In this document: positions 1-64,000 of the stretch, one piece after another | How the letters are laid out: each line of letters begins with the position of its first letter | How positions within the stretch are numbered: position 1 is the stretch's first letter | Assembly (NCBI GenBank): GCA_949130485.1 | Contig: OX422184.1 | Span: 19,360,824-19,424,823, forward strand | Length of the DNA stretch: 64,000 nt | Reading direction: 5' to 3' | From: Agelas oroides | Lineage: Eukaryota > Porifera > Demospongiae > Agelasida > Agelasidae | Made by a program: the position numbers and the translations under genes | The notes under the pieces: generated by a model | Seen by the model: the letters and a program-made list of their open reading frames with translations, nothing else | Databases searched by the model: none | What the model was told of the DNA's origin: nothing

Positions 1-217
1 AAAACAAACAAAAAAAAACAGTAAAAATATTTTCTAGCTCATTGAATGTGACGGTTGGCTAGTTGTGTGTGCAAAGCTTGCCTGAGTGGGCTTGAATGTT
101 TGTGAGTGTACTGGAAAGGCAGAGAGCCATCCTGGAAGACGGGTATCATCACACAGTTGTCTGGCAAAGGTACTGTAGAAAGCTGACTTTTCGGGCTTGT
201 AGGCCCCGCCCGATTTC
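1..217. other. no gene seen
   Basis: Low-complexity A-rich start followed by sequence with only overlapping antisense open frames. I see no splice-bounded exon and no recognisable motif. Confidence 0.4.
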
Positions 218-704
218 ATGCTAGCTGGAATGTGTGTAACTTGGCTCCATTCTAGGAGTATGACAGGGAGTAGGTTTGTGGGCATAACTCCCTGGCCTTG
301 AGGTGAGCGGGAAAAAGCATACATAGTTTTGTAGGGGGTGAGTTGAGCTTTCTGAAACTGGGCTCAGTTTTGGTTGGTTTGAGTGGAGGTGTGTGGAATT
401 TTTCTTGAAAGCCAGCACAGCCAAAATTACTGTTTTTGAGGTCAAATGTATGTTTTGGCCTGTAGACTGGAATTAAAGTGGTCCCAGGACAAATCCATAC
501 GTAAAGTTTGTACTTGTTTTGTGTGTGTGTTGATGATGTGGTCAGACTGGGGATGGAGCCTTGGAGAGGGTGCAAATTTTTATTTTAGCTGAGGGACTAA
601 AAATTGATTTTTTTGGGGCATTATCAGGTACAGAAAGCAGTTTGGTACAAACGTTTTGTGAATCTTGTGTACACTTTGACATTACCCATCCATCCGTCCA
701 CATT
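218..704 (+). repeat. dispersed repeat, copy 1
   Basis: About 490 bases, from ATGCTAGCTGGAATG to CACATTACCCATCCATCC, reappear in the same orientation at 24709-25197 with scattered substitutions and small indels. The open frames on the minus strand are shared by both copies but are shifted between them, so they look incidental. No terminal repeats or coding domain were recognised. Sequence 705-1109, between this repeat and the transposase relic, shows nothing I can name. Confidence 0.8.
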
Positions 705-1109
705 ACTCGGAGATCTGTGATTCAAGGTTGTCCTACCTTAAAAGTTAAACATTCCAATTTAAGTATAAAATGGAACACTATGGGGTATTATGGAACATCA
801 ACAAAACTGGTTCTCCTTTGAAGTACAATCAATTACAACTCAGCCACAAACCAAATCATTAATATGTCAACAGTTATCACAATGGAACACATCTGGTAGG
901 TCTGACTCTACGTCCACACAAGAAGTGTGCATCCACAATTTACATCCATCACACAGAATCCATAACTTCTCATCCGAACCGTAAGGAAGTCCACCAATAG
1001 CACAATCACACTGCTATCACCGTCAGTGTCCGATAGCAGTGGTAGCTTAGTACACCTTGAGCGACCAGATACATCCTGCTTCGTGGCATGTGTACTTGAC
1101 TGCCTCCTC

Positions 1110-2256
1110 TTACTGATCCTTCCCCTCTATTCCTGTTCCCCTTCTAGCCCTCATCTTGGATACTTTAGTGGTTCCTGTCTTCTTTGGCTTGGTCACTTTA
1201 CTTGCTGCTTTGGTTTTCTCCTTTTTCTCCCTCATGGCTTTTCTTTCCTTCAGTTTATCCAGGAATGGAGTATCTGTCAGGCACTGTGCTGTACTAGTCA
1301 GGCTGGATGTCTGTTTCATTGGTGGTTTAGCCATTGGCAGTTTTAGGATCCCATCTACACTCAATATGGTTGCAGCATTGGATGATGTGTCTATGCTCGA
1401 GGTTTTGCGTCGTTCTGAAGAACTGGAATCTTCAAGGTCTCCGGCAGAAACTTCGAAAACCTTGGAGTGTGCAAGCTCGTGATCAGAAATCCTTCCTGGA
1501 TTTAAAGGGTAGATACCAGTTTTGCAAAAGCCACTCATTACATTGCTCAAAGAAAGTGCCTGTGGCCATGCCTTCTCGAGTATCCCTGAGATGTCGTACT
1601 CAGTGATAACCTGACCAGGGTTCTTAGCAAGGAAGTCCTTACAAGCTTTGCTGAAGTGAAGCTTCAATGAGGACATCACAGACACATCTAATGGCTGTAA
1701 GATGTGGGTCCCATGAAACGGTAGCAAATGAATATCATTTTCCCTAGCTTTTTGAATCACCTCAATCGAGATGTGGGAAGAATGACCATCATACAAGAGG
1801 AGTATAGGCCTGGCACTTGGGATGGACATAATAAAGCCAGTGCAAGAAAATTTCATGGTTGATCCAGCCTTTTGATGGCACCTTAAAGTGAGTACCGGTT
1901 GGTGCACCCACCTTGAGTGAATCATTCATGCGTGCTCTCGGAAAAATTATTAGGGGAGGGACAACATTACAGCTGCAGAACCACATACTATTAACGTGTG
2001 GGTACGACCCCTCTCTCCCAAAGTTAAAAGACCATACCATTTTCTGCCCACTTTTAGCAAGAACCCTCATACGTGGTTTGTGCACCTTTGATATCTGGCA
2101 CCTAGATCGCTTTTTGCAGAAGTATTTCATATTACTAAATGCTACGTAAGTCACGTGACTCATTGTCAAGCTCAAAAAGTGAGGTTTCCAGCAATGGAAG
2201 GATTTACAGGCTATAAGTTGGCTTTCTTCATTGGCACATGGTTTTATGAATATCAC
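1110..2256 (-). pseudogene. pogo/Tigger-type DDE transposase, frameshifted
   Basis: Read on the minus strand, the upstream frame (2256-1789) carries KVHKPRMRVLAKSGQK and then PPLIIFPRARMNDSL. The downstream frame (1925-1110) continues with ILLLYDGHSSH, a second catalytic Asp, and LPFHGTHILQPLD, a third catalytic Asp. It then has a C-terminal block with VMSGFCKTGIYPLNPG. This order is that of the DDE_1 domain of pogo/Tigger/Jerky transposases, which cut and paste DNA flanked by TA. The frames join near 1836, after EIFLHW, so there is a frameshift. The first catalytic Asp, expected just before the VHKP motif, is not visible, and the N-terminal HTH DNA-binding domains are absent. The upstream end runs into left-arm sequence near 2140. 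It is inactive. Confidence 0.85.
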
Positions 2257-2275
2257 TTATACTTGAACCATTCAC

Positions 2276-2565
2276 ATATTATTACCCCATGCACGCATGC
2301 GCGAAGGGGTTAAGCAATTGGTTTTGTCCGTCTGTCAGTCAGTTTGTCAGTCCGGTAAAAAATTTTTAAATCTGAATAGAGGCAGGGTTAAATGATTTCC
2401 AAAACTGACTGTAGCATTGACATTGTACAAAAAGTGACCTATGTGTACCTCATAGGAAGCAAAGCGGTTCTATACCCTCTGCTTTTCCAGCAGTTTCCTA
2501 TTTAACGTCGTGATCATCCGCCATTTTAATACGGTCAATACCATAGAGTCCAGGTATTCGCGGAC
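2276..2565. other. no gene seen
   Basis: A short stretch with a GCATGCGCGAAGGGGTTAAG block and CAGTCAGT repeats ahead of the next gene. It may hold that gene's promoter, but no TATA box or other defined element was recognised. Confidence 0.3.
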
Positions 2566-3381
2566 TTGACGCGTGTCCATAATTTTGATATGGTGGAGTC
2601 CGGGCATACACAGCAAAATTTCCGTAATGCTACCCCGATCTGTATAGTTTTCGAAACCAGCATGGACCTTAGAAGAGACAGAAAGCGTTCTCTTAAATTT
2701 AGGGAAATGCTGGAAACCCAAGGGTACGAACAGGCCCAGGATGCAGAAGAGAGGAGACAAAGAGAAGCCCAGTCAAAGAGAAGGTACACATTTTAAGATG
2801 TGTGTTATTAACGTAAGAAGTTTGGTTAGTAGTATTTACAGTCGTTGTTGGTCACGACCTCCCTGTCCAAACCTTATAGGAAGCGTCAATCTGAACCAAC
2901 TGGTGATACAGAGGCAAGGAGAAAGAGAGAAGCTAAAGCTCAGGCAGCTAAACACCAAGCTGAGTCAACCCAGGAAGCAGACACAAGGAGAAAGAGAGTT
3001 GCCAAGGCCCAGGCAGCTAAACGGCAAGCTGAGTCAACCCAGGAAGCAGGCCCAAGGAGAAAGAAAGAAGCTGAGGCCCAGGCAGCTAAACGCCAAGCTG
3101 AGTCAACCCAGGAACCAGACGCAAGGAGAAAGAGAGTTGCCAAGGCCCAGGCAGCTAAACGGCAAGCTGAGTCAACCCTGGAAGCAGACGCAAGGAGAAA
3201 GAAAGGAGCTGAGGCCCAGGCAGCTAAACGGCAAGCTGAGTCAACCCAGGAAGCAGGCCCAAGGAGAAAGAAAGAAGCTGAGGCCCAGGCAGTTAAAAGG
3301 CAAGCTGAGTCAACCCAGGAAGCAGACGCAAGGAGAAAGAGAGTTGCCAAGGCCCAGGCAGTATTTGCATACTGCAAGTGA
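2566..3381 (+). CDS. two-exon gene for a highly charged 23-residue-repeat protein
   Basis: Exon 1 (2566-2783) ends AAG|GTACAC. Exon 2 (2880-3381) follows the acceptor CCTTATAG. The 96-base intron joins phase 2 to phase 1 and makes the codon AGG, so the reading frame runs unbroken to the stop at 3379-3381. The product is about 239 residues. Residues about 30-70 are rich in Arg, Glu and Gln (MDLRRDRKRSLKFREM). The rest is a tandem array of a 23-residue unit, AKAQAAKRQAESTQEADARR plus KRV, in six full copies and a partial one. It is very polar, with no signal peptide or membrane segment, and is predicted to be a long charged helix or coiled coil. The start is the first ATG in the frame and is uncertain. 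The function is not recognised. Repeats of this kind occur in mobile-element proteins and in structural proteins. Confidence 0.55.
2905..3365 (+). repeat. 69-bp coding minisatellite, about 6.5 copies
   Basis: The unit repeats every 69 bases (23 codons) and includes GCTAAACGGCAAGCTGAGTC. Copies alternate between two variants: AKAQAAK with KRV, and AEAQAAK with KKE or KKG. The period is a multiple of three, so the frame is kept through copy-number change. Confidence 0.9.
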
Positions 3382-4089
3382 CCAAAAACTGGATCAGGGG
3401 AAAGCCTGGGAACAAGATTTGCTACATCCATACCACATGCCTATGTATATTTGCCTCCTACCCGAGCCTGGGTATGAAGCTATGAGGACCAGCTACCCAC
3501 CCAAACTATTTATAGAGTGATGTGCGTGTGGGCATTCACTACCGCATGCAGACCCAACTAGCCACAATTACCGGTATACTTTTTGACAACAGCACATGCA
3601 CATAAACATAATCATTGCAATCAAATGTTCATGGACTTCAAGAGACTCACACAAAATTAACTAGAACAAACACACAAAACGCTTGCACTTAGTGAGCTGC
3701 AGCAAATAGTGGTAGATACCTCTTTCATCTAGAAACAGAGAAATACAATATTCTAATCAAAACAATGCGTACACAGCGAAGTAACAGCCACAGACTTGGC
3801 ACACATAACATACCAACCACCACCTCTACAATTGAACATCAGCGGATATAACATGCATGTATCAGCTTCCCTGAAACGAACACCTGTCACCATGCAAACC
3901 ATACACTAAGCAGAATATATGTGAAACCATTCATGACATCCCTATACTTAAAATAATAAACAAAAACATCTCAGGGTCCCTTTATATCATAAAACAGCGC
4001 GGGGTATGTCTTCACTGAAGACTTCTAGTTATGTGATGTAATACAATGACCAAACTATCCGATTATACACGGTAGACGGCAACCAACTA
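3382..4089. other. no gene seen
   Basis: A/T-rich DNA with CA-rich patches. It is part of the roughly 1.8-kb segment (about 2280-4090) missing from the matching place in the right arm. No exon, terminal repeat or motif could be supported. Confidence 0.4.
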
Positions 4090-5412
4090 TACGAGGTTGG
4101 CGCCATATGCAAGTATGTCACGAAACGCGATCATGGATATGGTTAGTCGTTATCACATTCAGCCCATGGTGACTAGCTCAAATTTTATATCTGGTCTGTG
4201 GTTAGCTTGGGCTTCACCTACTAAAATAAGTGGGTTGGTCTAGAAGCCCATGAGGGGCGGAGCATAGTTAGCGATAGCAGCCTGGATAGTTGTAGTCTCA
4301 CAAGCCACACTCTCTGCGAAGGGTGTGGCTTGCGAGACTAGGGTAATTGTCAAGGGTAATTGTCGATCTCCTTGATCATTTTCTTCTCAATGCCAATAAG
4401 CAGAAGTACAGCGATAACTGTGGAGATACAGTGTCTCCTGGGGTTCATAAGTATTGAGACAGATCTCGAGCTATGCTTGCCATAATCAACGAGACCGTGC
4501 ACATCATTTACACACAGCAGGTAAGCGCCTTCGTAAACCGGTGTCCACGTGATATGCCCTCCCCCCCCCCCCTCAAACTGTTATCCTGGGGCCCTAACAC
4601 ACTAGTAATATGGGCCCTTGGGGGCCCCAGAACTCTGGTGATACGTATGGGGATCATTCAGTGATTTGGGACCCCTGAGATATCTGTAATCAAATGAAAA
4701 CCTGAGTACAAGGCAACAGCGTGCAACGGTATAATGTTGTACATCTCAGGCTAGTAGTATGGCCAAAGCAGGAAAATCTCCTGTTTCTCATCCACCACCC
4801 TAATCAATTTGGTGCAACTCAATCTGCAGAAAACACTAATATATAAATTACTGTACGTATTATTTCTGCATTGCTTATGAGACAAGGTACAACAAATTTG
4901 TGCAAGTCTAGGGTTGCCGATCCTTTGCTTGCCTCCTGCACTTCAAATAGGTGTTGCCAAACTAAACCTTGTGCATGCCAAGGGCACTCTTTATTGTCTT
5001 TCAGATTTGCAGCTCATTGTCCAGGTGGGCTGAACAGTGTGCAAGATCATGTGCTGTTTTTGTTGCTGTGTTTGTATTTTCAGCTGCCCACCATTGAATT
5101 CTGACAACTTCTTGGATGAGAAATAGGAAATTAAACTGCTGTGGCCTATCTGGAAGTAATTTCAGACAATGGTTTGTTTCTGCATGTCCAGATGAGCCTG
5201 ACTGTGGATGCTGCCTATAATTTTCCTCCTCTGTTTCCTACCAAGCACATTTCCCTTTGCATTTCTCTCCGTACAACTTCCCTCCATCCACTGTGAAAAA
5301 CTTTCTTGTGCTTCCTCAGGGTGCATGTGCTTGTGCAGATGCACGCAGTTCATATACTTGTACCATGGCAAACAAAAAGCAGCCAATCACATTTGTTTAT
5401 TTGAGTGCGATA
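4090..5412. repeat. left-arm intergenic DNA matching 56700-57740 inverted
   Basis: Blocks such as CTGTGGTTAGCTTGGGCTT near 4195 and TTGCTTATGAGACAAGGTAC near 4873 recur as reverse complements near 57680 and 57280. By comparison with copy E, this corresponds to intron 2 of the Mieap-like gene. The exon 2 that should precede it is not found on the left side. Open frames here (for example 4871-5104) are not conserved as frames between the arms. Confidence 0.6.
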
Positions 5413-6547
5413 TAAAGTAAGTTAGCAATCATCGGACGACAGGTATATTCGGACACTCAAACGCGGAGGGAAAACTGCGTAAACATTCGGCGATACCACA
5501 AGACTGTAGCTGAGGTACGTGGTACCTGGTGTACCAAAAATGACGCCCGCGCATTGTTTCCTGTTGGCGCTAGAAGCGATAAAATGGCCGTCCGAAAAAC
5601 ATCAATATTCGGAAAAGTGTATGTATTTTCAGACACTGTTGTTTGTGCCTTCTCTGAAGCTGCTTTTGGAGAGATTTTAGCATCGATACGATGCCCCAAG
5701 ACCTCCCCAATTCGCAATATATTTTGGTAGCGGTAGCTGCTTTGAACACTCAGGGGCGCAGCTGAACATGGACCAGTCCGATTCGATCGATATCGGACGG
5801 TGAAATTTGTCATTTCTTGCTGTGTTGTCTCCAAACAAGTTGAAGTCTCCACCATATTAGCATCAGTAGAATCTACAGGCTCTTGGCTACATGCTGGTAT
5901 TTGTCCGGAGTTTGTGCGTTGAGTAGTTCTCGAGATATAAATATATTTCATGTTTCTTTCCATAAACTACGCTGGTTGATTTATGTGCAGCATAAATAGG
6001 TGAGTTCAAACGATATCGTGCAATATCTCGAGAACTACTCAACGCACAAACACCGGACAAATACCAGCATGTAGCCAAGAGCCTGTAGATTCTACTGATG
6101 CTAATATGGTGGAGACTTCAACTTGTTTGGAGACAACACAGCAAGAAATGACAAATTTCACCGTCCGATATCGATCGAATCGGACTGGTCCATGTTCAGC
6201 TGCGCCCCTGAGTGTTCAAAGCAGCTACCGCTACCAAAATATATTGCGAATTGGGGAGGTCTTGGGGCATCGTATCGATGCTAAAATCTCTCCAAAAGCA
6301 GCTTCAGAGAAGGCACAAACAACAGTGTCTGAAAATACATACACTTTTCCGAATATTGATGTTTTTCGGACGGCCATTTTATCGCTTCTAGCGCCAACAG
6401 GAAACAATGCGCGGGCGTCATTTTTGGTACACCAGGTACCACGTACCTCAGCTACAGTCTTGTGGTATCGCCGAATGTTTACGCAGTTTTCCCCCCGCGT
6501 TTGAGTGTCCGAATATACCTGTCGTCCGATGATTGCTAACTTACTCT
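5413..6547. mobile_element. near-perfect 1.1-kb palindrome (foldback element)
   Basis: The arms at about 5413-5939 and 6023-6547 are reverse complements over about 525 bases with only a few mismatches, for example A/T in the TTGTCCGG(A/T)GTTTG block and one in the GGGAAAACTGCG block. The loop is about 83 bases. Both arms carry the same 132-codon open frame beginning MVETSTCLETTQQEM, minus strand on the left and plus strand on the right. The outer ends read AGTAAGTTAGCAATCATCGG. The whole block is absent from the right arm of the segmental duplication, so it is a later insertion. A transcript would form a long hairpin. No transposase motif was recognised. It resembles foldback or long-TIR MITE structures. 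Confidence 0.85.
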
Positions 6548-6952
6548 ATCTCATAGCACACTGGTTGTAGGTTGATATATGATTTCATATTACATCTTCT
6601 TTGGAGGCATAACATTGTTTACTAGTAACATTAATGTTGTTGTACAGGTACATAGAAATTTACACAAAACAATTTCAATGAGTAATGATAAACAACAATG
6701 GAATGCATAAATGGAAAAGCCATAACATTATGTTGCACTGTGAAAATGCGGCCCTCAGTTGTATATATCCCATAAAGATCTCCACCTCGTTCTATAACCT
6801 ACGTATTTCTTACAACAATTCATGTGAGAATCCGTATCAGTATACTGCAAGTCACGTGAGAATCCGTACCAGGCCGGCCAGGTACTACAAGACAGTCACG
6901 TGCGCTGCGTCTGAACGTGCAATGGATAAAATCATTATCACCATAGTACCAA

Positions 6953-7210
6953 CACTGTAAAAAAGGAAAGGTTGTTTTGACTCAATTTGGTTATCTCAGT
7001 TTCCTCTTACTTGTCTGCATTGTTAAACACAGTGATGTCCCACTGCCTGCTTTAGATTCCAAACAGATTAAGAACTTGATTAGGCTTTCCAGAACATTAG
7101 TAAATGTCATGGGAGAATACTTTGCTAATGAAATTGTCCAATCATGTGGAAAATGGCATGAAACTGAGGTAACTGCAATGGGTTAAAACTACCCACTTTT
7201 TTTTACAGTG
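6953..7210 (+). mobile_element. 258-bp MITE, copy 1 (CACTGTAAAAAAGG ends)
   Basis: The ends are CACTGTAAAAAAGG and TTTTTTTTACAGTG, inverted repeats of at least 12 bases. Close copies lie at 48028-48285 and 60243-60500. The internal 69-codon frame (starting MTQFGYLSFLLL) is open here and in the second copy but frameshifted by a one-base loss in the third, so I treat it as non-coding. The superfamily is not assigned because the flanking duplications are not consistent among copies. Confidence 0.85.
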
Positions 7211-7320
7211 AAGCTATACTGGAACTTGTTTGTTGCCGTTGGCATTGTTACTCGTGCAGTGCACTCGTAACAATACAGACGACAGCAACAAACTCGTGAT
7301 ATTTTCAGGTATAGCTTTGT
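7211..7320. repeat. small imperfect hairpin
   Basis: AGCTATAC and GTATAGCT flank inner inverted segments GTTTGTTGCCGT and GACAGCAACAAAC around a CACTCGTAACAAT core. It is about 105 bases and lies directly against the end of the preceding MITE. It could be a second tiny foldback element. Confidence 0.5.
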
Positions 7321-7411
7321 ACTATGGTGATATTTATATATTATGCAATTTTATGACTGGAAACTGAAGAGAATGTACAATAGAATGGCAATACATATTC
7401 ACATTGCATAG

Positions 7412-8981
7412 GTGATATTTGACAGTGTGCAAAAAATGCTGGTTGAACACCTTCTAAGCTGTCCACTGATAGGAGAAGTTCCTCCATCTCCGAAGTCTTT
7501 AAAGAGTGAGAGCAGAGCAAGGGTTACTAATGACAGGCAGCAGATTTTCCAAGCATTCAGAGTTCATGAAGGCGTAAGTTCTTAGGCTGGATTCCTATTA
7601 ATATTATTGTTACATATTATTTTGTTACACTGCAGATGACAGGGAAAGAACGAACTCAAACAATAAAGCAGGCCATCACATCCCTTTTCCAAGTCACCAA
7701 CCTTCCTGTCTTCAGTAGAGATGCTGGTTTTCAAGCCGAAATGCATGAGAAACAAATGGCATATGGCATTCTTTTAGAGAGTTGCAGTCTAATGGACATG
7801 ACCAGGGATAAAATTGCAAGAATGGTTGAAGTTTTCAAGTGTAATTTACGCAAATCTTCAACGGTAAGAAATAGTTTATCTCTGAATTTCAACAGTACCA
7901 TATTTTTAAAACTGGCACTCATGTAAGTCATGCAATCACATGCAATACTTTTCCCCCCAGTTCTCTGCAGTTGAAGACTTTGACCTTGCCAAGTCACTAG
8001 CTGGGGAACTTCTTGATGGATACATCACTGGTGGTATACGGCTAGCATGGATGATGGTCACCCGAATACCTCCCATGATTGCAGTTGAACCTGCAGCATA
8101 TAATCCACACACTACCATACTAGAGGGTGCCAATAACAGTGATGTTACACTGAAACGAACCATCTCAACACGACCGATACTGTACTTCAGCTATGAAGGT
8201 CAAGTAGCTGTTCAGGGCATCGTAACCATCCCCCCTACAAGGCCACAGTGGGTACTTGCCCAGGTTTCAAAGTTTAACCAAGGTATGCAGAGTCCTATGA
8301 ATGACGGCTGTAGCAATTGTTACCGGCTGCCTTCCAGACCAGCTTTTGTCACTTGCAACGTGGAGAGTTCTGAATAGAATTTCTCATATGATGTGTACCA
8401 CTGATGTAAATATGTAACCACAGCTTGTTTTATATATATCAAACAGAATAACACCATAAACAAAAGCCAAAAAATTGGGTGCTTTATTAAGAAATAGGTC
8501 AGATGCTTACACCAAGGACAGACCTCTAGGTGTACAAGAAGCCTGGTTGCTACCTGAGAGAACTTGTGTATGGTTTGATGTTGCTGTTTCCTATCGATCA
8601 ATATGAATTTTCTGCATACAATGATGTACAATATATTGGCATACATAACTTTGGTCATGGTACACAAACCTTTCTCTGCAAATTTCATCTTGCAAGCAAC
8701 AAAACTGGGGTGTAGGCCTGGAAATGAGGCCAGAAGTAATTTAATGACACATTAAAACTGACTTTCACCTATTTCTACAGTGGTTGATTCCCCAAAGCAT
8801 CCCTCATACCAGCAATACCAAGCAAAGCAGATCTTTACAGATGAAGATAAACATGGTCAAAAAGGTACACGTTTTATGTAATAATTTATACATCAAATGA
8901 ATTTGATCCATGCTTTCTTATGATTTTACAGTTGCTGCCCATCAATCATCATCTCAATGTAATCCTTATAGTGGCAAGTAA
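7412..8981 (+). CDS. Mieap-like gene copy A, 5'-truncated (exons 3-7)
   Basis: Exons 7412-7573, 7636-7863, 7961-8282, 8781-8864 and 8932-8981 all have AG/GT borders and compatible phases (0,0,0,1,1), ending in TAA at 8979-8981. They encode about 281 residues. The core runs from VIFDSVQKMLVEHL through QMAYGILLESC to GGIRLAWMMVTRIPPM and ILYFSYEGQVAVQGI, and the tail ends CNPYSGK. The pattern of helical region, W-x-MV-x-PPM and a Y-x-GxVAVxGI strand matches, from memory, the C-terminal Mieap/SPATA18 domain. That family acts in mitochondrial quality control in animals. Its partner in the other arm is copy E. Exons 1 and 2 of E have no counterpart here. The place where exon 2 should lie is occupied by the pogo relic, so A is probably a broken copy unless another first exon is used. 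AATAAA lies at 9065-9070. Confidence 0.6.
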
Positions 8982-9064
8982 GTTACTGTTGATATATCCT
9001 TTTAAAATTCAAATAACAACAAACTGCATTCTAGATGGTATACATGACCTAGTATGACAATTCA

Positions 9065-9070
9065 AATAAA
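9065..9070 (+). terminator. candidate polyadenylation signal of copy A
   Basis: AATAAA lies 84 bases after the stop codon of copy A. The equivalent signal sits at almost the same distance downstream of copy E (54473-54478, minus strand). Confidence 0.45.
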
Positions 9071-9613
9071 TTTTAAGTAAAAATAGAACAACAAACAGAA
9101 TAGACCAATTTATTAGTGAAAGTACTCAAAACAGGGTAACTGGCAGTATATACAAAATTATGAGTACAAACAAACAAACAAAACAATGACGAAAATGAGA
9201 AATTAAATAGAAGTTTAAACAAAAGAATCCTCAACAATAAATGATGCCCCAATAGTGCCAACAAGGAAGCAGTGTTTCTTCTCTGCACTATAACTCTCAC
9301 CCTCTGCAGGAGGTATAATATGTATGTATAAACTGCCATACACTTAGTTACCTGTTTCTAGTCACTTGTGTGCATGATGTACATGAATGGATTTTTAATG
9401 TATGTTTTATATGACAGGCAATGAACAACAATGTCATAAATAAATAGTTAGCTATCGTAGGTATCATTCAGAAGAGAATTTCATGTGTTTTGTGTGGATA
9501 GGACTCAGCAATAGTAAAGTGTACATATGTATACGTAAAATTTTCCATACCTAACAAGGTAATGAGTGAAATATAATTCCTGGCTGGTGCATTTCACCCA
9601 TTAAAACAACATG

Positions 9614-9734
9614 CTATGCAATATGTCCAATCTGTCCAGCGTAATATTTCATTGCTAGCTCTCCATTTGCCTTGCTAAGTGCCTTCTTGTCTTCTTTGGA
9701 AGTCACTTTGAAAGGTAACATCCTACAAAGAAAT
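9614..9734 (-). pseudogene. exon-like fragment, 35 codons, unidentified
   Basis: On the minus strand an acceptor TTTCTTTGTAG is followed by G and an open frame MLPFKVTSKEDKKALS continuing to KYYAGQIGHIA and a stop. The homologous stretch in the right arm (about 53890-54000) has indels that break this frame. It may be the last exon of an unrelated gene caught in the duplication, with one copy decayed. No family is recognised. Confidence 0.3.
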
Positions 9735-10240
9735 TTAGATGTTATGAGGCGAAAATAGAAGAAAGTGAAAAGGCCGGCAATCACCGGGAGTCGAACCCAA
9801 GACACCTCTGACTTGAGCCACGAGTGCTCTGCCATTGAGCTGTGTCAATCTGACAACCACCAGCTCCACAATCCTCTATATACTTCAGTCGCACACCTGG
9901 CAGCCACTCAGTATGTGCCGTCAGAACTCTGTTAAGGGGTTGACTGGAAAATTCTCTCCATCAGGAAAGAAACCCATGCTGAGTGTTGTTTTTTTTTTCA
10001 CTCTAAATGCTCAGAGCATCTTGCCTCACGCTGGAAATAAAGGCATTCAGTACCACCTGTGCAGTACATATAGAGGATTGTGGGGGTTGGTGGCTGTCCG
10101 GCTGTCATGGCTCAGTAGCAGAGCACTAGCAGCTCAAACCAGAGGTATCCTGGGTTCGATTCCCGGCGACCGCTGGCCTTCTCACTTTCCTCTATTTTTG
10201 CCTCGTAATCTAAATTCCTTTACTTCCAAACGTGAGGCAA
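9726..10240. mobile_element. inverted pair of tRNA-derived SINE heads
   Basis: The minus-strand half (about 9726-9900) and plus-strand half (about 10060-10240) each have a pol III promoter of tRNA type. The A-box-like segment is GCTCAATGGCAGAGCACT or GGCTCAGTAGCAGAGCACT. The B box is GGTTCGACTCC (reverse complement of about 9787-9797) or GGTTCGATTCC (10153-10163). The halves are reverse complements and extend to GCAAGATGCTCTGAGC on both sides of the centre. The same two-headed layout recurs at about 38860-39140 and 61385-61600. The tRNA fold is not intact, so this is a SINE and not a tRNA gene. Confidence 0.7.
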
Positions 10241-10585
10241 GATGCTCTGAGCAGTAACATCCTAGTTTGCCTACTCCTGTTTCGTCTACCCAATATTTTG
10301 CTTCTACTGTTACTTCTGTTTGGAATATTGTGATTAAACTTTAATTGGTTACTACAAGTTTAAATTGAGGTATTTGGGGGTACTCAGAAGAAGTTTGCTA
10401 ACAATGGAGTACTCTTTAGATCGATATAATAATGCACTTAGTAGTTGGGTAGGATATAGAAAATTGCAAACTTGTATGTATAGCTAGTATACTTCACAAC
10501 ATAGTAAAATGCACATTAAATTTGAGTAGGGTAGGACAATCATACTACTGCAAATTGAAGCACAAGTATATAATAGACAAAACGG

Positions 10586-11573
10586 CAACTGGAGTAGACG
10601 AAATGGCAGTAGACGAAACTGGAGTAGACGAAACAGGAGTAGACGAAACAGGAGTAGACACAACAGGAGTAGACACAACAGGAGTAGACACAACAGGAGT
10701 AGACGAAACAGGAGTAGACACAACAAGAGTAGACACAACAGGAGTAGACACAACAGGAGTAGATGCAACAGACGTAGACACAACAGGAGTAGACGAAACA
10801 GGAGTAGACACAACAGGAGTAGACGAAACAGGAGTAGACACAACAGGAGTAGACGAAACAGGAGTAGACACAACTGGAGTAGACGAAACAGGAGTAGACA
10901 CAACAGGAGTAGACACAACAGGAGTAGACACAACAGGAGTAGACACAACAGGAGTAGACGAAACAGGAGTAGACACAACAGGAGTAGACACAACAGGAGT
11001 AGACACAACAGGAGTAGACGAAACAGGAGTAGACGAAACAGGAGTAGACACAACAGGAGTAGACACAACAGGAGTAGACACAACAGGAGTAGACACAACA
11101 GGAGTAGACGAAACAGGAGTAGACACAACAGGAGTAGACACAACAGGAGTAGACACAACAGGAGTAGACGAAACAGGAGTAGACACAATAGGAGTAGACA
11201 CAACAGGAGTAGACACAACAGGAGTAGACGAAACAGGAGTAGACACAACAAGAGTAGACACAACAGGAGTAGACGAAACAGGAGTAGACGAAACAGGAGT
11301 AGACACAACAGGAGTAGACACAACAGGAGTAGACGAAACAGGAGTAGACACAACAGGAGTAGACGAAACAGGAGTAGACACAACTGGAGTAGACGAAACA
11401 GGAGTAGACACAACAGGAGTAGACACAACAAGAGTAGACACAACAGGAGTAGACACAACAGGAGTAGACAAAACAGGAGTAGACACAACAGGAGTAGACA
11501 CAACAGGAGTAGACACAACAGGAGTAGACACAACAGGAGTAGACACAACAGGAGTAGACACAACAGGAGTAGA
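10586..11573 (+). repeat. 15-bp minisatellite, about 65 units, upstream of copy B
   Basis: The unit is GGAGTAGACACAACA or GGAGTAGACGAAACA, differing mainly in ACA versus GAA. Because 15 is a multiple of three, several frames are open on both strands; on the sense strand it reads TGVDT/TGVDE. The first units (ACTGGAGTAGAC, ATGGCAGTAGAC) resemble those of the partner array at 52688-53270, whereas the body is far more uniform, which suggests later expansion. A short relic with four units lies at 12230-12270. It sits 5' of exon 2 of copy B, probably in intron 1 or in the promoter. Confidence 0.9.
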
Positions 11574-11694
11574 ACAAACTAAAACTCATTGTTGAATTGC
11601 AATGAAGATTTTTCTAGGTGAACACTTTGAACTCACCTGTTTTTGGAGGTAGGTGCACCACTTGTGCGCCAATTAAGATTTTTACTTGTATGTA

Positions 11695-12123
11695 CAGTAA
11701 AACCTCTCTTATCCGGGAAGCATGGGACCAGGGGGTGCCTATAACGTAGAAATGCCCTCAACTGAGAAACTTATATATTGTGTATAGTCATGTAGCCAAC
11801 ATACGTCATTAAATGTCATGAAGTAAGGCCACTCAAACTTTAATTTCCTGTTTGTGGTAAAAATGACGAGGTAACCATATTGGTGTCAATTGCACTAGCA
11901 AAAAGTAGACACTTAGCATACTTACAGAAGCCAGAATGGGGTGGGTGCAAACTGTGTAAGCATTGTGGTGACATGCTCAATACAGAGTTTACACAAGGAA
12001 CTCACCCCGGACCAGCCCACACAGCTGACCAGGAACAGGAAGGTAATTTTGTGTGGCCAAAGATAGTGCCTGGTAGTAGGAGGTGCCCATTAGTTAGAGG
12101 TCCAGATAAAGGAGATCTTGTTG
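11695..12123. mobile_element. pogo/Tigger-like MITE between TA dinucleotides
   Basis: The left end CAGTAAAACCTCTCTTATCC and right end (reverse complement) CAACAAGATCTCCTTTATCT are inverted repeats of the kind seen at Tigger elements. TA lies directly outside each end. It separates two partial copies of the copy B upstream region: 10470-11690 and 12124-12489 both align to the single D upstream region. The open frame at 11880-12128 lies inside it and is not supported as a gene. Confidence 0.6.
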
Positions 12124-12489
12124 TATAGCTAGTATACTTCACAACATAGTAAAGGAACATTACATTTGAGTAGGGCATGACATACTACTGCAAATAGAAG
12201 CAAAAGTATCACAAAATGGCAGTAGACAAACTGGAGTAGACAAAACAGGAGTATACAAAACAGGAGTAGATGAGCTATGTATAAATCCTTTGTAAGTCAC
12301 AAGTTTGAAAACTTATTGTTGAGTAAACATTTTTTTTTCTTTTTGGATGTGGGTAAAGTTCAAATTTACTTTTATAGAATAATATGGGCATGGTGTAAGT
12401 CACATTTCTAGGTAGTATGTGAACACTTTGAATCTCACCAGTCTTTGGAGGTAGGTGACTTGTGCGCTATTTAACATTTTTATTTCTAG
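12124..12489 (+). repeat. second, shortened copy of the copy B upstream region
   Basis: TAGCTAGTATACTTCACAAC occurs here and near 10480, followed by GAGTAGGGCATGACATACTA, a four-unit minisatellite relic and the block with GTGAACACTTTGAA and TTTGGAGGTAGGTG that also appears near 11620. D has only one copy of this region. B therefore has a local duplication in which one minisatellite shrank or the other expanded. It ends in the acceptor TATTTCTAG of exon 2. Confidence 0.7.
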
Positions 12490-14030
12490 GCAACTCAGCG
12501 AAGTGAAAGCTATCAGTCATCAAGTGGTTGGAAGCATCAATGCAACTCATGAAGATATCCAACTAATGTATGCTAGGTTCTTTGGAGGGGAAGCAGCAAG
12601 TGTAAAAAAGTTGCTGAAGGAGCAACTCGGATCAATTAGAGCAAGGAAAATGTTGAGTCAGATCTTCCAGGTATACTATTTTATGTGTACATACACACAC
12701 AATATATGTTATATGGACATGCAATTTTGTGAGTGGACACTGAATATGATGTGGCTATATTATGTATTATATAGGTAATATTTGTCAGTGTGCAAAGAAT
12801 GCTGGTGAAACGCCTAGGATCTAGGCTGCTAGGAGAGATTCAACAGTCCCACAAGTTTTCAGTGGTTGAGGGCAGAGAGATAGAAACTCGTGAAAAGATG
12901 AGAATTTTTCAAGCATTCAGAATTCAAAAAGGAGTAAGTTGTGGGTACCTGCAGTCAGTGTTATGCATCACTATCTATACATGGATGAACTCATCTTTCC
13001 TGTTTATTTTACTGCAGATGACAGGGAATGAACAAGCTCGATTAATTGAACAAGCTATTGCACCCCTTTTTCAAGTCACCGACCTCCTTATGTTCAGTAG
13101 GAATGCTGGGTTTCGAGCTGAAATGCGTGAGAAACAAATGGCATATGGCATTCTATTAGACAGTTGTGGCCTATTGGAGATGACTGAGGATGCAATTGCA
13201 ACAAAAGTTGAAGTTATCAAGTGTAGTTTACACAAATCCTCAAAGGTAAGAAATTGTTCATCGCTGAATTTCCGCAGTACCACATATTTCTAGTCTTGAC
13301 AGTCATGTAAGTCTTGCAATCACATGCAATACTTTTTTCTCCAGTTCTCTGCAGTTGAAGACTTTGAACTTGCCAACTCACTAGCTGGGGAACTTCTTGA
13401 TGCATACATCACTGGTGGAATACGACTAGCATGGATGATGGTCACCCGAATACCTCCCATGATTGCTGTTGAACCTACAGCATATAATCCACACACGACC
13501 ATACTAGAGGGTGCCAATAACAGTGACGTTCCACTGAAACGAACCATTTCTATACGACCGATAATGTACTTCAGCTATGAAGGACATGTAGCTGTTCAGG
13601 GCATCATAACCATCCTCCCTACAAGGGTATCTGCTCAGGCTTCAAATTTTAACCAAGGTACGTATGCAGCGTTCTATGAATGATGGTTTTAGCAGAGCAA
13701 TAGCCTTGTTACCAGGCTTCCAGCCCTAGCCTTTGTCATTTGAACTAGTGCAGAGTAACTATAGGATGACTCACGCATGATGTGTATCAGTAATGTAACC
13801 TAAACCACCTCCCTGATGTACATGAAGATATTAGCTTAACCACCCCCCCCCCCCCAAAAAAAATAATAAAAGGATAGCATTGGAATGCAACGGTATAGTA
13901 ATTATTCATTAATAGCAATCCTTGTGCATTTAGACTCAAATCAAACTTGACACTAGGTATAAGTTTGACTTCTCTCCTTTTCTTTCTACATGCAGGCAAC
14001 ACTATTGTTGGCAGTAAAAAAGTACATTAA
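12490..14030 (+). CDS. Mieap-like gene copy B (exons 2 to last)
   Basis: Exons 12490-12670, 12775-12933, 13018-13245, 13345-13657 and 13996-14030 have clean splice borders, for example CTAG|GCAACTC, CCAG|GTATAC and AACCAAG|GTACGT. The frame is intact over 304 residues plus stop. Exon 2 carries LMYARFFGGEAASVKKLLKE, a helical segment that corresponds to the start of the Mieap domain. The core ends IMYFSYEGHVAVQGI and a 35-base last exon adds GNTIVGSKKVH. This tail is conserved in copy D and differs from the A/E tail. Exon 2 begins with one base of a split codon, so a first exon ending in phase 2 must exist; it was not found. The role is inferred as Mieap-like, a mitochondrial quality-control factor. 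Confidence 0.65.
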
Positions 14031-14714
14031 CTAGGGGTACTGATAATAAGAACAGTCATGGTGGATTTCATATGTTGTCATGTGTATGTTGCATGCATTG
14101 TGTACCTGTCTATTAATATAGTTTGCCACACATGTGGCTGGTTTTAGTGTACTCACACTACGGTTGTTAATGCAGGATGGACACTGCTTGTAGGTAGAAA
14201 GAAAAAACGCTACCATCTTCCAGAAGTATTCCTGCACAGATTTTCTCCAGAAGCACATCCAAATCAAAGTGACCCTAGTGACTCCAGTGGCCTCTGACCA
14301 GAATTCTGATAATCTGATTCCCAGCCACGCAGTTGTTACATTCTCTTTTGATCCTTTGTGATTATAGCACAAAAATTGTTATAGAAAATAACTATGTATA
14401 AAGTTAATATACCATTCTCCCTCAATATTTCTTGAAAGAGTAGCTTATCTAATCTGATTCAGAACTGGATAATAACTAATGGATGCATAACTAACAGGCA
14501 AGTGTAGAATTAGCAAGCAGACAAGTGTCTGCATCGGCTCTTTGATTTTGTAGAGGAACATATCACCAGTTCATTGAACTGGTGACAAGAATTTAAATCA
14601 TAAATATCTTCCATCACCTCCCTTACCATTCTGTCTGGCTTGACAAACTATTATCTTTTTATTAGCAAGCAGACAAGTGTCTGCACCATGCAGTTGTTTG
14701 GTTTTTCATGAGAA
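14031..14714. repeat. intergenic DNA shared inverted with 50640-51060
   Basis: This stretch has no gene that I can see. It carries GCAAGCAGACAAGTGTCTGCA twice, at about 14515 and 14667, and a palindromic CACCAGTTCATTGAACTGGTG near 14559. The same blocks lie inverted near 50700-50850 and mark the inner end of the duplicated arms. Confidence 0.6.
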
Positions 14715-15215
14715 TTCATGCAGTGGGAGATGATACTTGAGTAAACTTTACTAGCCTCCCACAAAATGTTTTACAAGCACCACATTCTTTGGATAAGCAT
14801 ACGTACTGGTAAAGGATTCATGCAGTGGGAGATGATACTTGAGTAAACTTTACTAGCCCCCCACAAAATGTTTTACAAGCACCACATTCTTTGAATTAGC
14901 ATACGTACTGGTAAAGGATTCATGCAGTGGGAGATGATACTTGAGTAAACTTTACTAGCCTCCCACAAAATGTTTTACAAGCACCACATTCTTTGAATTA
15001 GCATACGTACTGGTAAAGGATTCATGCAGTGGGAGATGATACTTGAGTAAACTTTACTAGCCTCCCACAAAATGTTTTACAAGCACCACGTTCTTTGAAT
15101 TAGCATACGTACTGGTAAAAGATTCATGCAGTGGGAGATGATACTTGAGTAAACTTTACTAGCCTCCCACAAAATGTTTTACAAGCACCACAGTCTTTGA
15201 ATTAGCATAGGAAGG
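14715..15215 (+). repeat. 102-bp tandem repeat, five units
   Basis: TTCATGCAGTGGGAGATGAT starts at 14715, 14817, 14919, 15021 and 15123, an exact 102-base period. Units differ by only a few bases (for example TTTGGATAAGC versus TTTGAATTAGC). The array begins at the inner end of the left duplication arm and has no counterpart array at the right arm. Confidence 0.9.
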
Positions 15216-16135
15216 ATAGTCATGCAATTGTAGTAATCAGGTGATTTGCTAAAAATTTTGCATTTACAGGTCTTCCTTATACGGGAAGCATTTGAGTGTT
15301 TTCTTTTGGAATCCTCACGGATAATTCTGCTCATCATAAAATGCCATAGCGGGTGATCAAAGCCCAAAGAAATAAATTTAACTGCATGAACAAATCCATA
15401 TACCCGCAGAACCTCATGTTACAGCTGAGTTACACCATAACTATACAGTGGAATCACGCTTAATGGACACCCCTGAACAGCAGACACGCATGATACAACA
15501 GACAATTCTTAAGTCCCAACCATTTCTCCATAAACATCAATACATTAGAAACTCTTGAAAAGCGGACACCCCGCTACTCCGTATCATGGCGTACGGTAGT
15601 ACGCCATATGTAGGGATGACCCCGAAAAAAAATGGCCGCCACATTAAAAGTGCACAAATAACACGCTCGAAATGTCTTCGTTAGATTAGTCAAAGGCCTG
15701 TATGAGCCATATCAGGCATTATGCAAAAAGACTGTTAAGTTTGCTGGAAAGTATCGCTAAGCACCAGACCGGCAAGTCGCCAAAACGGACAAATCGTCTA
15801 TCTTCTGACTTTCTTCTTCTTCTTCTGCCTCTCACCGCGATAGCACGATAACGGCTGGAGCTTTTACAACGATTCAAACGCAAAACAACAGGATAAATCA
15901 CTAGGTATTGCACCTGCCACTTATCGGTCTAAAAGAAACAACTCAAACTTGTCGGCGATTCTCAGGTAATCTCACACTTACGCTAGCTGCTACACGCCAT
16001 TTTGCTCGAATTAAATATTACTCATAATTACGTCACCAGGGTTCAACTGAGCACGTGGTTCAGTACTTCGTAGAGAAGGTGAGAATTGAGCGTTGCAGTT
16101 TGCAAATCTGATTTCGTGGATCAGTTGACGTAGTT
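15216..16135. other. intergenic, with Tigger-like terminal fragment
   Basis: CAGTGGAATCACGCTTAATG at about 15447 and GGACACCCC motifs at about 15470 and 15566 resemble a pogo/Tigger MITE end. The rest contains a TTC-repeat tract near 15809 and GC-richer sequence near 15770-16130 that may be the promoter of the next gene. No exon could be supported. Confidence 0.4.
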
Positions 16136-16759
16136 GTGCTGCACTTTACATCTTACGCAATATGCGTAATGTCCGCAAGAAACGAGCGCAGTACAAGCAG
16201 AACTACCTGCGAAACAAAGGGGAAAAAAAGGCAAGCGTCCCGTAATAATTACTGGAAGGATCCGGAGAAACACAGGGCATCTTCCCGGGCGTCCTCCCAT
16301 GCCTGTTATTGGAAGGACCCTGAGACGAAAAGGGTGTCCTCCCATGCCTGTTATTGGAAGGACCCTGAGACGAAAAGGGCGTCCTCCCATGCCTGTTATT
16401 GGAAGGACCCTGAGACGAAAAGGGTGTCCTCCCATGCCTGTTATTGGAAGGACCCTGAGACGAAAAGGGCGTCCTCCCATACCCGTTATTGGGAGGACCC
16501 TGAGACCAAAAGGGCATCTTCCAGGGCATCCTCCCATACCCGTTATTGGGAGGACCCTGAGAAAGGTAGGGCAGCTTCCCGCATATCCTCCCATACCCGC
16601 TATTGGGAGGACCCTGAGAAAGGAAGGGCAGCTTCCCGCGTATCCTCCCATAGTAGTTATTGGAGGAACCCTGACAAAAAAAGGGCAGCAGCTCGTATGA
16701 CTAATTTGAAGGCTGCAAAAGCCAAGCTCAAGTGGTGTAGACGGTACTATACCAGCTAG
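16136..16759 (+). CDS. YWKDPE-repeat protein, frameshifted near the N-terminus
   Basis: The frame encodes repeats of 15 residues (SSHACYWKDPETKRV and variants) plus 20-residue forms with ASSRASSHTRYWEDPE. It ends in a basic tail AKLKWCRRYYTS. It is strongly basic, rich in Ser and Arg, with no signal or membrane segment. A better start is probably the ATG at 16162 in another frame, MRNVRKKRAQYKQNYLRNKG, which meets the repeat frame in the A-run near 16222. A one-base slip there separates the two, so the gene looks slightly damaged or is misread at the homopolymer. Repeats with a Y-W/Y-x-x-x-P-E pattern occur, from memory, in sponge and other invertebrate mobile-element proteins. The function is unknown. 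Confidence 0.5.
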   Translation: MLHFTSYAICVMSARNERSTSRTTCETKGKKRQASRNNYWKDPEKHRASSRASSHACYWKDPETKRVSSHACYWKDPETKRASSHACYWKDPETKRVSSHACYWKDPETKRASSHTRYWEDPETKRASSRASSHTRYWEDPEKGRAASRISSHTRYWEDPEKGRAASRVSSHSSYWRNPDKKRAAARMTNLKAAKAKLKWCRRYYTS

Positions 16760-17526
16760 TGTTTTAACCATCAAGTACTTCATATGACTTAGAACACTAG
16801 CCACTGATATTCAATTTCAAGTTTTATTGTCAACTTTCACATTTCAAATTTGCTTGTTATAGTCATTTACATGCATATAGTACACATACAATGTTTACTG
16901 CGAGTTGATGGTAGCACTTTGGCTGGTGTCTTCTTAACATCCTCCTTTTGTGTTGTGCCTGAGTCTTCATATTCCTCCAACGAAGCAAGTGGCAGCCTAT
17001 TGGTAGCTTGGTATACTCAAACTCTAGTAGCACCGAGTCAACAGTGCATGGCTTCATTCCAAACTTCTGCACTAGAGGTGGCCACAGAACTGGCGGTTGT
17101 TCATGCAGCTCCACAGACCCCTATGCGTTCGTTTCAAACCCATTTAGACTATAGCTACTCACCATGAAACAGTTCTGTAATGGGGTCTTACGACTCAATA
17201 CTCTGGTGACAGTCTATGGAGAGTTTTTCGGTGAACCCATTAGTAGTCCACGTGAAATGAGCACAGGATTTATAAGCTTGCATGCAAAGCCTTATTAAAC
17301 TCACCTGCTTTTCACTTGGTTTTTATGAGGCTTTGCTTGGACTGTACTTCTAAACCCCCCGAAGTTTGATGTTTGGATTGACGATTTCACTTCAAAGCGT
17401 TTGAATTTACGACAATTCTTAGCTCTTTCTACTATCATACTGTACACACCATGCATCTTCCCCTCGGCCTACCCTCCCATGTCACTTCTCTCTTACCATT
17501 CCTAAACCAAAAAAAAAAAAAAGCAA
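16760..17526. other. no gene seen
   Basis: Open frames on both strands overlap at 16850-17170 and neither has splice signals or a recognisable domain. A poly-A run lies at about 17509-17522. Confidence 0.35.
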
Positions 17527-18422
17527 ACAAGTCACAAAAAAGTTTTCTCAATGAAAACAAGCACATGTAGGGATGGAACCCTCAAAAACCAACCAAACAA
17601 GACAGGAACAACACCACAATACTTTTACACCATCCCTACATCTTGTGCCATTTTGCCAACCACGTACACCACAAAACCCTTCAAATTTAAGTTTTTAGGG
17701 TTTGTGCTTTTAGTTTAGTTATAGTTAGTTTTTATTTAGAAAATACTTTTGGTTTAGTTTAGTTCTAGTTTCCCGGTTTTACAAAATTTTTAGTGAGTTA
17801 TAGTTTCAACCACTGAAACTCTAAAACCCCTTACTAAAAGGTATTTAGTTACACTTATTGTTGAAAACAGGCTGTGTTCTGTTTTAGTACAGTTACGGTT
17901 TCTTCTTGTACGTCCTTGGTTACAGCCCCCAAGTTAGCAAGAAATTTAAGTTGCACTTTTGGTTAACTAAATTTTAAAAAGGCCATACTAAAATATATTT
18001 AGTTAAAGTTATAGTTAACTAAAACAACACTGCACACCAGCTACACCCACAAACCAACAAACAACCTTTCTCCCTACAACTAGCTACCTACCCCACAAAC
18101 CCTTCAAACACACCACCATGTCGTTAACTACGGACCGACCCAGTACTGCTCACACCACAGCCTTCACTTACAAGACAACCCTTACCTGCCATGCCCAGCA
18201 GCTACAAAAGCCCACAACATACGCAACCCACTCCAACATGCCACACAGACTCAGCACTGATCTTGCACCCCACAGCTTGTACATATTAAACTAGCTAACC
18301 ATGCCTGCCACGGGGATGGTGTAAAAGTATTGTGGTGTTGTTCCTATCATGTTTGGTTGGTTTTTGAGGGTTCCATCCCTACATGTGCTTGTTTTCATTG
18401 AGAAAACTTTTTTGTGACTTGT
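17527..18422. mobile_element. 0.9-kb foldback element with about 110-bp inverted ends
   Basis: The left arm 17527-17638 (ACAAGTCACAAAAAAG ... CACCATCCCT) and right arm about 18314-18422 (GGATGGTGTAAAAG ... CTTTTTTGTGACTTGT) are nearly perfect reverse complements. The core has TTAGTTTAGTTATAGTTAG-type repeats and CA-rich DNA with no coding potential seen. It ends about 20 bases before the next transposon. Confidence 0.8.
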
Positions 18423-18828
18423 AAGAGACATGTTTCGTGACCCAATAGACCTTTATCCATTGTTACGTAATTATGACGTCTGGGGGAAAACAGTAGGCAT
18501 TAATTGGAATACGAAGCGATGGTGGTGAAGCGAACAGAGCGCGAAAACGTCAGTTCTCTGGAGCCCAGCGGCTGCAGACGAGGACAAAACCCGCGGAAAC
18601 TATTGCTAGGTAAGTTGCTTAGTTTATGTAGTTGAGTTTATATTTTTATGATAGGGTACTGAGAATGAAATTGCGCGATTTGTTAGACTGAGTGTTAGTT
18701 TTGTGGAGTTAGTTTGCTAAATCTGTTTGATGTGTTTCAACTTTGTACCGTGGATGTAACTTTGAACAAGATCTCGAGATTATAGAGCACTGAATCGGAC
18801 ACTTAAGCTCCATCCCACGCCTCGGTAT

Positions 18829-19656
18829 CAGATTTGCAGCATACCTGGATGTTCTAGCAGGAGTGATAGGGAAGAGTTTCATGGGGTAAAATTTCATCGC
18901 CGGCCTCAAGACCCTGTTCTGAGATACAAGTGGTTAGTTAGTATTAAGAAGCCAATTAGTGTGAGCGAGAACACCAGGATTTGCAGCCTGCATTTTGAGG
19001 GGAGTGGAAGAACTGCTGATTGCCCAGTACCAACCATTTTTGGATGGAGTGTGGCAGTTAAACATTGACAACCTCCAGCCATCCGTAACCCCATACCTTG
19101 CAAGAAACAAAAGCATGAAGAGGTTCCATCACCAGCAGAAGTAGCAAGGGGAGAAATTGAAAGGCATGAGGAGCAAATTGCTCAGTTACAGGCAGATGTG
19201 TTGCGACTTGAAGATGAAGTACGAACATTGTTGTCGCAGCTTTTCTGCCTAAAGCGGTTTGAAGGAAGCGATTCAGATATTCAGTTTTACACTGGCCTTC
19301 CATCATACCCTGTGTTTATGTGCCTATATAGATACCTTGAACCTCTATTATGTCATCTACGTCTATGTCGCAGTGATGTTAAGAGTACCTCTACCCAAAC
19401 ATTTAAACCCAGAGCACGAGCATTGCAACCCATTGATGAACTATTCCTGGTATTAATAAGGTTACGATTAGGATTATTGGAACAAGATTTAACGCATCGA
19501 TTTAATATTGGCATTGCTACTGTATCTCGTATCTGTGTAACCTGGATTAAGTTCTTAGACCAGCAACTTAGACCCCTCATCACATGGCCCTCAAGAGCAG
19601 TTATCGATACACATATGCCACCACAGTTTAAAGAATTTTACCCCTCTACCCGTGTG
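18829..19656 (+). pseudogene. THAP-domain transposase (ISL2EU type), broken
   Basis: The frame shows a THAP zinc finger: C-SIPG-C at 18835-18852, then GVKFHRRP, RYKWLVSIKK and C-SLH-F. A TGA at 19066-19068 interrupts it. The same frame then continues through a short coiled coil (IERHEEQIAQLQADVLRLED) to the transposase N-terminal half, with FYTGLPSYPVFMCLYRYLEP, DELFLVLIRLRLGLLEQDL, TVSRICVTWIKFLDQQL and HMPPQFKEFYPSTRVII. This order matches DDE_Tnp_4/HTH_Tnp_4 proteins. The catalytic DDE region that should follow is deleted at about 19656. THAP binds the element's ends and the missing part would have cut DNA. The N-terminal start is not resolved. Confidence 0.75.
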
Positions 19657-20550
19657 ATTATACTTTGGCTTGGTCACTTCCAGCATTTTCACTGGTATTG
19701 GTTCTTTTTTAGATTTTGCTGGAACTCCCCACTTTCTGGGCAGCGAGGTCAAACTTGGCCCACCACTGTTTCCATGGGTAGCACATGCTCTCTTGATGTC
19801 GTCTACTGCAAACATTAATGCAGCAGTGTGATTGCAGGCTAAACTACTTGCAACACAGGTACAGCTTCCATGAATAATTTGCCCATTCGTTTTGTTAACA
19901 GCAATAGCTGTTTTGTATGCTCCAGCTTTCTGTGAGGGTAACACAGTTGCACGGATGATGCAGTATACTGAGGTGCTGGTCACATCATGAACTGATAGGC
20001 ATTGGACCTTCTTTGAGTCAAACAGCCTGTATCCCCTCTCGAAAGGCTTTGTTGCGGTGACACGCTCTTTGCACAGTCTACCAGTGATGAAATATTGGTG
20101 AATGTGTTTGAGGGTGAGCGGAGACAGTTCAGCTACATTAGCATCTATCCACCCTTGATCTGACACTATTGTTGCTTGATAACCATTGGGTGCTGTCTCA
20201 TCAGTTTCTTCATCACTCTCTTCTACAGGTGAATCAAGCCCGCACCTGATTGCTCCTTCAACCCTATAAATAAACCAGTATTATGTTTTCATGTGATGTA
20301 TTAATAATTTTTACTAACTGGAAGGGAGGGTTCAAATCTCTCCGCCTACTGGGCTGCTACAGTAACCAAGTTACGTTCTAACTTACTTCGCTACAAGATC
20401 GTCCTTTTTCATCCCAGAATAGCTCAATTCGCGGACCTTAAGCCCAGTTTTGAGCGCAGCGCATGTCCACTTATGGACCGGGGCAGTGCTGCAAGACCGC
20501 GAAGGGCCAGGTGAAGAGTTGTTGTTGTCTACCTCCGCTCTAGTTGCCAT
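19656..20550 (-). pseudogene. SAP/SWIM-domain partner protein of ISL2EU element, truncated
   Basis: Exon 1 runs 20550-20387 (MATRAEVDNNNSSPGPSR) and ends with GTAAGT. Exon 2 starts at 20263 after TTTATAG, and the join stays in frame (VAK|VEGAIRCG). A SAP-like helix pair, TCAALKTGLKVRELSYSGMK, is followed by an acidic stretch and a SWIM zinc motif CTC-x7-CNH (CTCVASSLACNHTAALMF). The usual partner has a YqaJ-type nuclease after the SWIM region. Here the frame runs out at the deletion junction, where the strand opposite encodes transposase. It lies tail to tail with the transposase. Confidence 0.6.
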
Positions 20551-20754
20551 CGGCTCTCGAAACAATTCCATAGGATAGGAAAACAACTGAACTAACCTCG
20601 CAAAAGAATAAACAGTGAAAGACAGTTGACACGCGCAAGGAAAAACTCGAAGAGTAGAGGTAGTCACGCCATTCGCATGCCATCGTATTCCAATTAATGC
20701 CTACTGTTTCCCCCCAGACGTCATAATTACGTAACAATGGATAAAGGTCTATTG

Positions 20755-21670
20755 TACAACGAGGTTACACTATGGGACAGAAAAAATGAGGGTGCAGTAC
20801 GTGACAGAAAGGAACTGTACCTTTAATTCTTCACTGGCACTTGTTCTTTGATATAGACTCGACAGAAAAGTTGAGGGTACACTGTCAGACAGAAAGATGG
20901 GTGCACTTATGTCTGTATGTATGTGTGTTAAAGTGTACTGTACCTGCTTTGCTCTTGTTCTGTGATACACAGTCTGAGTGTGGGAGTAATGACAGGATGA
21001 ATTCAAAGTTGTCATTATAACAATACCCCAGGCTCACCTCCATCTAGCTTTGTATGTACGAGCAGGGAGATGACATCAAAAGTCTATGCAGCACCACATG
21101 TACTAAAACAGAAATCAAAAGCCACACCATGAAGAGTGTTTCTAAGACCTTTCATATACAGCATACAAGAATATGTCACAAGTCTATTCTGACATATTTA
21201 CCGCCTTTCTACGTATTAGCAAGAGAAATTTTGCGAGAAACACTGATCACCGTTGTCCTATACAGACGGAGTTCCGTGGCACACCTCCTTCCTTCACTCG
21301 CGCTTCATTTTCAAAAGTATCACACTTCGAGCGCGAGCGCGCTCAAGGTCAAAGTTCAAACAATTGCGCACGCGCAGTGGAGCTGACTTGCGTCTGCATG
21401 CACTTACTGACAGTGGTAGTAACCCAGAACGTACGGTTCAGCCCAGAGTTTTACCAATGCATGACAGAATGATCAAATGATGACATGAACTGAACATACA
21501 TAAAAAAAACACTGCTGTCAACACCTAAATAGACTCTGTCCAATATCTCCATAACAACAGCACCTCCAGGCTTGTATAGACAACACCCAGGTTGTCTACC
21601 TTTGCCCATTTGGTCCTGTAAGGAGAAACACTAAAAACAAATTTAAAAAATAGATTAGAAACCGAAGGTA
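20755..21670. other. no gene seen
   Basis: Overlapping plus-strand frames at 21054-21480 span a CpG-richer stretch (GAGCGCGAGCGCGCTC near 21330) but have no recognisable domain. Repeated GACAGAAA motifs at 20773-20895 (GGGACAGAAAAAATGAGGGT and relatives) suggest an old short tandem repeat. Confidence 0.35.
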
Positions 21671-21679
21671 GTGATCACT

Positions 21680-23690
21680 AATACTAAATCGATGGTCGAT
21701 CGGCTTAGCTTTTTCAAACCTAAGGGACCAAAACTACTTCAAATAGGACAAACTCCACTCTACCTGTACATTCAGAATATCAAATTGGTTTGTAACTCGG
21801 GTCTACTCTGTGCTAGACTAGAATGGGAAAATGTAGTTTACACCCAACCGAATACTAAATCGATGGTTGATCACTTTAGCTTTTTCAAACCAAGGAGACC
21901 AAAACTGCTTCAAATAGGACAAACTAAGCATCAATCAACTCCACTGTATCTGTACATTCAGAATATCACTTTGGTTTCTAACTCTGGTCTACCGTACGCT
22001 GGACTAGAACGGGAAAATCTAGTTTACACCCAACCTAATACTAAATTGATGGTTGATTACCTTAGCTTTTTCGAACCAAGGAGACCAAAACTGCTTCAAA
22101 TAGGACAAACTAAGCATCAATCAACTCCACTCTATCTGTACATTCTGAATATCAAATTGGTTTGTAATTCTGGTTTACACTGTGCTGGACTAGAACAGGA
22201 AAATCTAGTTTACACCCAACCGAATACTAAATCGATGGTTGATCACTTTAGCTTTTTCAAACCAAGGAGACCAAAACTGCTTCAAATAGGACAAACTAAG
22301 CATCAATCAACTCCACTGTATCTGTACATTCAGAATATCAATTTGGTTTCTAACTCTGGTCTACCGTACGCTGGACTAGAACGGGAAAATCTAGTTTACA
22401 CCCAACCTAATACTAAATTGATGGTTGATTACCTTAGCTTTTGTGAACCAAGGAGACCAAAGCTGCTTCAAATAGGACAAACTCCGACAGCATCAATCAA
22501 CTCCACTCTATCTGTACATCAAATTGGTTTGTAATTCTGGTCTACCCTGCGCTGGACTAGAACGGGAAAATGTAGTTTACACCCAACCTAATACTAAATC
22601 GATGGTCAATCGGCTTAGCTTTTTCAAACCTACGAGACCAAAACTATTTCAAATAGGACAAACTAGGCATCAATCAACTCCACTCTACCTGAACATTCAG
22701 AATATTTAATTGGTTTGTAACTCTGGTCTACCCTGCGCTGGACTAGAATGGGAAAATCTAGTTTACACCCAACCTAATACTAAATCGATGGTCGATCGGC
22801 TTAGCTTTTTCGAACCAAGAAAACTGCTTCATAATAGGACAAACTAGGCATCAATCAACTCCACTCTATCTGTACATTCAGAATATCAAATCTAAATCTG
22901 GTCTACCCTGCGCTGGACTACAACGGGAAAATCTAGTTTACACCCAACCTAATACTAAATCGATGGTTGATTACCTTAGCGTTTTCGAACCAAGGAGACC
23001 AAAACTGCTTCAAATAGGACAAACTAGGCATCAATCAACTCCACTCTATCTGTACATTCAGAATATCAAATTGCTTTCTAATTCTGGTCTACTCTGTGCT
23101 GGACCGGAACAGGAAATCTAGTTTACACCCAACCGAATATACTAAATCGATGGTTGATCAGCTTATGTTTTTCAAACTTACGAGACCAAAACTATTTCAA
23201 ATAGGACAAACTAGGCATCAATCAACTCCACTCTACCTGAACATTCAGAATATTTAATTGGTTTGTAACTCTGGTCTATCCTGCGCTGGACTAGAATGGG
23301 AAAATCTAGTTTACACCCAACCCAATACTAAATCGATGGTTGATTACTTTGGCGTTTTCGAACCAAGGAGACAAAAACTGCTTCAAATAGGACAAACTAA
23401 GCATCAATCAACTCCACTCTATCTGTACATTCAGAATATCAAATTGCTTTCTAATTCTGGTCTACTCTGTGCTGGAACGGAACAGGAAAATCTAGTTTAC
23501 ACCCAACCGAATATACTAAATCGATGGTTGATCGGCTTAGCTTTTTCAAACTTACGAGACCAAAACTATTTCAAATAGGACAAACTAGGCATCAATCAAC
23601 TCCACTCTACCTGAACATTTAATTGGTTTCTAACTCTGGTCCACTCTGTGCTGGACTAGAACGGGAAAATCTAGTGTACATACAGGTTCT
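21680..23690 (+). repeat. 186-bp satellite, about 11 units, two-unit higher order
   Basis: ATACTAAATCGATGG and its variant ATACTAAATTGATGG recur at about 21681, 21852, 22038, 22224, 22410, 22591, 22777, 22952, 23139, 23325 and 23513. The commonest spacing is 186 bases (62 codons). Between 21852 and 22590 the units alternate in type (TCGATGGTTGATCACTTTAG versus TTGATGGTTGATTACCTTAG), giving a 372-base higher-order repeat. A 287-codon frame runs through the first units because the period is a multiple of three; later units carry frame-breaking indels. I treat it as satellite DNA, with a coding role unlikely. Confidence 0.85.
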
Positions 23691-24708
23691 AGTCTGACCT
23701 CAGTTGCTACTGTGGCTATGGTGCCCATGAAAATGACAACCCTCGTGGGAAGATACAAGGATGGGAGCATTCAGATTGCATAATTTGCTAGTGTGTATTA
23801 AGGTAGGACAACATTGAATCGCGAATCGGGCCGATTCCGTTCATGAATAATTAATGAGTCGGGTGACCATAATGGCGCAATTGAATTTCATTGGCTTGTT
23901 TACTCTTTCCCATGGCGGCAACCGGAATCAACAAGGGGGCCGTGTCCCTTTGATGTTGCCTACGGCCCCGTTGTAGTGGTTTGGCGGCACTTTCATGTGG
24001 CTGGACGGAACTTTGAAGAAATCCTCCAACACTTATTACACCCCGAGTGGAAAGAAATAAAATAATATAGTAATGAATGAATGAATGAATGAATGAATGA
24101 ATGAATGAATGAAAAGCCACAAAAGTGCATGTGTATGTCCAATATTTTAGCCTTTCTTTCCAAGCCTGAGAAGACTTACTGAAGTTTGACACCACAGCAG
24201 TATCTACTGTGAAAGCGCTAAGGTCGAGAGCTAATCCACGGCGATTGCACGGGGTCATACATTTGCCACCAATGTATTGGACCTAGGATGACATAGGATT
24301 TTACAGTGGGAATGTGCGTAACTGACTTGCAGCTCTGGTGCGTAACTGACTTGCAGCTCTGGAGCCTTGTATAATAACCAAATAAGCTTCACTTCACCCC
24401 AATGACTATGGAAGCTGGATTGTGCACCTAACTCCAATCCCCTGTTCCACTTTTGCCCTAATCTAATCAGGCTTCCACACTAAGTGTAGTTAGTGGGTTT
24501 CTCTTAGTCAAAGTTTGTGCCCTTGCTGCTCGCTCACCATGCACCTGGAAGTGCGTGCATCTAGTGGATCTGCTCAACAGTCTGTTATGGGCAGCACGAA
24601 ATGGCCTGCCACCTACACTCGATACTTTGCACTTGGGATGCAGTTACCACCTGCACTCCAGTCACCGATTTCTTTCCACTTGGGGTGCGGTTATGCTCGA
24701 AAAATTTT
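23691..24708. other. intergenic with short repeats
   Basis: It contains a GAAT tetranucleotide run at about 24073-24112 and a perfect 24-base tandem duplication at 24314-24361 (unit starts GTGCGTAACTGACTTGCAG). A minus-strand frame spans 23851-24258 with a poorly conserved look and the microsatellite in its middle. No gene is supported. Confidence 0.4.
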
Positions 24709-25197
24709 TATGCTAGCGGGAATGTGCGTAACTTGGCTCCATTCTAGAGGCAATGACAGGGAGTAGGTTTGTGGGCATAACTCCCTGGCCCTGAAGTGAG
24801 CGGGAAAAAGCATACATAGTTTTGTAGGGATGAGTTGAGCTTTCTGAAACTGGGCTCAGTTTTGGTTGGTTTGAGTGGAGGTGTGTGGAATTTTTCTTGA
24901 AAGCTAGCACAGCCAAAATTACTGTGTTTGAGGTCAAATGTGTGTTTTGGCCTGTAGACTGGAGTTGAAGTGGTCCCAGGACAAATCCATACGTAAAGTT
25001 TTTACTTGTTTTGTGTGTGTGTGTTGATGATGTAGTCAGACTGGGGGTGGAGCCTTGGAGAGGGTGCAAATTTTTATTTTAGCTGAGGGACTAAAAATTT
25101 ATTTTTTTTGGCATTATCAGGTACAGAAAGCAGTTTGGTACAAACTTTTTGTGAATCTTGTGTACACTTTCACATTACCCATCCATCCATCCACATG
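24709..25197 (+). repeat. dispersed repeat, copy 2
   Basis: Same-orientation copy of 218-704, with point changes (TAGCGGGAATG for TAGCTGGAATG) and small indels. Confidence 0.8.
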
Positions 25198-25319
25198 ACT
25201 AGAACCATGCAACTTTAGCACAATTCCCATCCACCCCTAGGTACACAGGTAAATCCAAATTTTTCAACAGAATGTCTCATCAGCTATCGACTTACCTGCA
25301 TAAGAAAACTGTCTTGACA

Positions 25320-25385
25320 TTAGTCTCGTACCCAGACCCCTTTCGAAAAAATCGAGAAGGGGTCTGGCAACACGGCCATACATAG
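25320..25385. repeat. short inverted repeat CCCAGACCCCTTTCG
   Basis: The stretch with CCCAGACCCCTTTCGAAAAA and GAGAAGGGGTCTGG is itself a hairpin. Related copies occur near 25910, 27250, 28610 and, inverted, at 34170-34235. It marks a small hairpin-type repeat family spread through 25-34 kb. Confidence 0.6.
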
Positions 25386-25424
25386 CTTTGTCCCGCGCGG
25401 ACTGTAGAGTGCGCGCCAATCAGA

Positions 25425-25649
25425 TTGCAGAGTTCAGCACGTCATGTTAATCGCTACGTGATCGCACAAATTGGTGTTGTGCCGTTTGACAACGCTCTGG
25501 TGTTTCTGAGAGAAAGAAAGGGGTCTCGAAAGTTCTTGCTGAAGCAAAGGGTGGTAGCGGAAGCTTTCGCTTCTGGGAGAGATACATTCGTCAGTCTTCC
25601 GACCCGCTACGGTAAGAACTTTTGCCACGGTTGCATTTCCACAGCATAG
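25425..25649 (+). pseudogene. RecQ-like helicase N-terminal fragment
   Basis: The 74-codon frame ends VVAEAFASGRDTFVSLPTRYGKNFCHGC. This resembles the Q-motif to Walker A region of RecQ-like helicases of invertebrate elements, where the motif is LPTGYGKS. Here the Gly and the final Ser/Thr of the loop are replaced (RYGKN), and the frame stops 13 codons later. It is a short decayed fragment. A clear Walker A Gly-Lys pair remains. The assignment rests on about 25 residues. Confidence 0.4.
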
Positions 25650-26085
25650 ATATTGTTGAGAGGAGTTTCTCTGAGCTGCAGATATGGCTTGAACGGCGAG
25701 AAACACGGTCTACGCATAAACTGTGGCCGATCAGACCGTTCTGCTACTACAATAGCGAGTAATTGTTATGCGTAGCTCTAGCGCTTTCAGCTTCACCATC
25801 TCTTGCCAAGCAGCAGTGTATATACGTTGCTTACTGATGCATCGTGGTTGCAGTCTTCGCTCATAAGCGAGGCTAGTGCCTCATCGCCACACGGTCACGA
25901 ATAGCCTCGTCCCCAGGCCCGTTCGAAAAATCGGAGAAGAGGACCTGGTATCCACTGTTTGCGCATGCGCTTAATTTCCCGACATTCCGGGGATTCCGGA
26001 TAGGTTCTCGTAAAGTGCAGACAGAATGTCGCTAATAAATTATTCCGAGCGAAGCGAGGCTATACCCGGGTTCAATTGAGATTTT

Positions 26086-26086
<1 letters not shown>

Positions 26087-26168
<82 letters not shown>
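26087..26168 (+). repeat. CGT trinucleotide microsatellite
   Basis: About 27 uninterrupted CGT units. The flank AACTTCGATATCTCAACAAT and GATCACTATCAGA recurs near 35590-35680 with only a degenerate CGTCGTTGTCGT, so the expansion is specific to this copy. Confidence 0.95.
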
Positions 26169-26169
<1 letters not shown>

Positions 26170-28680
26170 ACCGGAAGTTGGCCTAAAAACTTCGATATCT
26201 CAACAATGGTCTACGGGATCACTATCAGACTGGCAGGCATGAAAGCTCTAGCTGTTACTAAACAACTGTGAGCGAACTGTGTCGGTAGCCTAAGGGAAAC
26301 AGATGCAGGAGTGAGATATCCGCAAAACACGGATTTCTCCAGAACGGTAGGCACAACAGCTACCAAACTTACTGGTATGACAGTTCCACCTGTGAGCAAC
26401 CCACGGCAGACAAATAGCGACTGTACCATAAGACAAACACGCTCTTTGTTCTACCAACTCAAGCTTACAACAGCAGCCTTTTTTACATGGTAAGACTGGT
26501 CTGGTTCCCAGGATACGTGGATTGGGAACGTATAAACTATACTTGGGAAATACGAGTGCAAACGCGGACGTTCGCGGAGCGAGGTCCATTTGCACAATGT
26601 GTATCCCTAGTTCATAAGTCGTTATTTTAACCCCGTAGTGCCTGTACATCCTCATGTACTTGCAACAAACTGACAGCGCTAACGGCTAAGGAGGTCGAGG
26701 CAAGCTCTTTCTCTCTGTGGAGGTACAGCATCTACATACATAAAGGTGGACCAACATCCACTACAACACTAAATTACTGTTGTAGTGGATGTTGGTCCAT
26801 TTGGAAGTGTTGGCTGTGTGGCACGAGTTCCAAGTATAGCTCAGTCCTAGTCCTCAACTAATCAGTTAGCCTTGTCCCCTAGCTCTCCCGCATCACCATC
26901 AAATTCTGGTGACGAGGTTAGATTTCTCTTACATGGGAGTAGTCTTGCCTGATAGACTTTTGAGTGCTACAGTGTTGTGTGTGTAGAAGCAGTTTCAGAT
27001 ACGACAAGTCTGCATGTAAAGCATATCGGTGCTGGGAGAAACCATGGTCTGGCAGGCAAGACTAGTTTTAGGATTTAAGTAATGGCAAGGTTACATTGAG
27101 CTGGACAAACGTGACATAATCATTAGCAATAGTGCATGAAGTCAATGGCAGCTTGATATGCCCTTAAATGATTGGTACGTCATTGATGCATTGCATTAAG
27201 TTTTGTTTCGTGTTCATGGGAGTCTCTGGTGATTCTCAGTTAGACTCATGCCCAGATCCCACCCTCACACTAGTCTCGCGAACCAGCCGTACTTTTCTTT
27301 ATTTCCACTGGAGAAAAGAAAAATGCGGCTGGCTCGCAAGACTAACCTCACACAAGGAAAATGTTTTGTTGAACCAAGTCAACTCTCTTGGGGTAGCACA
27401 CACGTTTACGACTAGGGTAACCTAGCAATGATCAAAACAATTTGCACAACACCCACTCAAAAATGTTTGGTAGAATGCAAAATGTTACTGCAGTAAGGGA
27501 AGTGCTATGTAATAGTTAAAGATCTCGCCATTTCATGTCCTTACTACGATTTGGGAATAGGCCCAAGAAGTTTGTCTTTGTTCACCAGACTACTTCTCAC
27601 TGTTTTTGTGTCAGGCTTACTGATAACATGATGTGTAATTTAGCAGTTGAATTAGCTATGGCATCTACAGCTAGCACTGTTGACCTTGAGGATAGCACCA
27701 TTCAAACAAAAGGGATGAACATTGAAATAGTGAGAAGTTAACTGGTTCCTCTGAACCTGATGGTTTTCATGGCAGAGTGACTGGTCTGGGGACACTTTAT
27801 ATGCAACTAAGCCAACTTGGAAGAATACCAACACTTCAAACACACTATGGCATATGTACCTCTAAAGAACTTGCTTCCACCTCAGAGTATATTGTATTGA
27901 TTGTTTTGTTGCTTTGCTACCATACTGTAAGACTCAGTTCATTATGTAAGATTGTGTGTCACAAGGCAACAGACCTATGAAAAAATGATAACATTAATGC
28001 TCTAGTTCTACAAGCATGAGCAACTATGAACCACATCTCTTTAGCCTGATGTTAAACAGCTGTGTGCAATTAGGGTAAGAGCATGCAACAATGTCCTGAA
28101 TGTATAATTATGCTAATATCTGGGTCACCATCTACTACTTGAATCACTGACTGTTAATTGTTCATCCAGTGGTCCGGCTTATATACCCTGTGCATGCAGA
28201 CATTTGTACCAAGTGTACATCCTGTTGTATAGCGTTAGATTCACATGCCCACTGTCTACGCTAAATGCATTTTCTGTTTGAGAAAAGATGTGTGCTTTGT
28301 TTGGTAAAAACCACATTCATTTTGAGTACAAGGTTCATGAGTTAGTGTTTCTCGTAAAAAAAATGTGTAAATTCTATCTCCAGTCCTTCCATCTGCAATG
28401 TACAACTTCCGCTTGCAAATAAAACCCTCCATATAAGGCACTTATGTTAGGCTAGGTGGACCACTGCATCTAGAATTGGGTTTTTTAACAGTTCAGAAAC
28501 GCCCCTTCATGAAGCTGCCACTTGATCACACTTCTGAACTCAAGTGCAAATTAATTCCAGCAAATATTTGGTAGGCTTAGTTCCAACCGAGCATCACCAG
28601 AATTAGTCTCGTCCCCAGACCCCACCCTCTCATGAGGAGAAACGGTCTGGTGAACCAAGTCAAATCTCTTGGGCTAGCAC

Positions 28681-28935
28681 CAGAGGAGGTAGTGCAAGTA
28701 TACGGATTTTGTATACGTACATTACATCTTCCGGTGATATCCGTTATGATAATCAGAGTTATGCGGTTGTTGTACAACGAAAGAGCTGTGCAAGTTCCAT
28801 GTCCACAGTTTGTAGGGTTCGGGAGATATGGTCACACAGAATTACCAATGAGTATGTACCCAAACCAACACATGGGCTCGCAGTTCCAAATTTAATGTGG
28901 ATGTCATTTCAACACATCCTTGCACTACCTTCTCA
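28681..28935. mobile_element. 255-bp insertion with 10-bp target duplication
   Basis: GGGCTAGCAC lies at 28671-28680 and again at 28936-28945. The insert has inverted ends (CAGAGGAGGTAGTGCAAG and, as reverse complement of the right end, CTGAGAAGGTAGTGCAAG). A 9-10-bp duplication is typical of Mutator-like elements. The inserted sequence is open on plus across most of its length and resembles the exon-like block at 42091-42279 (shared TATGGTCACACAG and ATTACCAATGA, with 11 of 27 aligned residues identical by eye). Confidence 0.6.
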
Positions 28936-29830
28936 GGGCTAGCACACACTTTTTGCGACAGTGTCACCTAGCAACATTCAAAACTTTTTACGCCAAACCC
29001 GCTCAAAAACGGTACGGATACTCGAGTAGAGATTTAAGAATTTACTGTTGTAAGGGAAGTGCTACGTAACAATTACCGATCTCGCAATCTCATTGGTTCT
29101 TACCACTTTTGGGGAATAAGTCCAAAAAATTCGACTTTGTTCACCGGACTGCTTCTCACCGGGAGGCACACGCTGGCTGGACACCAGAATATGCCATGAC
29201 GTACAAATCGCACAACCATACATCAAGCCACCCTTGACTTCATGCACCTTTGGTAATGGTTGTCACGTTGGTCAGCTCAATGTAACCTTGCCATTACTTA
29301 AATCCTAAAACTAGTCTTGCCTGCCAGACCATGGCTTCTCCCAGCACCGATATGCTTTACATGCAGACTTGTCGTATCTGAAACTGCTTCTACACACACA
29401 ACACTGTAGCACTCAAAAGTCTATCAGGCAAGACTACTCCCATGCAAGACAAATCTAACCTCGTCACCAGAGTTTGATGGTGATGCGGGAGAGCTTGGGG
29501 ACAAGGCTAGCTGATTAGTTGAGGACTGAGCTATCAAAGACGGGCCGGGCCATACATGTAACTCGTGCCACACAGCCAACACTTCCAAATGGACCAACAT
29601 CCACTACAACAGTAATGTATGTAGATTCTGTACCTCCACAGAGAGAAAGAGCTTGCCTCGACCTCCTTTGGATTTATGAGAGCGTTCAGTAAAACACTTA
29701 GCCGTTTGCTCTGTCAGTTTCTTGTAAGTACAAAAGGATGTATGGCACTACGGGGTTAAAATAATGACTTATGAATAATTTATTAGCGACATTCTGTCTG
29801 CACTTTACGAGAACCTTCCGGATAATACCG

Positions 29831-30204
29831 TGTTACCTCCGCGTGCCGTGACGTCAGGTACGTGTATTTTGCCGTATATTTAATCGTACACTGCTGACAA
29901 TGGCTATTTCTGTGCAAGGCCTTGAATCTGCCGTGTTGTATGCCTTCCTGCGACTTCGAGGCGAAGCGACGGCGCTAAAACACGACATGAAAGCATCTAT
30001 GAAGCATTTATGCTTGTATCTAATGGGTTTTGGCAAGTCATAATTCGTGTTACGAAGTTATTTGTAGTATGAAGATGGTACTGCGTCGACAGCGCAGTTC
30101 AAGCGATAAGCGCTGGGGTCAGAAGGCCTGGGTAAAGGGCTAGGAGAGCAGCGCTCGCCTCTTTGGCGTTGTACTATAAAAGCCCATATGCCATATATGA
30201 ACGT
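29831..30204. other. no gene seen
   Basis: Lies between the 3.8-kb foldback element and the Penelope-like pair. GC-richer, with only a short unsupported minus-strand frame. Confidence 0.4.
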
Positions 30205-30278
30205 CATAGTTAGACTAGGTACCGTAGTGATTCTTTGAGCTATTAAGCCGTAGCAAATTCACAATCAGTAGTGCAAAC

Positions 30279-30303
30279 GTTTCGATCCGTGCATCATCAT
30301 CAG
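30279..30303 (-). ncRNA. candidate hammerhead ribozyme core, left copy
   Basis: On the minus strand CTGATGA is followed by a weak stem GAT...ATC and GAAAC. Penelope-like elements are known to carry small hammerhead ribozymes in this region. Stem III and the cleavage site were not resolved by eye. Confidence 0.35.
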
Positions 30304-30457
30304 TGCAATGATACAAAGTGTGACCTACTCGCTATATATATCTACAGGTGACGTCATGGTTACAGAAAGTTGAACGGGTATTTAGAGAGTAAAGTTAGAC
30401 AGAACTGATAACCGGAAGCATGTGCGCTAGGAGCAGAAATATGACAAGAAGACGATA

Positions 30458-32217
30458 CTCAGGTGTGTTAAGGACTGGGTCAGGACTTGGTCCCTCATTA
30501 AGGTATGCGAAGATAGAGTTTTAAGAATAACTCCACTTCAATGCCCCAGATGGGTTATTTGAGCTACAGATTACCTGGCCCTAATATGGCCCCGCCCACT
30601 TTTGGGATCACGTGATCTATTGTCTTCGGAATTGGGTCGCTAGACATGTTTGCTAAAAGGCGGTGAATGTACAGACGAGCGATGGCTTTTGTACTTGCAC
30701 GCAGAAAAGACCTCATGGTGACCTAACCTGTCATAGTTTTGGAAGTGATTTGATGCTACCGCCTCGGAGAAAAACGCGTAATTCTAATTAATGCACACCA
30801 CGATGAACAGCATTTTTGCTCATAGCTCAGAAGCAGTGGTACAAAATGACTTACAAAACTATGACATGTTACCTAGGCCTACCTAGGTTTGGAAAAACGT
30901 GGTATAGTTGAAAACAATTGCGGTTTAAATCACCGCCTTTTGCGTTGTTTACATTGCCAGAAATAGAGGTTCTGCATGTGATGTCATCAAAAGGGTTAAA
31001 TTTATTAATTTTAATTTAATAGTCTTGCCAATTTTTCTAGGCAATAAGGAAGGTCTAAATAGCTTAAATCTCAAGTAAAAATTCTAAATTAATGATAGTT
31101 GATTTTATATAAATTGTCAAAGTTTGATCTTTTAGCATTAACTTGTATGGCGAGTGGCAAATTTTGCCACTCGCTGTACAAATCCTATGCAAAATGTTTG
31201 ACTTTCAGAATTTATATAAAATCAATGGAAAGGAGTTAGGCCTTCATATTTTAGATTTGAGTTAGCTGGACCATCAGTATTACCTGCAAATGTTTGGAAT
31301 GGCTAATTATGAATTTTAAATTGGTGATGACGTCACTGCAGAACCTCTATTTGAATAGCGCGGCGGTCACGATGTTATTTCCGTAGCGTACGGAGTTGTA
31401 AGTAAAATGCGGAAGTTTACGTTGTACCGTATTTGCAATTGTCTGTAATTGTATATGCTAGCATATATTTTTGTACCTATTTTGTACCGATTTGGCAAAT
31501 TCTGTGAACAAAATCTGCAAAAACTTTACTGCCAGTCGGGCAGAGGACATCAAAAATAAGTGAAGTATATCGTTTACCAATCAAAAATGAAATGAAAAAG
31601 TGTGTATTTTTATTTCAGAAAATTTGAAATGCCTATTTTTTCACACTTCAATGTGTGAAAATACGGTAGAAATACTATCACGAATGGCGAATTCTGTGAC
31701 CTTCAGGAGCCAGCACTGTAGGTATCTGTGGCTAGTAGAGAGATAGCAGAAGGTGAATATACCGTTAACAACACATTTACGGACAAGGTAAGCCCGTTAC
31801 TAAAGTTACTAGTGTCGGACCTCCTCTGGGTTTGTCTTGCATGTGAATGATGTTAGGTGGACATAGGGGTGGGAGAGGCCCAGCCACAAAAAAAACATAG
31901 AGTTTGAACCACCGTAGGCTCCCGTAGTAAAACATGAAGTACGTGTAACGGAAATGTAACGGACGTTTCCAAAGAGTGCAAACTCTGTATCATTGCATTT
32001 CTGGCAATGCTTCCAGACGTGGATCGGTGAGGAAGCCATATTCCAGCAATAAGGAGGTGGGTGTGGTCAAAATTTTACCACATAATAGAGAAGAGGTGTG
32101 GTGATATACCAAAACAGTTTCCACTCTTGCAGCACTTTTGACAGTGATATATATCACTCCAAATATTGCACAAATTTAGCTCTGCTAACTCTGGTCCCAG
32201 TCCTTAATTCACCTGAG
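30458..32217. mobile_element. 1760-bp non-autonomous element between TA duplications
   Basis: Comparison with the intact right Penelope copy shows the insertion exactly. The undisturbed site reads GACGATACAAAGG; here it reads GACGATA, element, TACAAAGG. The ends are CTCAGGTG and CACCTGAG, with longer inverted similarity through TTAAGGACTGGG. The TA duplication suits Tc1/mariner or similar superfamilies. No transposase frame was recognised. It contains a smaller foldback at about 30965-31350. Confidence 0.8.
30965..31350. repeat. nested foldback of about 385 bp
   Basis: AGAGGTTCTGCATGTGATG and CACTGCAGAACCTCT are the outer inverted ends. Inner pairs include TTGATTTTATATAAATT with AATTTATATAAAATCAA and a central palindrome GCGAGTGGCAAATTTTGCC. 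It lies inside the 1760-bp element. Confidence 0.65.
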
Positions 32218-32785
32218 TACAAAGGAAAGGAAATGGAGTGAGAAGACATACAGAGAGAGAAAGAGAGGGAAGTCAGAACCAGATCCTATCCAACATCAGA
32301 CCTGGGTCCAGGTTCATGTTGTTGTCCGTTCTTCTAATTGTCAAGGCCTCCTGGACCTTCCGTTTGGTGATGAATTCCTCTGTCTTTATGACTGCAGCCT
32401 GTTCCCATTGGACTGAGTGGTCTGTCTCCGTCACGTGTACTGCGATGCCATTGTTAGTATCTCTGTTGCGTACGGACCATTTGTGTTCCATCAGCCTTGT
32501 CTTGAGGGTGCGACCTGTCTCTCCTATGTAGAGAGAGCCACATTCAAAAGGGATACTGTAGACAACACCCTTCACGTCGTGTTTGTCAGGCTTTCCTTTG
32601 ACCGTCATCAGTTTTTGTCTGAGTGTGGTCTGCGTCTTGAAAACTGTCCTGATATTCAAGAGTCTGACACGTCTCTCAATGGTCTCACTTAGTCCCTTTG
32701 AGTAAGGGATGAATAGTTTCTTTGGCTTCTCTCGGTCGCCTGGTGAGTCACCATGTCTCCTAGTTCTTGTCAGTGTTCTCCTCAA
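32218..32785 (-). pseudogene. GIY-YIG endonuclease end of Penelope-like element, left copy
   Basis: The minus-strand frame from RTLTRTRRHGDSPG to LDPGLMLDRIWF matches the right copy with very few changes (for example SIPFECG for SIPCECG). That change removes one of the paired Cys residues before the YIG motif. The reverse transcriptase part is absent; beyond 32785 the sequence belongs to the right copy. It is a 5'-truncated copy, unlikely to act alone. Confidence 0.8.
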
Positions 32786-33572
32786 ATTCACGATGGAGAT
32801 TGAACGGAATAGCCAACTTCCCTTCCTGGATGTGCTAGTTGAAAAGAGAGATGAACAGCTGACGACGTCTGTGTACCGGAAATGTACACACACAGACTGA
32901 TACCTCCACTACAACTCACATCACCATCCCAGAGTGAAAACAGGCATTATCTCATGCCTAAGACAAAGAGCACACAACATTTGCGACGAGGACAAACTTG
33001 GTCTACAACTCGAACACTTACAAGGGACCTTTGAAGCGAATGGATACCCCACAAAATTAGTGAGGAGAACACTGACAAGAACTAGGAGACATGGTGACTC
33101 ACCAGGTGACCGAGAGAAGCCAAAGAAACTATTCATCCCTTACTCAAAGGGACTAAGTGAGACCATTGAGAGACATGTCAGACTCTTGAATATCAGGACA
33201 GTTTTCAAGACGCAGACCACACTCAGACAAAAACTGATGACGGTCAAAGGAAAGCCTGACAAACATGACGTGAAGGGTGTTGTCTACAGTATCCCTTGTG
33301 AATGTGGCTCTCTCTACATAGGAGAGACAGGTCGCACCCTCAAGACAAGGCTGATGGAACACAAACGGTCCGTACGCAACAGAGATACTAACAATGGCAT
33401 CGCAGTACACGTGACGGAGACAGACCACTCAGTCCAATGGGAACAGGCTGCAGTCATAAAGACAGAGGAATTCATCACCAAACGGAAGGTCCAGGAGGCC
33501 TTGACAATTAGAAGAACGGACAACAACATGAACCTGGACCCAGGTCTGATGTTGGATAGGATCTGGTTCTGA
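32785..33572 (+). pseudogene. Penelope-like RT C-terminus plus GIY-YIG endonuclease, right copy
   Basis: From FTMEIERNSQLPFLDVLVEK, the usual end of the RT, the frame passes TSVYRKCTHTD, meets a TGA at 32898-32900, and continues unbroken to 33572. The GIY-YIG nuclease begins around VVYSIPCECGSLYIGETGR (residue about 116 after the Met at 32934) and retains Arg of TLKTRLMEH and a KRKVQEALTIRR helix. In these elements the RT copies RNA and the GIY-YIG domain nicks the target. Catalytic RT motifs lie 5' and are missing. The inverted neighbour is the left copy. Confidence 0.85.
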
Positions 33573-33769
33573 CTTCCCTCTCTTTCTCTCTCTGTATGTC
33601 TTCTCACTCCATTTCCTTTCCTTTGTATCGTCTTCTTGTCATATATCTGCTCCTAGCGCACATGCTTCCGGTTATCATTTCTGTCTAACTTTACTCTCTA
33701 AATACCCGTTCAACTTTCTGTAACAATGACATCACCTGTAGATATATATAGCGAGTAGGTCACACTTTG

Positions 33770-33812
33770 TATCGTTGCACTGATGATGATCCATGGATCG
33801 AAACGTTTGCAC
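33770..33812 (+). ncRNA. candidate hammerhead ribozyme core, right copy
   Basis: CTGATGA (33780-33786), stem GATC-CATG-GATC and GAAAC (33800-33804) are in the order of a hammerhead core. The stem II sequence differs from the left copy. The flanking stem III pairing and cleavage triplet are not clear, so this is a candidate only. Confidence 0.4.
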
Positions 33813-33880
33813 TACTGATTGTGAATTTGCTACGGCTTTATAGCTCAAAGAATCACTACCTAGTCTAATTGCGACGTAGC

Positions 33881-34788
33881 AGTTAACCACTTAGATCCCC
33901 ATGGATCTGTACTCCATTAACGTCATAGTTCATAACCACATGATGTTGGCCGTCATTTGACACATCCTTACACAATTTCACGTGAGCTGTACGCACTAAT
34001 TAAGCGCATGCGCGAACGCGCCTGGGGATGAGGCTAGGTCACGAAGAGCTGACATATTTGGTGAACGATCCAATCACACAAGCCGTGCAACTGCGCACAC
34101 CTTCAATTTTGACTGCATATGTAAACATTAGCACGTAGCTGCGTGACTGATTGAATTCCTCTGGGAGAAGGCACTGTATGGCCGTGTTACCAGACCCCTT
34201 CTCAATTTTCCGAAAGGGGTCTGGGCACGAGACTCTCTTGACATATGCTCCATGTCCATGCTGGCATCGATCATGCAGAATATACAATTTCTTAAACGCA
34301 TAAATAGATTCACCGTCTCTATTAACCTTTGACCTAATAACACCATCATCCGCGGTATGAACTATGTACCGCAGAAAGTACGATAGTCATGCTCGCTCAA
34401 TTCATACCGTAGGTATGAAACTCGTTGGGATGAAGATCATACTCTTTTGGTATGAACTTCATACCGTTGTTTTTGCTGTGTAGGGGGTTTACTCAGCAAC
34501 TGTGATACTAGGATATGGACAATGTAAGCTAACTAATTCAACCGTTGATGCATTAGTCGTATAAGTGAGGTGTTGCAAAAAAAAAAGTAGTTAAGTACAA
34601 TATAAATTAATTCTGTATTTCGCCGCACTTTTGTAAAACCTCACTTGAAATGTCCATATCAATACTGTTACCATGCCGAGCCACATACAACTGAACGATT
34701 GCACAGCTAAAGCATTACTACCTAGCAATGTCCAGAAAATGAAAGGAATAATGTAATTTACTTTTCTGTTTCTTCTCTTACCAATTAG
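33881..34788. other. no gene seen; inverted hairpin repeat
   Basis: Includes the inverted copy of the CCCAGACCCCTTTCG repeat (about 34170-34235) and GCATGCGC-rich DNA near 34005. ATACCGTAGGTATGAA-type short repeats lie at 34370-34465. No exon was supported. Confidence 0.4.
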
Positions 34789-34984
34789 TCCTCCAGATAG
34801 GCTGGAGACAGAGTCACGAATTGGAATTGTCAGCAACCCACTGTATGTGGACGAGGAAACTGTCCTAGATGAGCCATCCTACTCTACGCGGGACGAGAGT
34901 AAGCTGGTTGGTGCTTCCACCGAAGAGCCAAAGCAAGATCTGAGTGCCATTTCCTTTGATTTTGGGCAATCCAAGCCAGAATAA
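34789..34984 (+). CDS. terminal exon of an unidentified gene
   Basis: An acceptor with a pyrimidine tract (TTTCTTCTCTTACCAATTAG) precedes 65 open codons plus stop, entering in phase 2 (one base completes a split codon). The residues begin PPDRLETESRIGIVSNPLYV and end ISFDFGQSKPE. It is acidic and hydrophilic with an NPLY (NPxY-type) motif, which in animals is common in cytoplasmic tails that bind PTB adaptors. The upstream exons were not found. They may lie far upstream, beyond the repeats. The identity is unknown, and the call rests on the splice site, coding look and stop. Confidence 0.4.
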
Positions 34985-35840
34985 GCTTCCTTTGAGAACG
35001 GAGCATTCTTTTTGCTGATTTTAGTGTTAGCTACATGTATACACTAAGTAAATAGTTACTGTTATGTAGATGCTCAATAGAATAGTTATATTGCTTACCT
35101 CAAACTTCCAGATTGAGTTGCTTATTATGCACAGAACATGTATATTTGTATAGTGATACTGCTTTTCTTTTTTTGGATGTTCCCAACTCCCTATATCTAG
35201 CTCTGAAGAGTGACAAATTTTAAAAACTTTGAGTTCAATATCACATAAGTATAAATATCGTAAGTTGTAGTATTTAGCAGAAGGGGTATACACACTAGCT
35301 GAAGTTGCAGAATGATATGGCTACATAGATAGCTACAGCCCTTAGATTCGACTAAAATAGTTTATCAATGTCAACTATTGTCATCATCGTGCATCATTAA
35401 TGTGATGAATATGCTGTATGCTGGCAGTGTTTCGGGCTGGAAAAATAATGACACTCTGAGATGCAGTGAAGTGTTAGGTTATGCTGGCAGATACATGCAT
35501 ACTGATTTTTATTATATAATTATGGTAAATAATTGTGATAGACGTGGACTTTCCAAGTATGTAGATGCTACCATGCATTGTGTTACTGGATCATTAATCG
35601 TCGTTGTCGTCAACCGCAAGTTGGCCTAAAAATTCCGATATCTCCAGAATGGTCTACGTGATCACTATCAGATTAACCTCATGTTTTCTATAAACATCTT
35701 TGACTTGACAAACTAATCCACAGTACATGACAATTCATGCAAATAACAGCAAGAGCAATAGTGTGATACTAAATTAGTTCCATATGAGCTTTCTGTACAA
35801 CTAATATAGACGACGGTACTAAAAAAAAAGACATTTACAA
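34985..35840. other. no gene seen
   Basis: A/T-rich DNA. At 35590-35680 it has a copy of the AAGTTGGCCTAAAAA and GGTCTACGTGATCACTATCA repeat that flanks the CGT microsatellite at 26.1 kb. Confidence 0.4.
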
Positions 35841-38800
35841 TTAAACATTCCATTCTTGCTCATCTTCTAAAGCTTCATGTTCGCTTTCATCTGAGTCCAT
35901 TACTTTTCGGCGTGAGACGATGGCATCTTTAAGTGCTTTTCCTAACCCACTGTCATCAGGGCCAATTCGTTTCTGTGGAGCCGTTGACTTGAGACTTGTT
36001 TTAGCACGCTTAAGATCATTGACTTTAAATGGTAGATGTGGTCTACGGTCATGGGTGATGTCTACTGACTGTCCTTCACCACTGCAGACACTAGGATCGT
36101 TCGTAGAAGTTGGTTTCTTGAGAAGAGCTTGGGAGGCTGTTTCACTATTCACAGAGGGTTGCTGAAGGGTGGCTATAATCCCTTCAACAGCTACTTGACC
36201 TTCATAGCTGAAGAAAAGAATTGGCCGCAGTGCCACTGTGATGGTTTGTAGTGATGGATTATCTTCCTCATCATAGCAGGGTTCCAATTTGGTGGTGTGT
36301 GGATCAAATGCTGTGGGTTCAACAGCAATCATGGGAGGTATTCGGGTGACCATCATCCATGCTAGTCGTATTCCACCAGTGATGTATCCATCAAGAAGTT
36401 CCCCAGCTAATGACTTGGCAAGTTCAAAGTCTTCAACTGCAGAGAACTGAAGAATAGAGGATTGTGTCAGCTGGACTATCATCGCCAGTAGATAATGCAA
36501 TTTGTTAATAGTCAATGGATTTGACTGTAAGCTGGTGCCTGCCATCAGTTATAATTATGCTTGCAAGGTGGCACCTGTCAGCTTGGTTTCAGACACTCAT
36601 TGCAAGGCACGCTTTGAGGGCCAACTACATAATGTAAGGTTACATAACAGTTTCTCCACTTTACTAAGAGGCATGAAGTAAGTGTACAGGGTTGCTATCT
36701 CATGGTTTACCTAAGTCTGTAATAATGACATCGTCAGTAAGGCAATTCACCAAATTCCCATGGGTGGCATTCAAGACCAAAGCAGTAATCCCCAGGCTCA
36801 GTTAGGGGTTGTATGCCACATAATTGGTCCCCAAAGCTGCTTGAGCCTTGCAATGAGTGTTAGTTTTTTTTTTCTGTTTTGTTTTTTTCTCTCAACATTT
36901 TTATGCAGAAGCAGGGCACAGTCAAAATAGCAACTCAATGCTAGTGATACAAGACTGACCTGGAAATGAGAGAATATGTACTGAATTATAATTAATTAAT
37001 TAATTACACGTGCACACAGAGCAAGGTAAAAGAAAAAGATAAAAAATAGATTATGAGTATCAGCAAATTAGTAGAAGTATACAGCCAAAAAATCCTTATA
37101 ATATCTCTTTGCGGCAGCCAGTTGAGAAAGAAAGACTGAAACATAATTATCTTGCAAGCCTTGGATTGCCTTAGAAAAGGAGATGGGTTAATTGGGTGGG
37201 ATGATTAGTCATCTTTTTGCTGCTACACGTAGCTAAACCAGCTTCAGTAAAACTTCTTAGTGCCAAATTCACGATTTTTTATTATAAGTACCATCAAAGG
37301 GAGAAAGTGATAAGGACATGGAAGCAGTGATTAAATCTGAACTGTGAGCTAAATCGCATGCATTGATGATGCCTACCTTTAAAGATCCTTCTAATTCACG
37401 CTTTGTTTCAATGATATGTCTTTCAATTTCATTCTTGGTCAATTCCATTACACCACAACTCTCCAAAAGAATGCCAAATGCCGTCTGAATCTCGCGCATC
37501 TTAACGTGATAGTCAGTTTCATTACTGGAAGTGGAAATGTCTCTCACTCTGAAAATGGATTCGATGGCCTTCTTCATCGTTTGAGCTCGGTTTGTCCCTG
37601 CTATCTGCAATAAAGTAGGTAATACTAACACACATACATGACAATGACAAAGTTATTTGCAAACATAATGCTTTAAAAATGCAGGTATAGAGCATTTAAT
37701 TACATTAGCTATATAGCTTCCTGGCAGTATAAATGGCACATATTGCATGACTTACATGCATGGTACCCTACCTCTTGTAAGGACTCCTGTTTGTGTACTA
37801 TATATAATGCAAGCTGATAGATGAGTTTAGAGTATGCCACTGTGCAAAGGGAGCTATATTTGACTGGGGATAGGACAGGGTTGAATGTGACAATGAAAGG
37901 CATAACAAACAACGGACTCTGCAGTTGCAGACTTTTCCCAGTGCCGTGCATTCACATAGTATTGTATCCATAAGGTGTATACAGTACTTCTAGTGACTCT
38001 GATAGTGTGGGGTAAGTAACTCTGCATTTTATTACATGCATGCAATAAAAACGTACTCCTTTCCAAGTCTTGATTACTTGAAAGATTTGCTGCTTGTTCT
38101 CAGTGGACTGTACCTCACTCACTTGATCTGCAATCTGTGAAGACTTTTGAACTTCACCTACCAGTGCTGGTGATTTTAGAAGGTGTTCCACCAGTATTTG
38201 CCGTACGTTGTCATATATCGCCTAAAATGTACAATCATGTTATTGCACATCCTATAGTGCATATGTAATTTAATTATGCATTACTACCTGGAAAATTTGA
38301 TTCAGCAATACTCTTGCTTGAATTGATCCAAGTTTCTTTTTCAGCACACTTTTTACATTTGCAGCTTGCCCACTAAAGAAACTTTCAAACATCAGCTGGA
38401 CTTCTTCATGATTCATACGCTCTCGTCCAGTCACTTGGTGATCAGCAACTTGTGTTGCTCTACGGATTTCCCTAAGAAAAAGCACACACTTATACACTTA
38501 CGTAAGAAATTCTACTCACAACATATTCATGATTCTACCATCAACTATCTATTCAAAACCTAATGCTTGAATGTTATTATAGAAAAGTTACCCACAAGTT
38601 AGAGTTAAACTAATGCTACAGATTATTTTATATTACAGAAAAAAGTACAGCTGCAGGTACAGATGATTTGCTCCTGAATTTCACTTGGTATTGCACCAGG
38701 TAAGGTTTGAAATTGGGGAATTCAATTAAATTTGCATGCATTGTTGGGAGTGTAGTAATTTACAAAAACCTCGAGACTGTACACTTTGTGAATGAAGGCA

Positions 38801-40439
38801 TATTTGATGTTGTGTTGAAAGCAAAAAAAAAAATGTAACAAATTAAGAAACGAACTATTGAACCTGGCGATCCTAGCATGAGTTGCCAGTGATTTATCGC
38901 TAAGTTATAGCCACCAGACAACCACCAGTTCTCACACAGTCTTTTATAAGTACAGTACATACTGAGTAGCTGCTGGGTATGCCATGCACTGAAGCATTCA
39001 GTACCACACATTTTTTCAATACATATAGGGGAATGTGAGGGCTGGTGGATATCTAGTGGTTGCAGATTTGTGGAGGAGCACTGGTAGCTCCAGCCAGGAA
39101 ACATGGTTTTGATTCCCAGCTTTTCTCTATTTTGCCTCATTTTGAGCTGTTTATGAAAAAGCACCTACAAAAGCCTCTTTTATTAAGTTTTTTTGCAGCC
39201 AATATTTTGGAAGTGTGAAGTTGAAGAAAAGCATCAATATATGGATATCATGCTTTATTGAAACATTGAGGCTTCAGAGTACATAATTATATGTAATCCA
39301 TTCAGTCAGTCAATTCTGTAGTTGAGTTGCGTATGGCAGATGAAATAGTCATTTTCTGTGCCAATCCACAGCAATGATACACACAGGCATCATACTCCAC
39401 AATGACAGATATTGCAAGACAAGTCATACATCTAAGAGCTGTATGGTTGCTTCAGATGAAAACATTAGTCTCTACCCAAAGCACATAGAAAGATACACAC
39501 TTTGTGCTGAGAGCAGTATCTAACAGCAATCCATCCAAGACCCATCTGTATCAATTACATGTATTAGGCAGTCAAGAATGCCAAGAATGCTCACCTTTAC
39601 TTAGTCAAACATACCACACTTGGTATGTGATGCAGATGAATATGTCAGGCTTCAATGGACAAACTATTGCATTCACTTCACACAACACTGAGCATGCACG
39701 CAATATGTTCGCTCACTTGAAACCCTGATTACAAAGCCAGTGGTTAGTCAAATCAAAACCAATTTTATGCTATAAGAATTGCCAAGAGATCTGTTTAAGG
39801 TGCACATAAAGTATGTGACATAACGCTAGCATTTAAGGAAGCACTGCATACTTTTTGCACGCTATGTTAGTACTTTGACATTTAATGACAGTCATTACTG
39901 CTGCTAGGGTTAGCAATGTCAGATTTCCAAACCGTGGTGTGCTGAATCTAAAGTTTTCGCATTCGTCTGGTAGTCTCAGTTTATGCTACGTACGCAAGAT
40001 GACTATCTGCGAGAACATGGATATTTATGTCCATGTGGTGGCATGTGCAATATAGCTATGAGACTTCGCACGCAAATTTATGCCACTCTTGTGCACACCT
40101 TCGCCTTGTTTTATGTTCAAGGTCTTTCACGTTTTTGATTTTTTTTAGTTCGTCGCATTGACCTTTAGTTCGTCGTATTTTTTTCCCCTTGCCCTAGTTC
40201 ATCGGGTTCTTCGTTTGCTTTTAGCGACGATTGTAACTCGTCGCGTTTCTCTCTTTCCTCTTCACTTCCTGTAGTTTCTGCTCCAACGTTCTACACTCTT
40301 GCTCCTTAATATCTTCTAAATATTTTCTCCACTGGCTTGACTCTGTTGTTGGGTCTGTCGCATATAAACGATTACTCCAGTTGATGAACAAATGTATACA
40401 AATAGACCAATAAACTAACCCTCCTTGTCCTTGTCCCAT
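35841..40439 (-). CDS. Mieap-like gene copy C, diverged, damaged first exon
   Basis: Minus-strand exons 38471-38288, 38221-38057, 37604-37377 and 36446-35841 have good borders, keep frame, and line up with exons 2-5 of E. Exon 5 does not splice after the core but reads on to a longer tail with FKVNDLKRAKTSLK and an acidic end DEQEWNV. The helical exon reads LMFESFFSGQAANVKSVLKK. A first exon is recognisable at 40439-40131 by alignment to the E coiled coil (TLEQKLQEV; DELQSSLKANEE), but it needs at least two frame changes, so either the gene is a pseudogene or translation starts later. Exons 2-4 are much diverged from the other copies, while the first 135 bases of exon 5 are almost identical to them. 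Confidence 0.5.
36583..36864. mobile_element. foldback MITE in intron 4 of copy C
   Basis: ACACTCATTGCAAGGC on the left and GCCTTGCAATGAGTGT on the right, with further inner pairing (CCAACTACATAATG with CACATAATTGG). About 280 bases, no coding content. Confidence 0.7.
38472..40130. other. intron 1 of copy C with inverted SINE pair
   Basis: Intronic by alignment to copy E. It holds the SINE pair at about 38860-39140 and otherwise A/T-rich DNA. No separate gene is supported; the frame at 39504-39728 has no splice signals or motif. Confidence 0.4.
38860..39140. mobile_element. inverted pair of tRNA-derived SINE heads, decayed
   Basis: The minus half (GCTAAGTTATAGCCACCAGA and CAACCACCAG) and plus half (GGCTGGTGGATATCTAGTGG, GGTTTTGATTCCCAGC as a degraded B box, then TCTCTATTTTGCCTCAT) face each other across about 120 bases containing ACTGAAGCATTCAGTACCAC. 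Layout matches 9726-10240. Confidence 0.6.
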
Positions 40440-40610
40440 TTTCTCTCTGTCTACGTGCCCTATAGTTGAAAAACCACTAATGTCAACGTGGCATCAAGGT
40501 GTAGTGGCGGAGTGCGTGCGCCAAACGTATAGAGTTCCTATTTCCAGGTCCGGTCTAGCCTAGCATTCCGGCGATATGTGCGCGACGGAAAACTGGGCGG
40601 GTCTTAGACG

Positions 40611-40679
40611 CACCTATTTTCATGACGTCATTGACAACATCGTTTAGGTTTGATGTCTCAATGACGTCATGAAAATAGG
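40611..40679. promoter_or_regulatory. hairpin with two TGACGTCA (CRE-like) sites upstream of copy C
   Basis: CCTATTTTCATGACGTCATT and its inverted partner AATGACGTCATGAAAATAGG flank a loop of about 23 bases. TGACGTCA is the palindromic CREB/ATF site and occurs once in each arm. It lies about 170-240 bases upstream of the copy C start. It may equally be a tiny MITE. Confidence 0.4.
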
Positions 40680-42090
40680 TAATGCAATGTAAAACAATAG
40701 CTAGCTTGAGTGGTCAAGGCATTTCTGCACAAGATAGCTATATATATGTCAATTGAAATCTGTCAATTGGCCAAAAAGTAGCTGTGTGCATAAACTATTG
40801 TAGTCTGACTTCAGATAGATATTTAGTTCTAGCGTAAAAAAGATTTGAAATCTCTGCACCTTCAATTTTACCTCAATTTGGGAACCCTAAAGTAGTCTCG
40901 TCTCCAGACAGCGTGATCTGGGAATGACATTAATCTGTAAATAACTACTGTTGTCAAACCGTCAGGACTGTTCTTTCCTTGCTGTTTCTTCATCACTGTT
41001 ATCCAACAACCGCATAGGCGTCGCACCCGGGGGGTCGGGGGGGCCATGGCAACCCCACTTTTTAAACCCCCCGAAGTAGGCGTGGTCATGTATTTAATAA
41101 TAATTAGCTAGCTAGCTAGCTAGCTAGGCGTTGTTATTGTACTGTCTTGCATTTTTTGGACGAAGGATACCTGGTTTGCGCTTGCTGAACTTGCATTTTC
41201 GCGCGTATGGCTGGTTGTACATAGTACTTATGGACCTCGCGATAGCGCACTGTATACGTGCTTTGAGGGGTGTGGCAGGGGGCGTGACCTCATTTTCGCT
41301 CGCGCGCCCCCCCTCTGAATTTGCTTCAGACGCCTATGAACCAGGGACTCATGCTAAAGTGCTCCTCTCCAAGTATCTTCTGGATGTGTGTAGCCGTTTC
41401 ATCAGTAGCTAGCTTTATATATTCCTGTCTGGGTAGCTAGCTACATTAGATATTGCATCATATATAGTTGCATCAATTTTCAGAAGTCTTCAAGTGTGTC
41501 CTCAGAACACATAAATTTCCTGCTGATGGGGGAAGGGGGAGGGTATGATGCCAGGATTCCCTTAACTGGCTAAATGCTATGCAGTGAGCTGCATGCTCTT
41601 CTCTACTTTCTTCCTCCAAAATACTAGGTAGAATCCTGCAAGGCCTTCTCTGCCAGGTGAATGGGTGAAGTGGAGAAAATATCAGATTTTTCTCCACAGC
41701 TGTGAGATAAAATCTGGGAGTGGCCTGGGAATGAGGCCAAAGCTAGCCACTGGTTGTCACACATGTCACCTGGCCAATTCATAGGGACTACTCACCAGAA
41801 CATGGGTGGGATTTGAGGAAGACCTGTCCACATCCATGTGTTTCTTGCAGACAGTGATGTCCAGATTTCTATTCTCACCAAAGTAAAATGGTACTCCACC
41901 CCACGTGGAATGAAAAAAAGCACATAGTAATGAATTATAGCAATGATAGTAGCTAACAAGAGTGCATGATGACATCATTTTTATTGCACAATAAAAATGA
42001 TGTCATCATGCGCTCTTGTGGCTAATGATAGTAATTTGAGAAATGTCATATGAGTGCTTGCACATGCCTACTATATTTGCTTTCTTTCAG
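40680..42090. other. no gene seen; short repeats
   Basis: Contains an AGCT run (41106-41127), GC-rich DNA near 41030-41050 and a 38-base-arm hairpin at 41945-42030 (GTGCATGATGACATCATT with AATGATGTCATCATGCGC). Frames at 41131-41412 and elsewhere lack any recognisable domain. Confidence 0.4.
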
Positions 42091-42279
42091 CAAAGCAGGG
42101 CCTACTCAAGTTTGACCATACAGTTGGAAACAGTTATCATTGAAGTATCTACAGTCCAAGTGCTAAGGCTAAAAACTAACCCACGACGGGTGCACAAGGC
42201 GAACTATTTGCTGCCTAAGAATGGGACCTATGGTCACACAGGATTTACCAATGACCAAGCCAGCTATCTTAACATGAAG
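42091..42279 (+). CDS. candidate internal exon, 63 codons, unidentified
   Basis: The acceptor TGCTTTCTTTCAG and donor AACATGAAG|GTACTC bound exactly 63 open codons in phase 0-0, starting QSRAYSSLTIQLETVIIEV and ending GFTNDQASYLNMK. The similar YGHT-containing frame in the MITE at 28681-28935 suggests that related sequence is duplicated. No family is recognised and no neighbouring exon was found, so it may be a chance or relic exon. Confidence 0.3.
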
Positions 42280-43840
42280 GTACTCATATTTGCAAGAACT
42301 TGGGCATATGCGATTTCTTTAGAACCACTGCTAATTTGAGTTATGACCAAAAGTGTGGTCCACTTCAGTAAACACACCGTCATCCTGACTTGCTGCTCTC
42401 GATTCATTAAGGTGTTCACCCTTTACAAGCTATATCTATTAGCTGCACATTTCCGGCAGTAGATTACTGATGTCGCACAGCCACACTGAGGTACAACTCA
42501 CTTTGGCACAGTTAGTAAAGCACGAGTGATTCTTTTGAACACCGACCAAAGTCTCTCTAATGCTTTGCATGGTTAGGGCTAATTAGGGTTAGCATACACA
42601 ACTCAGAGACAGCAGTAGCACATTAATCTTCTGCCCAGCTTCACGCAGCTAGTGCTACACCCATACATCATTTCAACTCTTTGTGGCTTCAATCATCATC
42701 AATTTGCATCTACACAGGCATCAAAGATTCCTGAGTAGGCATTTAGAATCACTCTACATACAATGGCTGAGCTTTTTGTTAAGAGCTCGATTGTGCACCT
42801 GGATCTGATTCCCTGTTTCCCAGGCTGTGTAGTAACCACCGCACACATCATTACACGTACTCACACACATGCACACACCCACACACACCATTACCAAATC
42901 CACACACACATCCAATTAGCTGCACATACCATTTGAATAGATTACATCACACACACATATTACACTGGCATGCACAATTACCTAACTACAGCACACACAC
43001 ACAACATGCACATACACAGCTAATTTCAGCATGCATGCATACACACGCCATGCACAGGCACTACCTATAAACATACATAGCAAAGGAAACTAGCAAAAAT
43101 GTCCAGGTATTCCAAATCCAAGTGCTGGACTTCTCTAAGAAAGCTTTAGCCGGGGAGTGGTCCTGCCCTTTCTGTAGTGCGCTACGGGCCATGCAGGAGT
43201 TTAAAGGGACCAAAAGCCATGGTTTATGATGATCAGAAAAGGAACTCCCCTGATGACGAGCATACAAAATCAAGGGGCATCCCAACCCTTCATGCAGATA
43301 TGTCCTTTGCTGAGCTGAAACAGCAGACATGGAACTACAATTGTACGTGAATTGATTGATGAAGATGGATGTGTCAACCAAGAGATCTTTTGTGTCAGGA
43401 GTAACACGTAGAAGAATCTTGAGAAGAAAGGGATACACTAACAGGAAAAACGAACTATCATAATAAAGAAACTTCTGGATGTGCACTTATGTGTAGCATC
43501 AGACTTAAAACCAAAACTTTGCTATTTCACTACCATTCAGGTCACTTTGTATATACATGTGGAAGATTGTGTACAAAGAATATTTTGGTTCTTCTTGAGA
43601 AAACATAAATGCTTTTAATGATGTTTTCCTCCTTGTTTCCTTTTTGCAATGGGAACAGCACAGAAACAACAACAACAACATTGTTCTGTTTTCCTCTTTG
43701 TTTCCCTCTTGCAAACTTAGAGAAGCAGAAACAACATGTAATGCACATCACTACGGGTTCTAAAAAAGGAAAACTATTCAGTATACACTTTATGGTATGT
43801 ACATAGGTGTGCTAATGCATTTTTTTGCACTTTGCAAACG
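42280..43840. other. no gene seen; CA-rich and CAA repeats
   Basis: CA repeats at about 42840-43040. A minus-strand 141-codon frame at 43061-43486 and a weak plus frame on the same DNA have no domain. At 43620-43740 an imperfect hairpin joins CTTGTTTCCTTTTTGCAATG-type segments on each side of a CAACAA run; a related segment is at 46390-46480. Confidence 0.35.
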
Positions 43841-44220
43841 TGTGTCTAATGTAGTAGTGTGACATGCAGGCAATAGCCTATGTAATGTGTAGTATGCACA
43901 CTACATGTACTGTGCACATTGTAGTTGGTTCCATGTCAAAATGTATGCAGGAGTACAAATAATAAGTAGCCTTAAATTGTGCAGCAAGATTGTGGGATTT
44001 GTGTCCCAATGATATGTCGGCAATCAAGGAATCTAGTTGTTTATGTGATGTGAGTCTGGTTATAACGGTGATGATAAACGAATCAAATTTTGAGCAAGGA
44101 GGAAATGATGTGTGGTCAAAATGGTACAGTTTTGCTGTTGTTCTTCTTTTTCTTCTTTTTTTTTAATTTTTTTTTTTTTTTTTTAACAGTCCGTACACAA
44201 CACCCATGATTCCTTTTAAA

Positions 44221-44265
44221 TGCTGCCAGTCAATCATCTTTTCAACGCAATCTTCATAGTGGCGA
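44221..44265 (+). pseudogene. relic of Mieap-like last exon
   Basis: TGCTGCCAGTCAATCATC and TCTTCATAGTGGCGATTGTA align to the last exon of copies A and E (TGCTGCCCGTCAATCATCAT and ATAGTGGCAAGTAA) at roughly 80 per cent by eye. The stop and frame are lost. It suggests a further, decayed gene copy between C and D. Confidence 0.5.
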
Positions 44266-44600
44266 TTGTATACATATATACCGTTTATAAAGAGGGAAGC
44301 CACAAAACAGTATAAAGTGCAACTTTTGTTGCTATGGGCTCAAAAGGTTAGGTCTTCTCAGCTACATCAGTGGAATATACATTATCCAAGGAAATAGGCT
44401 TCCTTGAATGTCTGTTGAGGAGTTTCCTCTTTACTTGAATCAGATTCTTCCTTCAGAAGACCTATTTGGCTACATTTCCAGCATTTCCGCTACAATAACT
44501 ATGCATCCAACCAAGGCAATCCTCAAAGGCCAGACACGTATGTCATGACTATGGCTATGTTGTATATTGTGGTGCTGCATTCAGAAAATCAGCACATGAA

Positions 44601-44688
44601 ATTGTAGCAGTACCATACCACTATTGTAGCAGTACCATACCACTATTGTAGCAGTACCATACCACTATTGTAGCAGTACCATACCACT
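44601..44688 (+). repeat. 22-bp tandem repeat, four units
   Basis: The unit ATTGTAGCAGTACCATACCA plus CT is repeated four times without change. It ends in CACTGTAAAAAAGG, the end sequence of the 258-bp MITE family. Confidence 0.95.
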
Positions 44689-44749
44689 GTAAAAAAGGAA
44701 GGCTATTTCACTCATCTAGTTTTCCCGCTTTTTCTGCATCACTGTACAT

Positions 44750-45186
44750 TAGAGCTGGGACGATATTATATTTCACCATATCGATATATTGATCTATCTT
44801 TATTGCAATATATCAATATATTGAGAAGGTAAAGTCCACCAAATGACAAGGAAATGTAAACTAGTGGAACATAGGCCAAAGTACAATAACAAGGAAAACT
44901 TAAGAAACTGAACACAAAATTGCAGTGTCTACAAATTTCATACAAAAAGAGCAACATGTTAACGTTTTTAGGCTTTAGGCAAGATCTTTTCTCCGAAATA
45001 AGATCACCAGCAGAACTGAATAGTCGCTCACTAGGTACTAGTTGCAGTAATAGTGAGTGTGCGTTTGTTAAAAACATACATGAACCTTGACCTGCCATAT
45101 CAATAACTGAACAGACGGTATCGATATCATATTATGCCAGCGAATATTGCGATATATCAATATATTGAAATATCGTCCCAGCTCTA
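44750..45186 (-). mobile_element. hAT element remnant with 8-bp target duplication
   Basis: The ends TAGAGCTGGGACGATAT and ATATCGTCCCAGCTCTA are perfect inverted repeats over about 16 bases. The flanks CTGTACAT (44742-44749) and CTGCACAT (45187-45194) are an 8-bp duplication with one change. Inside, the minus strand encodes VPSERLFSSAGDLISEKRSC and LKPKNVNMLLFLYE, the C-terminal dimerisation motif of hAT transposases. All upstream domains are gone. Confidence 0.85.
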
Positions 45187-45194
45187 CTGCACAT

Positions 45195-46640
45195 GGGACC
45201 CCCATAGCGTAGATTTGGTTTGTGACAGAACACTAGTAAATGTCACGATAGATTAATTCTTAGGTATATTGCTAATGCCCAATGATGTGATAGCTATGAC
45301 TATACACCCAATGATGGAATTCACACAATTCATGTAAGGTAATTAAATTGCCAGACTAGAGGAAACAATGAGAATCTACATACGTGTTAGCTGCTGGGCA
45401 TGGTACACTATTTATGTCTCTTTCACCAACAAGCCTAGGACAGTGGTGCTAAACAACAAGAAACCATAATCCATAGCGTTCTCCATATTTGCTTATTAAC
45501 TCACATACCGTAGACTGGGAAATTTTATGTTAAATGCGTGAAACCTTTTTATGATGTTGAATTGATTTTTGTTACATCTCCAAAATATTTTATTATGCAT
45601 TTAAATGCATTAATATCTCTTAGCAGGATCCTTACTTTTTAGTAGCCATTTGATGCCATTAGTAAAAAGTGGGTGGATGGATGGCCTGTAAGGTAGATAT
45701 TATGGTATGCAATGCATGAAAATTATGCCTTTACAGTACTGCGTAGTTGTACCGGTACTATTCAGAAATTTTCCCTTAGTGGCTCAAGTTACAGGCAACT
45801 ACGAGACTGTATTACTAGTGAGATTAGTCAACTAACTATTCATAAACTGCATTTCAGATACATGATTTGCAGTACAGCTATATTTGATGTCGTCACCATT
45901 ATTTTTACCTGAATTTCTGTACTAGTGCAATTGAGGTGGTGCACACAGCAGTACATAGTTCTTGTGGAAACATGCTACACTGTGCACATTAAAATCACAT
46001 TTGCATGTCACACAACTATATAAAGACACGTTTTGCAAAGTGCAAAAATATTATTAACTCATTTCAGCAATCCTCTTGCCATCCGAGCTTTCCATTTACT
46101 TAATCCTCTGTCTCACATAGTAATGAACATGTAGTCGGTCAAGTAACTTATCTGCATCAGAAATACCAGATTACTTGCTTGTGATGTAGATGAGGAAATG
46201 TCTGGCATGGAGGAAAAGATCTTCGCTATAATTTGTTATTAGATTCTTAACAAATCAGGATTAACTGTCCATGCATGCATTGTGCTCACTGGCCTGAAAC
46301 TCTGATAGCATACCAATAAATTTATGCTAAATACTTTTTCTTTTCCTTCAAAGTAGAACCCATAGAGATGTGCATTATATGATCCAATTCAAGAAGGAAA
46401 CGAGGAGGAAAACAGAACAATGTCCATGCTGTTGTTGTTGTTGTTGTTGTTGTTTTTGTGTTGTTGCTGCCATTGCAAGAAGGAAAACAGACACTGCAAA
46501 TATTCCAATTGGTTCCATTCTGAGAAAAGGGAATGACACATGCCATTACATGCATTCCAGTATGCACTTGTATCATGATGTGCATATAGATGTATCATGC
46601 TGCAAGCCACACCGACTACAATACCCATGTACACTAAACG
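45195..46640. other. no gene seen
   Basis: A/T-rich DNA with a GTT/CAA tract near 46425-46455. Frames overlapping it on both strands (46322-46634) follow the tract and are not supported as genes. Confidence 0.4.
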
Positions 46641-46644
46641 GTGT

Positions 46645-46770
46645 TAGTTATGAGTGGTCCAGCTGTCATGGCTCGGTGGAAGATCACTGGTGGCTCAAGC
46701 CAGAGGTGTCCTGGGTTCAACTCCCAGCCTTCACTTTCCTCCATTTTCACCTCATAACTTCTAAATGCCT
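46645..46770 (+). mobile_element. single tRNA-derived SINE head
   Basis: GTCATGGCTCGGTGGAAGATC (A-box region) and GGTTCAACTCC (46713-46723, B box), followed by TTCACTTTCCTCCATTTTC and CCTCATAACTTCTAAAT. The tail matches the plus half of the 9726-10240 pair. No facing partner was seen here. Confidence 0.65.
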
Positions 46771-48027
46771 TTATATTCCACTCTTTTTGTTAGCGCAACA
46801 CCTGTCTTCAAAATGGATTGCGCCAACTGATAACATGCAGCCCAATTTGCATGACAAGTATATTGTCATCAGTTGTTAAAGGGTTAAACGATCTAATTAA
46901 CTTACGTTTGTTGGTTTGCACATAGACAAGCTAATAGTATTTTTGCACTTTGCAAAACATGTGTCTGGATGTAATTGTGCAAAACATCAGACAATATGTA
47001 CATAGCCTAGGTGATGTGTAATATGCACACTACATGTGATTTTACTGTGTACATTGTAGTTGGTTCCATTCTTAGAAAAGGGAATAACATGTACCAGTAC
47101 ATGTACCCCAATAAGCAATTGTATGATGATGTGTAAATGTATTCCAGTATGCACTTGTATCATGATGTGTACATAGATGTATCATGCATGGACAGTTCGT
47201 GTGTAAAAATATTTGGGTTATTTTTCATGTGTGTGGTGTAGATACACATCAAGGAATGCTTCCAAACAAGTCTTCTGAAAACCTTGAAATCAAAACATTG
47301 AGAAGCTTCTCCTTTAATTATATCAGTCAATAAATCTGGTCACAGGATTAACACATTAACATTTTTTTTTTAAATAGGTTTCTTGAAATTCCATCCAAGA
47401 GCTTCTTCTTCAGTTGCTCTTCTTCCACATTACTGGCATTTCTACCATAACTAGGTAATCAAATCTTTCCCAGGAAATGCTAATTGATATGTCTTCTGAA
47501 AAGAAGAAGAATCTAAATATAGCCAATGAACTTTTCCTTCATGCCTGACATTTCCTCATCCACATCACAGGCAAGTAGTCTGGCATTTCTGATGCAGATG
47601 AGTTACTTTGGAAATCTTGACAGGCTACATTTTCATTAGTTTGTGATACAAATAAGTAAGTAAATGGAAAGCTTGAATGGCAAGAGGATTGCTGAAATCT
47701 GTTTTGCAACCTTTATCCATTACACACTGAATTTCATTTTCTAGAAGTCTTTCTGAAGCTATGGATACCTTGTATGATTCATATTTCCACTTCTGCTGCA
47801 AGCTATATAGCACTGGAAACTTGAGCCATAGGTTTTTCCATCAGTTCTCTTGGGGTTCATGAGCTTGACCACACCCACTCATTAGCAAGCTTACAGTGGT
47901 CAGGGTTCTCGACCAGCAAACACTTCTCTCAACTGAAAACTGTCTACAGTGCCAGAAATGGTGCCCCTACAAAGACAGAGGAGCAGTTTCTACACCTGTT
48001 TGTGCCAAAAAGGAGAGAAATGGCCTA

Positions 48028-48285
48028 CAATGAAAAAAAGGAAAGGTTGTTTTGACTCAATTTGGTTATCTCAGTTTCCTCTTACTTGTCTGCATCGTTA
48101 AACACAGTGAAGTCCCACTGCCTGCTTTAGATTCCAAACAGATTAAGAACTTGATTAGGCTTTCCAGAACATTAGCAAATGTCATGGGAGAATACTTTGC
48201 TAATGAAATTGTCCAATCATGTGGAAAATGGTATGAAACTGAGGTAACTGCAATGGGTTAAAACTACCTACTTTTTCTTACAGTG
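48028..48285 (+). mobile_element. 258-bp MITE, copy 2
   Basis: Very close to 6953-7210, with the first bases changed (CAATGAAAAAAAGG). TA lies on both sides (48026-48027 and 48286-48287). Confidence 0.85.
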
Positions 48286-49560
48286 TAGCCAATGCTGATT
48301 AAGGCCTTGCTACAGCCAGCCAATACAACCGCCATGTGCACGGCATGTCCTGAATATGCCTGCCCACCTTCCCTATCCCACCTATTTTGCTAGTGCAAGA
48401 TCTATCTTCACCTCCCCTATTCCACCTTCCCCTGCAAAACCTATCTTCAAACGCATTGCACCAACTGATAACATACGGCCAAAGTTGCATGATGCGTACA
48501 CTCATCATCAGTTGTTAAAACTTACATTCAATGGTATGCATATAATAAGCTAATAATATTTATGCACTTTGCAAAACATGTGTCTGGATGTAATTGTGCA
48601 AAACATCTGCGTAATATGCACACTACAACTGTGCACACTGTAGTTGGTTACATTATTCTGAGGAAATTTGGTGCAATCCATACTGTTACATGTATTCTAG
48701 TGTGCACTTGTATCATGATGTGTCCATAGATATATCATGAAAGCCACACTGACTATTATACCCATCTACACTAAACAGTGTGTTTGAAGCCAGGGTACAC
48801 TCACTAGTTATGATGCAAGTCAGCTGTACCATGAGGTTCTGTTGGTATATAGATTCATTTATGCAGTTAAATGTATTGCTTCGGGATTTGCCCTTCACTA
48901 TAAGAAGGGATTTGTTGTTTTTTGACTAGACGAAATTGCTATCTGAGTTTCACACCAGTGAACATAGTACATATGCATGGACAGTTCATTGTAAAAACAT
49001 TTGGGTTATTTTTCAGCTACCTCAGTTGCATGTGTGTGGTGTACACATCAAGGAATGCTTCCAAACAAGTCTTCTGAAGACCTTGAATACAAAACGTTCT
49101 TTTCAGAAGAGCTATCAACAATTAGCATTTCCTGGATTACCTAGTTACGGTAGAAATGCCAGTGATGTGGCCAAATAGGACTTCTGGAAGAAGAGCAACT
49201 GAAGAAGAAGCTCTTGGGTGGAATTTCAAGAAACCTATTTAGGAAGCATTCCCGGGACTTCTGATAATGATATCATTCTGGTGCAGCTGAGATAACCTAC
49301 AAGTATGGTTAAAGTGACTTAATTTCACGCATGGACAGTTAACCATGTGAACAGATTTGTTAAGAATCTAAAAACACATTCTAGCAATGACCTTTTCCTC
49401 CATGCCAGACATTTCCTCATCTACATCAACACATTGGTTCCATTCTTAGAAAAGGGAATAACATGTACCATTATTACATGCATTCCAATATGCACTTGTA
49501 TCATGATGTGCATATAGATGTATCATGCCGCAAGCCCCACAAGTACAACTATTGTCTAAA

Positions 49561-50124
49561 AATATGCAGAACTATGCAGAGTAAGCAGCCATGAGAAAAT
49601 GTGCATGAGATACAAGGGGTTATCTGCTACCAATTTGAGCTAAAAAAAAAGCTTGCTGACGTTTCGACTGAATGCTCCAGTTGTCATCAAGTTATTTTCC
49701 GAGCTCAAGTTGGTAACAGATAACCTTCCTCTTTCATTTATGCAGTAGCCAACTGAGAAGCCACTGAAATGCAGCGAGATTGTTTGCTCACTACTCAAAA
49801 AATTATAATATCTGTATCCTAATTATGTAATCAAGTTGTTTATCGGTAGAAACAAGAATGTTCCATTGAAAATGCTTTAGAGCAAATTTCAAATACTGAG
49901 CAGTTTGTTTTAATCCTTGCTTGATCACACTATAGTAACTTCAACAATGTGTTTTGTAATACTTACTGCTATAAATGCTCAGTGAGCAGTTTAGGTGAGT
50001 CTATATACTACAATTGTAAAGAAGATGCTTACCACCTTCATAAATTTCAAGCTTGAACAAACATCCATCTACTAGCTATACAATCCTCTCCACCAGCTCT
50101 TTCTGAAGCTTGAGAAATTGTAAG
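49561..50124. other. no gene seen
   Basis: A/T-rich, with an imperfect inverted pair around 49630-49720 (TTATCTGCTACCAATTTGAGC and GCTCAAGTTGGTAACAGATAA). Confidence 0.4.
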
Positions 50125-50575
50125 GGCAGAGAGTTGATAAGTAGTGCTGCAGATGGGGTAGCAATTAGTGCAATGTGAATGACATAATCATACAGGCTGC
50201 CATGCATAGAGGCCATTAGTAAAAGATAAAAACACACAAACAGCCCTTGTTCGTTTGGAACAAAACTCACTCAGTGAGCTCTAGTCCACCGGGTCCCCAC
50301 TATGGCATTTTATGATGCACAGAATTCAAATTTTTCACAGAGATTCCCAAGGAAACACTCGCATATATAGACAAGAGCTATAGTGAGAGCTCACCTGGGA
50401 GTACGAACTGGGTGAGTTTTGTTCCAAACAAACGAAAGCTGTTTGTTTATATCAAGTTCACCTTTCACTATGGGCCTCAATGGCAGTTCATATGATTATG
50501 TCATTCATGTAGCACTAATTGCTACCATGCATGTGTCACTAATTACTAACTTTCTACCTCCTCCGGTAAGGGGGA
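50125..50575. mobile_element. foldback MITE of about 450 bp
   Basis: The arms about 50140-50275 and 50405-50545 are inverted copies: TTCGTTTGGAACAAAACTCA pairs with TGAGTTTTGTTCCAAACAAA, and ATGACATAATCATA with TATGATTATGTCAT. The loop is about 130 bases. The short frames on each arm are mirror images and not genes. Confidence 0.7.
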
Positions 50576-51088
50576 AGATGGGTAAAATTTACGTCATAGT
50601 TGATTTGTAACCGTACTGTACTCCAATTCTCATGAAAAACCAAACTACTGCATGGTGCATACACTTGTCTCCTTGCTAATGGAAAGATAATGTATAATAG
50701 TTGGATATCCTGTCAAGCCAGACAGAATGGTAAGGGAGGTGATGGAAGATATTTATGATTTAAATTCTTGTCACCAGTTCAATGAACTGGTGATATGTTC
50801 CTCTGCAAAATCAAAGAGCCGATGCAGACACTTGTCTGCTTGCTAATACTACACTTGCCTGTTAGTTACGGACCATCCATTCTACTGAACCAGATTAGGT
50901 AAGCTACTCTTTCAACTGCTCAACAAAATTTGTGGGAGATGATGAATGGTATTTCATTCACTTTATACATAGCATTAACAACCGTGGTGTGAGTACACCA
51001 AAACTAGCCACCTGGGTGGCAAACTATAAGACACGTACACAATGTAACCATGACAACATATGAAATCCACCATGTTCAGTACCTCTAG

Positions 51089-52522
51089 TTAATGTACTTT
51101 TTTACTGCCAACAATTGTGTTGCCTGCATGTAGAAAGAAAAGGACAGAAGTCAACGTAGAAATTTCCTAGTGTCACAAGTTTGACTTGAGTCTAAATGCA
51201 CAAGGATTGATTAATGAATAATCACTATAGCTACCAATGCTTTCCTTTTCTGTTTAAGCTGATGTCTTCATGACATACATCAGGGAAGTGGTTTAGGTTA
51301 CATTACTGATACACATCATTCGTAGAACTCTGCATACGTACCTTGGTTAAAATTTGAAGCCTGAGCAGGTACCCTTATAGGGAGGATGGTTATGATGCCC
51401 TGAACAGCTACATGTCCTTCATAGCTGAAGTACAGTATCGGTCGTATAGAAATGGTTCGTTTCAGTGGAACATCACTGTTATTGGTACCCTCTAGTATGG
51501 TCGTGTGTGGATTATATGTTGTCGGTTCAACAGCAATCATGGGAGGTATTCGGGTGACCATCATCCATGCTAGTCTTATTCCACCAGTGATGTATGCATC
51601 AAGAAGTTCCCCAGCTAATGACTTGGCAAGTTCAAAGTCTTCAACTGGAGAGAACTGGGGGAAAAAGTATTGCATGTGATTGCGTGACTTACATCAGTTT
51701 TTATCGAGATTAGAAATTGCATGATGTCAGAAATATGTGGTACTAGCGATGAACAATTTCTTACCTTTGAGAATTTGTGTAAACTACACTTGATAACTTC
51801 AAATTTTTGGGCAAATGCATCCTCAGTCATCTCCAATAGGCCACAACTGTCTAGTAGAATGCCATATGCCATTTGTTTCTCACGCATTTCTGCTCGAAAA
51901 CCAGCATCCCTACTGCGCATAAGGTCAGTGACTTGAAAAAGGGGTGCAATAGCTTGATCAATTAATCGAGCTTGTTCCTTCCCTGTCATCTGCAGTAAAC
52001 AGGAAACATGCATTCATGGATGTATAGATAGTGATGCATAGCTAATTATCACTAACTGTAGGTAGCCACAAGAACTTACTCCTTGTTGAATTCTGAATGC
52101 TTGAATAATTCTCATCTTTTCACGAGTTTCTATCTCTCTGCCCTCAACCACTGAAAACTTCTGGTGGGACTGTTGAATCTCTCCTAGCAGCCTAGATCCT
52201 AGGTGTTCCACCAGCATTCTTTGTACACTGTCAAATATTACCTATATAATACATATAGCCACATCATATCAGTGTCCACTCATAAAATTGCATGTCCATA
52301 TAACATATATTGTGTGTGTATGTACACATAAAATAGTATACCTGGAAGATCTGACTCAACATTTTCCTTGCTCTAATCGATCCAAGTTGCTCCTTCAGCA
52401 ATGTTTTCACACTTGCTGTTTCCCCTCCAAAGAAACTCGCATACATCATCTGGATATCTTCATGACTTCTATTGCTGCTTCCAACCACTTGGTGACCAAT
52501 AGCTTTCACTTCGCTGAGTTGC
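51089..52522 (-). CDS. Mieap-like gene copy D (exons 2 to last)
   Basis: Minus-strand exons are 52522-52342, 52241-52080, 51989-51765, 51654-51342 and 51123-51089. Frame is open throughout (304 residues plus stop). Segments include MMYASFFGGETASVKTLLKE, VIFDSVQRMLVEHLGSRLLG, QMAYGILLDSCGLLEMTEDA and GGIRLAWMMVTRIPPM, and the short tail GNTIVGSKKVH identical to B. Exon 4 is one codon shorter than in B and exon 3 one longer. The first exon, ending in phase 2, was not found between exon 2 and the end of copy E, although the tandem array at 52688-53270 lies there. Conserved splice borders and frame in both B and D suggest function. The Mieap assignment is by pattern memory. Confidence 0.65.
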
Positions 52523-52687
52523 CTAGAAATAAAAATGTTAAATAGCGCACAAGTCGCCTACCTCCAAAGACAGGTGAGATTCAAAGTGTTCACATACTAC
52601 CTAGAAAAATCTACCTTGCAATTCAAAAATGAGTTTTGAAACTTGTGACTTCCAAAGGGTTTACACATAGTTTGTATACTCCTGTTT

Positions 52688-53270
52688 CGTCTACTCAGTT
52701 GCATCTACTCCAGTTTCATCTACTCGAGTTTTGTCTACTCCAGTTTCGTCTATTCCAGTTTCGTCTACTCCAGTTTCGTCTACTCCAGTTTCGTCTACTC
52801 CAGTTTCATCTACTCCAGTTTCGTCTACTTCAGTTTCGTCTACTGCCGTTTCGTCTACTCCAGTTTCGTCTACTCCAGTTTCGTCTACTCCAGTTTCGTC
52901 TACTCCAGTTTCATCTACTCCAGTTTCGTCTACTCCAGTTTCGTCTACTGCCGTTTCGTCTACTCCAGTTTTGTCTACTGCCATTTCGTCTACTCCAGTT
53001 TCGTCTACTGCCGTTTCGTCTACTCCAGTTTTGTCTACTGCCATTTCGTCTACTCCAGTTTCGTATACTGCCGTTTCGTCTACTCCAGTTTCATCTACTC
53101 CAGTTTTGTCTACTGCCATTTCGTCTACTCCAGTTTCATCTACTCCAGTTTCTACTGCTGTTTCGTCTACTCCAGTTTTGTCTACTCCAGTTTCTACTGC
53201 TGTTTTGTCTACTCCAGTTTTGTCTACTGCCATTTTGTCTACACCAGTTTCATCTACTCCAATTTCATCT
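52688..53270 (-). repeat. 15-bp minisatellite upstream of copy D, about 39 units
   Basis: Plus-strand unit CTACTCCAGTTTCGT, sense-strand GTAGACGAAACTGGA. More variable than the B array: ACTGGA, ACGGCA and ATGGCA versions are mixed, and two units are shortened near 53148 and 53190. Reads TGVDE/MAVDK on the sense strand. Flanks (GCTTCTATTTGCAGTAGTAT) match those of the B array. Confidence 0.9.
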
Positions 53271-53744
53271 ACTGCCGTTTATTTATTAAATATTTGTGCT
53301 TCTATTTGCAGTAGTATGTCATACCCTACTCAAATTTAATGTGCATTTTACTATGTTGTGAAGTATACTAGCTAAGTTTACAACTTTCTAAATCCTACTC
53401 AACTACTAAGTGAATTAATTTATCTAAAGAGTACTCCATTGTTCCCAAGCTTCTCCTGAATACCCCCAAATACTTGAAACAAAGGAATGTAAACTTGTGA
53501 GTTTTATCAGTGAATAATAGAAGTAAAATATTGGGCAGACGAAACAGCAGTAGGCAAACTAGGATGTTACATTCCAAAGTTCATATTATATGTCTTATCA
53601 CCATTCATTGCCGTTGTGTTTTATCTATACCTCCTACCTGTCACCCTGTAAGGCTTTCATTTTGTTTTTGTAATGCAGGGCCTTACTGAAATTCAGCTAC
53701 GGAGCTGAGGAAAACACCCTGTAAAGACAAGAATTTATTTATCC

Positions 53745-53745
53745 G

Positions 53746-53790
<45 letters not shown>

Positions 53791-53827
53791 ATCTATCTAT
53801 CTATCTATCTATCTATATCTATATCTA

Positions 53828-53880
<53 letters not shown>

Positions 53881-53888
53881 GTCTATCT
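53745..53888 (+). repeat. CTAT tetranucleotide microsatellite
   Basis: About 35 CTAT units with a few ATATCT interruptions. Not present at the matching point of the left arm. Confidence 0.95.
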
Positions 53889-54472
53889 AAAGTGACTTCC
53901 AAAAGAAGACAGGAAGACACTTAGCAAGGCGAATGGAGAGTTAGCAACAAAATATTACACTGGACAGATTGGAGAGACGTAGACATATTGCATAGCATGT
54001 TGCTTTAATGGGTGAAATGCACCAGCCAGGAATTATATATAGATTTCTCTCATCACCTTGTTAGGAAGGGAAAATTTACGTATACGTATGTACACTTTAC
54101 TGTTTCTGAGTCCTATCCACACTAAACAATAATCTCGAAATTCTCTTCTGAATGATACCTACGATAGCTAACTATTTATTTATGACATTGTTGTTCATTG
54201 CCTGTCATATAAAGCATGCATTTAAAAATCCATGCATGTACATCATGCACACAAGTGATTAGGAACAGGTAACTAAGTGTATGGCAGTTTTTTATAGCTA
54301 CTACAAACACATTATATACCTCCTATTTAATTTTTCATTTCTTGTCATTTTGTACTTTGTTTGTTTGTTTGTTTGTTTGTTTGTTTGTACTCATAATTTT
54401 GTGTATACTGCCAGTTACTCTGTTTTGAGTACTTTCACAAATAAATTAGTCTATTCTGTTTGTTGCTCTATT

Positions 54473-54478
54473 TTTATT
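54473..54478 (-). terminator. candidate polyadenylation signal of copy E
   Basis: AATAAA on the minus strand, 83 bases beyond the stop codon of copy E, at the same distance as in copy A. Confidence 0.45.
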
Positions 54479-54560
54479 TAAAATTCATTTGATTTGTTAT
54501 ACTAGGTCATGTATACCATCTAGAATGCAGTTTGTTATTTGAATATATATCAGCAGTAAC

Positions 54561-57500
54561 TTACTTGCCACTATGAAGATTACATTGAGATGATGATTGA
54601 CGGGCAGCAACTGTAAAATCATAAGAAACCATGATCACATTTGTATAATGTATAAATTATTACATAAAACGTGTACCTTTTTGACCGTGTTTATCTTTAT
54701 TCGTAAAAGTCTGCTTTGCTTGGTATGGCTGTGATGAAGGATGCTTTGGGGAATCAGCAACTGTAGAAATAGTAGAAACTCAGTTTCCAACGTGACGTTA
54801 AAAACCTCTAGCCTCATTTTCAGGCCTATACCCCAGTTTTGTTGCTTGCAAGATGAAATTTGCAGAGAAAGGTTTGTCACACAATGTGTACCATGACCAA
54901 AGTTATGTATGCCAATATATTGTACATCATTGTAAGCTGAAAATTCATATTGATCGATAGCAAACAGCAGCAAACAACCCATACACAAGTTCTCTCAGGT
55001 GAATGGAAACAGCTAGCAACCAGGCTTCTTGTACGGCTGCTGTCCTTGGTGTCTGGCTTAACAAAAAGAATCCACTTTTTTAAAAGAACCCAATTTTTTT
55101 GCTTTTGCTTATATATGGTGTTATTGTTTGTAATATATAAAGCAAGCTGTGGTTACATATTTACATAAGTGGTACACATCATGTGAGAAATTCTATTCAG
55201 AACTTTCCACACTGATAGTGACAAAAGCTGGTCTGAAAGGCAGCCGGTAACAATTGCTACAGCCGTCATTCATAGGGTTCTGCATACCTTGGTTAAACTT
55301 TGAAACCTGGGCAAGTACCCACTGAGGCCTTGTAGGGGGGATGGTTACAATGCCCTGAACAGCTACTTGACCTTCATAGCTGAAGTACAGTATAGGTCGT
55401 ATAGAAATGGTTGGTTTTGATGTAACATCACTGTTTTTGGCACCCTCTAGTGTGGTCGTGTGTGGATTATATGCTGTAGGTTCAACAGCAATCATGGGAG
55501 GTATTCGGGTGACCATCATCCATGCTAGTCGTATTCCACCAGTGATGTATGCATCAAGAAGTTCCCCAGCTAGTGACTTGGCAAGGTCAAAGTCTTCAAC
55601 TGCAGAGAACTGGGGGAAAAAGTATTGCATGTGATTGCGTGACTTACATGAGTGTCAGTTTTTCAAACTATGTGATACTGTTGAAATTCAGCAATGAACT
55701 ATTTCTTACCGTTGAGGATTTGTGTAAACTACACTTGATAACTTCAACCATTCTTGCAATTGCATCCCCGGTCATGTCCATTAGATTGCGACTATCTAAT
55801 AGAATGCCATATGCCATTTGCTTCTCCCGCATCTCAGCTTGAAAACCAGCATCTCTGCTGAAGACAAGAAGGTTAGTGACTTGGAAAAGGGATGTGATGG
55901 CCTGTTTTATCGTTTCAGCTCGTTCTTTCCCTGTCATCTGCAGTGTAACAAAATAAATTTATGATGTGTAACAATATTATTAACAGGAATCCAGGCAAAG
56001 AACTTACGCCTTCCTGAATTCTGAATGCTTGGAAAATTTGCTGCCTGTCATTAGTGACACTTGCTCTGCTCTCACTCTTTAAAGACTTTGGAGATGGAGG
56101 GACTTCTCCTATCAGTGGACATCTTATAATGTAGTCAACCAACATTTCTTGCACACTGTCAAATATCACCTATACAATGTGTTTGTGTACACTCATTCTA
56201 TTGTACATTCTTTTCAGTGTCCTGTCACAAACTTGCATATTAGCCAATTTTACGCGAAATTGAATAGAATGCAATTAACCTCAAAAGATTATGTTCACAT
56301 GATGTCAATTTTTACAGAGCTTTTTTCAAAGGATTCAAGCATCAGGGAAGTCTAGGTGGAATTTGGGGCCTCCTGACCCATTTTATCATTAGTGATATGG
56401 GGACCCCCCAGCACCCAAATTAGTAGTCGTATGGAATATAGGGTCCTCCCGAATGAAATGAGCTGTTTCTAAGACATAGGGCACTCAATCTTGACTTCAT
56501 TGATTTGAGCTGGCCGAGGTAAGCCTTGGGTGTTATAAAAGCAAAAGCACAGTGTAAAAAATACCTAGTGTAAAAAATACCTAGTCGTCTAAATGGCGAA
56601 GGAAAGCACGTAAATGCCAGTAGAGGAAGATGCAGTGAAAACAAATATACGACCTCTCCATTGAATCCTCCACATACAGATACAGACTACAAGCACAAGC
56701 AGAGGCTGAAAAAGTGCATTAAGGTTTTCTCAGTGGATGGAGGGAAGTTGTACAGAGAGAAATGCAAAGGGAGCTCTGCTTGGTAGGAAACAAAGGAGGA
56801 AAATAATCCCCCTTTCCTCCATCCCCCCTCTCCTACAATCCCTCTTCCAACTCCCACCTCCTCCCACACATGCACCATCAATACAGCAGCCTTCTTGGGG
56901 TCAGCCTTTAGTATCACGCTGGTTACCTTATGCAGCATCCACAGTCGGGCTCATCCAGGCATGCAGAAACAAAACATTGTCTGAAATTACTTCCAGATAG
57001 GCCACTGCAGTTTAATTTCCTATTTCTCATCCAAGAAGTTGTCAGAATTCAATGCAGGCGGGCGGTTGAAAATACAAACATGGCAACAAAAACAGCATGT
57101 GATCTTGTTCACTCTTCTGCCCACCTGGACGATGAGCTGTAAATATGAAAGGCAATAAAGAGTGCCCTTGGCATGCACGAGGTTAGTTTGGCATCACCTA
57201 GATTGAAGTACAGGAGGCAAGCAAAGGATCGGCAACACTAGACTTGCACAAAGTTACTGTACCTTGTCTCATAAGCAATGCAGAAATAATGCAGTAATTT
57301 GTTTTCTGCAGAGTGAGTTGCAAGAAATTGATATGTGTGAGAAACAGGAAATTTTCTTGCTTTGGCCATAATGAGATGTACAAGATTATACGGTCGCAGG
57401 TTGTTGCATTGGTTTTAGATTTTCATTTGAGTACAGATATATGTCAGGGGTACCAAACCATTGAAAGATGCCCATATCACCTAAGTTCTGGGACTCCCAA

Positions 57501-59165
57501 TTAAAATAGGACCCCATATAACTAGTGGTTTCATATACAGGATTTTTTCCTGGGGGGGGTGCACCAACTTGGGGTTTGGAGATTTTACAAAAATTCTGGC
57601 TAGCTATGCTCTGTCCCTTGAGGGCTTCTGGACTGACTTATTTTAGTTGGGGGGAAAGCCCAAGCTAACCACAGACCAGACACAAAGTTTGAGCTATTTG
57701 CCATGAGCTGTGATAACACTTGGCCATATTGGTCAAAGCATAATATATACACACCCAACATGTGAGCGGTATGTTAATTATACCACATGGCAATTAAGAA
57801 AGCCAACTAGTATCCTGTAAATTCTTCCTTTGCTTGAAACCTCAGTTGTAGAGCTTGAGTCACGTGACTTAACATTTGATTTTAGTTGGACCACTCACAT
57901 GTATGTATATATGTATATAAATAATATTTTTATTTTTGTGGGGGGGTGGGTTAAGCAGTATACCTGGAAGATCTGACTCAACATCTTTCCTGCTCTAATT
58001 GATCCAAGTCGCTCCTTCAACACTTTTTTTACACTTGCTGTTTCCCCTCCAAAGAACTTATTATACATCATGTGGACATCTTCATGACTTGCATTGCCAC
58101 TTCCAACCACTTGATGACCGATAGCTTGCAGTTGTCGCATTGCACCAAGTTGCCTGGATAGTAATATGAATACATCAATGCATCAGTAGATCAATAGACA
58201 CCTCATACAACACAAGTCGATTCTCGTTTTCAGTATAATTATACATGTTACGTACATGCATGGCATAATTATATAAGTGGTGTGTTTGATTTTGGCCTCA
58301 ATTCTTTCATCAGTCAATTTTGTTAGAAACTACTTCAGTTCTAGCACATGAGAACTTTATGCAAAACTTTACTATTTTGGAAAGAACTCTGCATACTACT
58401 GCCTAGCACACATGGAGGGTAGCCTTCAAGGAGGAAATTGGCAAGGCAAAATATTATGATAGTGACAATGAAAGTTTCTACCCTAAGATGTATTTTGGAC
58501 TCTGACCCAGCCTTGTGCAACTTCCTATTGAGTCGAAAATGTAGCATGAACAGACTGCTCATGGAAAGTGGTTGATTGCCTTGATAGATCACTCCATAGT
58601 TATGATTGCCACACACCATTTTGTGTACTAGAGAGTCCAAATCAAGACTCGAGGTTGAAATAAATAAGGTCAGACATCAGCTGTAATTGTTGGGCTCAAT
58701 AAAGCAGTACGCGCTGATATGTTACAACATGTGAGCGGTATGTTACCACTGTATATAAATTACACACATGCAAAACGAATGCAACTAAAGTGGCCAAAAT
58801 GTGGATGAAGTACCCTAAACATTTTTACAGTGTGATTAAGGGCTCCTGGCACACATCCACAGCTAGTGCGAAACGATACTGTATTGTCACGGGAATACCA
58901 TTACTTCTACAAGCTAATTTTTATTTTGTTGCATCATGCAGTTCACTCACGTTTGTGCATATTGAAGTTCGTCTTTCACTTTGTCGCGCTCTTTCGATTT
59001 TCGCTCATAAAGAGTCTTCAGTTTGTCGCGCTCTTTCTCGTTAGCCTCGAGCCTCCGCTGCAGACCGTCGTGTTCCAATGCATTGTCCTTTAACTTTGCA
59101 TCCAAATCTCGTAGTTCCTGCTCCAATGCCTTGTAACTTTGTTCTAAAAGCCGTCTCGATTCCAT
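54561..59165 (-). CDS. complete Mieap-like gene copy E (7 exons)
   Basis: Exons on minus are 59165-58951, 58153-57964, 56169-56008, 55937-55710, 55609-55288, 54760-54677 and 54610-54561, in total 1251 bases, 416 residues plus stop. All borders are GT-AG and the phases agree (2,0,0,0,1,1). Exon 1 (ATG at 59163-59165) is a coiled coil: LLEQSYKALEQELRDLDAKL followed by EANEKERDKLKTLYERKSKE. Exon 2 begins TQLGAMRQLQAIGHQVVG and has MMYNKFFGGETASVKKVLKE. The core has QMAYGILLDS, GGIRLAWMMVTRIPPM and ILYFSYEGQVAVQGI. The tail ends QSSSQCNLHSGK. A coiled coil followed by this domain is the layout of SPATA18/Mieap, which in vertebrates acts at mitochondria; 416 residues is somewhat shorter than the vertebrate protein. 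This is the best-preserved member of the cluster. Confidence 0.7.
56210..57890. other. intron 2 of copy E, no separate gene
   Basis: By alignment this is intronic to copy E and homologous to 2140-2275 and 4090-5310 inverted. Short frames at 56687-57142 and 57198-57504 lie on shared repeat DNA and are not conserved between arms. Confidence 0.45.
58154..58950. other. intron 1 of copy E
   Basis: The intron between the coiled-coil exon and exon 2. No repeat or motif of note. The frame at 58341-58640 is unsupported. Confidence 0.45.
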
Positions 59166-60242
59166 TGTATCTGGCAAAAAATAGTTCCTGTTAATGAATG
59201 AACAACTGCAGCTATGCGTATAAGTATTGATAATGACAACAAACCATATTTCTTTTTTCTGCCATAGTTTGAAGACAGCTACAGTGGTCATAATGCGTAT
59301 ATCTTAGCTGTTTATTAGAGAAGTGCTTTGTTGCTAAGTTAACCCGCGGCGCGCGTCTTACGTCTGCTGCTAAGAAGCCGGACTACCGGTGTAATTTGAT
59401 CAACGTGTTTAATACATTCTGCAGTACGTTTCCTTCTAGAAGGAATTCTCAACTAGTCACGCGTGGCCATGCACATCCCGTTGCGGAATGGGTTGTGGCT
59501 ACGCGAAACCACATTTTCCTCCAAGTATAGCTAAAACCCACAACACTGACATACCTATTAAACTACATGGAGCTGCTTGAACTATTTTTATATAAGAAAT
59601 TGGAATAAGGAGACAGCAACTACACTGCACAAGAGTGCTTGTTAAAACAACCCTTGCAGTAGCTATATAGTCAAGTTTTAGTGAGTTACGACAATAACGG
59701 CTGTCCAAGTTTGCAATAAATTATTCACTTGCCTGAAACTCAGATAGCAAATTCTGGTCCAAATTATTTTTTACAGTGTGCACATTCTTGATGAAACATG
59801 ATGGAATTCTGTGGATTGACTACTTTGGAATGTGATTATGTTCTTAGCTACCACTCATGCAATCTGCCAGATGACATTTTACAGCTGCAGTTCATGCACA
59901 TTCTAAATGAAGCATGACAAAACATGAAACTTTGGTTTGTTAGTGTGAGTACTCACTGTGAGTACTATGGTATGTCTGTAATTATGCATTTATACGTAAT
60001 AGAATGATCCAGATAATGGTTGTGGTTGGGTGTGTACTCAGAAGATTGGTAACAACATTGGTCAAACTTAATGAAGGTTGAAGGAATTTTGGGAGTGGTA
60101 ACAACTAATTATAAGGAAACAGACAGCAGTATTTCGTTGAGGAGAACTATATAGGAGGAGGGTGACCTGTGAGTGAAGACACGAGGCATCTTTCTTGAAG
60201 TTTAACATCAGAGCTTCATGACTATAGACTCCAGAATACATG
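59166..60242. other. upstream region of copy E
   Basis: GC-rich DNA (AACCCGCGGCGCGCGTCTTACG) lies about 170-200 bases upstream of the copy E start and may be part of its promoter. No TATA box was identified. The rest is A/T-rich with partial repeats related to 60640-60690 in inverted form. Confidence 0.35.
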
Positions 60243-60500
60243 CACTGTAAAAAAGGAAAGGTTGTTCTGACTCAATTTGGTTACCTCAGTTTTCTTTTAA
60301 TTGTCTGCATTGTTAAACACAGTGGAGTCCCACTGCCTGCTTTAGATTCCAACAGATTAACAACTTAATTTGACTTTCCAGAACATTAGTAAATGTCATG
60401 GGAGAATACTTTGCTAATGAAATTGTCCAATCGTGTGGAAAAGGGTATGAAACTGAGGTAACCAAAATGGGTTAAAACTACCCACCTTTTTTTTACAGTG
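60243..60500 (+). mobile_element. 258-bp MITE, copy 3
   Basis: Third copy of the CACTGTAAAAAAGG family. The most diverged, with a one-base loss (TTCCAACAG for TTCCAAACAG) that breaks the open frame seen in the other two. Confidence 0.85.
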
Positions 60501-60583
60501 GCATTACTTCATGGTACACTATTAATGTGGTGTATAGCTACCAAGGTTACGTACTGTAGTTGTTTGCTAGACATTGTATCATT

Positions 60584-61206
60584 TGTTATACATCTGGTTC
60601 CTTCATGTGAGTAGTAACAACACCAGATTGAATTAATTACATTCCAAAGTAGTCAACCACCAGAATTCCACCATGCTTCATATTGCAAGCTAGGACAGCT
60701 AATTCTGTAAATGGATAATCCAATAACTCAAAAACACATGACAGCAGTCAATCACCTTTCCATCAGAGGCTGACATTTTGACATCTGCATCACAAGCAAG
60801 TAAGCCAGTGTATCTGATACGGTGGCCCTGGAGTGCAATAAGTTTGGTTCACAGCTCGCTCTAAAGCTCGATTTACAGCTCGATTCAGAAGTCTGAAGCT
60901 CGATTTGTAGCTTGATTTGTAGCTCGGTTTGTATCATTCGTTATACATCTGGTTCCTTCATGTGAGTAGTGACATGAGCTAGAATGGCATGGGCAGTAAA
61001 CACCAGATTGATTTCATTTACATTCCAAAGTAGTCAACCCACACAATTCTACCACGCTTCACATTGCAAGCTAGGACAGCTAACTCTGTAAATGGATAAT
61101 CCAATAACTCAAAAACACATGACAGTAGTCAATCACCTTTCCATCAGAGGCTGACATTTTGACATCTGCATCACAAGAAAGTAAGCCGGTGTATCTGATA
61201 CGGTGT
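60584..61206 (+). repeat. direct duplication of about 245 bp
   Basis: 60584-60825 and about 60937-61206 share TACATCTGGTTCCTTCATGT, AGCTAGGACAGCTAA and CATTTTGACATCTGCATCAC. Between them lies a run of AGCTCGATTT-type short repeats (about 60850-60935). Confidence 0.85.
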
Positions 61207-61384
61207 GTATCTGTAGTTTTACATTCTTGGGCTGGCTACATGCTGTGAACATCCTGTCTCAGTTGGAACCAATACATGTTATGAGGTAAAATAGAAACAA
61301 AGATACAAAAACGTGAAAACTGGCAGCTAGCAGTGTATTTATATTTTTATTGGCACAAGATTTTGAAGCCTTCAGAATAATAGA

Positions 61385-61600
61385 AACCATTTATGAAAAA
61401 AATTTTTCCTGCCGGAGAGAATTCGAACATTCTGATGACACATGTTGAGTGGCTGTCAGGTGTGCAACTGAAGCATTCATGTTAGAATTGTGTGGGCTGG
61501 TGGTTGTCCAGTGGTCGTAGCTCTGTGCATGATAGAACACTGTGCATGATAGAACACTGTATATAGCAGCTCAAGCCATCAAACTTGGCTTTCACTTCAA
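61385..61600. mobile_element. inverted pair of tRNA-derived SINE heads, third copy
   Basis: The minus half (CGGAGAGAATTCGAACATTC, a degraded B box) and plus half (GTGGGCTGGTGGTTGTCCAG, TCGTAGCTCTG) face each other around CAACTGAAGCATTCATG. The plus half has a 20-base tandem duplication (CTGTGCATGATAGAACA). Confidence 0.55.
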
Positions 61601-62423
61601 AGTGAGGCAAGACTGGTGATCATGAGAATTTTCTAGTAGACCCCTATACCAGAGTTCTGGTGGAGTATACTTAGATGTGCGACTAAAGCATCCATGCAGA
61701 CCTGTGCACAAGATATAAGAATTATGAGAAGTATGCACTAATGTAATTTAACTCGTCCAGTGAGGTATGTATAATATGCACACTTCAGCTGGTTCTTGGC
61801 AGACAAAAATCTAAAGTAGAGTTTTACATTACTTGTCATCAACTTATATGATCTGTTCAAAATGATGTTCCCTAGATGATTTGTGGTTAAATTATTCACG
61901 TATCAGATGGGTGTTGCAAATGTTGAGGGATGATATGTTAGTTAATTATGTACAGCAATCATTTGCTAGATAATGTACTCTACGTATAATGTGGTAGACT
62001 AGTAACGTAGTGAATGTTTGGAGTGTAATTACTATTGGATATTTACATTCCAAGGCATTCACCCCCAAAACTTCGTCAATCTCATTATAAAAATATGTGT
62101 TTGAGGACACTTGTCTGCAAGCATAGATCTACATAATTTAGATGCTGATTTGCATGAACAAAGGCGCTGTAATTGGCTCTGCAAATGCATACACAAATTA
62201 CCTATAATCATAATAAGCTACTTGTGATTCAAACTCTGACAGTGAGCCAAGAACCATATATATTAAATCTTTTTTGCAGCTTTGTGGTAAGCTTTGAGTT
62301 AAACTGATAGTAATAACTTCTTTGTCTGATCTGCTTCTTCCTTGGGAGAACACTTTGCTAATAAATAATGCTAAATATATAACTAGCGATATGGCTCAAA
62401 CTGTACAAAACACAATGGCTGAT
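61601..62423. other. no gene seen
   Basis: A/T-rich DNA downstream of the HSPA12-like gene. No exon, motif or repeat of note. Confidence 0.45.
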
Positions 62424-63776
62424 CTAAATACAAAGTCTTTCAATATTACTTGTAGATGGAAAATACTGTGAAAGTGTATCAAGAACCACTTTTACTTCTT
62501 TTCCTGTTTTTTCATGGTGAGCTTTCAGTTGTATTTCAGTTTGACTCAGATCGATGGTAAAAATAACTTCTTTGTCATCTCTGCTTCTTCCTGGGATGTC
62601 TCGCAAGTCAAAATCCAAAGTTCCAATTTTTGTTAGCTCAGGTACAATTTTACCGGCCGTATCTTTTGCATACCAGATGTCACGTTTATTGGATTGATAG
62701 ATGGTGAAATGCATTTCCATCTGGTTACTGTAAGCCGGAGTGATGGAATTCTGAAGTATTTCATTAGCATGGATCGTATCACCAATTTCAGTAAACGGCC
62801 GAAACAAATTATTGCAGTAATATCCTCCTCCCTCATCGAGTACTTTATAAGCAGGATTATGAATATCAGGATCAAACGGACGTGCAACAACATCTCCGTA
62901 TGTAGCCTCAACCTTGCGTGACCAGATGATCTCAGGATTACGACGAAATATGATAGCTCCACATGCAATTGCTAGTTTGTGGTCAATTGGTACAAAGACT
63001 TTAAGTTCAGGACCATATTTAGCTTGCATTCTTTCCTGAACAATTTTCTTGAGGAGCTTGCACCCTCCAAATCCTCCAACAAGATATATGGCTTCGAGCT
63101 TTTTTACCTCTGTCTTGATCCTTTCAAGTGCCTCAAATGCTATCTGGCAAATTGGTTCAATTGCCGGTTGAAAAAATTCCATCACCTTTTGCGGTTGAAT
63201 GGTAAGTTCACTTCTGTCCAAGTGTACAACATCATGACAATGTTTTTTGATGCCTGCTTCCAGCTTTTCTAGCTTGTAATATTTCACCAAGGAATTGGGG
63301 AGGTTTAGGACAATTGGGAATTTACAATCTTCGCTACCAAAGATGACTTTCTGCCGCTCGAATTCACCATACAGCAACTTGTTGAGATCAGCTTTGTGCT
63401 GCTGTGATTCTGATACGTATCGTTTGAAGCCAGAATCATCCACTATGGTCTCAAAAAACTTTGCAAACTGTTCATTCACTTGTGTTCCTCCCCAGTCATT
63501 GCCATCAGGCTTGCCAACCATACAGATGCGATCACTGTCATCGATGCGATATGAGGTGATATCCACAGTGCCTCCTCCAATGTCTACTACTGTGAAGTGT
63601 CGTGGCTTGCAGTAATCCTCAGAACCATCTCCCCTCTTGTAGCAAGACAACCCAGCTGCTTCAGGCTCCAGGGCAAGGGATAGTCTATGTGGCGCATTCT
63701 CAACAGGCCTATCTCTTTTTGTGGAGTCACTACAAGGTACGAGCTTACAGCTTGGAGGAGAAGAACACAAGCCAGC
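62424..63776 (-). CDS. HSPA12-like (Hsp70 family) gene, last exon
   Basis: The acceptor TTTACTTTTCAG opens 450 codons in phase 0 beginning AGLCSSPPSC; no start codon is needed because earlier exons lie beyond the window. Hsp70-type ATPase motifs are visible: EPEAAG, VVDIGGGTVDIT (phosphate 2), GNDWGGTQVN, and IYLVGGFGGCKLL (adenosine motif). A KVFVPIDHKLAIACGAII block follows, and then a C-terminal part with DIHNPAYKVLDEGG and IFTIDLSQTEIQL. This is the pattern of HSPA12A/B-like proteins, which have an Hsp70 ATPase domain and no standard peptide-binding domain. HSPA12-like genes are often multiplied in invertebrates. About 150 N-terminal residues, including the first phosphate motif, should be encoded to the right of the window. 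The frame is intact, so it is probably functional. Confidence 0.85.
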   Translation of the reverse strand, partial: AGLCSSPPSCKLVPCSDSTKRDRPVENAPHRLSLALEPEAAGLSCYKRGDGSEDYCKPRHFTVVDIGGGTVDITSYRIDDSDRICMVGKPDGNDWGGTQVNEQFAKFFETIVDDSGFKRYVSESQQHKADLNKLLYGEFERQKVIFGSEDCKFPIVLNLPNSLVKYYKLEKLEAGIKKHCHDVVHLDRSELTIQPQKVMEFFQPAIEPICQIAFEALERIKTEVKKLEAIYLVGGFGGCKLLKKIVQERMQAKYGPELKVFVPIDHKLAIACGAIIFRRNPEIIWSRKVEATYGDVVARPFDPDIHNPAYKVLDEGGGYYCNNLFRPFTEIGDTIHANEILQNSITPAYSNQMEMHFTIYQSNKRDIWYAKDTAGKIVPELTKIGTLDFDLRDIPGRSRDDKEVIFTIDLSQTEIQLKAHHEKTGKEVKVVLDTLSQYFPSTSNIERLCI

Positions 63777-64000
63777 CTGAAAAGTAAAGAAAAGAAAAAA
63801 TACACAAAATTTAATGGTATTGTACTTGTAGTGAGTATAGTAGCTATACAGTCATTAATTTGAAGCCATAATTACACTTTCTAAACTGAAGCCAAACACA
63901 CCTATCTTCAGTTACATATGGAAACAGCTTTACGATTTATAAACAGATGACATGCTAAAAGTGTAATAGGCCATCCACAAAGCATTCATAGTTGTCATCT
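63777..64000. other. intron of the HSPA12-like gene
   Basis: Sequence upstream of the acceptor with no exon seen before the window edge. Confidence 0.5.

What the first reader, a model, noticed from the sequence alone, without database searches (positions are those of the whole stretch)
7412..59165. Cluster of five Mieap-like genes plus a relic
Vertebrates have a single SPATA18/Mieap. Here there are five gene copies and one relic within 52 kb, one complete with coiled coil and core domain. Expansion of a mitochondrial quality-control family in an invertebrate would be notable. Family assignment is by remembered pattern, not by search.
Basis: partly seen in the sequence, partly recalled or inferred. 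Interest (0 to 1): 0.7.

Follow-up and report, generated by a model that had tools for sequence, protein, structure and literature searches.

The report
Divergent Mieap-like gene array, recently duplicated
The window holds five real copies of an animal gene family distantly related to the mitochondrial quality-control protein Mieap, and they are only part of a larger, repeatedly duplicated array; large Mieap families are already known from bivalve molluscs, so this is a variant of a known theme, and what the copies do is untested.

Summary
The cluster is real. Five sets of exons (A, B, C, D, E) lie at 7.4-59.2 kb. E is a complete 403-aa gene. A is also complete (415 aa), but its first two exons lie 9.6 and 6.3 kb before the window. 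For B and D no exon 1 was found. C has a decayed exon 1, the best candidate for the "relic". The window cuts a 12-copy array of about 190 kb, and the 259-Mb genome holds at least 28 related loci. Copies arose by inverted and tandem segmental duplication, and gene conversion has homogenised the start of exon 5. The five copies miss Pfam's MIEAP cut-off (15.6-17.4 against 27 bits). However, profiles made from this genome's own Pfam-detected MIEAP loci recover them far above shuffled controls, so remote homology is well supported. They are probably not SPATA18 orthologues: the genome has one strong canonical MIEAP locus, on another contig. A large Mieap expansion is already published for bivalves. 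Most likely these are fast-evolving proteins pairing a charged N-terminus with a Mieap-type C-terminal domain. That they bind acidic mitochondrial lipids or act in mitochondria is inferred by analogy only.

The parts
7412..7573 (+). Copy A exon 3 (exons 1-2 lie upstream of the window)
   Evidence: tblastn; splice model
7636..7863 (+). Copy A exon 4
7961..8377 (+). Copy A exon 5 with stop
12490..12670 (+). Copy B exon 2 (no exon 1 found)
12775..12933 (+). Copy B exon 3
13018..13245 (+). Copy B exon 4
13345..13683 (+). Copy B exon 5 with stop
40190..40439 (-). Decayed exon 1 of copy C (frameshifted, donor changed; limits approximate); likely the 'relic'
   Evidence: alignment with two sister copies
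38288..38471 (-). Copy C exon 2
38057..38221 (-). Copy C exon 3
37377..37604 (-). Copy C exon 4
35841..36446 (-). Copy C exon 5 with a longer tail and stop; its first 43-53 codons are the gene-conversion tract
52342..52522 (-). Copy D exon 2 (no exon 1 found)
52080..52241 (-). Copy D exon 3
51765..51989 (-). Copy D exon 4
51316..51654 (-). Copy D exon 5 with stop
58951..59165 (-). Copy E exon 1 (ATG; highly charged N-terminus)
57964..58153 (-). Copy E exon 2
56008..56169 (-). Copy E exon 3
55710..55937 (-). Copy E exon 4
55193..55609 (-). Copy E exon 5 with stop
7342..9186 (.). Inverted-duplication block carrying A; partner 54369-56239 (88.0%)
   Evidence: blastn
54369..56239 (.). Inverted-duplication block carrying the 3' exons of E
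   Evidence: blastn
12405..13685 (.). Inverted-duplication block carrying B; partner 51314-52607, which carries D (91.0%)
   Evidence: blastn
1..15181 (.). Part of the second unit of a tandem segmental duplication (main blocks 98.0-99.5% identical to C2:19.274-19.290 Mb)
   Evidence: blastn of the 230-kb region

Best explanation
This is part of a lineage-specific, fast-evolving multigene array encoding divergent relatives of Mieap. Shown: a five-exon gene with a highly charged N-terminal exon and a C-terminal domain remotely homologous to the MIEAP domain; multiplication by tandem and inverted segmental duplication; purifying selection on the A/E pair; and gene conversion across the first 43-53 codons of exon 5, which keeps that core nearly identical while exons 2-4 and the tails diverge. 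Inferred: the C-terminal domain still does what that of Mieap is proposed to do, attaching to acidic mitochondrial phospholipids (phosphatidic acid, cardiolipin), while the N-terminal segment self-associates. Copies differing in upstream exons and tails would then be variants of one mitochondrial lipid or stress-response device. B, D and C, without an intact exon 1 found, would act from other starts or be decaying.
For: Exon sets and splice models. PF16026 in 5 of 5 spliced window copies (15.6-17.4 bits, E 0.0046-0.017), in paralogue H (23.5 bits, E 6.3e-5, profile 45-144) and in a family consensus (E 7.6e-5, profile 89-193); 0 of 3 reversed controls. An HMM from four loci that the PF16026 search found scores 8 of 8 family rows at 27.8-45.3 bits, best of 1,800 shuffled decoys 5.5 (1,390 received a score); hhalign 97.5% probability, best of 60 column shuffles 2.2%. 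Duplications. Gene conversion: C against A/B/D/E, dS 0.08-0.17 in the tract and 0.45-1.66 elsewhere; permutations reaching the observed segment 0, 0, 18 and 191 of 10,000 for C/B, C/D, C/E, C/A. A/E dN/dS 0.31, p 2.5e-7. Lipid/condensate model of Mieap: PMC10845071 (passages).
Against: No window copy passes the Pfam cut-off, and at E<=1 the genome-wide PF16026 search listed only G of the array (20.2 bits; 8 candidates scored). A query with the C2:19.81 locus matched none of the array at E<=0.01. A profile of the whole core against recalled human SPATA18 was no better than shuffles, and the window exon-5 HMM gave human -0.6 bits. The heptad test for a coiled coil was not significant for E (488 of 2,000 shuffles as good), A (234) or F (191); only the sister copy of C passed (3). 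No R/S clusters like those reported for Mieap. No solved structure matched and no fold could be predicted. Nothing shows expression, localisation or lipid binding. B/D selection is only modestly significant (p 0.013), and pairs with the window's C show none (p 0.38, 0.55).
Confidence: 0.6

Rival explanations
1. The copies are true SPATA18/Mieap co-orthologues, a straightforward expansion of the vertebrate gene.
For: PF16026 is the family matched at the core; Mieap orthologues are reported across metazoans (PMC10845071).
Against: A separate canonical MIEAP locus on C18 scores 75.5 bits; window copies miss the cut-off; the window family is a 100/100 clade apart from C18 plus human, though that outer split is weak (74/77) and the tree tool warns of long branches.
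Confidence: 0.1
2. The domain is Mieap-derived but the family has been recruited to innate immunity or stress recognition and no longer acts on mitochondria; diversity outside the converted core is what matters.
For: Array growth with near-identical recent units; high divergence outside the tract; C against its sister Cp in exons 2-4, 19 replacement to 1 silent change; the bivalve Mieap expansion is reported together with stress and immune families (PMC8382680, passages).
Against: The 19:1 count is not significant (p 0.0996), C/Cpp shows nothing (p 0.55) and the sisters Cp/Cpp over all codons show constraint instead (11 silent, 13 replacement, p 0.013); no receptor or death domain was listed by Pfam for the five copies at E<=10; no expression data.
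Confidence: 0.2
3. Part of the array is an assembly artefact: the near-identical units offset by 84-88 kb are two haplotypes laid in tandem.
For: Main blocks at 19.250-19.290 Mb are 98.0-99.5% identical to the next unit, a divergence that alleles could also show.
Against: No N gaps in the 230 kb. It cannot explain A/B against E/D (inverted, 79-91% identical) or C, D and E as separate genes.
Confidence: 0.2
4. Most copies are pseudogenes and only E and A are active.
For: C exon 1 decayed; no exon 1 found for B and D; pairs with the window's C show no significant constraint (p 0.38, 0.55).
Against: B, D and C keep their other frames open; the B/D silent-to-replacement ratio departs from neutrality, p 0.013.
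Confidence: 0.25

Closest known systems
Mieap / SPATA18 (Pfam PF16026 MIEAP)
   Same: Remote homology over the C-terminal half (an A-W segment, mostly a PP motif, then a conserved R/W-P strand and a G), collinear with profile positions 89-193 in the family consensus; a charged N-terminal segment before it in E and A.
   Different: Below Pfam's cut-off; own clade; about 400 aa against 538 in the recalled human sequence; no R/S-rich clusters; a canonical locus exists separately in the same genome.
Bivalve Mieap expansion (orthogroup OG24, PMC8382680, passages)
   Same: Large multigene expansion of Mieap-type genes in animals.
   Different: Whether the clades correspond could not be tested.
C20 loci of this genome (ten), with the C4, C21, C23 and C2:19.81 loci
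   Same: Same last-exon pattern; C20 loci are 25-39% identical to the window family.
   Different: Separate branches; C21 and C2:19.81 pass the Pfam cut-off; the sequences from two C20 loci that were scanned gave no Pfam MIEAP hit.

Membership tests
Pfam PF16026 MIEAP | Whole-protein score above the curated cut-off of 27 bits | tested here: not met
   5 of 5 spliced window copies score 15.6-17.4 bits; paralogue H 23.5; family consensus 23.2
Pfam PF16026 MIEAP | Detectable homology to accepted family members | tested here: met
   HMM of four PF16026-found loci (C18, C21 and C2:19.81 over the cut-off on rescan, C4 below it): 8 of 8 family rows at 27.8-45.3 bits against 5.5 for the best decoy; without C4 20.0-40.8 against 4.8; hhalign 97.5% and 96.2%
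SPATA18/Mieap orthologue | Groups with SPATA18 rather than outside the genome's canonical gene | tested here: inconclusive
   Tree of 15 rows: window clade 100/100; C18 with recalled human 74/77, long branches; C18 is by far the best Pfam match
SPATA18/Mieap orthologue | Coiled coil N-terminal to the domain | tested here: inconclusive
   Weak matches to coiled-coil families; own heptad test not significant for E, A, F, significant for the sister copy of C
SPATA18/Mieap orthologue | Disordered regions with R/S clusters (reported in PMC10845071) | tested here: not met
   RS/SR pairs: 4 in 403 aa (E), 5 in 415 aa (A); a count only, no disorder prediction was run
SPATA18/Mieap orthologue | Mitochondrial condensates, lipid binding, quality-control function | not testable with these tools
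   Needs expression and cell assays
SPATA18/Mieap orthologue | Same fold | not tested
   Structure queue full at every try; no PDB relative by sequence

The most novel reading that the evidence does not exclude
The animal carries a second, previously unrecognised Mieap-type clade organised as a diversifying array. Gene conversion holds the lipid-facing core exon constant while upstream exons and tails diversify, giving a repertoire of mitochondrial-membrane sensors or effectors used in stress or immunity.
Probability: 0.15. Interest if true: 0.6.

Novelty: new variant of a known kind. Interest (0 to 1): 0.35.

Why it matters
It suggests that Mieap-type domains extend beyond what Pfam's model accepts, that one genome can hold a single strong canonical Mieap locus beside at least 27 other related loci, most of them in clusters on two contigs, and that gene conversion can keep one exon uniform within such an array. 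If several animal groups expanded this family independently, as bivalves did, it becomes a candidate stress or immune family worth testing outside vertebrates.

Tried and rejected
Tried without result: profile of the whole core against recalled human SPATA18 by hhalign (0.07% probability, below the best of 100 shuffles at 7.64%); PDB sequence search (one chance-level hit, E 7); NCBIfam (only coiled-coil-like SMC and similar matches); comparison of the splice acceptor before the last exon across loci (too many candidate AG sites to decide, not used); positive selection between C copies (19:1 in exons 2-4 for C/Cp, p 0.0996; C/Cpp 14:2, p 0.55; Cp/Cpp 11:3, p 1.0); gene conversion for A/B and A/D (2,547 and 3,293 of 10,000, not significant), while E/D (56) and E/B (0) are. 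The recent pairs A/Ap (1 silent, 2 replacement) and B/Bp (0 and 6) are too close to judge. B's exon-2 reading frame alone gave a weak FliG_N match (E 0.0042) that was not listed for the spliced protein. Structure prediction never started: the queue was full in 6 of 6 tries.

Rows dropped before counts: near-identical sister copies Ap, Bp, Cp and Cpp were left out of the family profiles and the tree. Of 28 loci, sequence was read for the 12 of the C2 array, H, C18, C2:19.81, C21, C4 and two of ten on C20; C23 and eight C20 loci are known from search rows only.

Full report
WHAT IS THERE. The window is G000:C2:19360824-19424823 of a 259.3-Mb genome in 141 contigs. That it is an animal is inferred from content such as a THAP-domain element (Pfam E 2.1e-12); the species was not identified. 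tblastn with seven exon peptides finds five sets of exons. Splice models have GT/AG borders and open frames: E 403 aa; A 415 aa; B and D 301 aa without exon 1; C 393 aa without a usable exon 1. A's first two exons lie 9.6 and 6.3 kb before the window start, and the intron to exon 3 is 13.5 kb.

THE ARRAY IS LARGER. The exon-5 peptide of E finds 17 matches in the genome: 12 at C2:19.240-19.429 Mb, one at 20.41 Mb (H), four on C20. Searches with PF16026, with three relatives and with H bring the total to at least 28 loci: 12 in the array, H, C2:19.81, ten on C20, and one each on C4, C21, C23 and C18. The tool warns that such counts are lower bounds. Within the 230 kb read, the main blocks at 19.250-19.290 Mb match 19.337-19.376 Mb at 98.0-99.5%, and blocks at 19.240-19.250 Mb match at 96.3-97.7%: a tandem duplication of a C-F-A-B unit. 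The A/B block also matches the E/D block in inverted orientation at 79-91% (in the window 88.0% over 7342-9186 against 56239-54369). The near-identical units could in principle be two haplotypes; the inverted pair could hardly be.

FAMILY. Single exons give weak PF16026 matches (E 0.0079 and 0.0085 for 2 of 10 pieces). Spliced, 5 of 5 window copies match PF16026 at 15.6-17.4 bits against a cut-off of 27; the scan at E<=10 also lists weak, mostly coiled-coil-like families at the N-terminus of E and A, and one other weak family in D. H gives 23.5 bits (E 6.3e-5) and a family consensus 23.2 bits (E 7.6e-5). Reversed copies of three gave 0 of 3 MIEAP hits, but other families at E 0.022-0.077, so the single-copy E-values alone are marginal. 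The decisive evidence comes from the same genome: the PF16026 search at E<=1 found six matches, two of them in one gene, three over the cut-off: C18 (75.5 bits), C21 (32.9) and C2:19.81 (29.4); below it C4 (19.5) and, from the array itself, G (20.2); none of the five window copies was listed (8 candidates scored). An HMM made from C18, C21, C2:19.81 and C4, all taken from that search, scores 8 of 8 family rows at 27.8-45.3 bits; of 1,800 shuffled decoys 1,390 received a score, best 5.5. Without C4 the rows score 20.0-40.8 against 4.8. Profile against profile: 97.5% (E 8.2e-12) with C4 and 96.2% (E 2.4e-9) without; best of 60 column shuffles 2.2%. With two C20 loci added it is 98.5%; those two had been found through the window family, so this figure is partly circular. 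The link therefore runs through intermediates and profiles. In a 15-row tree of about 95 residues the window family is a 100/100 clade; C18 and human group at only 74/77, both branches are long, and the tool warns that such joins may be false.

EVOLUTION. A/E: 47.5 silent and 57.5 replacement differences, dN/dS 0.31, p 2.5e-7 against neutrality; B/D: 19.5 and 32.5, dN/dS 0.46, p 0.013; A/B p 0.007; pairs with the window's C are not significant (C/Cp p 0.38, C/Cpp p 0.55), while its sisters Cp/Cpp show constraint (11 silent, 13 replacement, p 0.013). C is 60-66% identical in DNA to A, B, D and E in exons 2-4, and 56-61% in the rest of exon 5, but 93-95% in the first 53 codons of exon 5. There dS is 0.08-0.17, against 0.45-1.66 elsewhere. 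Counting only codons that keep their amino acid, the tract stands out in permutation for C/B (0 of 10,000), C/D (0), C/E (18) and C/A (191), and also for E/B (0) and E/D (56); A/B (2,547) and A/D (3,293) are not significant (eight pairs tested, not independent). Because silent sites are affected, selection on the protein alone does not explain it; gene conversion is the simplest cause.

HOW IT MAY WORK. Shown: gene structure, duplication, conversion, constraint on A/E, remote homology. Inferred: function. PMC10845071 (passages) reports that human Mieap forms mitochondrial condensates, proposes that its C-terminal hydrophobic region binds phosphatidic acid or cardiolipin-related lipids, and finds orthologues in metazoans but not fungi. 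If the domain keeps that property, these proteins would attach to mitochondrial membranes, with the N-terminal segment for self-association. A coiled coil is not established: the heptad test was not significant in E, A or F (488, 234 and 191 of 2,000 shuffles as good) and was in the sister copy of C (3 of 2,000).

WHAT IS KNOWN. PMC8382680 (passages) reports a Mieap orthogroup with 53.1 genes per bivalve genome against 0.6 in the other taxa sampled. PMC5549309 (passages) reports the MIEAP Pfam domain over-represented among mussel gill genes. PMC11036304 (passages) reports the protein in Dreissena proteomes. Seven searches showed no other report of such an expansion in the titles and abstract openings listed; they cover only the held open-licence library, searches were loose any-of-terms searches of which only the top 20 were seen, and one search showed 25 of 88. 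That vertebrates have one SPATA18 is recalled, not tested.

VERDICT.

Noticed in passing
window 10586-11577 and 52669-53273: 15-base minisatellite (about 66 and 41 copies) between the paired genes in both inverted arms. In the first arm frames of 346-380 aa are open on both strands, so openness is no sign of coding. It lies just upstream of exon 2 of B and of D, where no exon 1 was found.
   Followed up: partly
window 62424-63851 (-): 475-aa open frame with a weak HSP70 match (E 6.9e-4, below cut-off), HSPA12-like by recall, next to the array; an HSP70 orthogroup is expanded alongside Mieap in bivalves (PMC8382680, passages).
   Followed up: no
window 5412-6549: Inverted repeat of 527 bases, arms 99.4% identical with an 84-base spacer; also present in the sister unit: a recent foldback-like element.
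   Followed up: no
window 1110-1925, 18766-19818, 44766-45131: Transposon remains: DDE_1, THAP plus HTH_Tnp_4, and hAT dimerisation domain.
   Followed up: no
window 32273-33572: Two head-to-head, nearly identical open frames resembling, by recall, the GIY-YIG end of a Penelope-like element; no Pfam match for the one scanned.
   Followed up: no
window 21751-23680: 186-base tandem repeat, 10.5 copies; related arrays in the sister units in both orientations.
   Followed up: no
G000:C20:3.43-3.48 and 6.76-6.89 Mb: Ten related last exons, all on one strand (68-100% identical to the C20 query), eight of them within 6.76-6.89 Mb. The locus L030 shows two similar middle exons in a row.
   Followed up: partly
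G000:C2:19342187 (F) and 19428547 (G): In F and G the last listed exon runs into a donor-like GTAAGTA followed by a stop, so these two genes probably have a further exon that the window copies lack.
   Followed up: no
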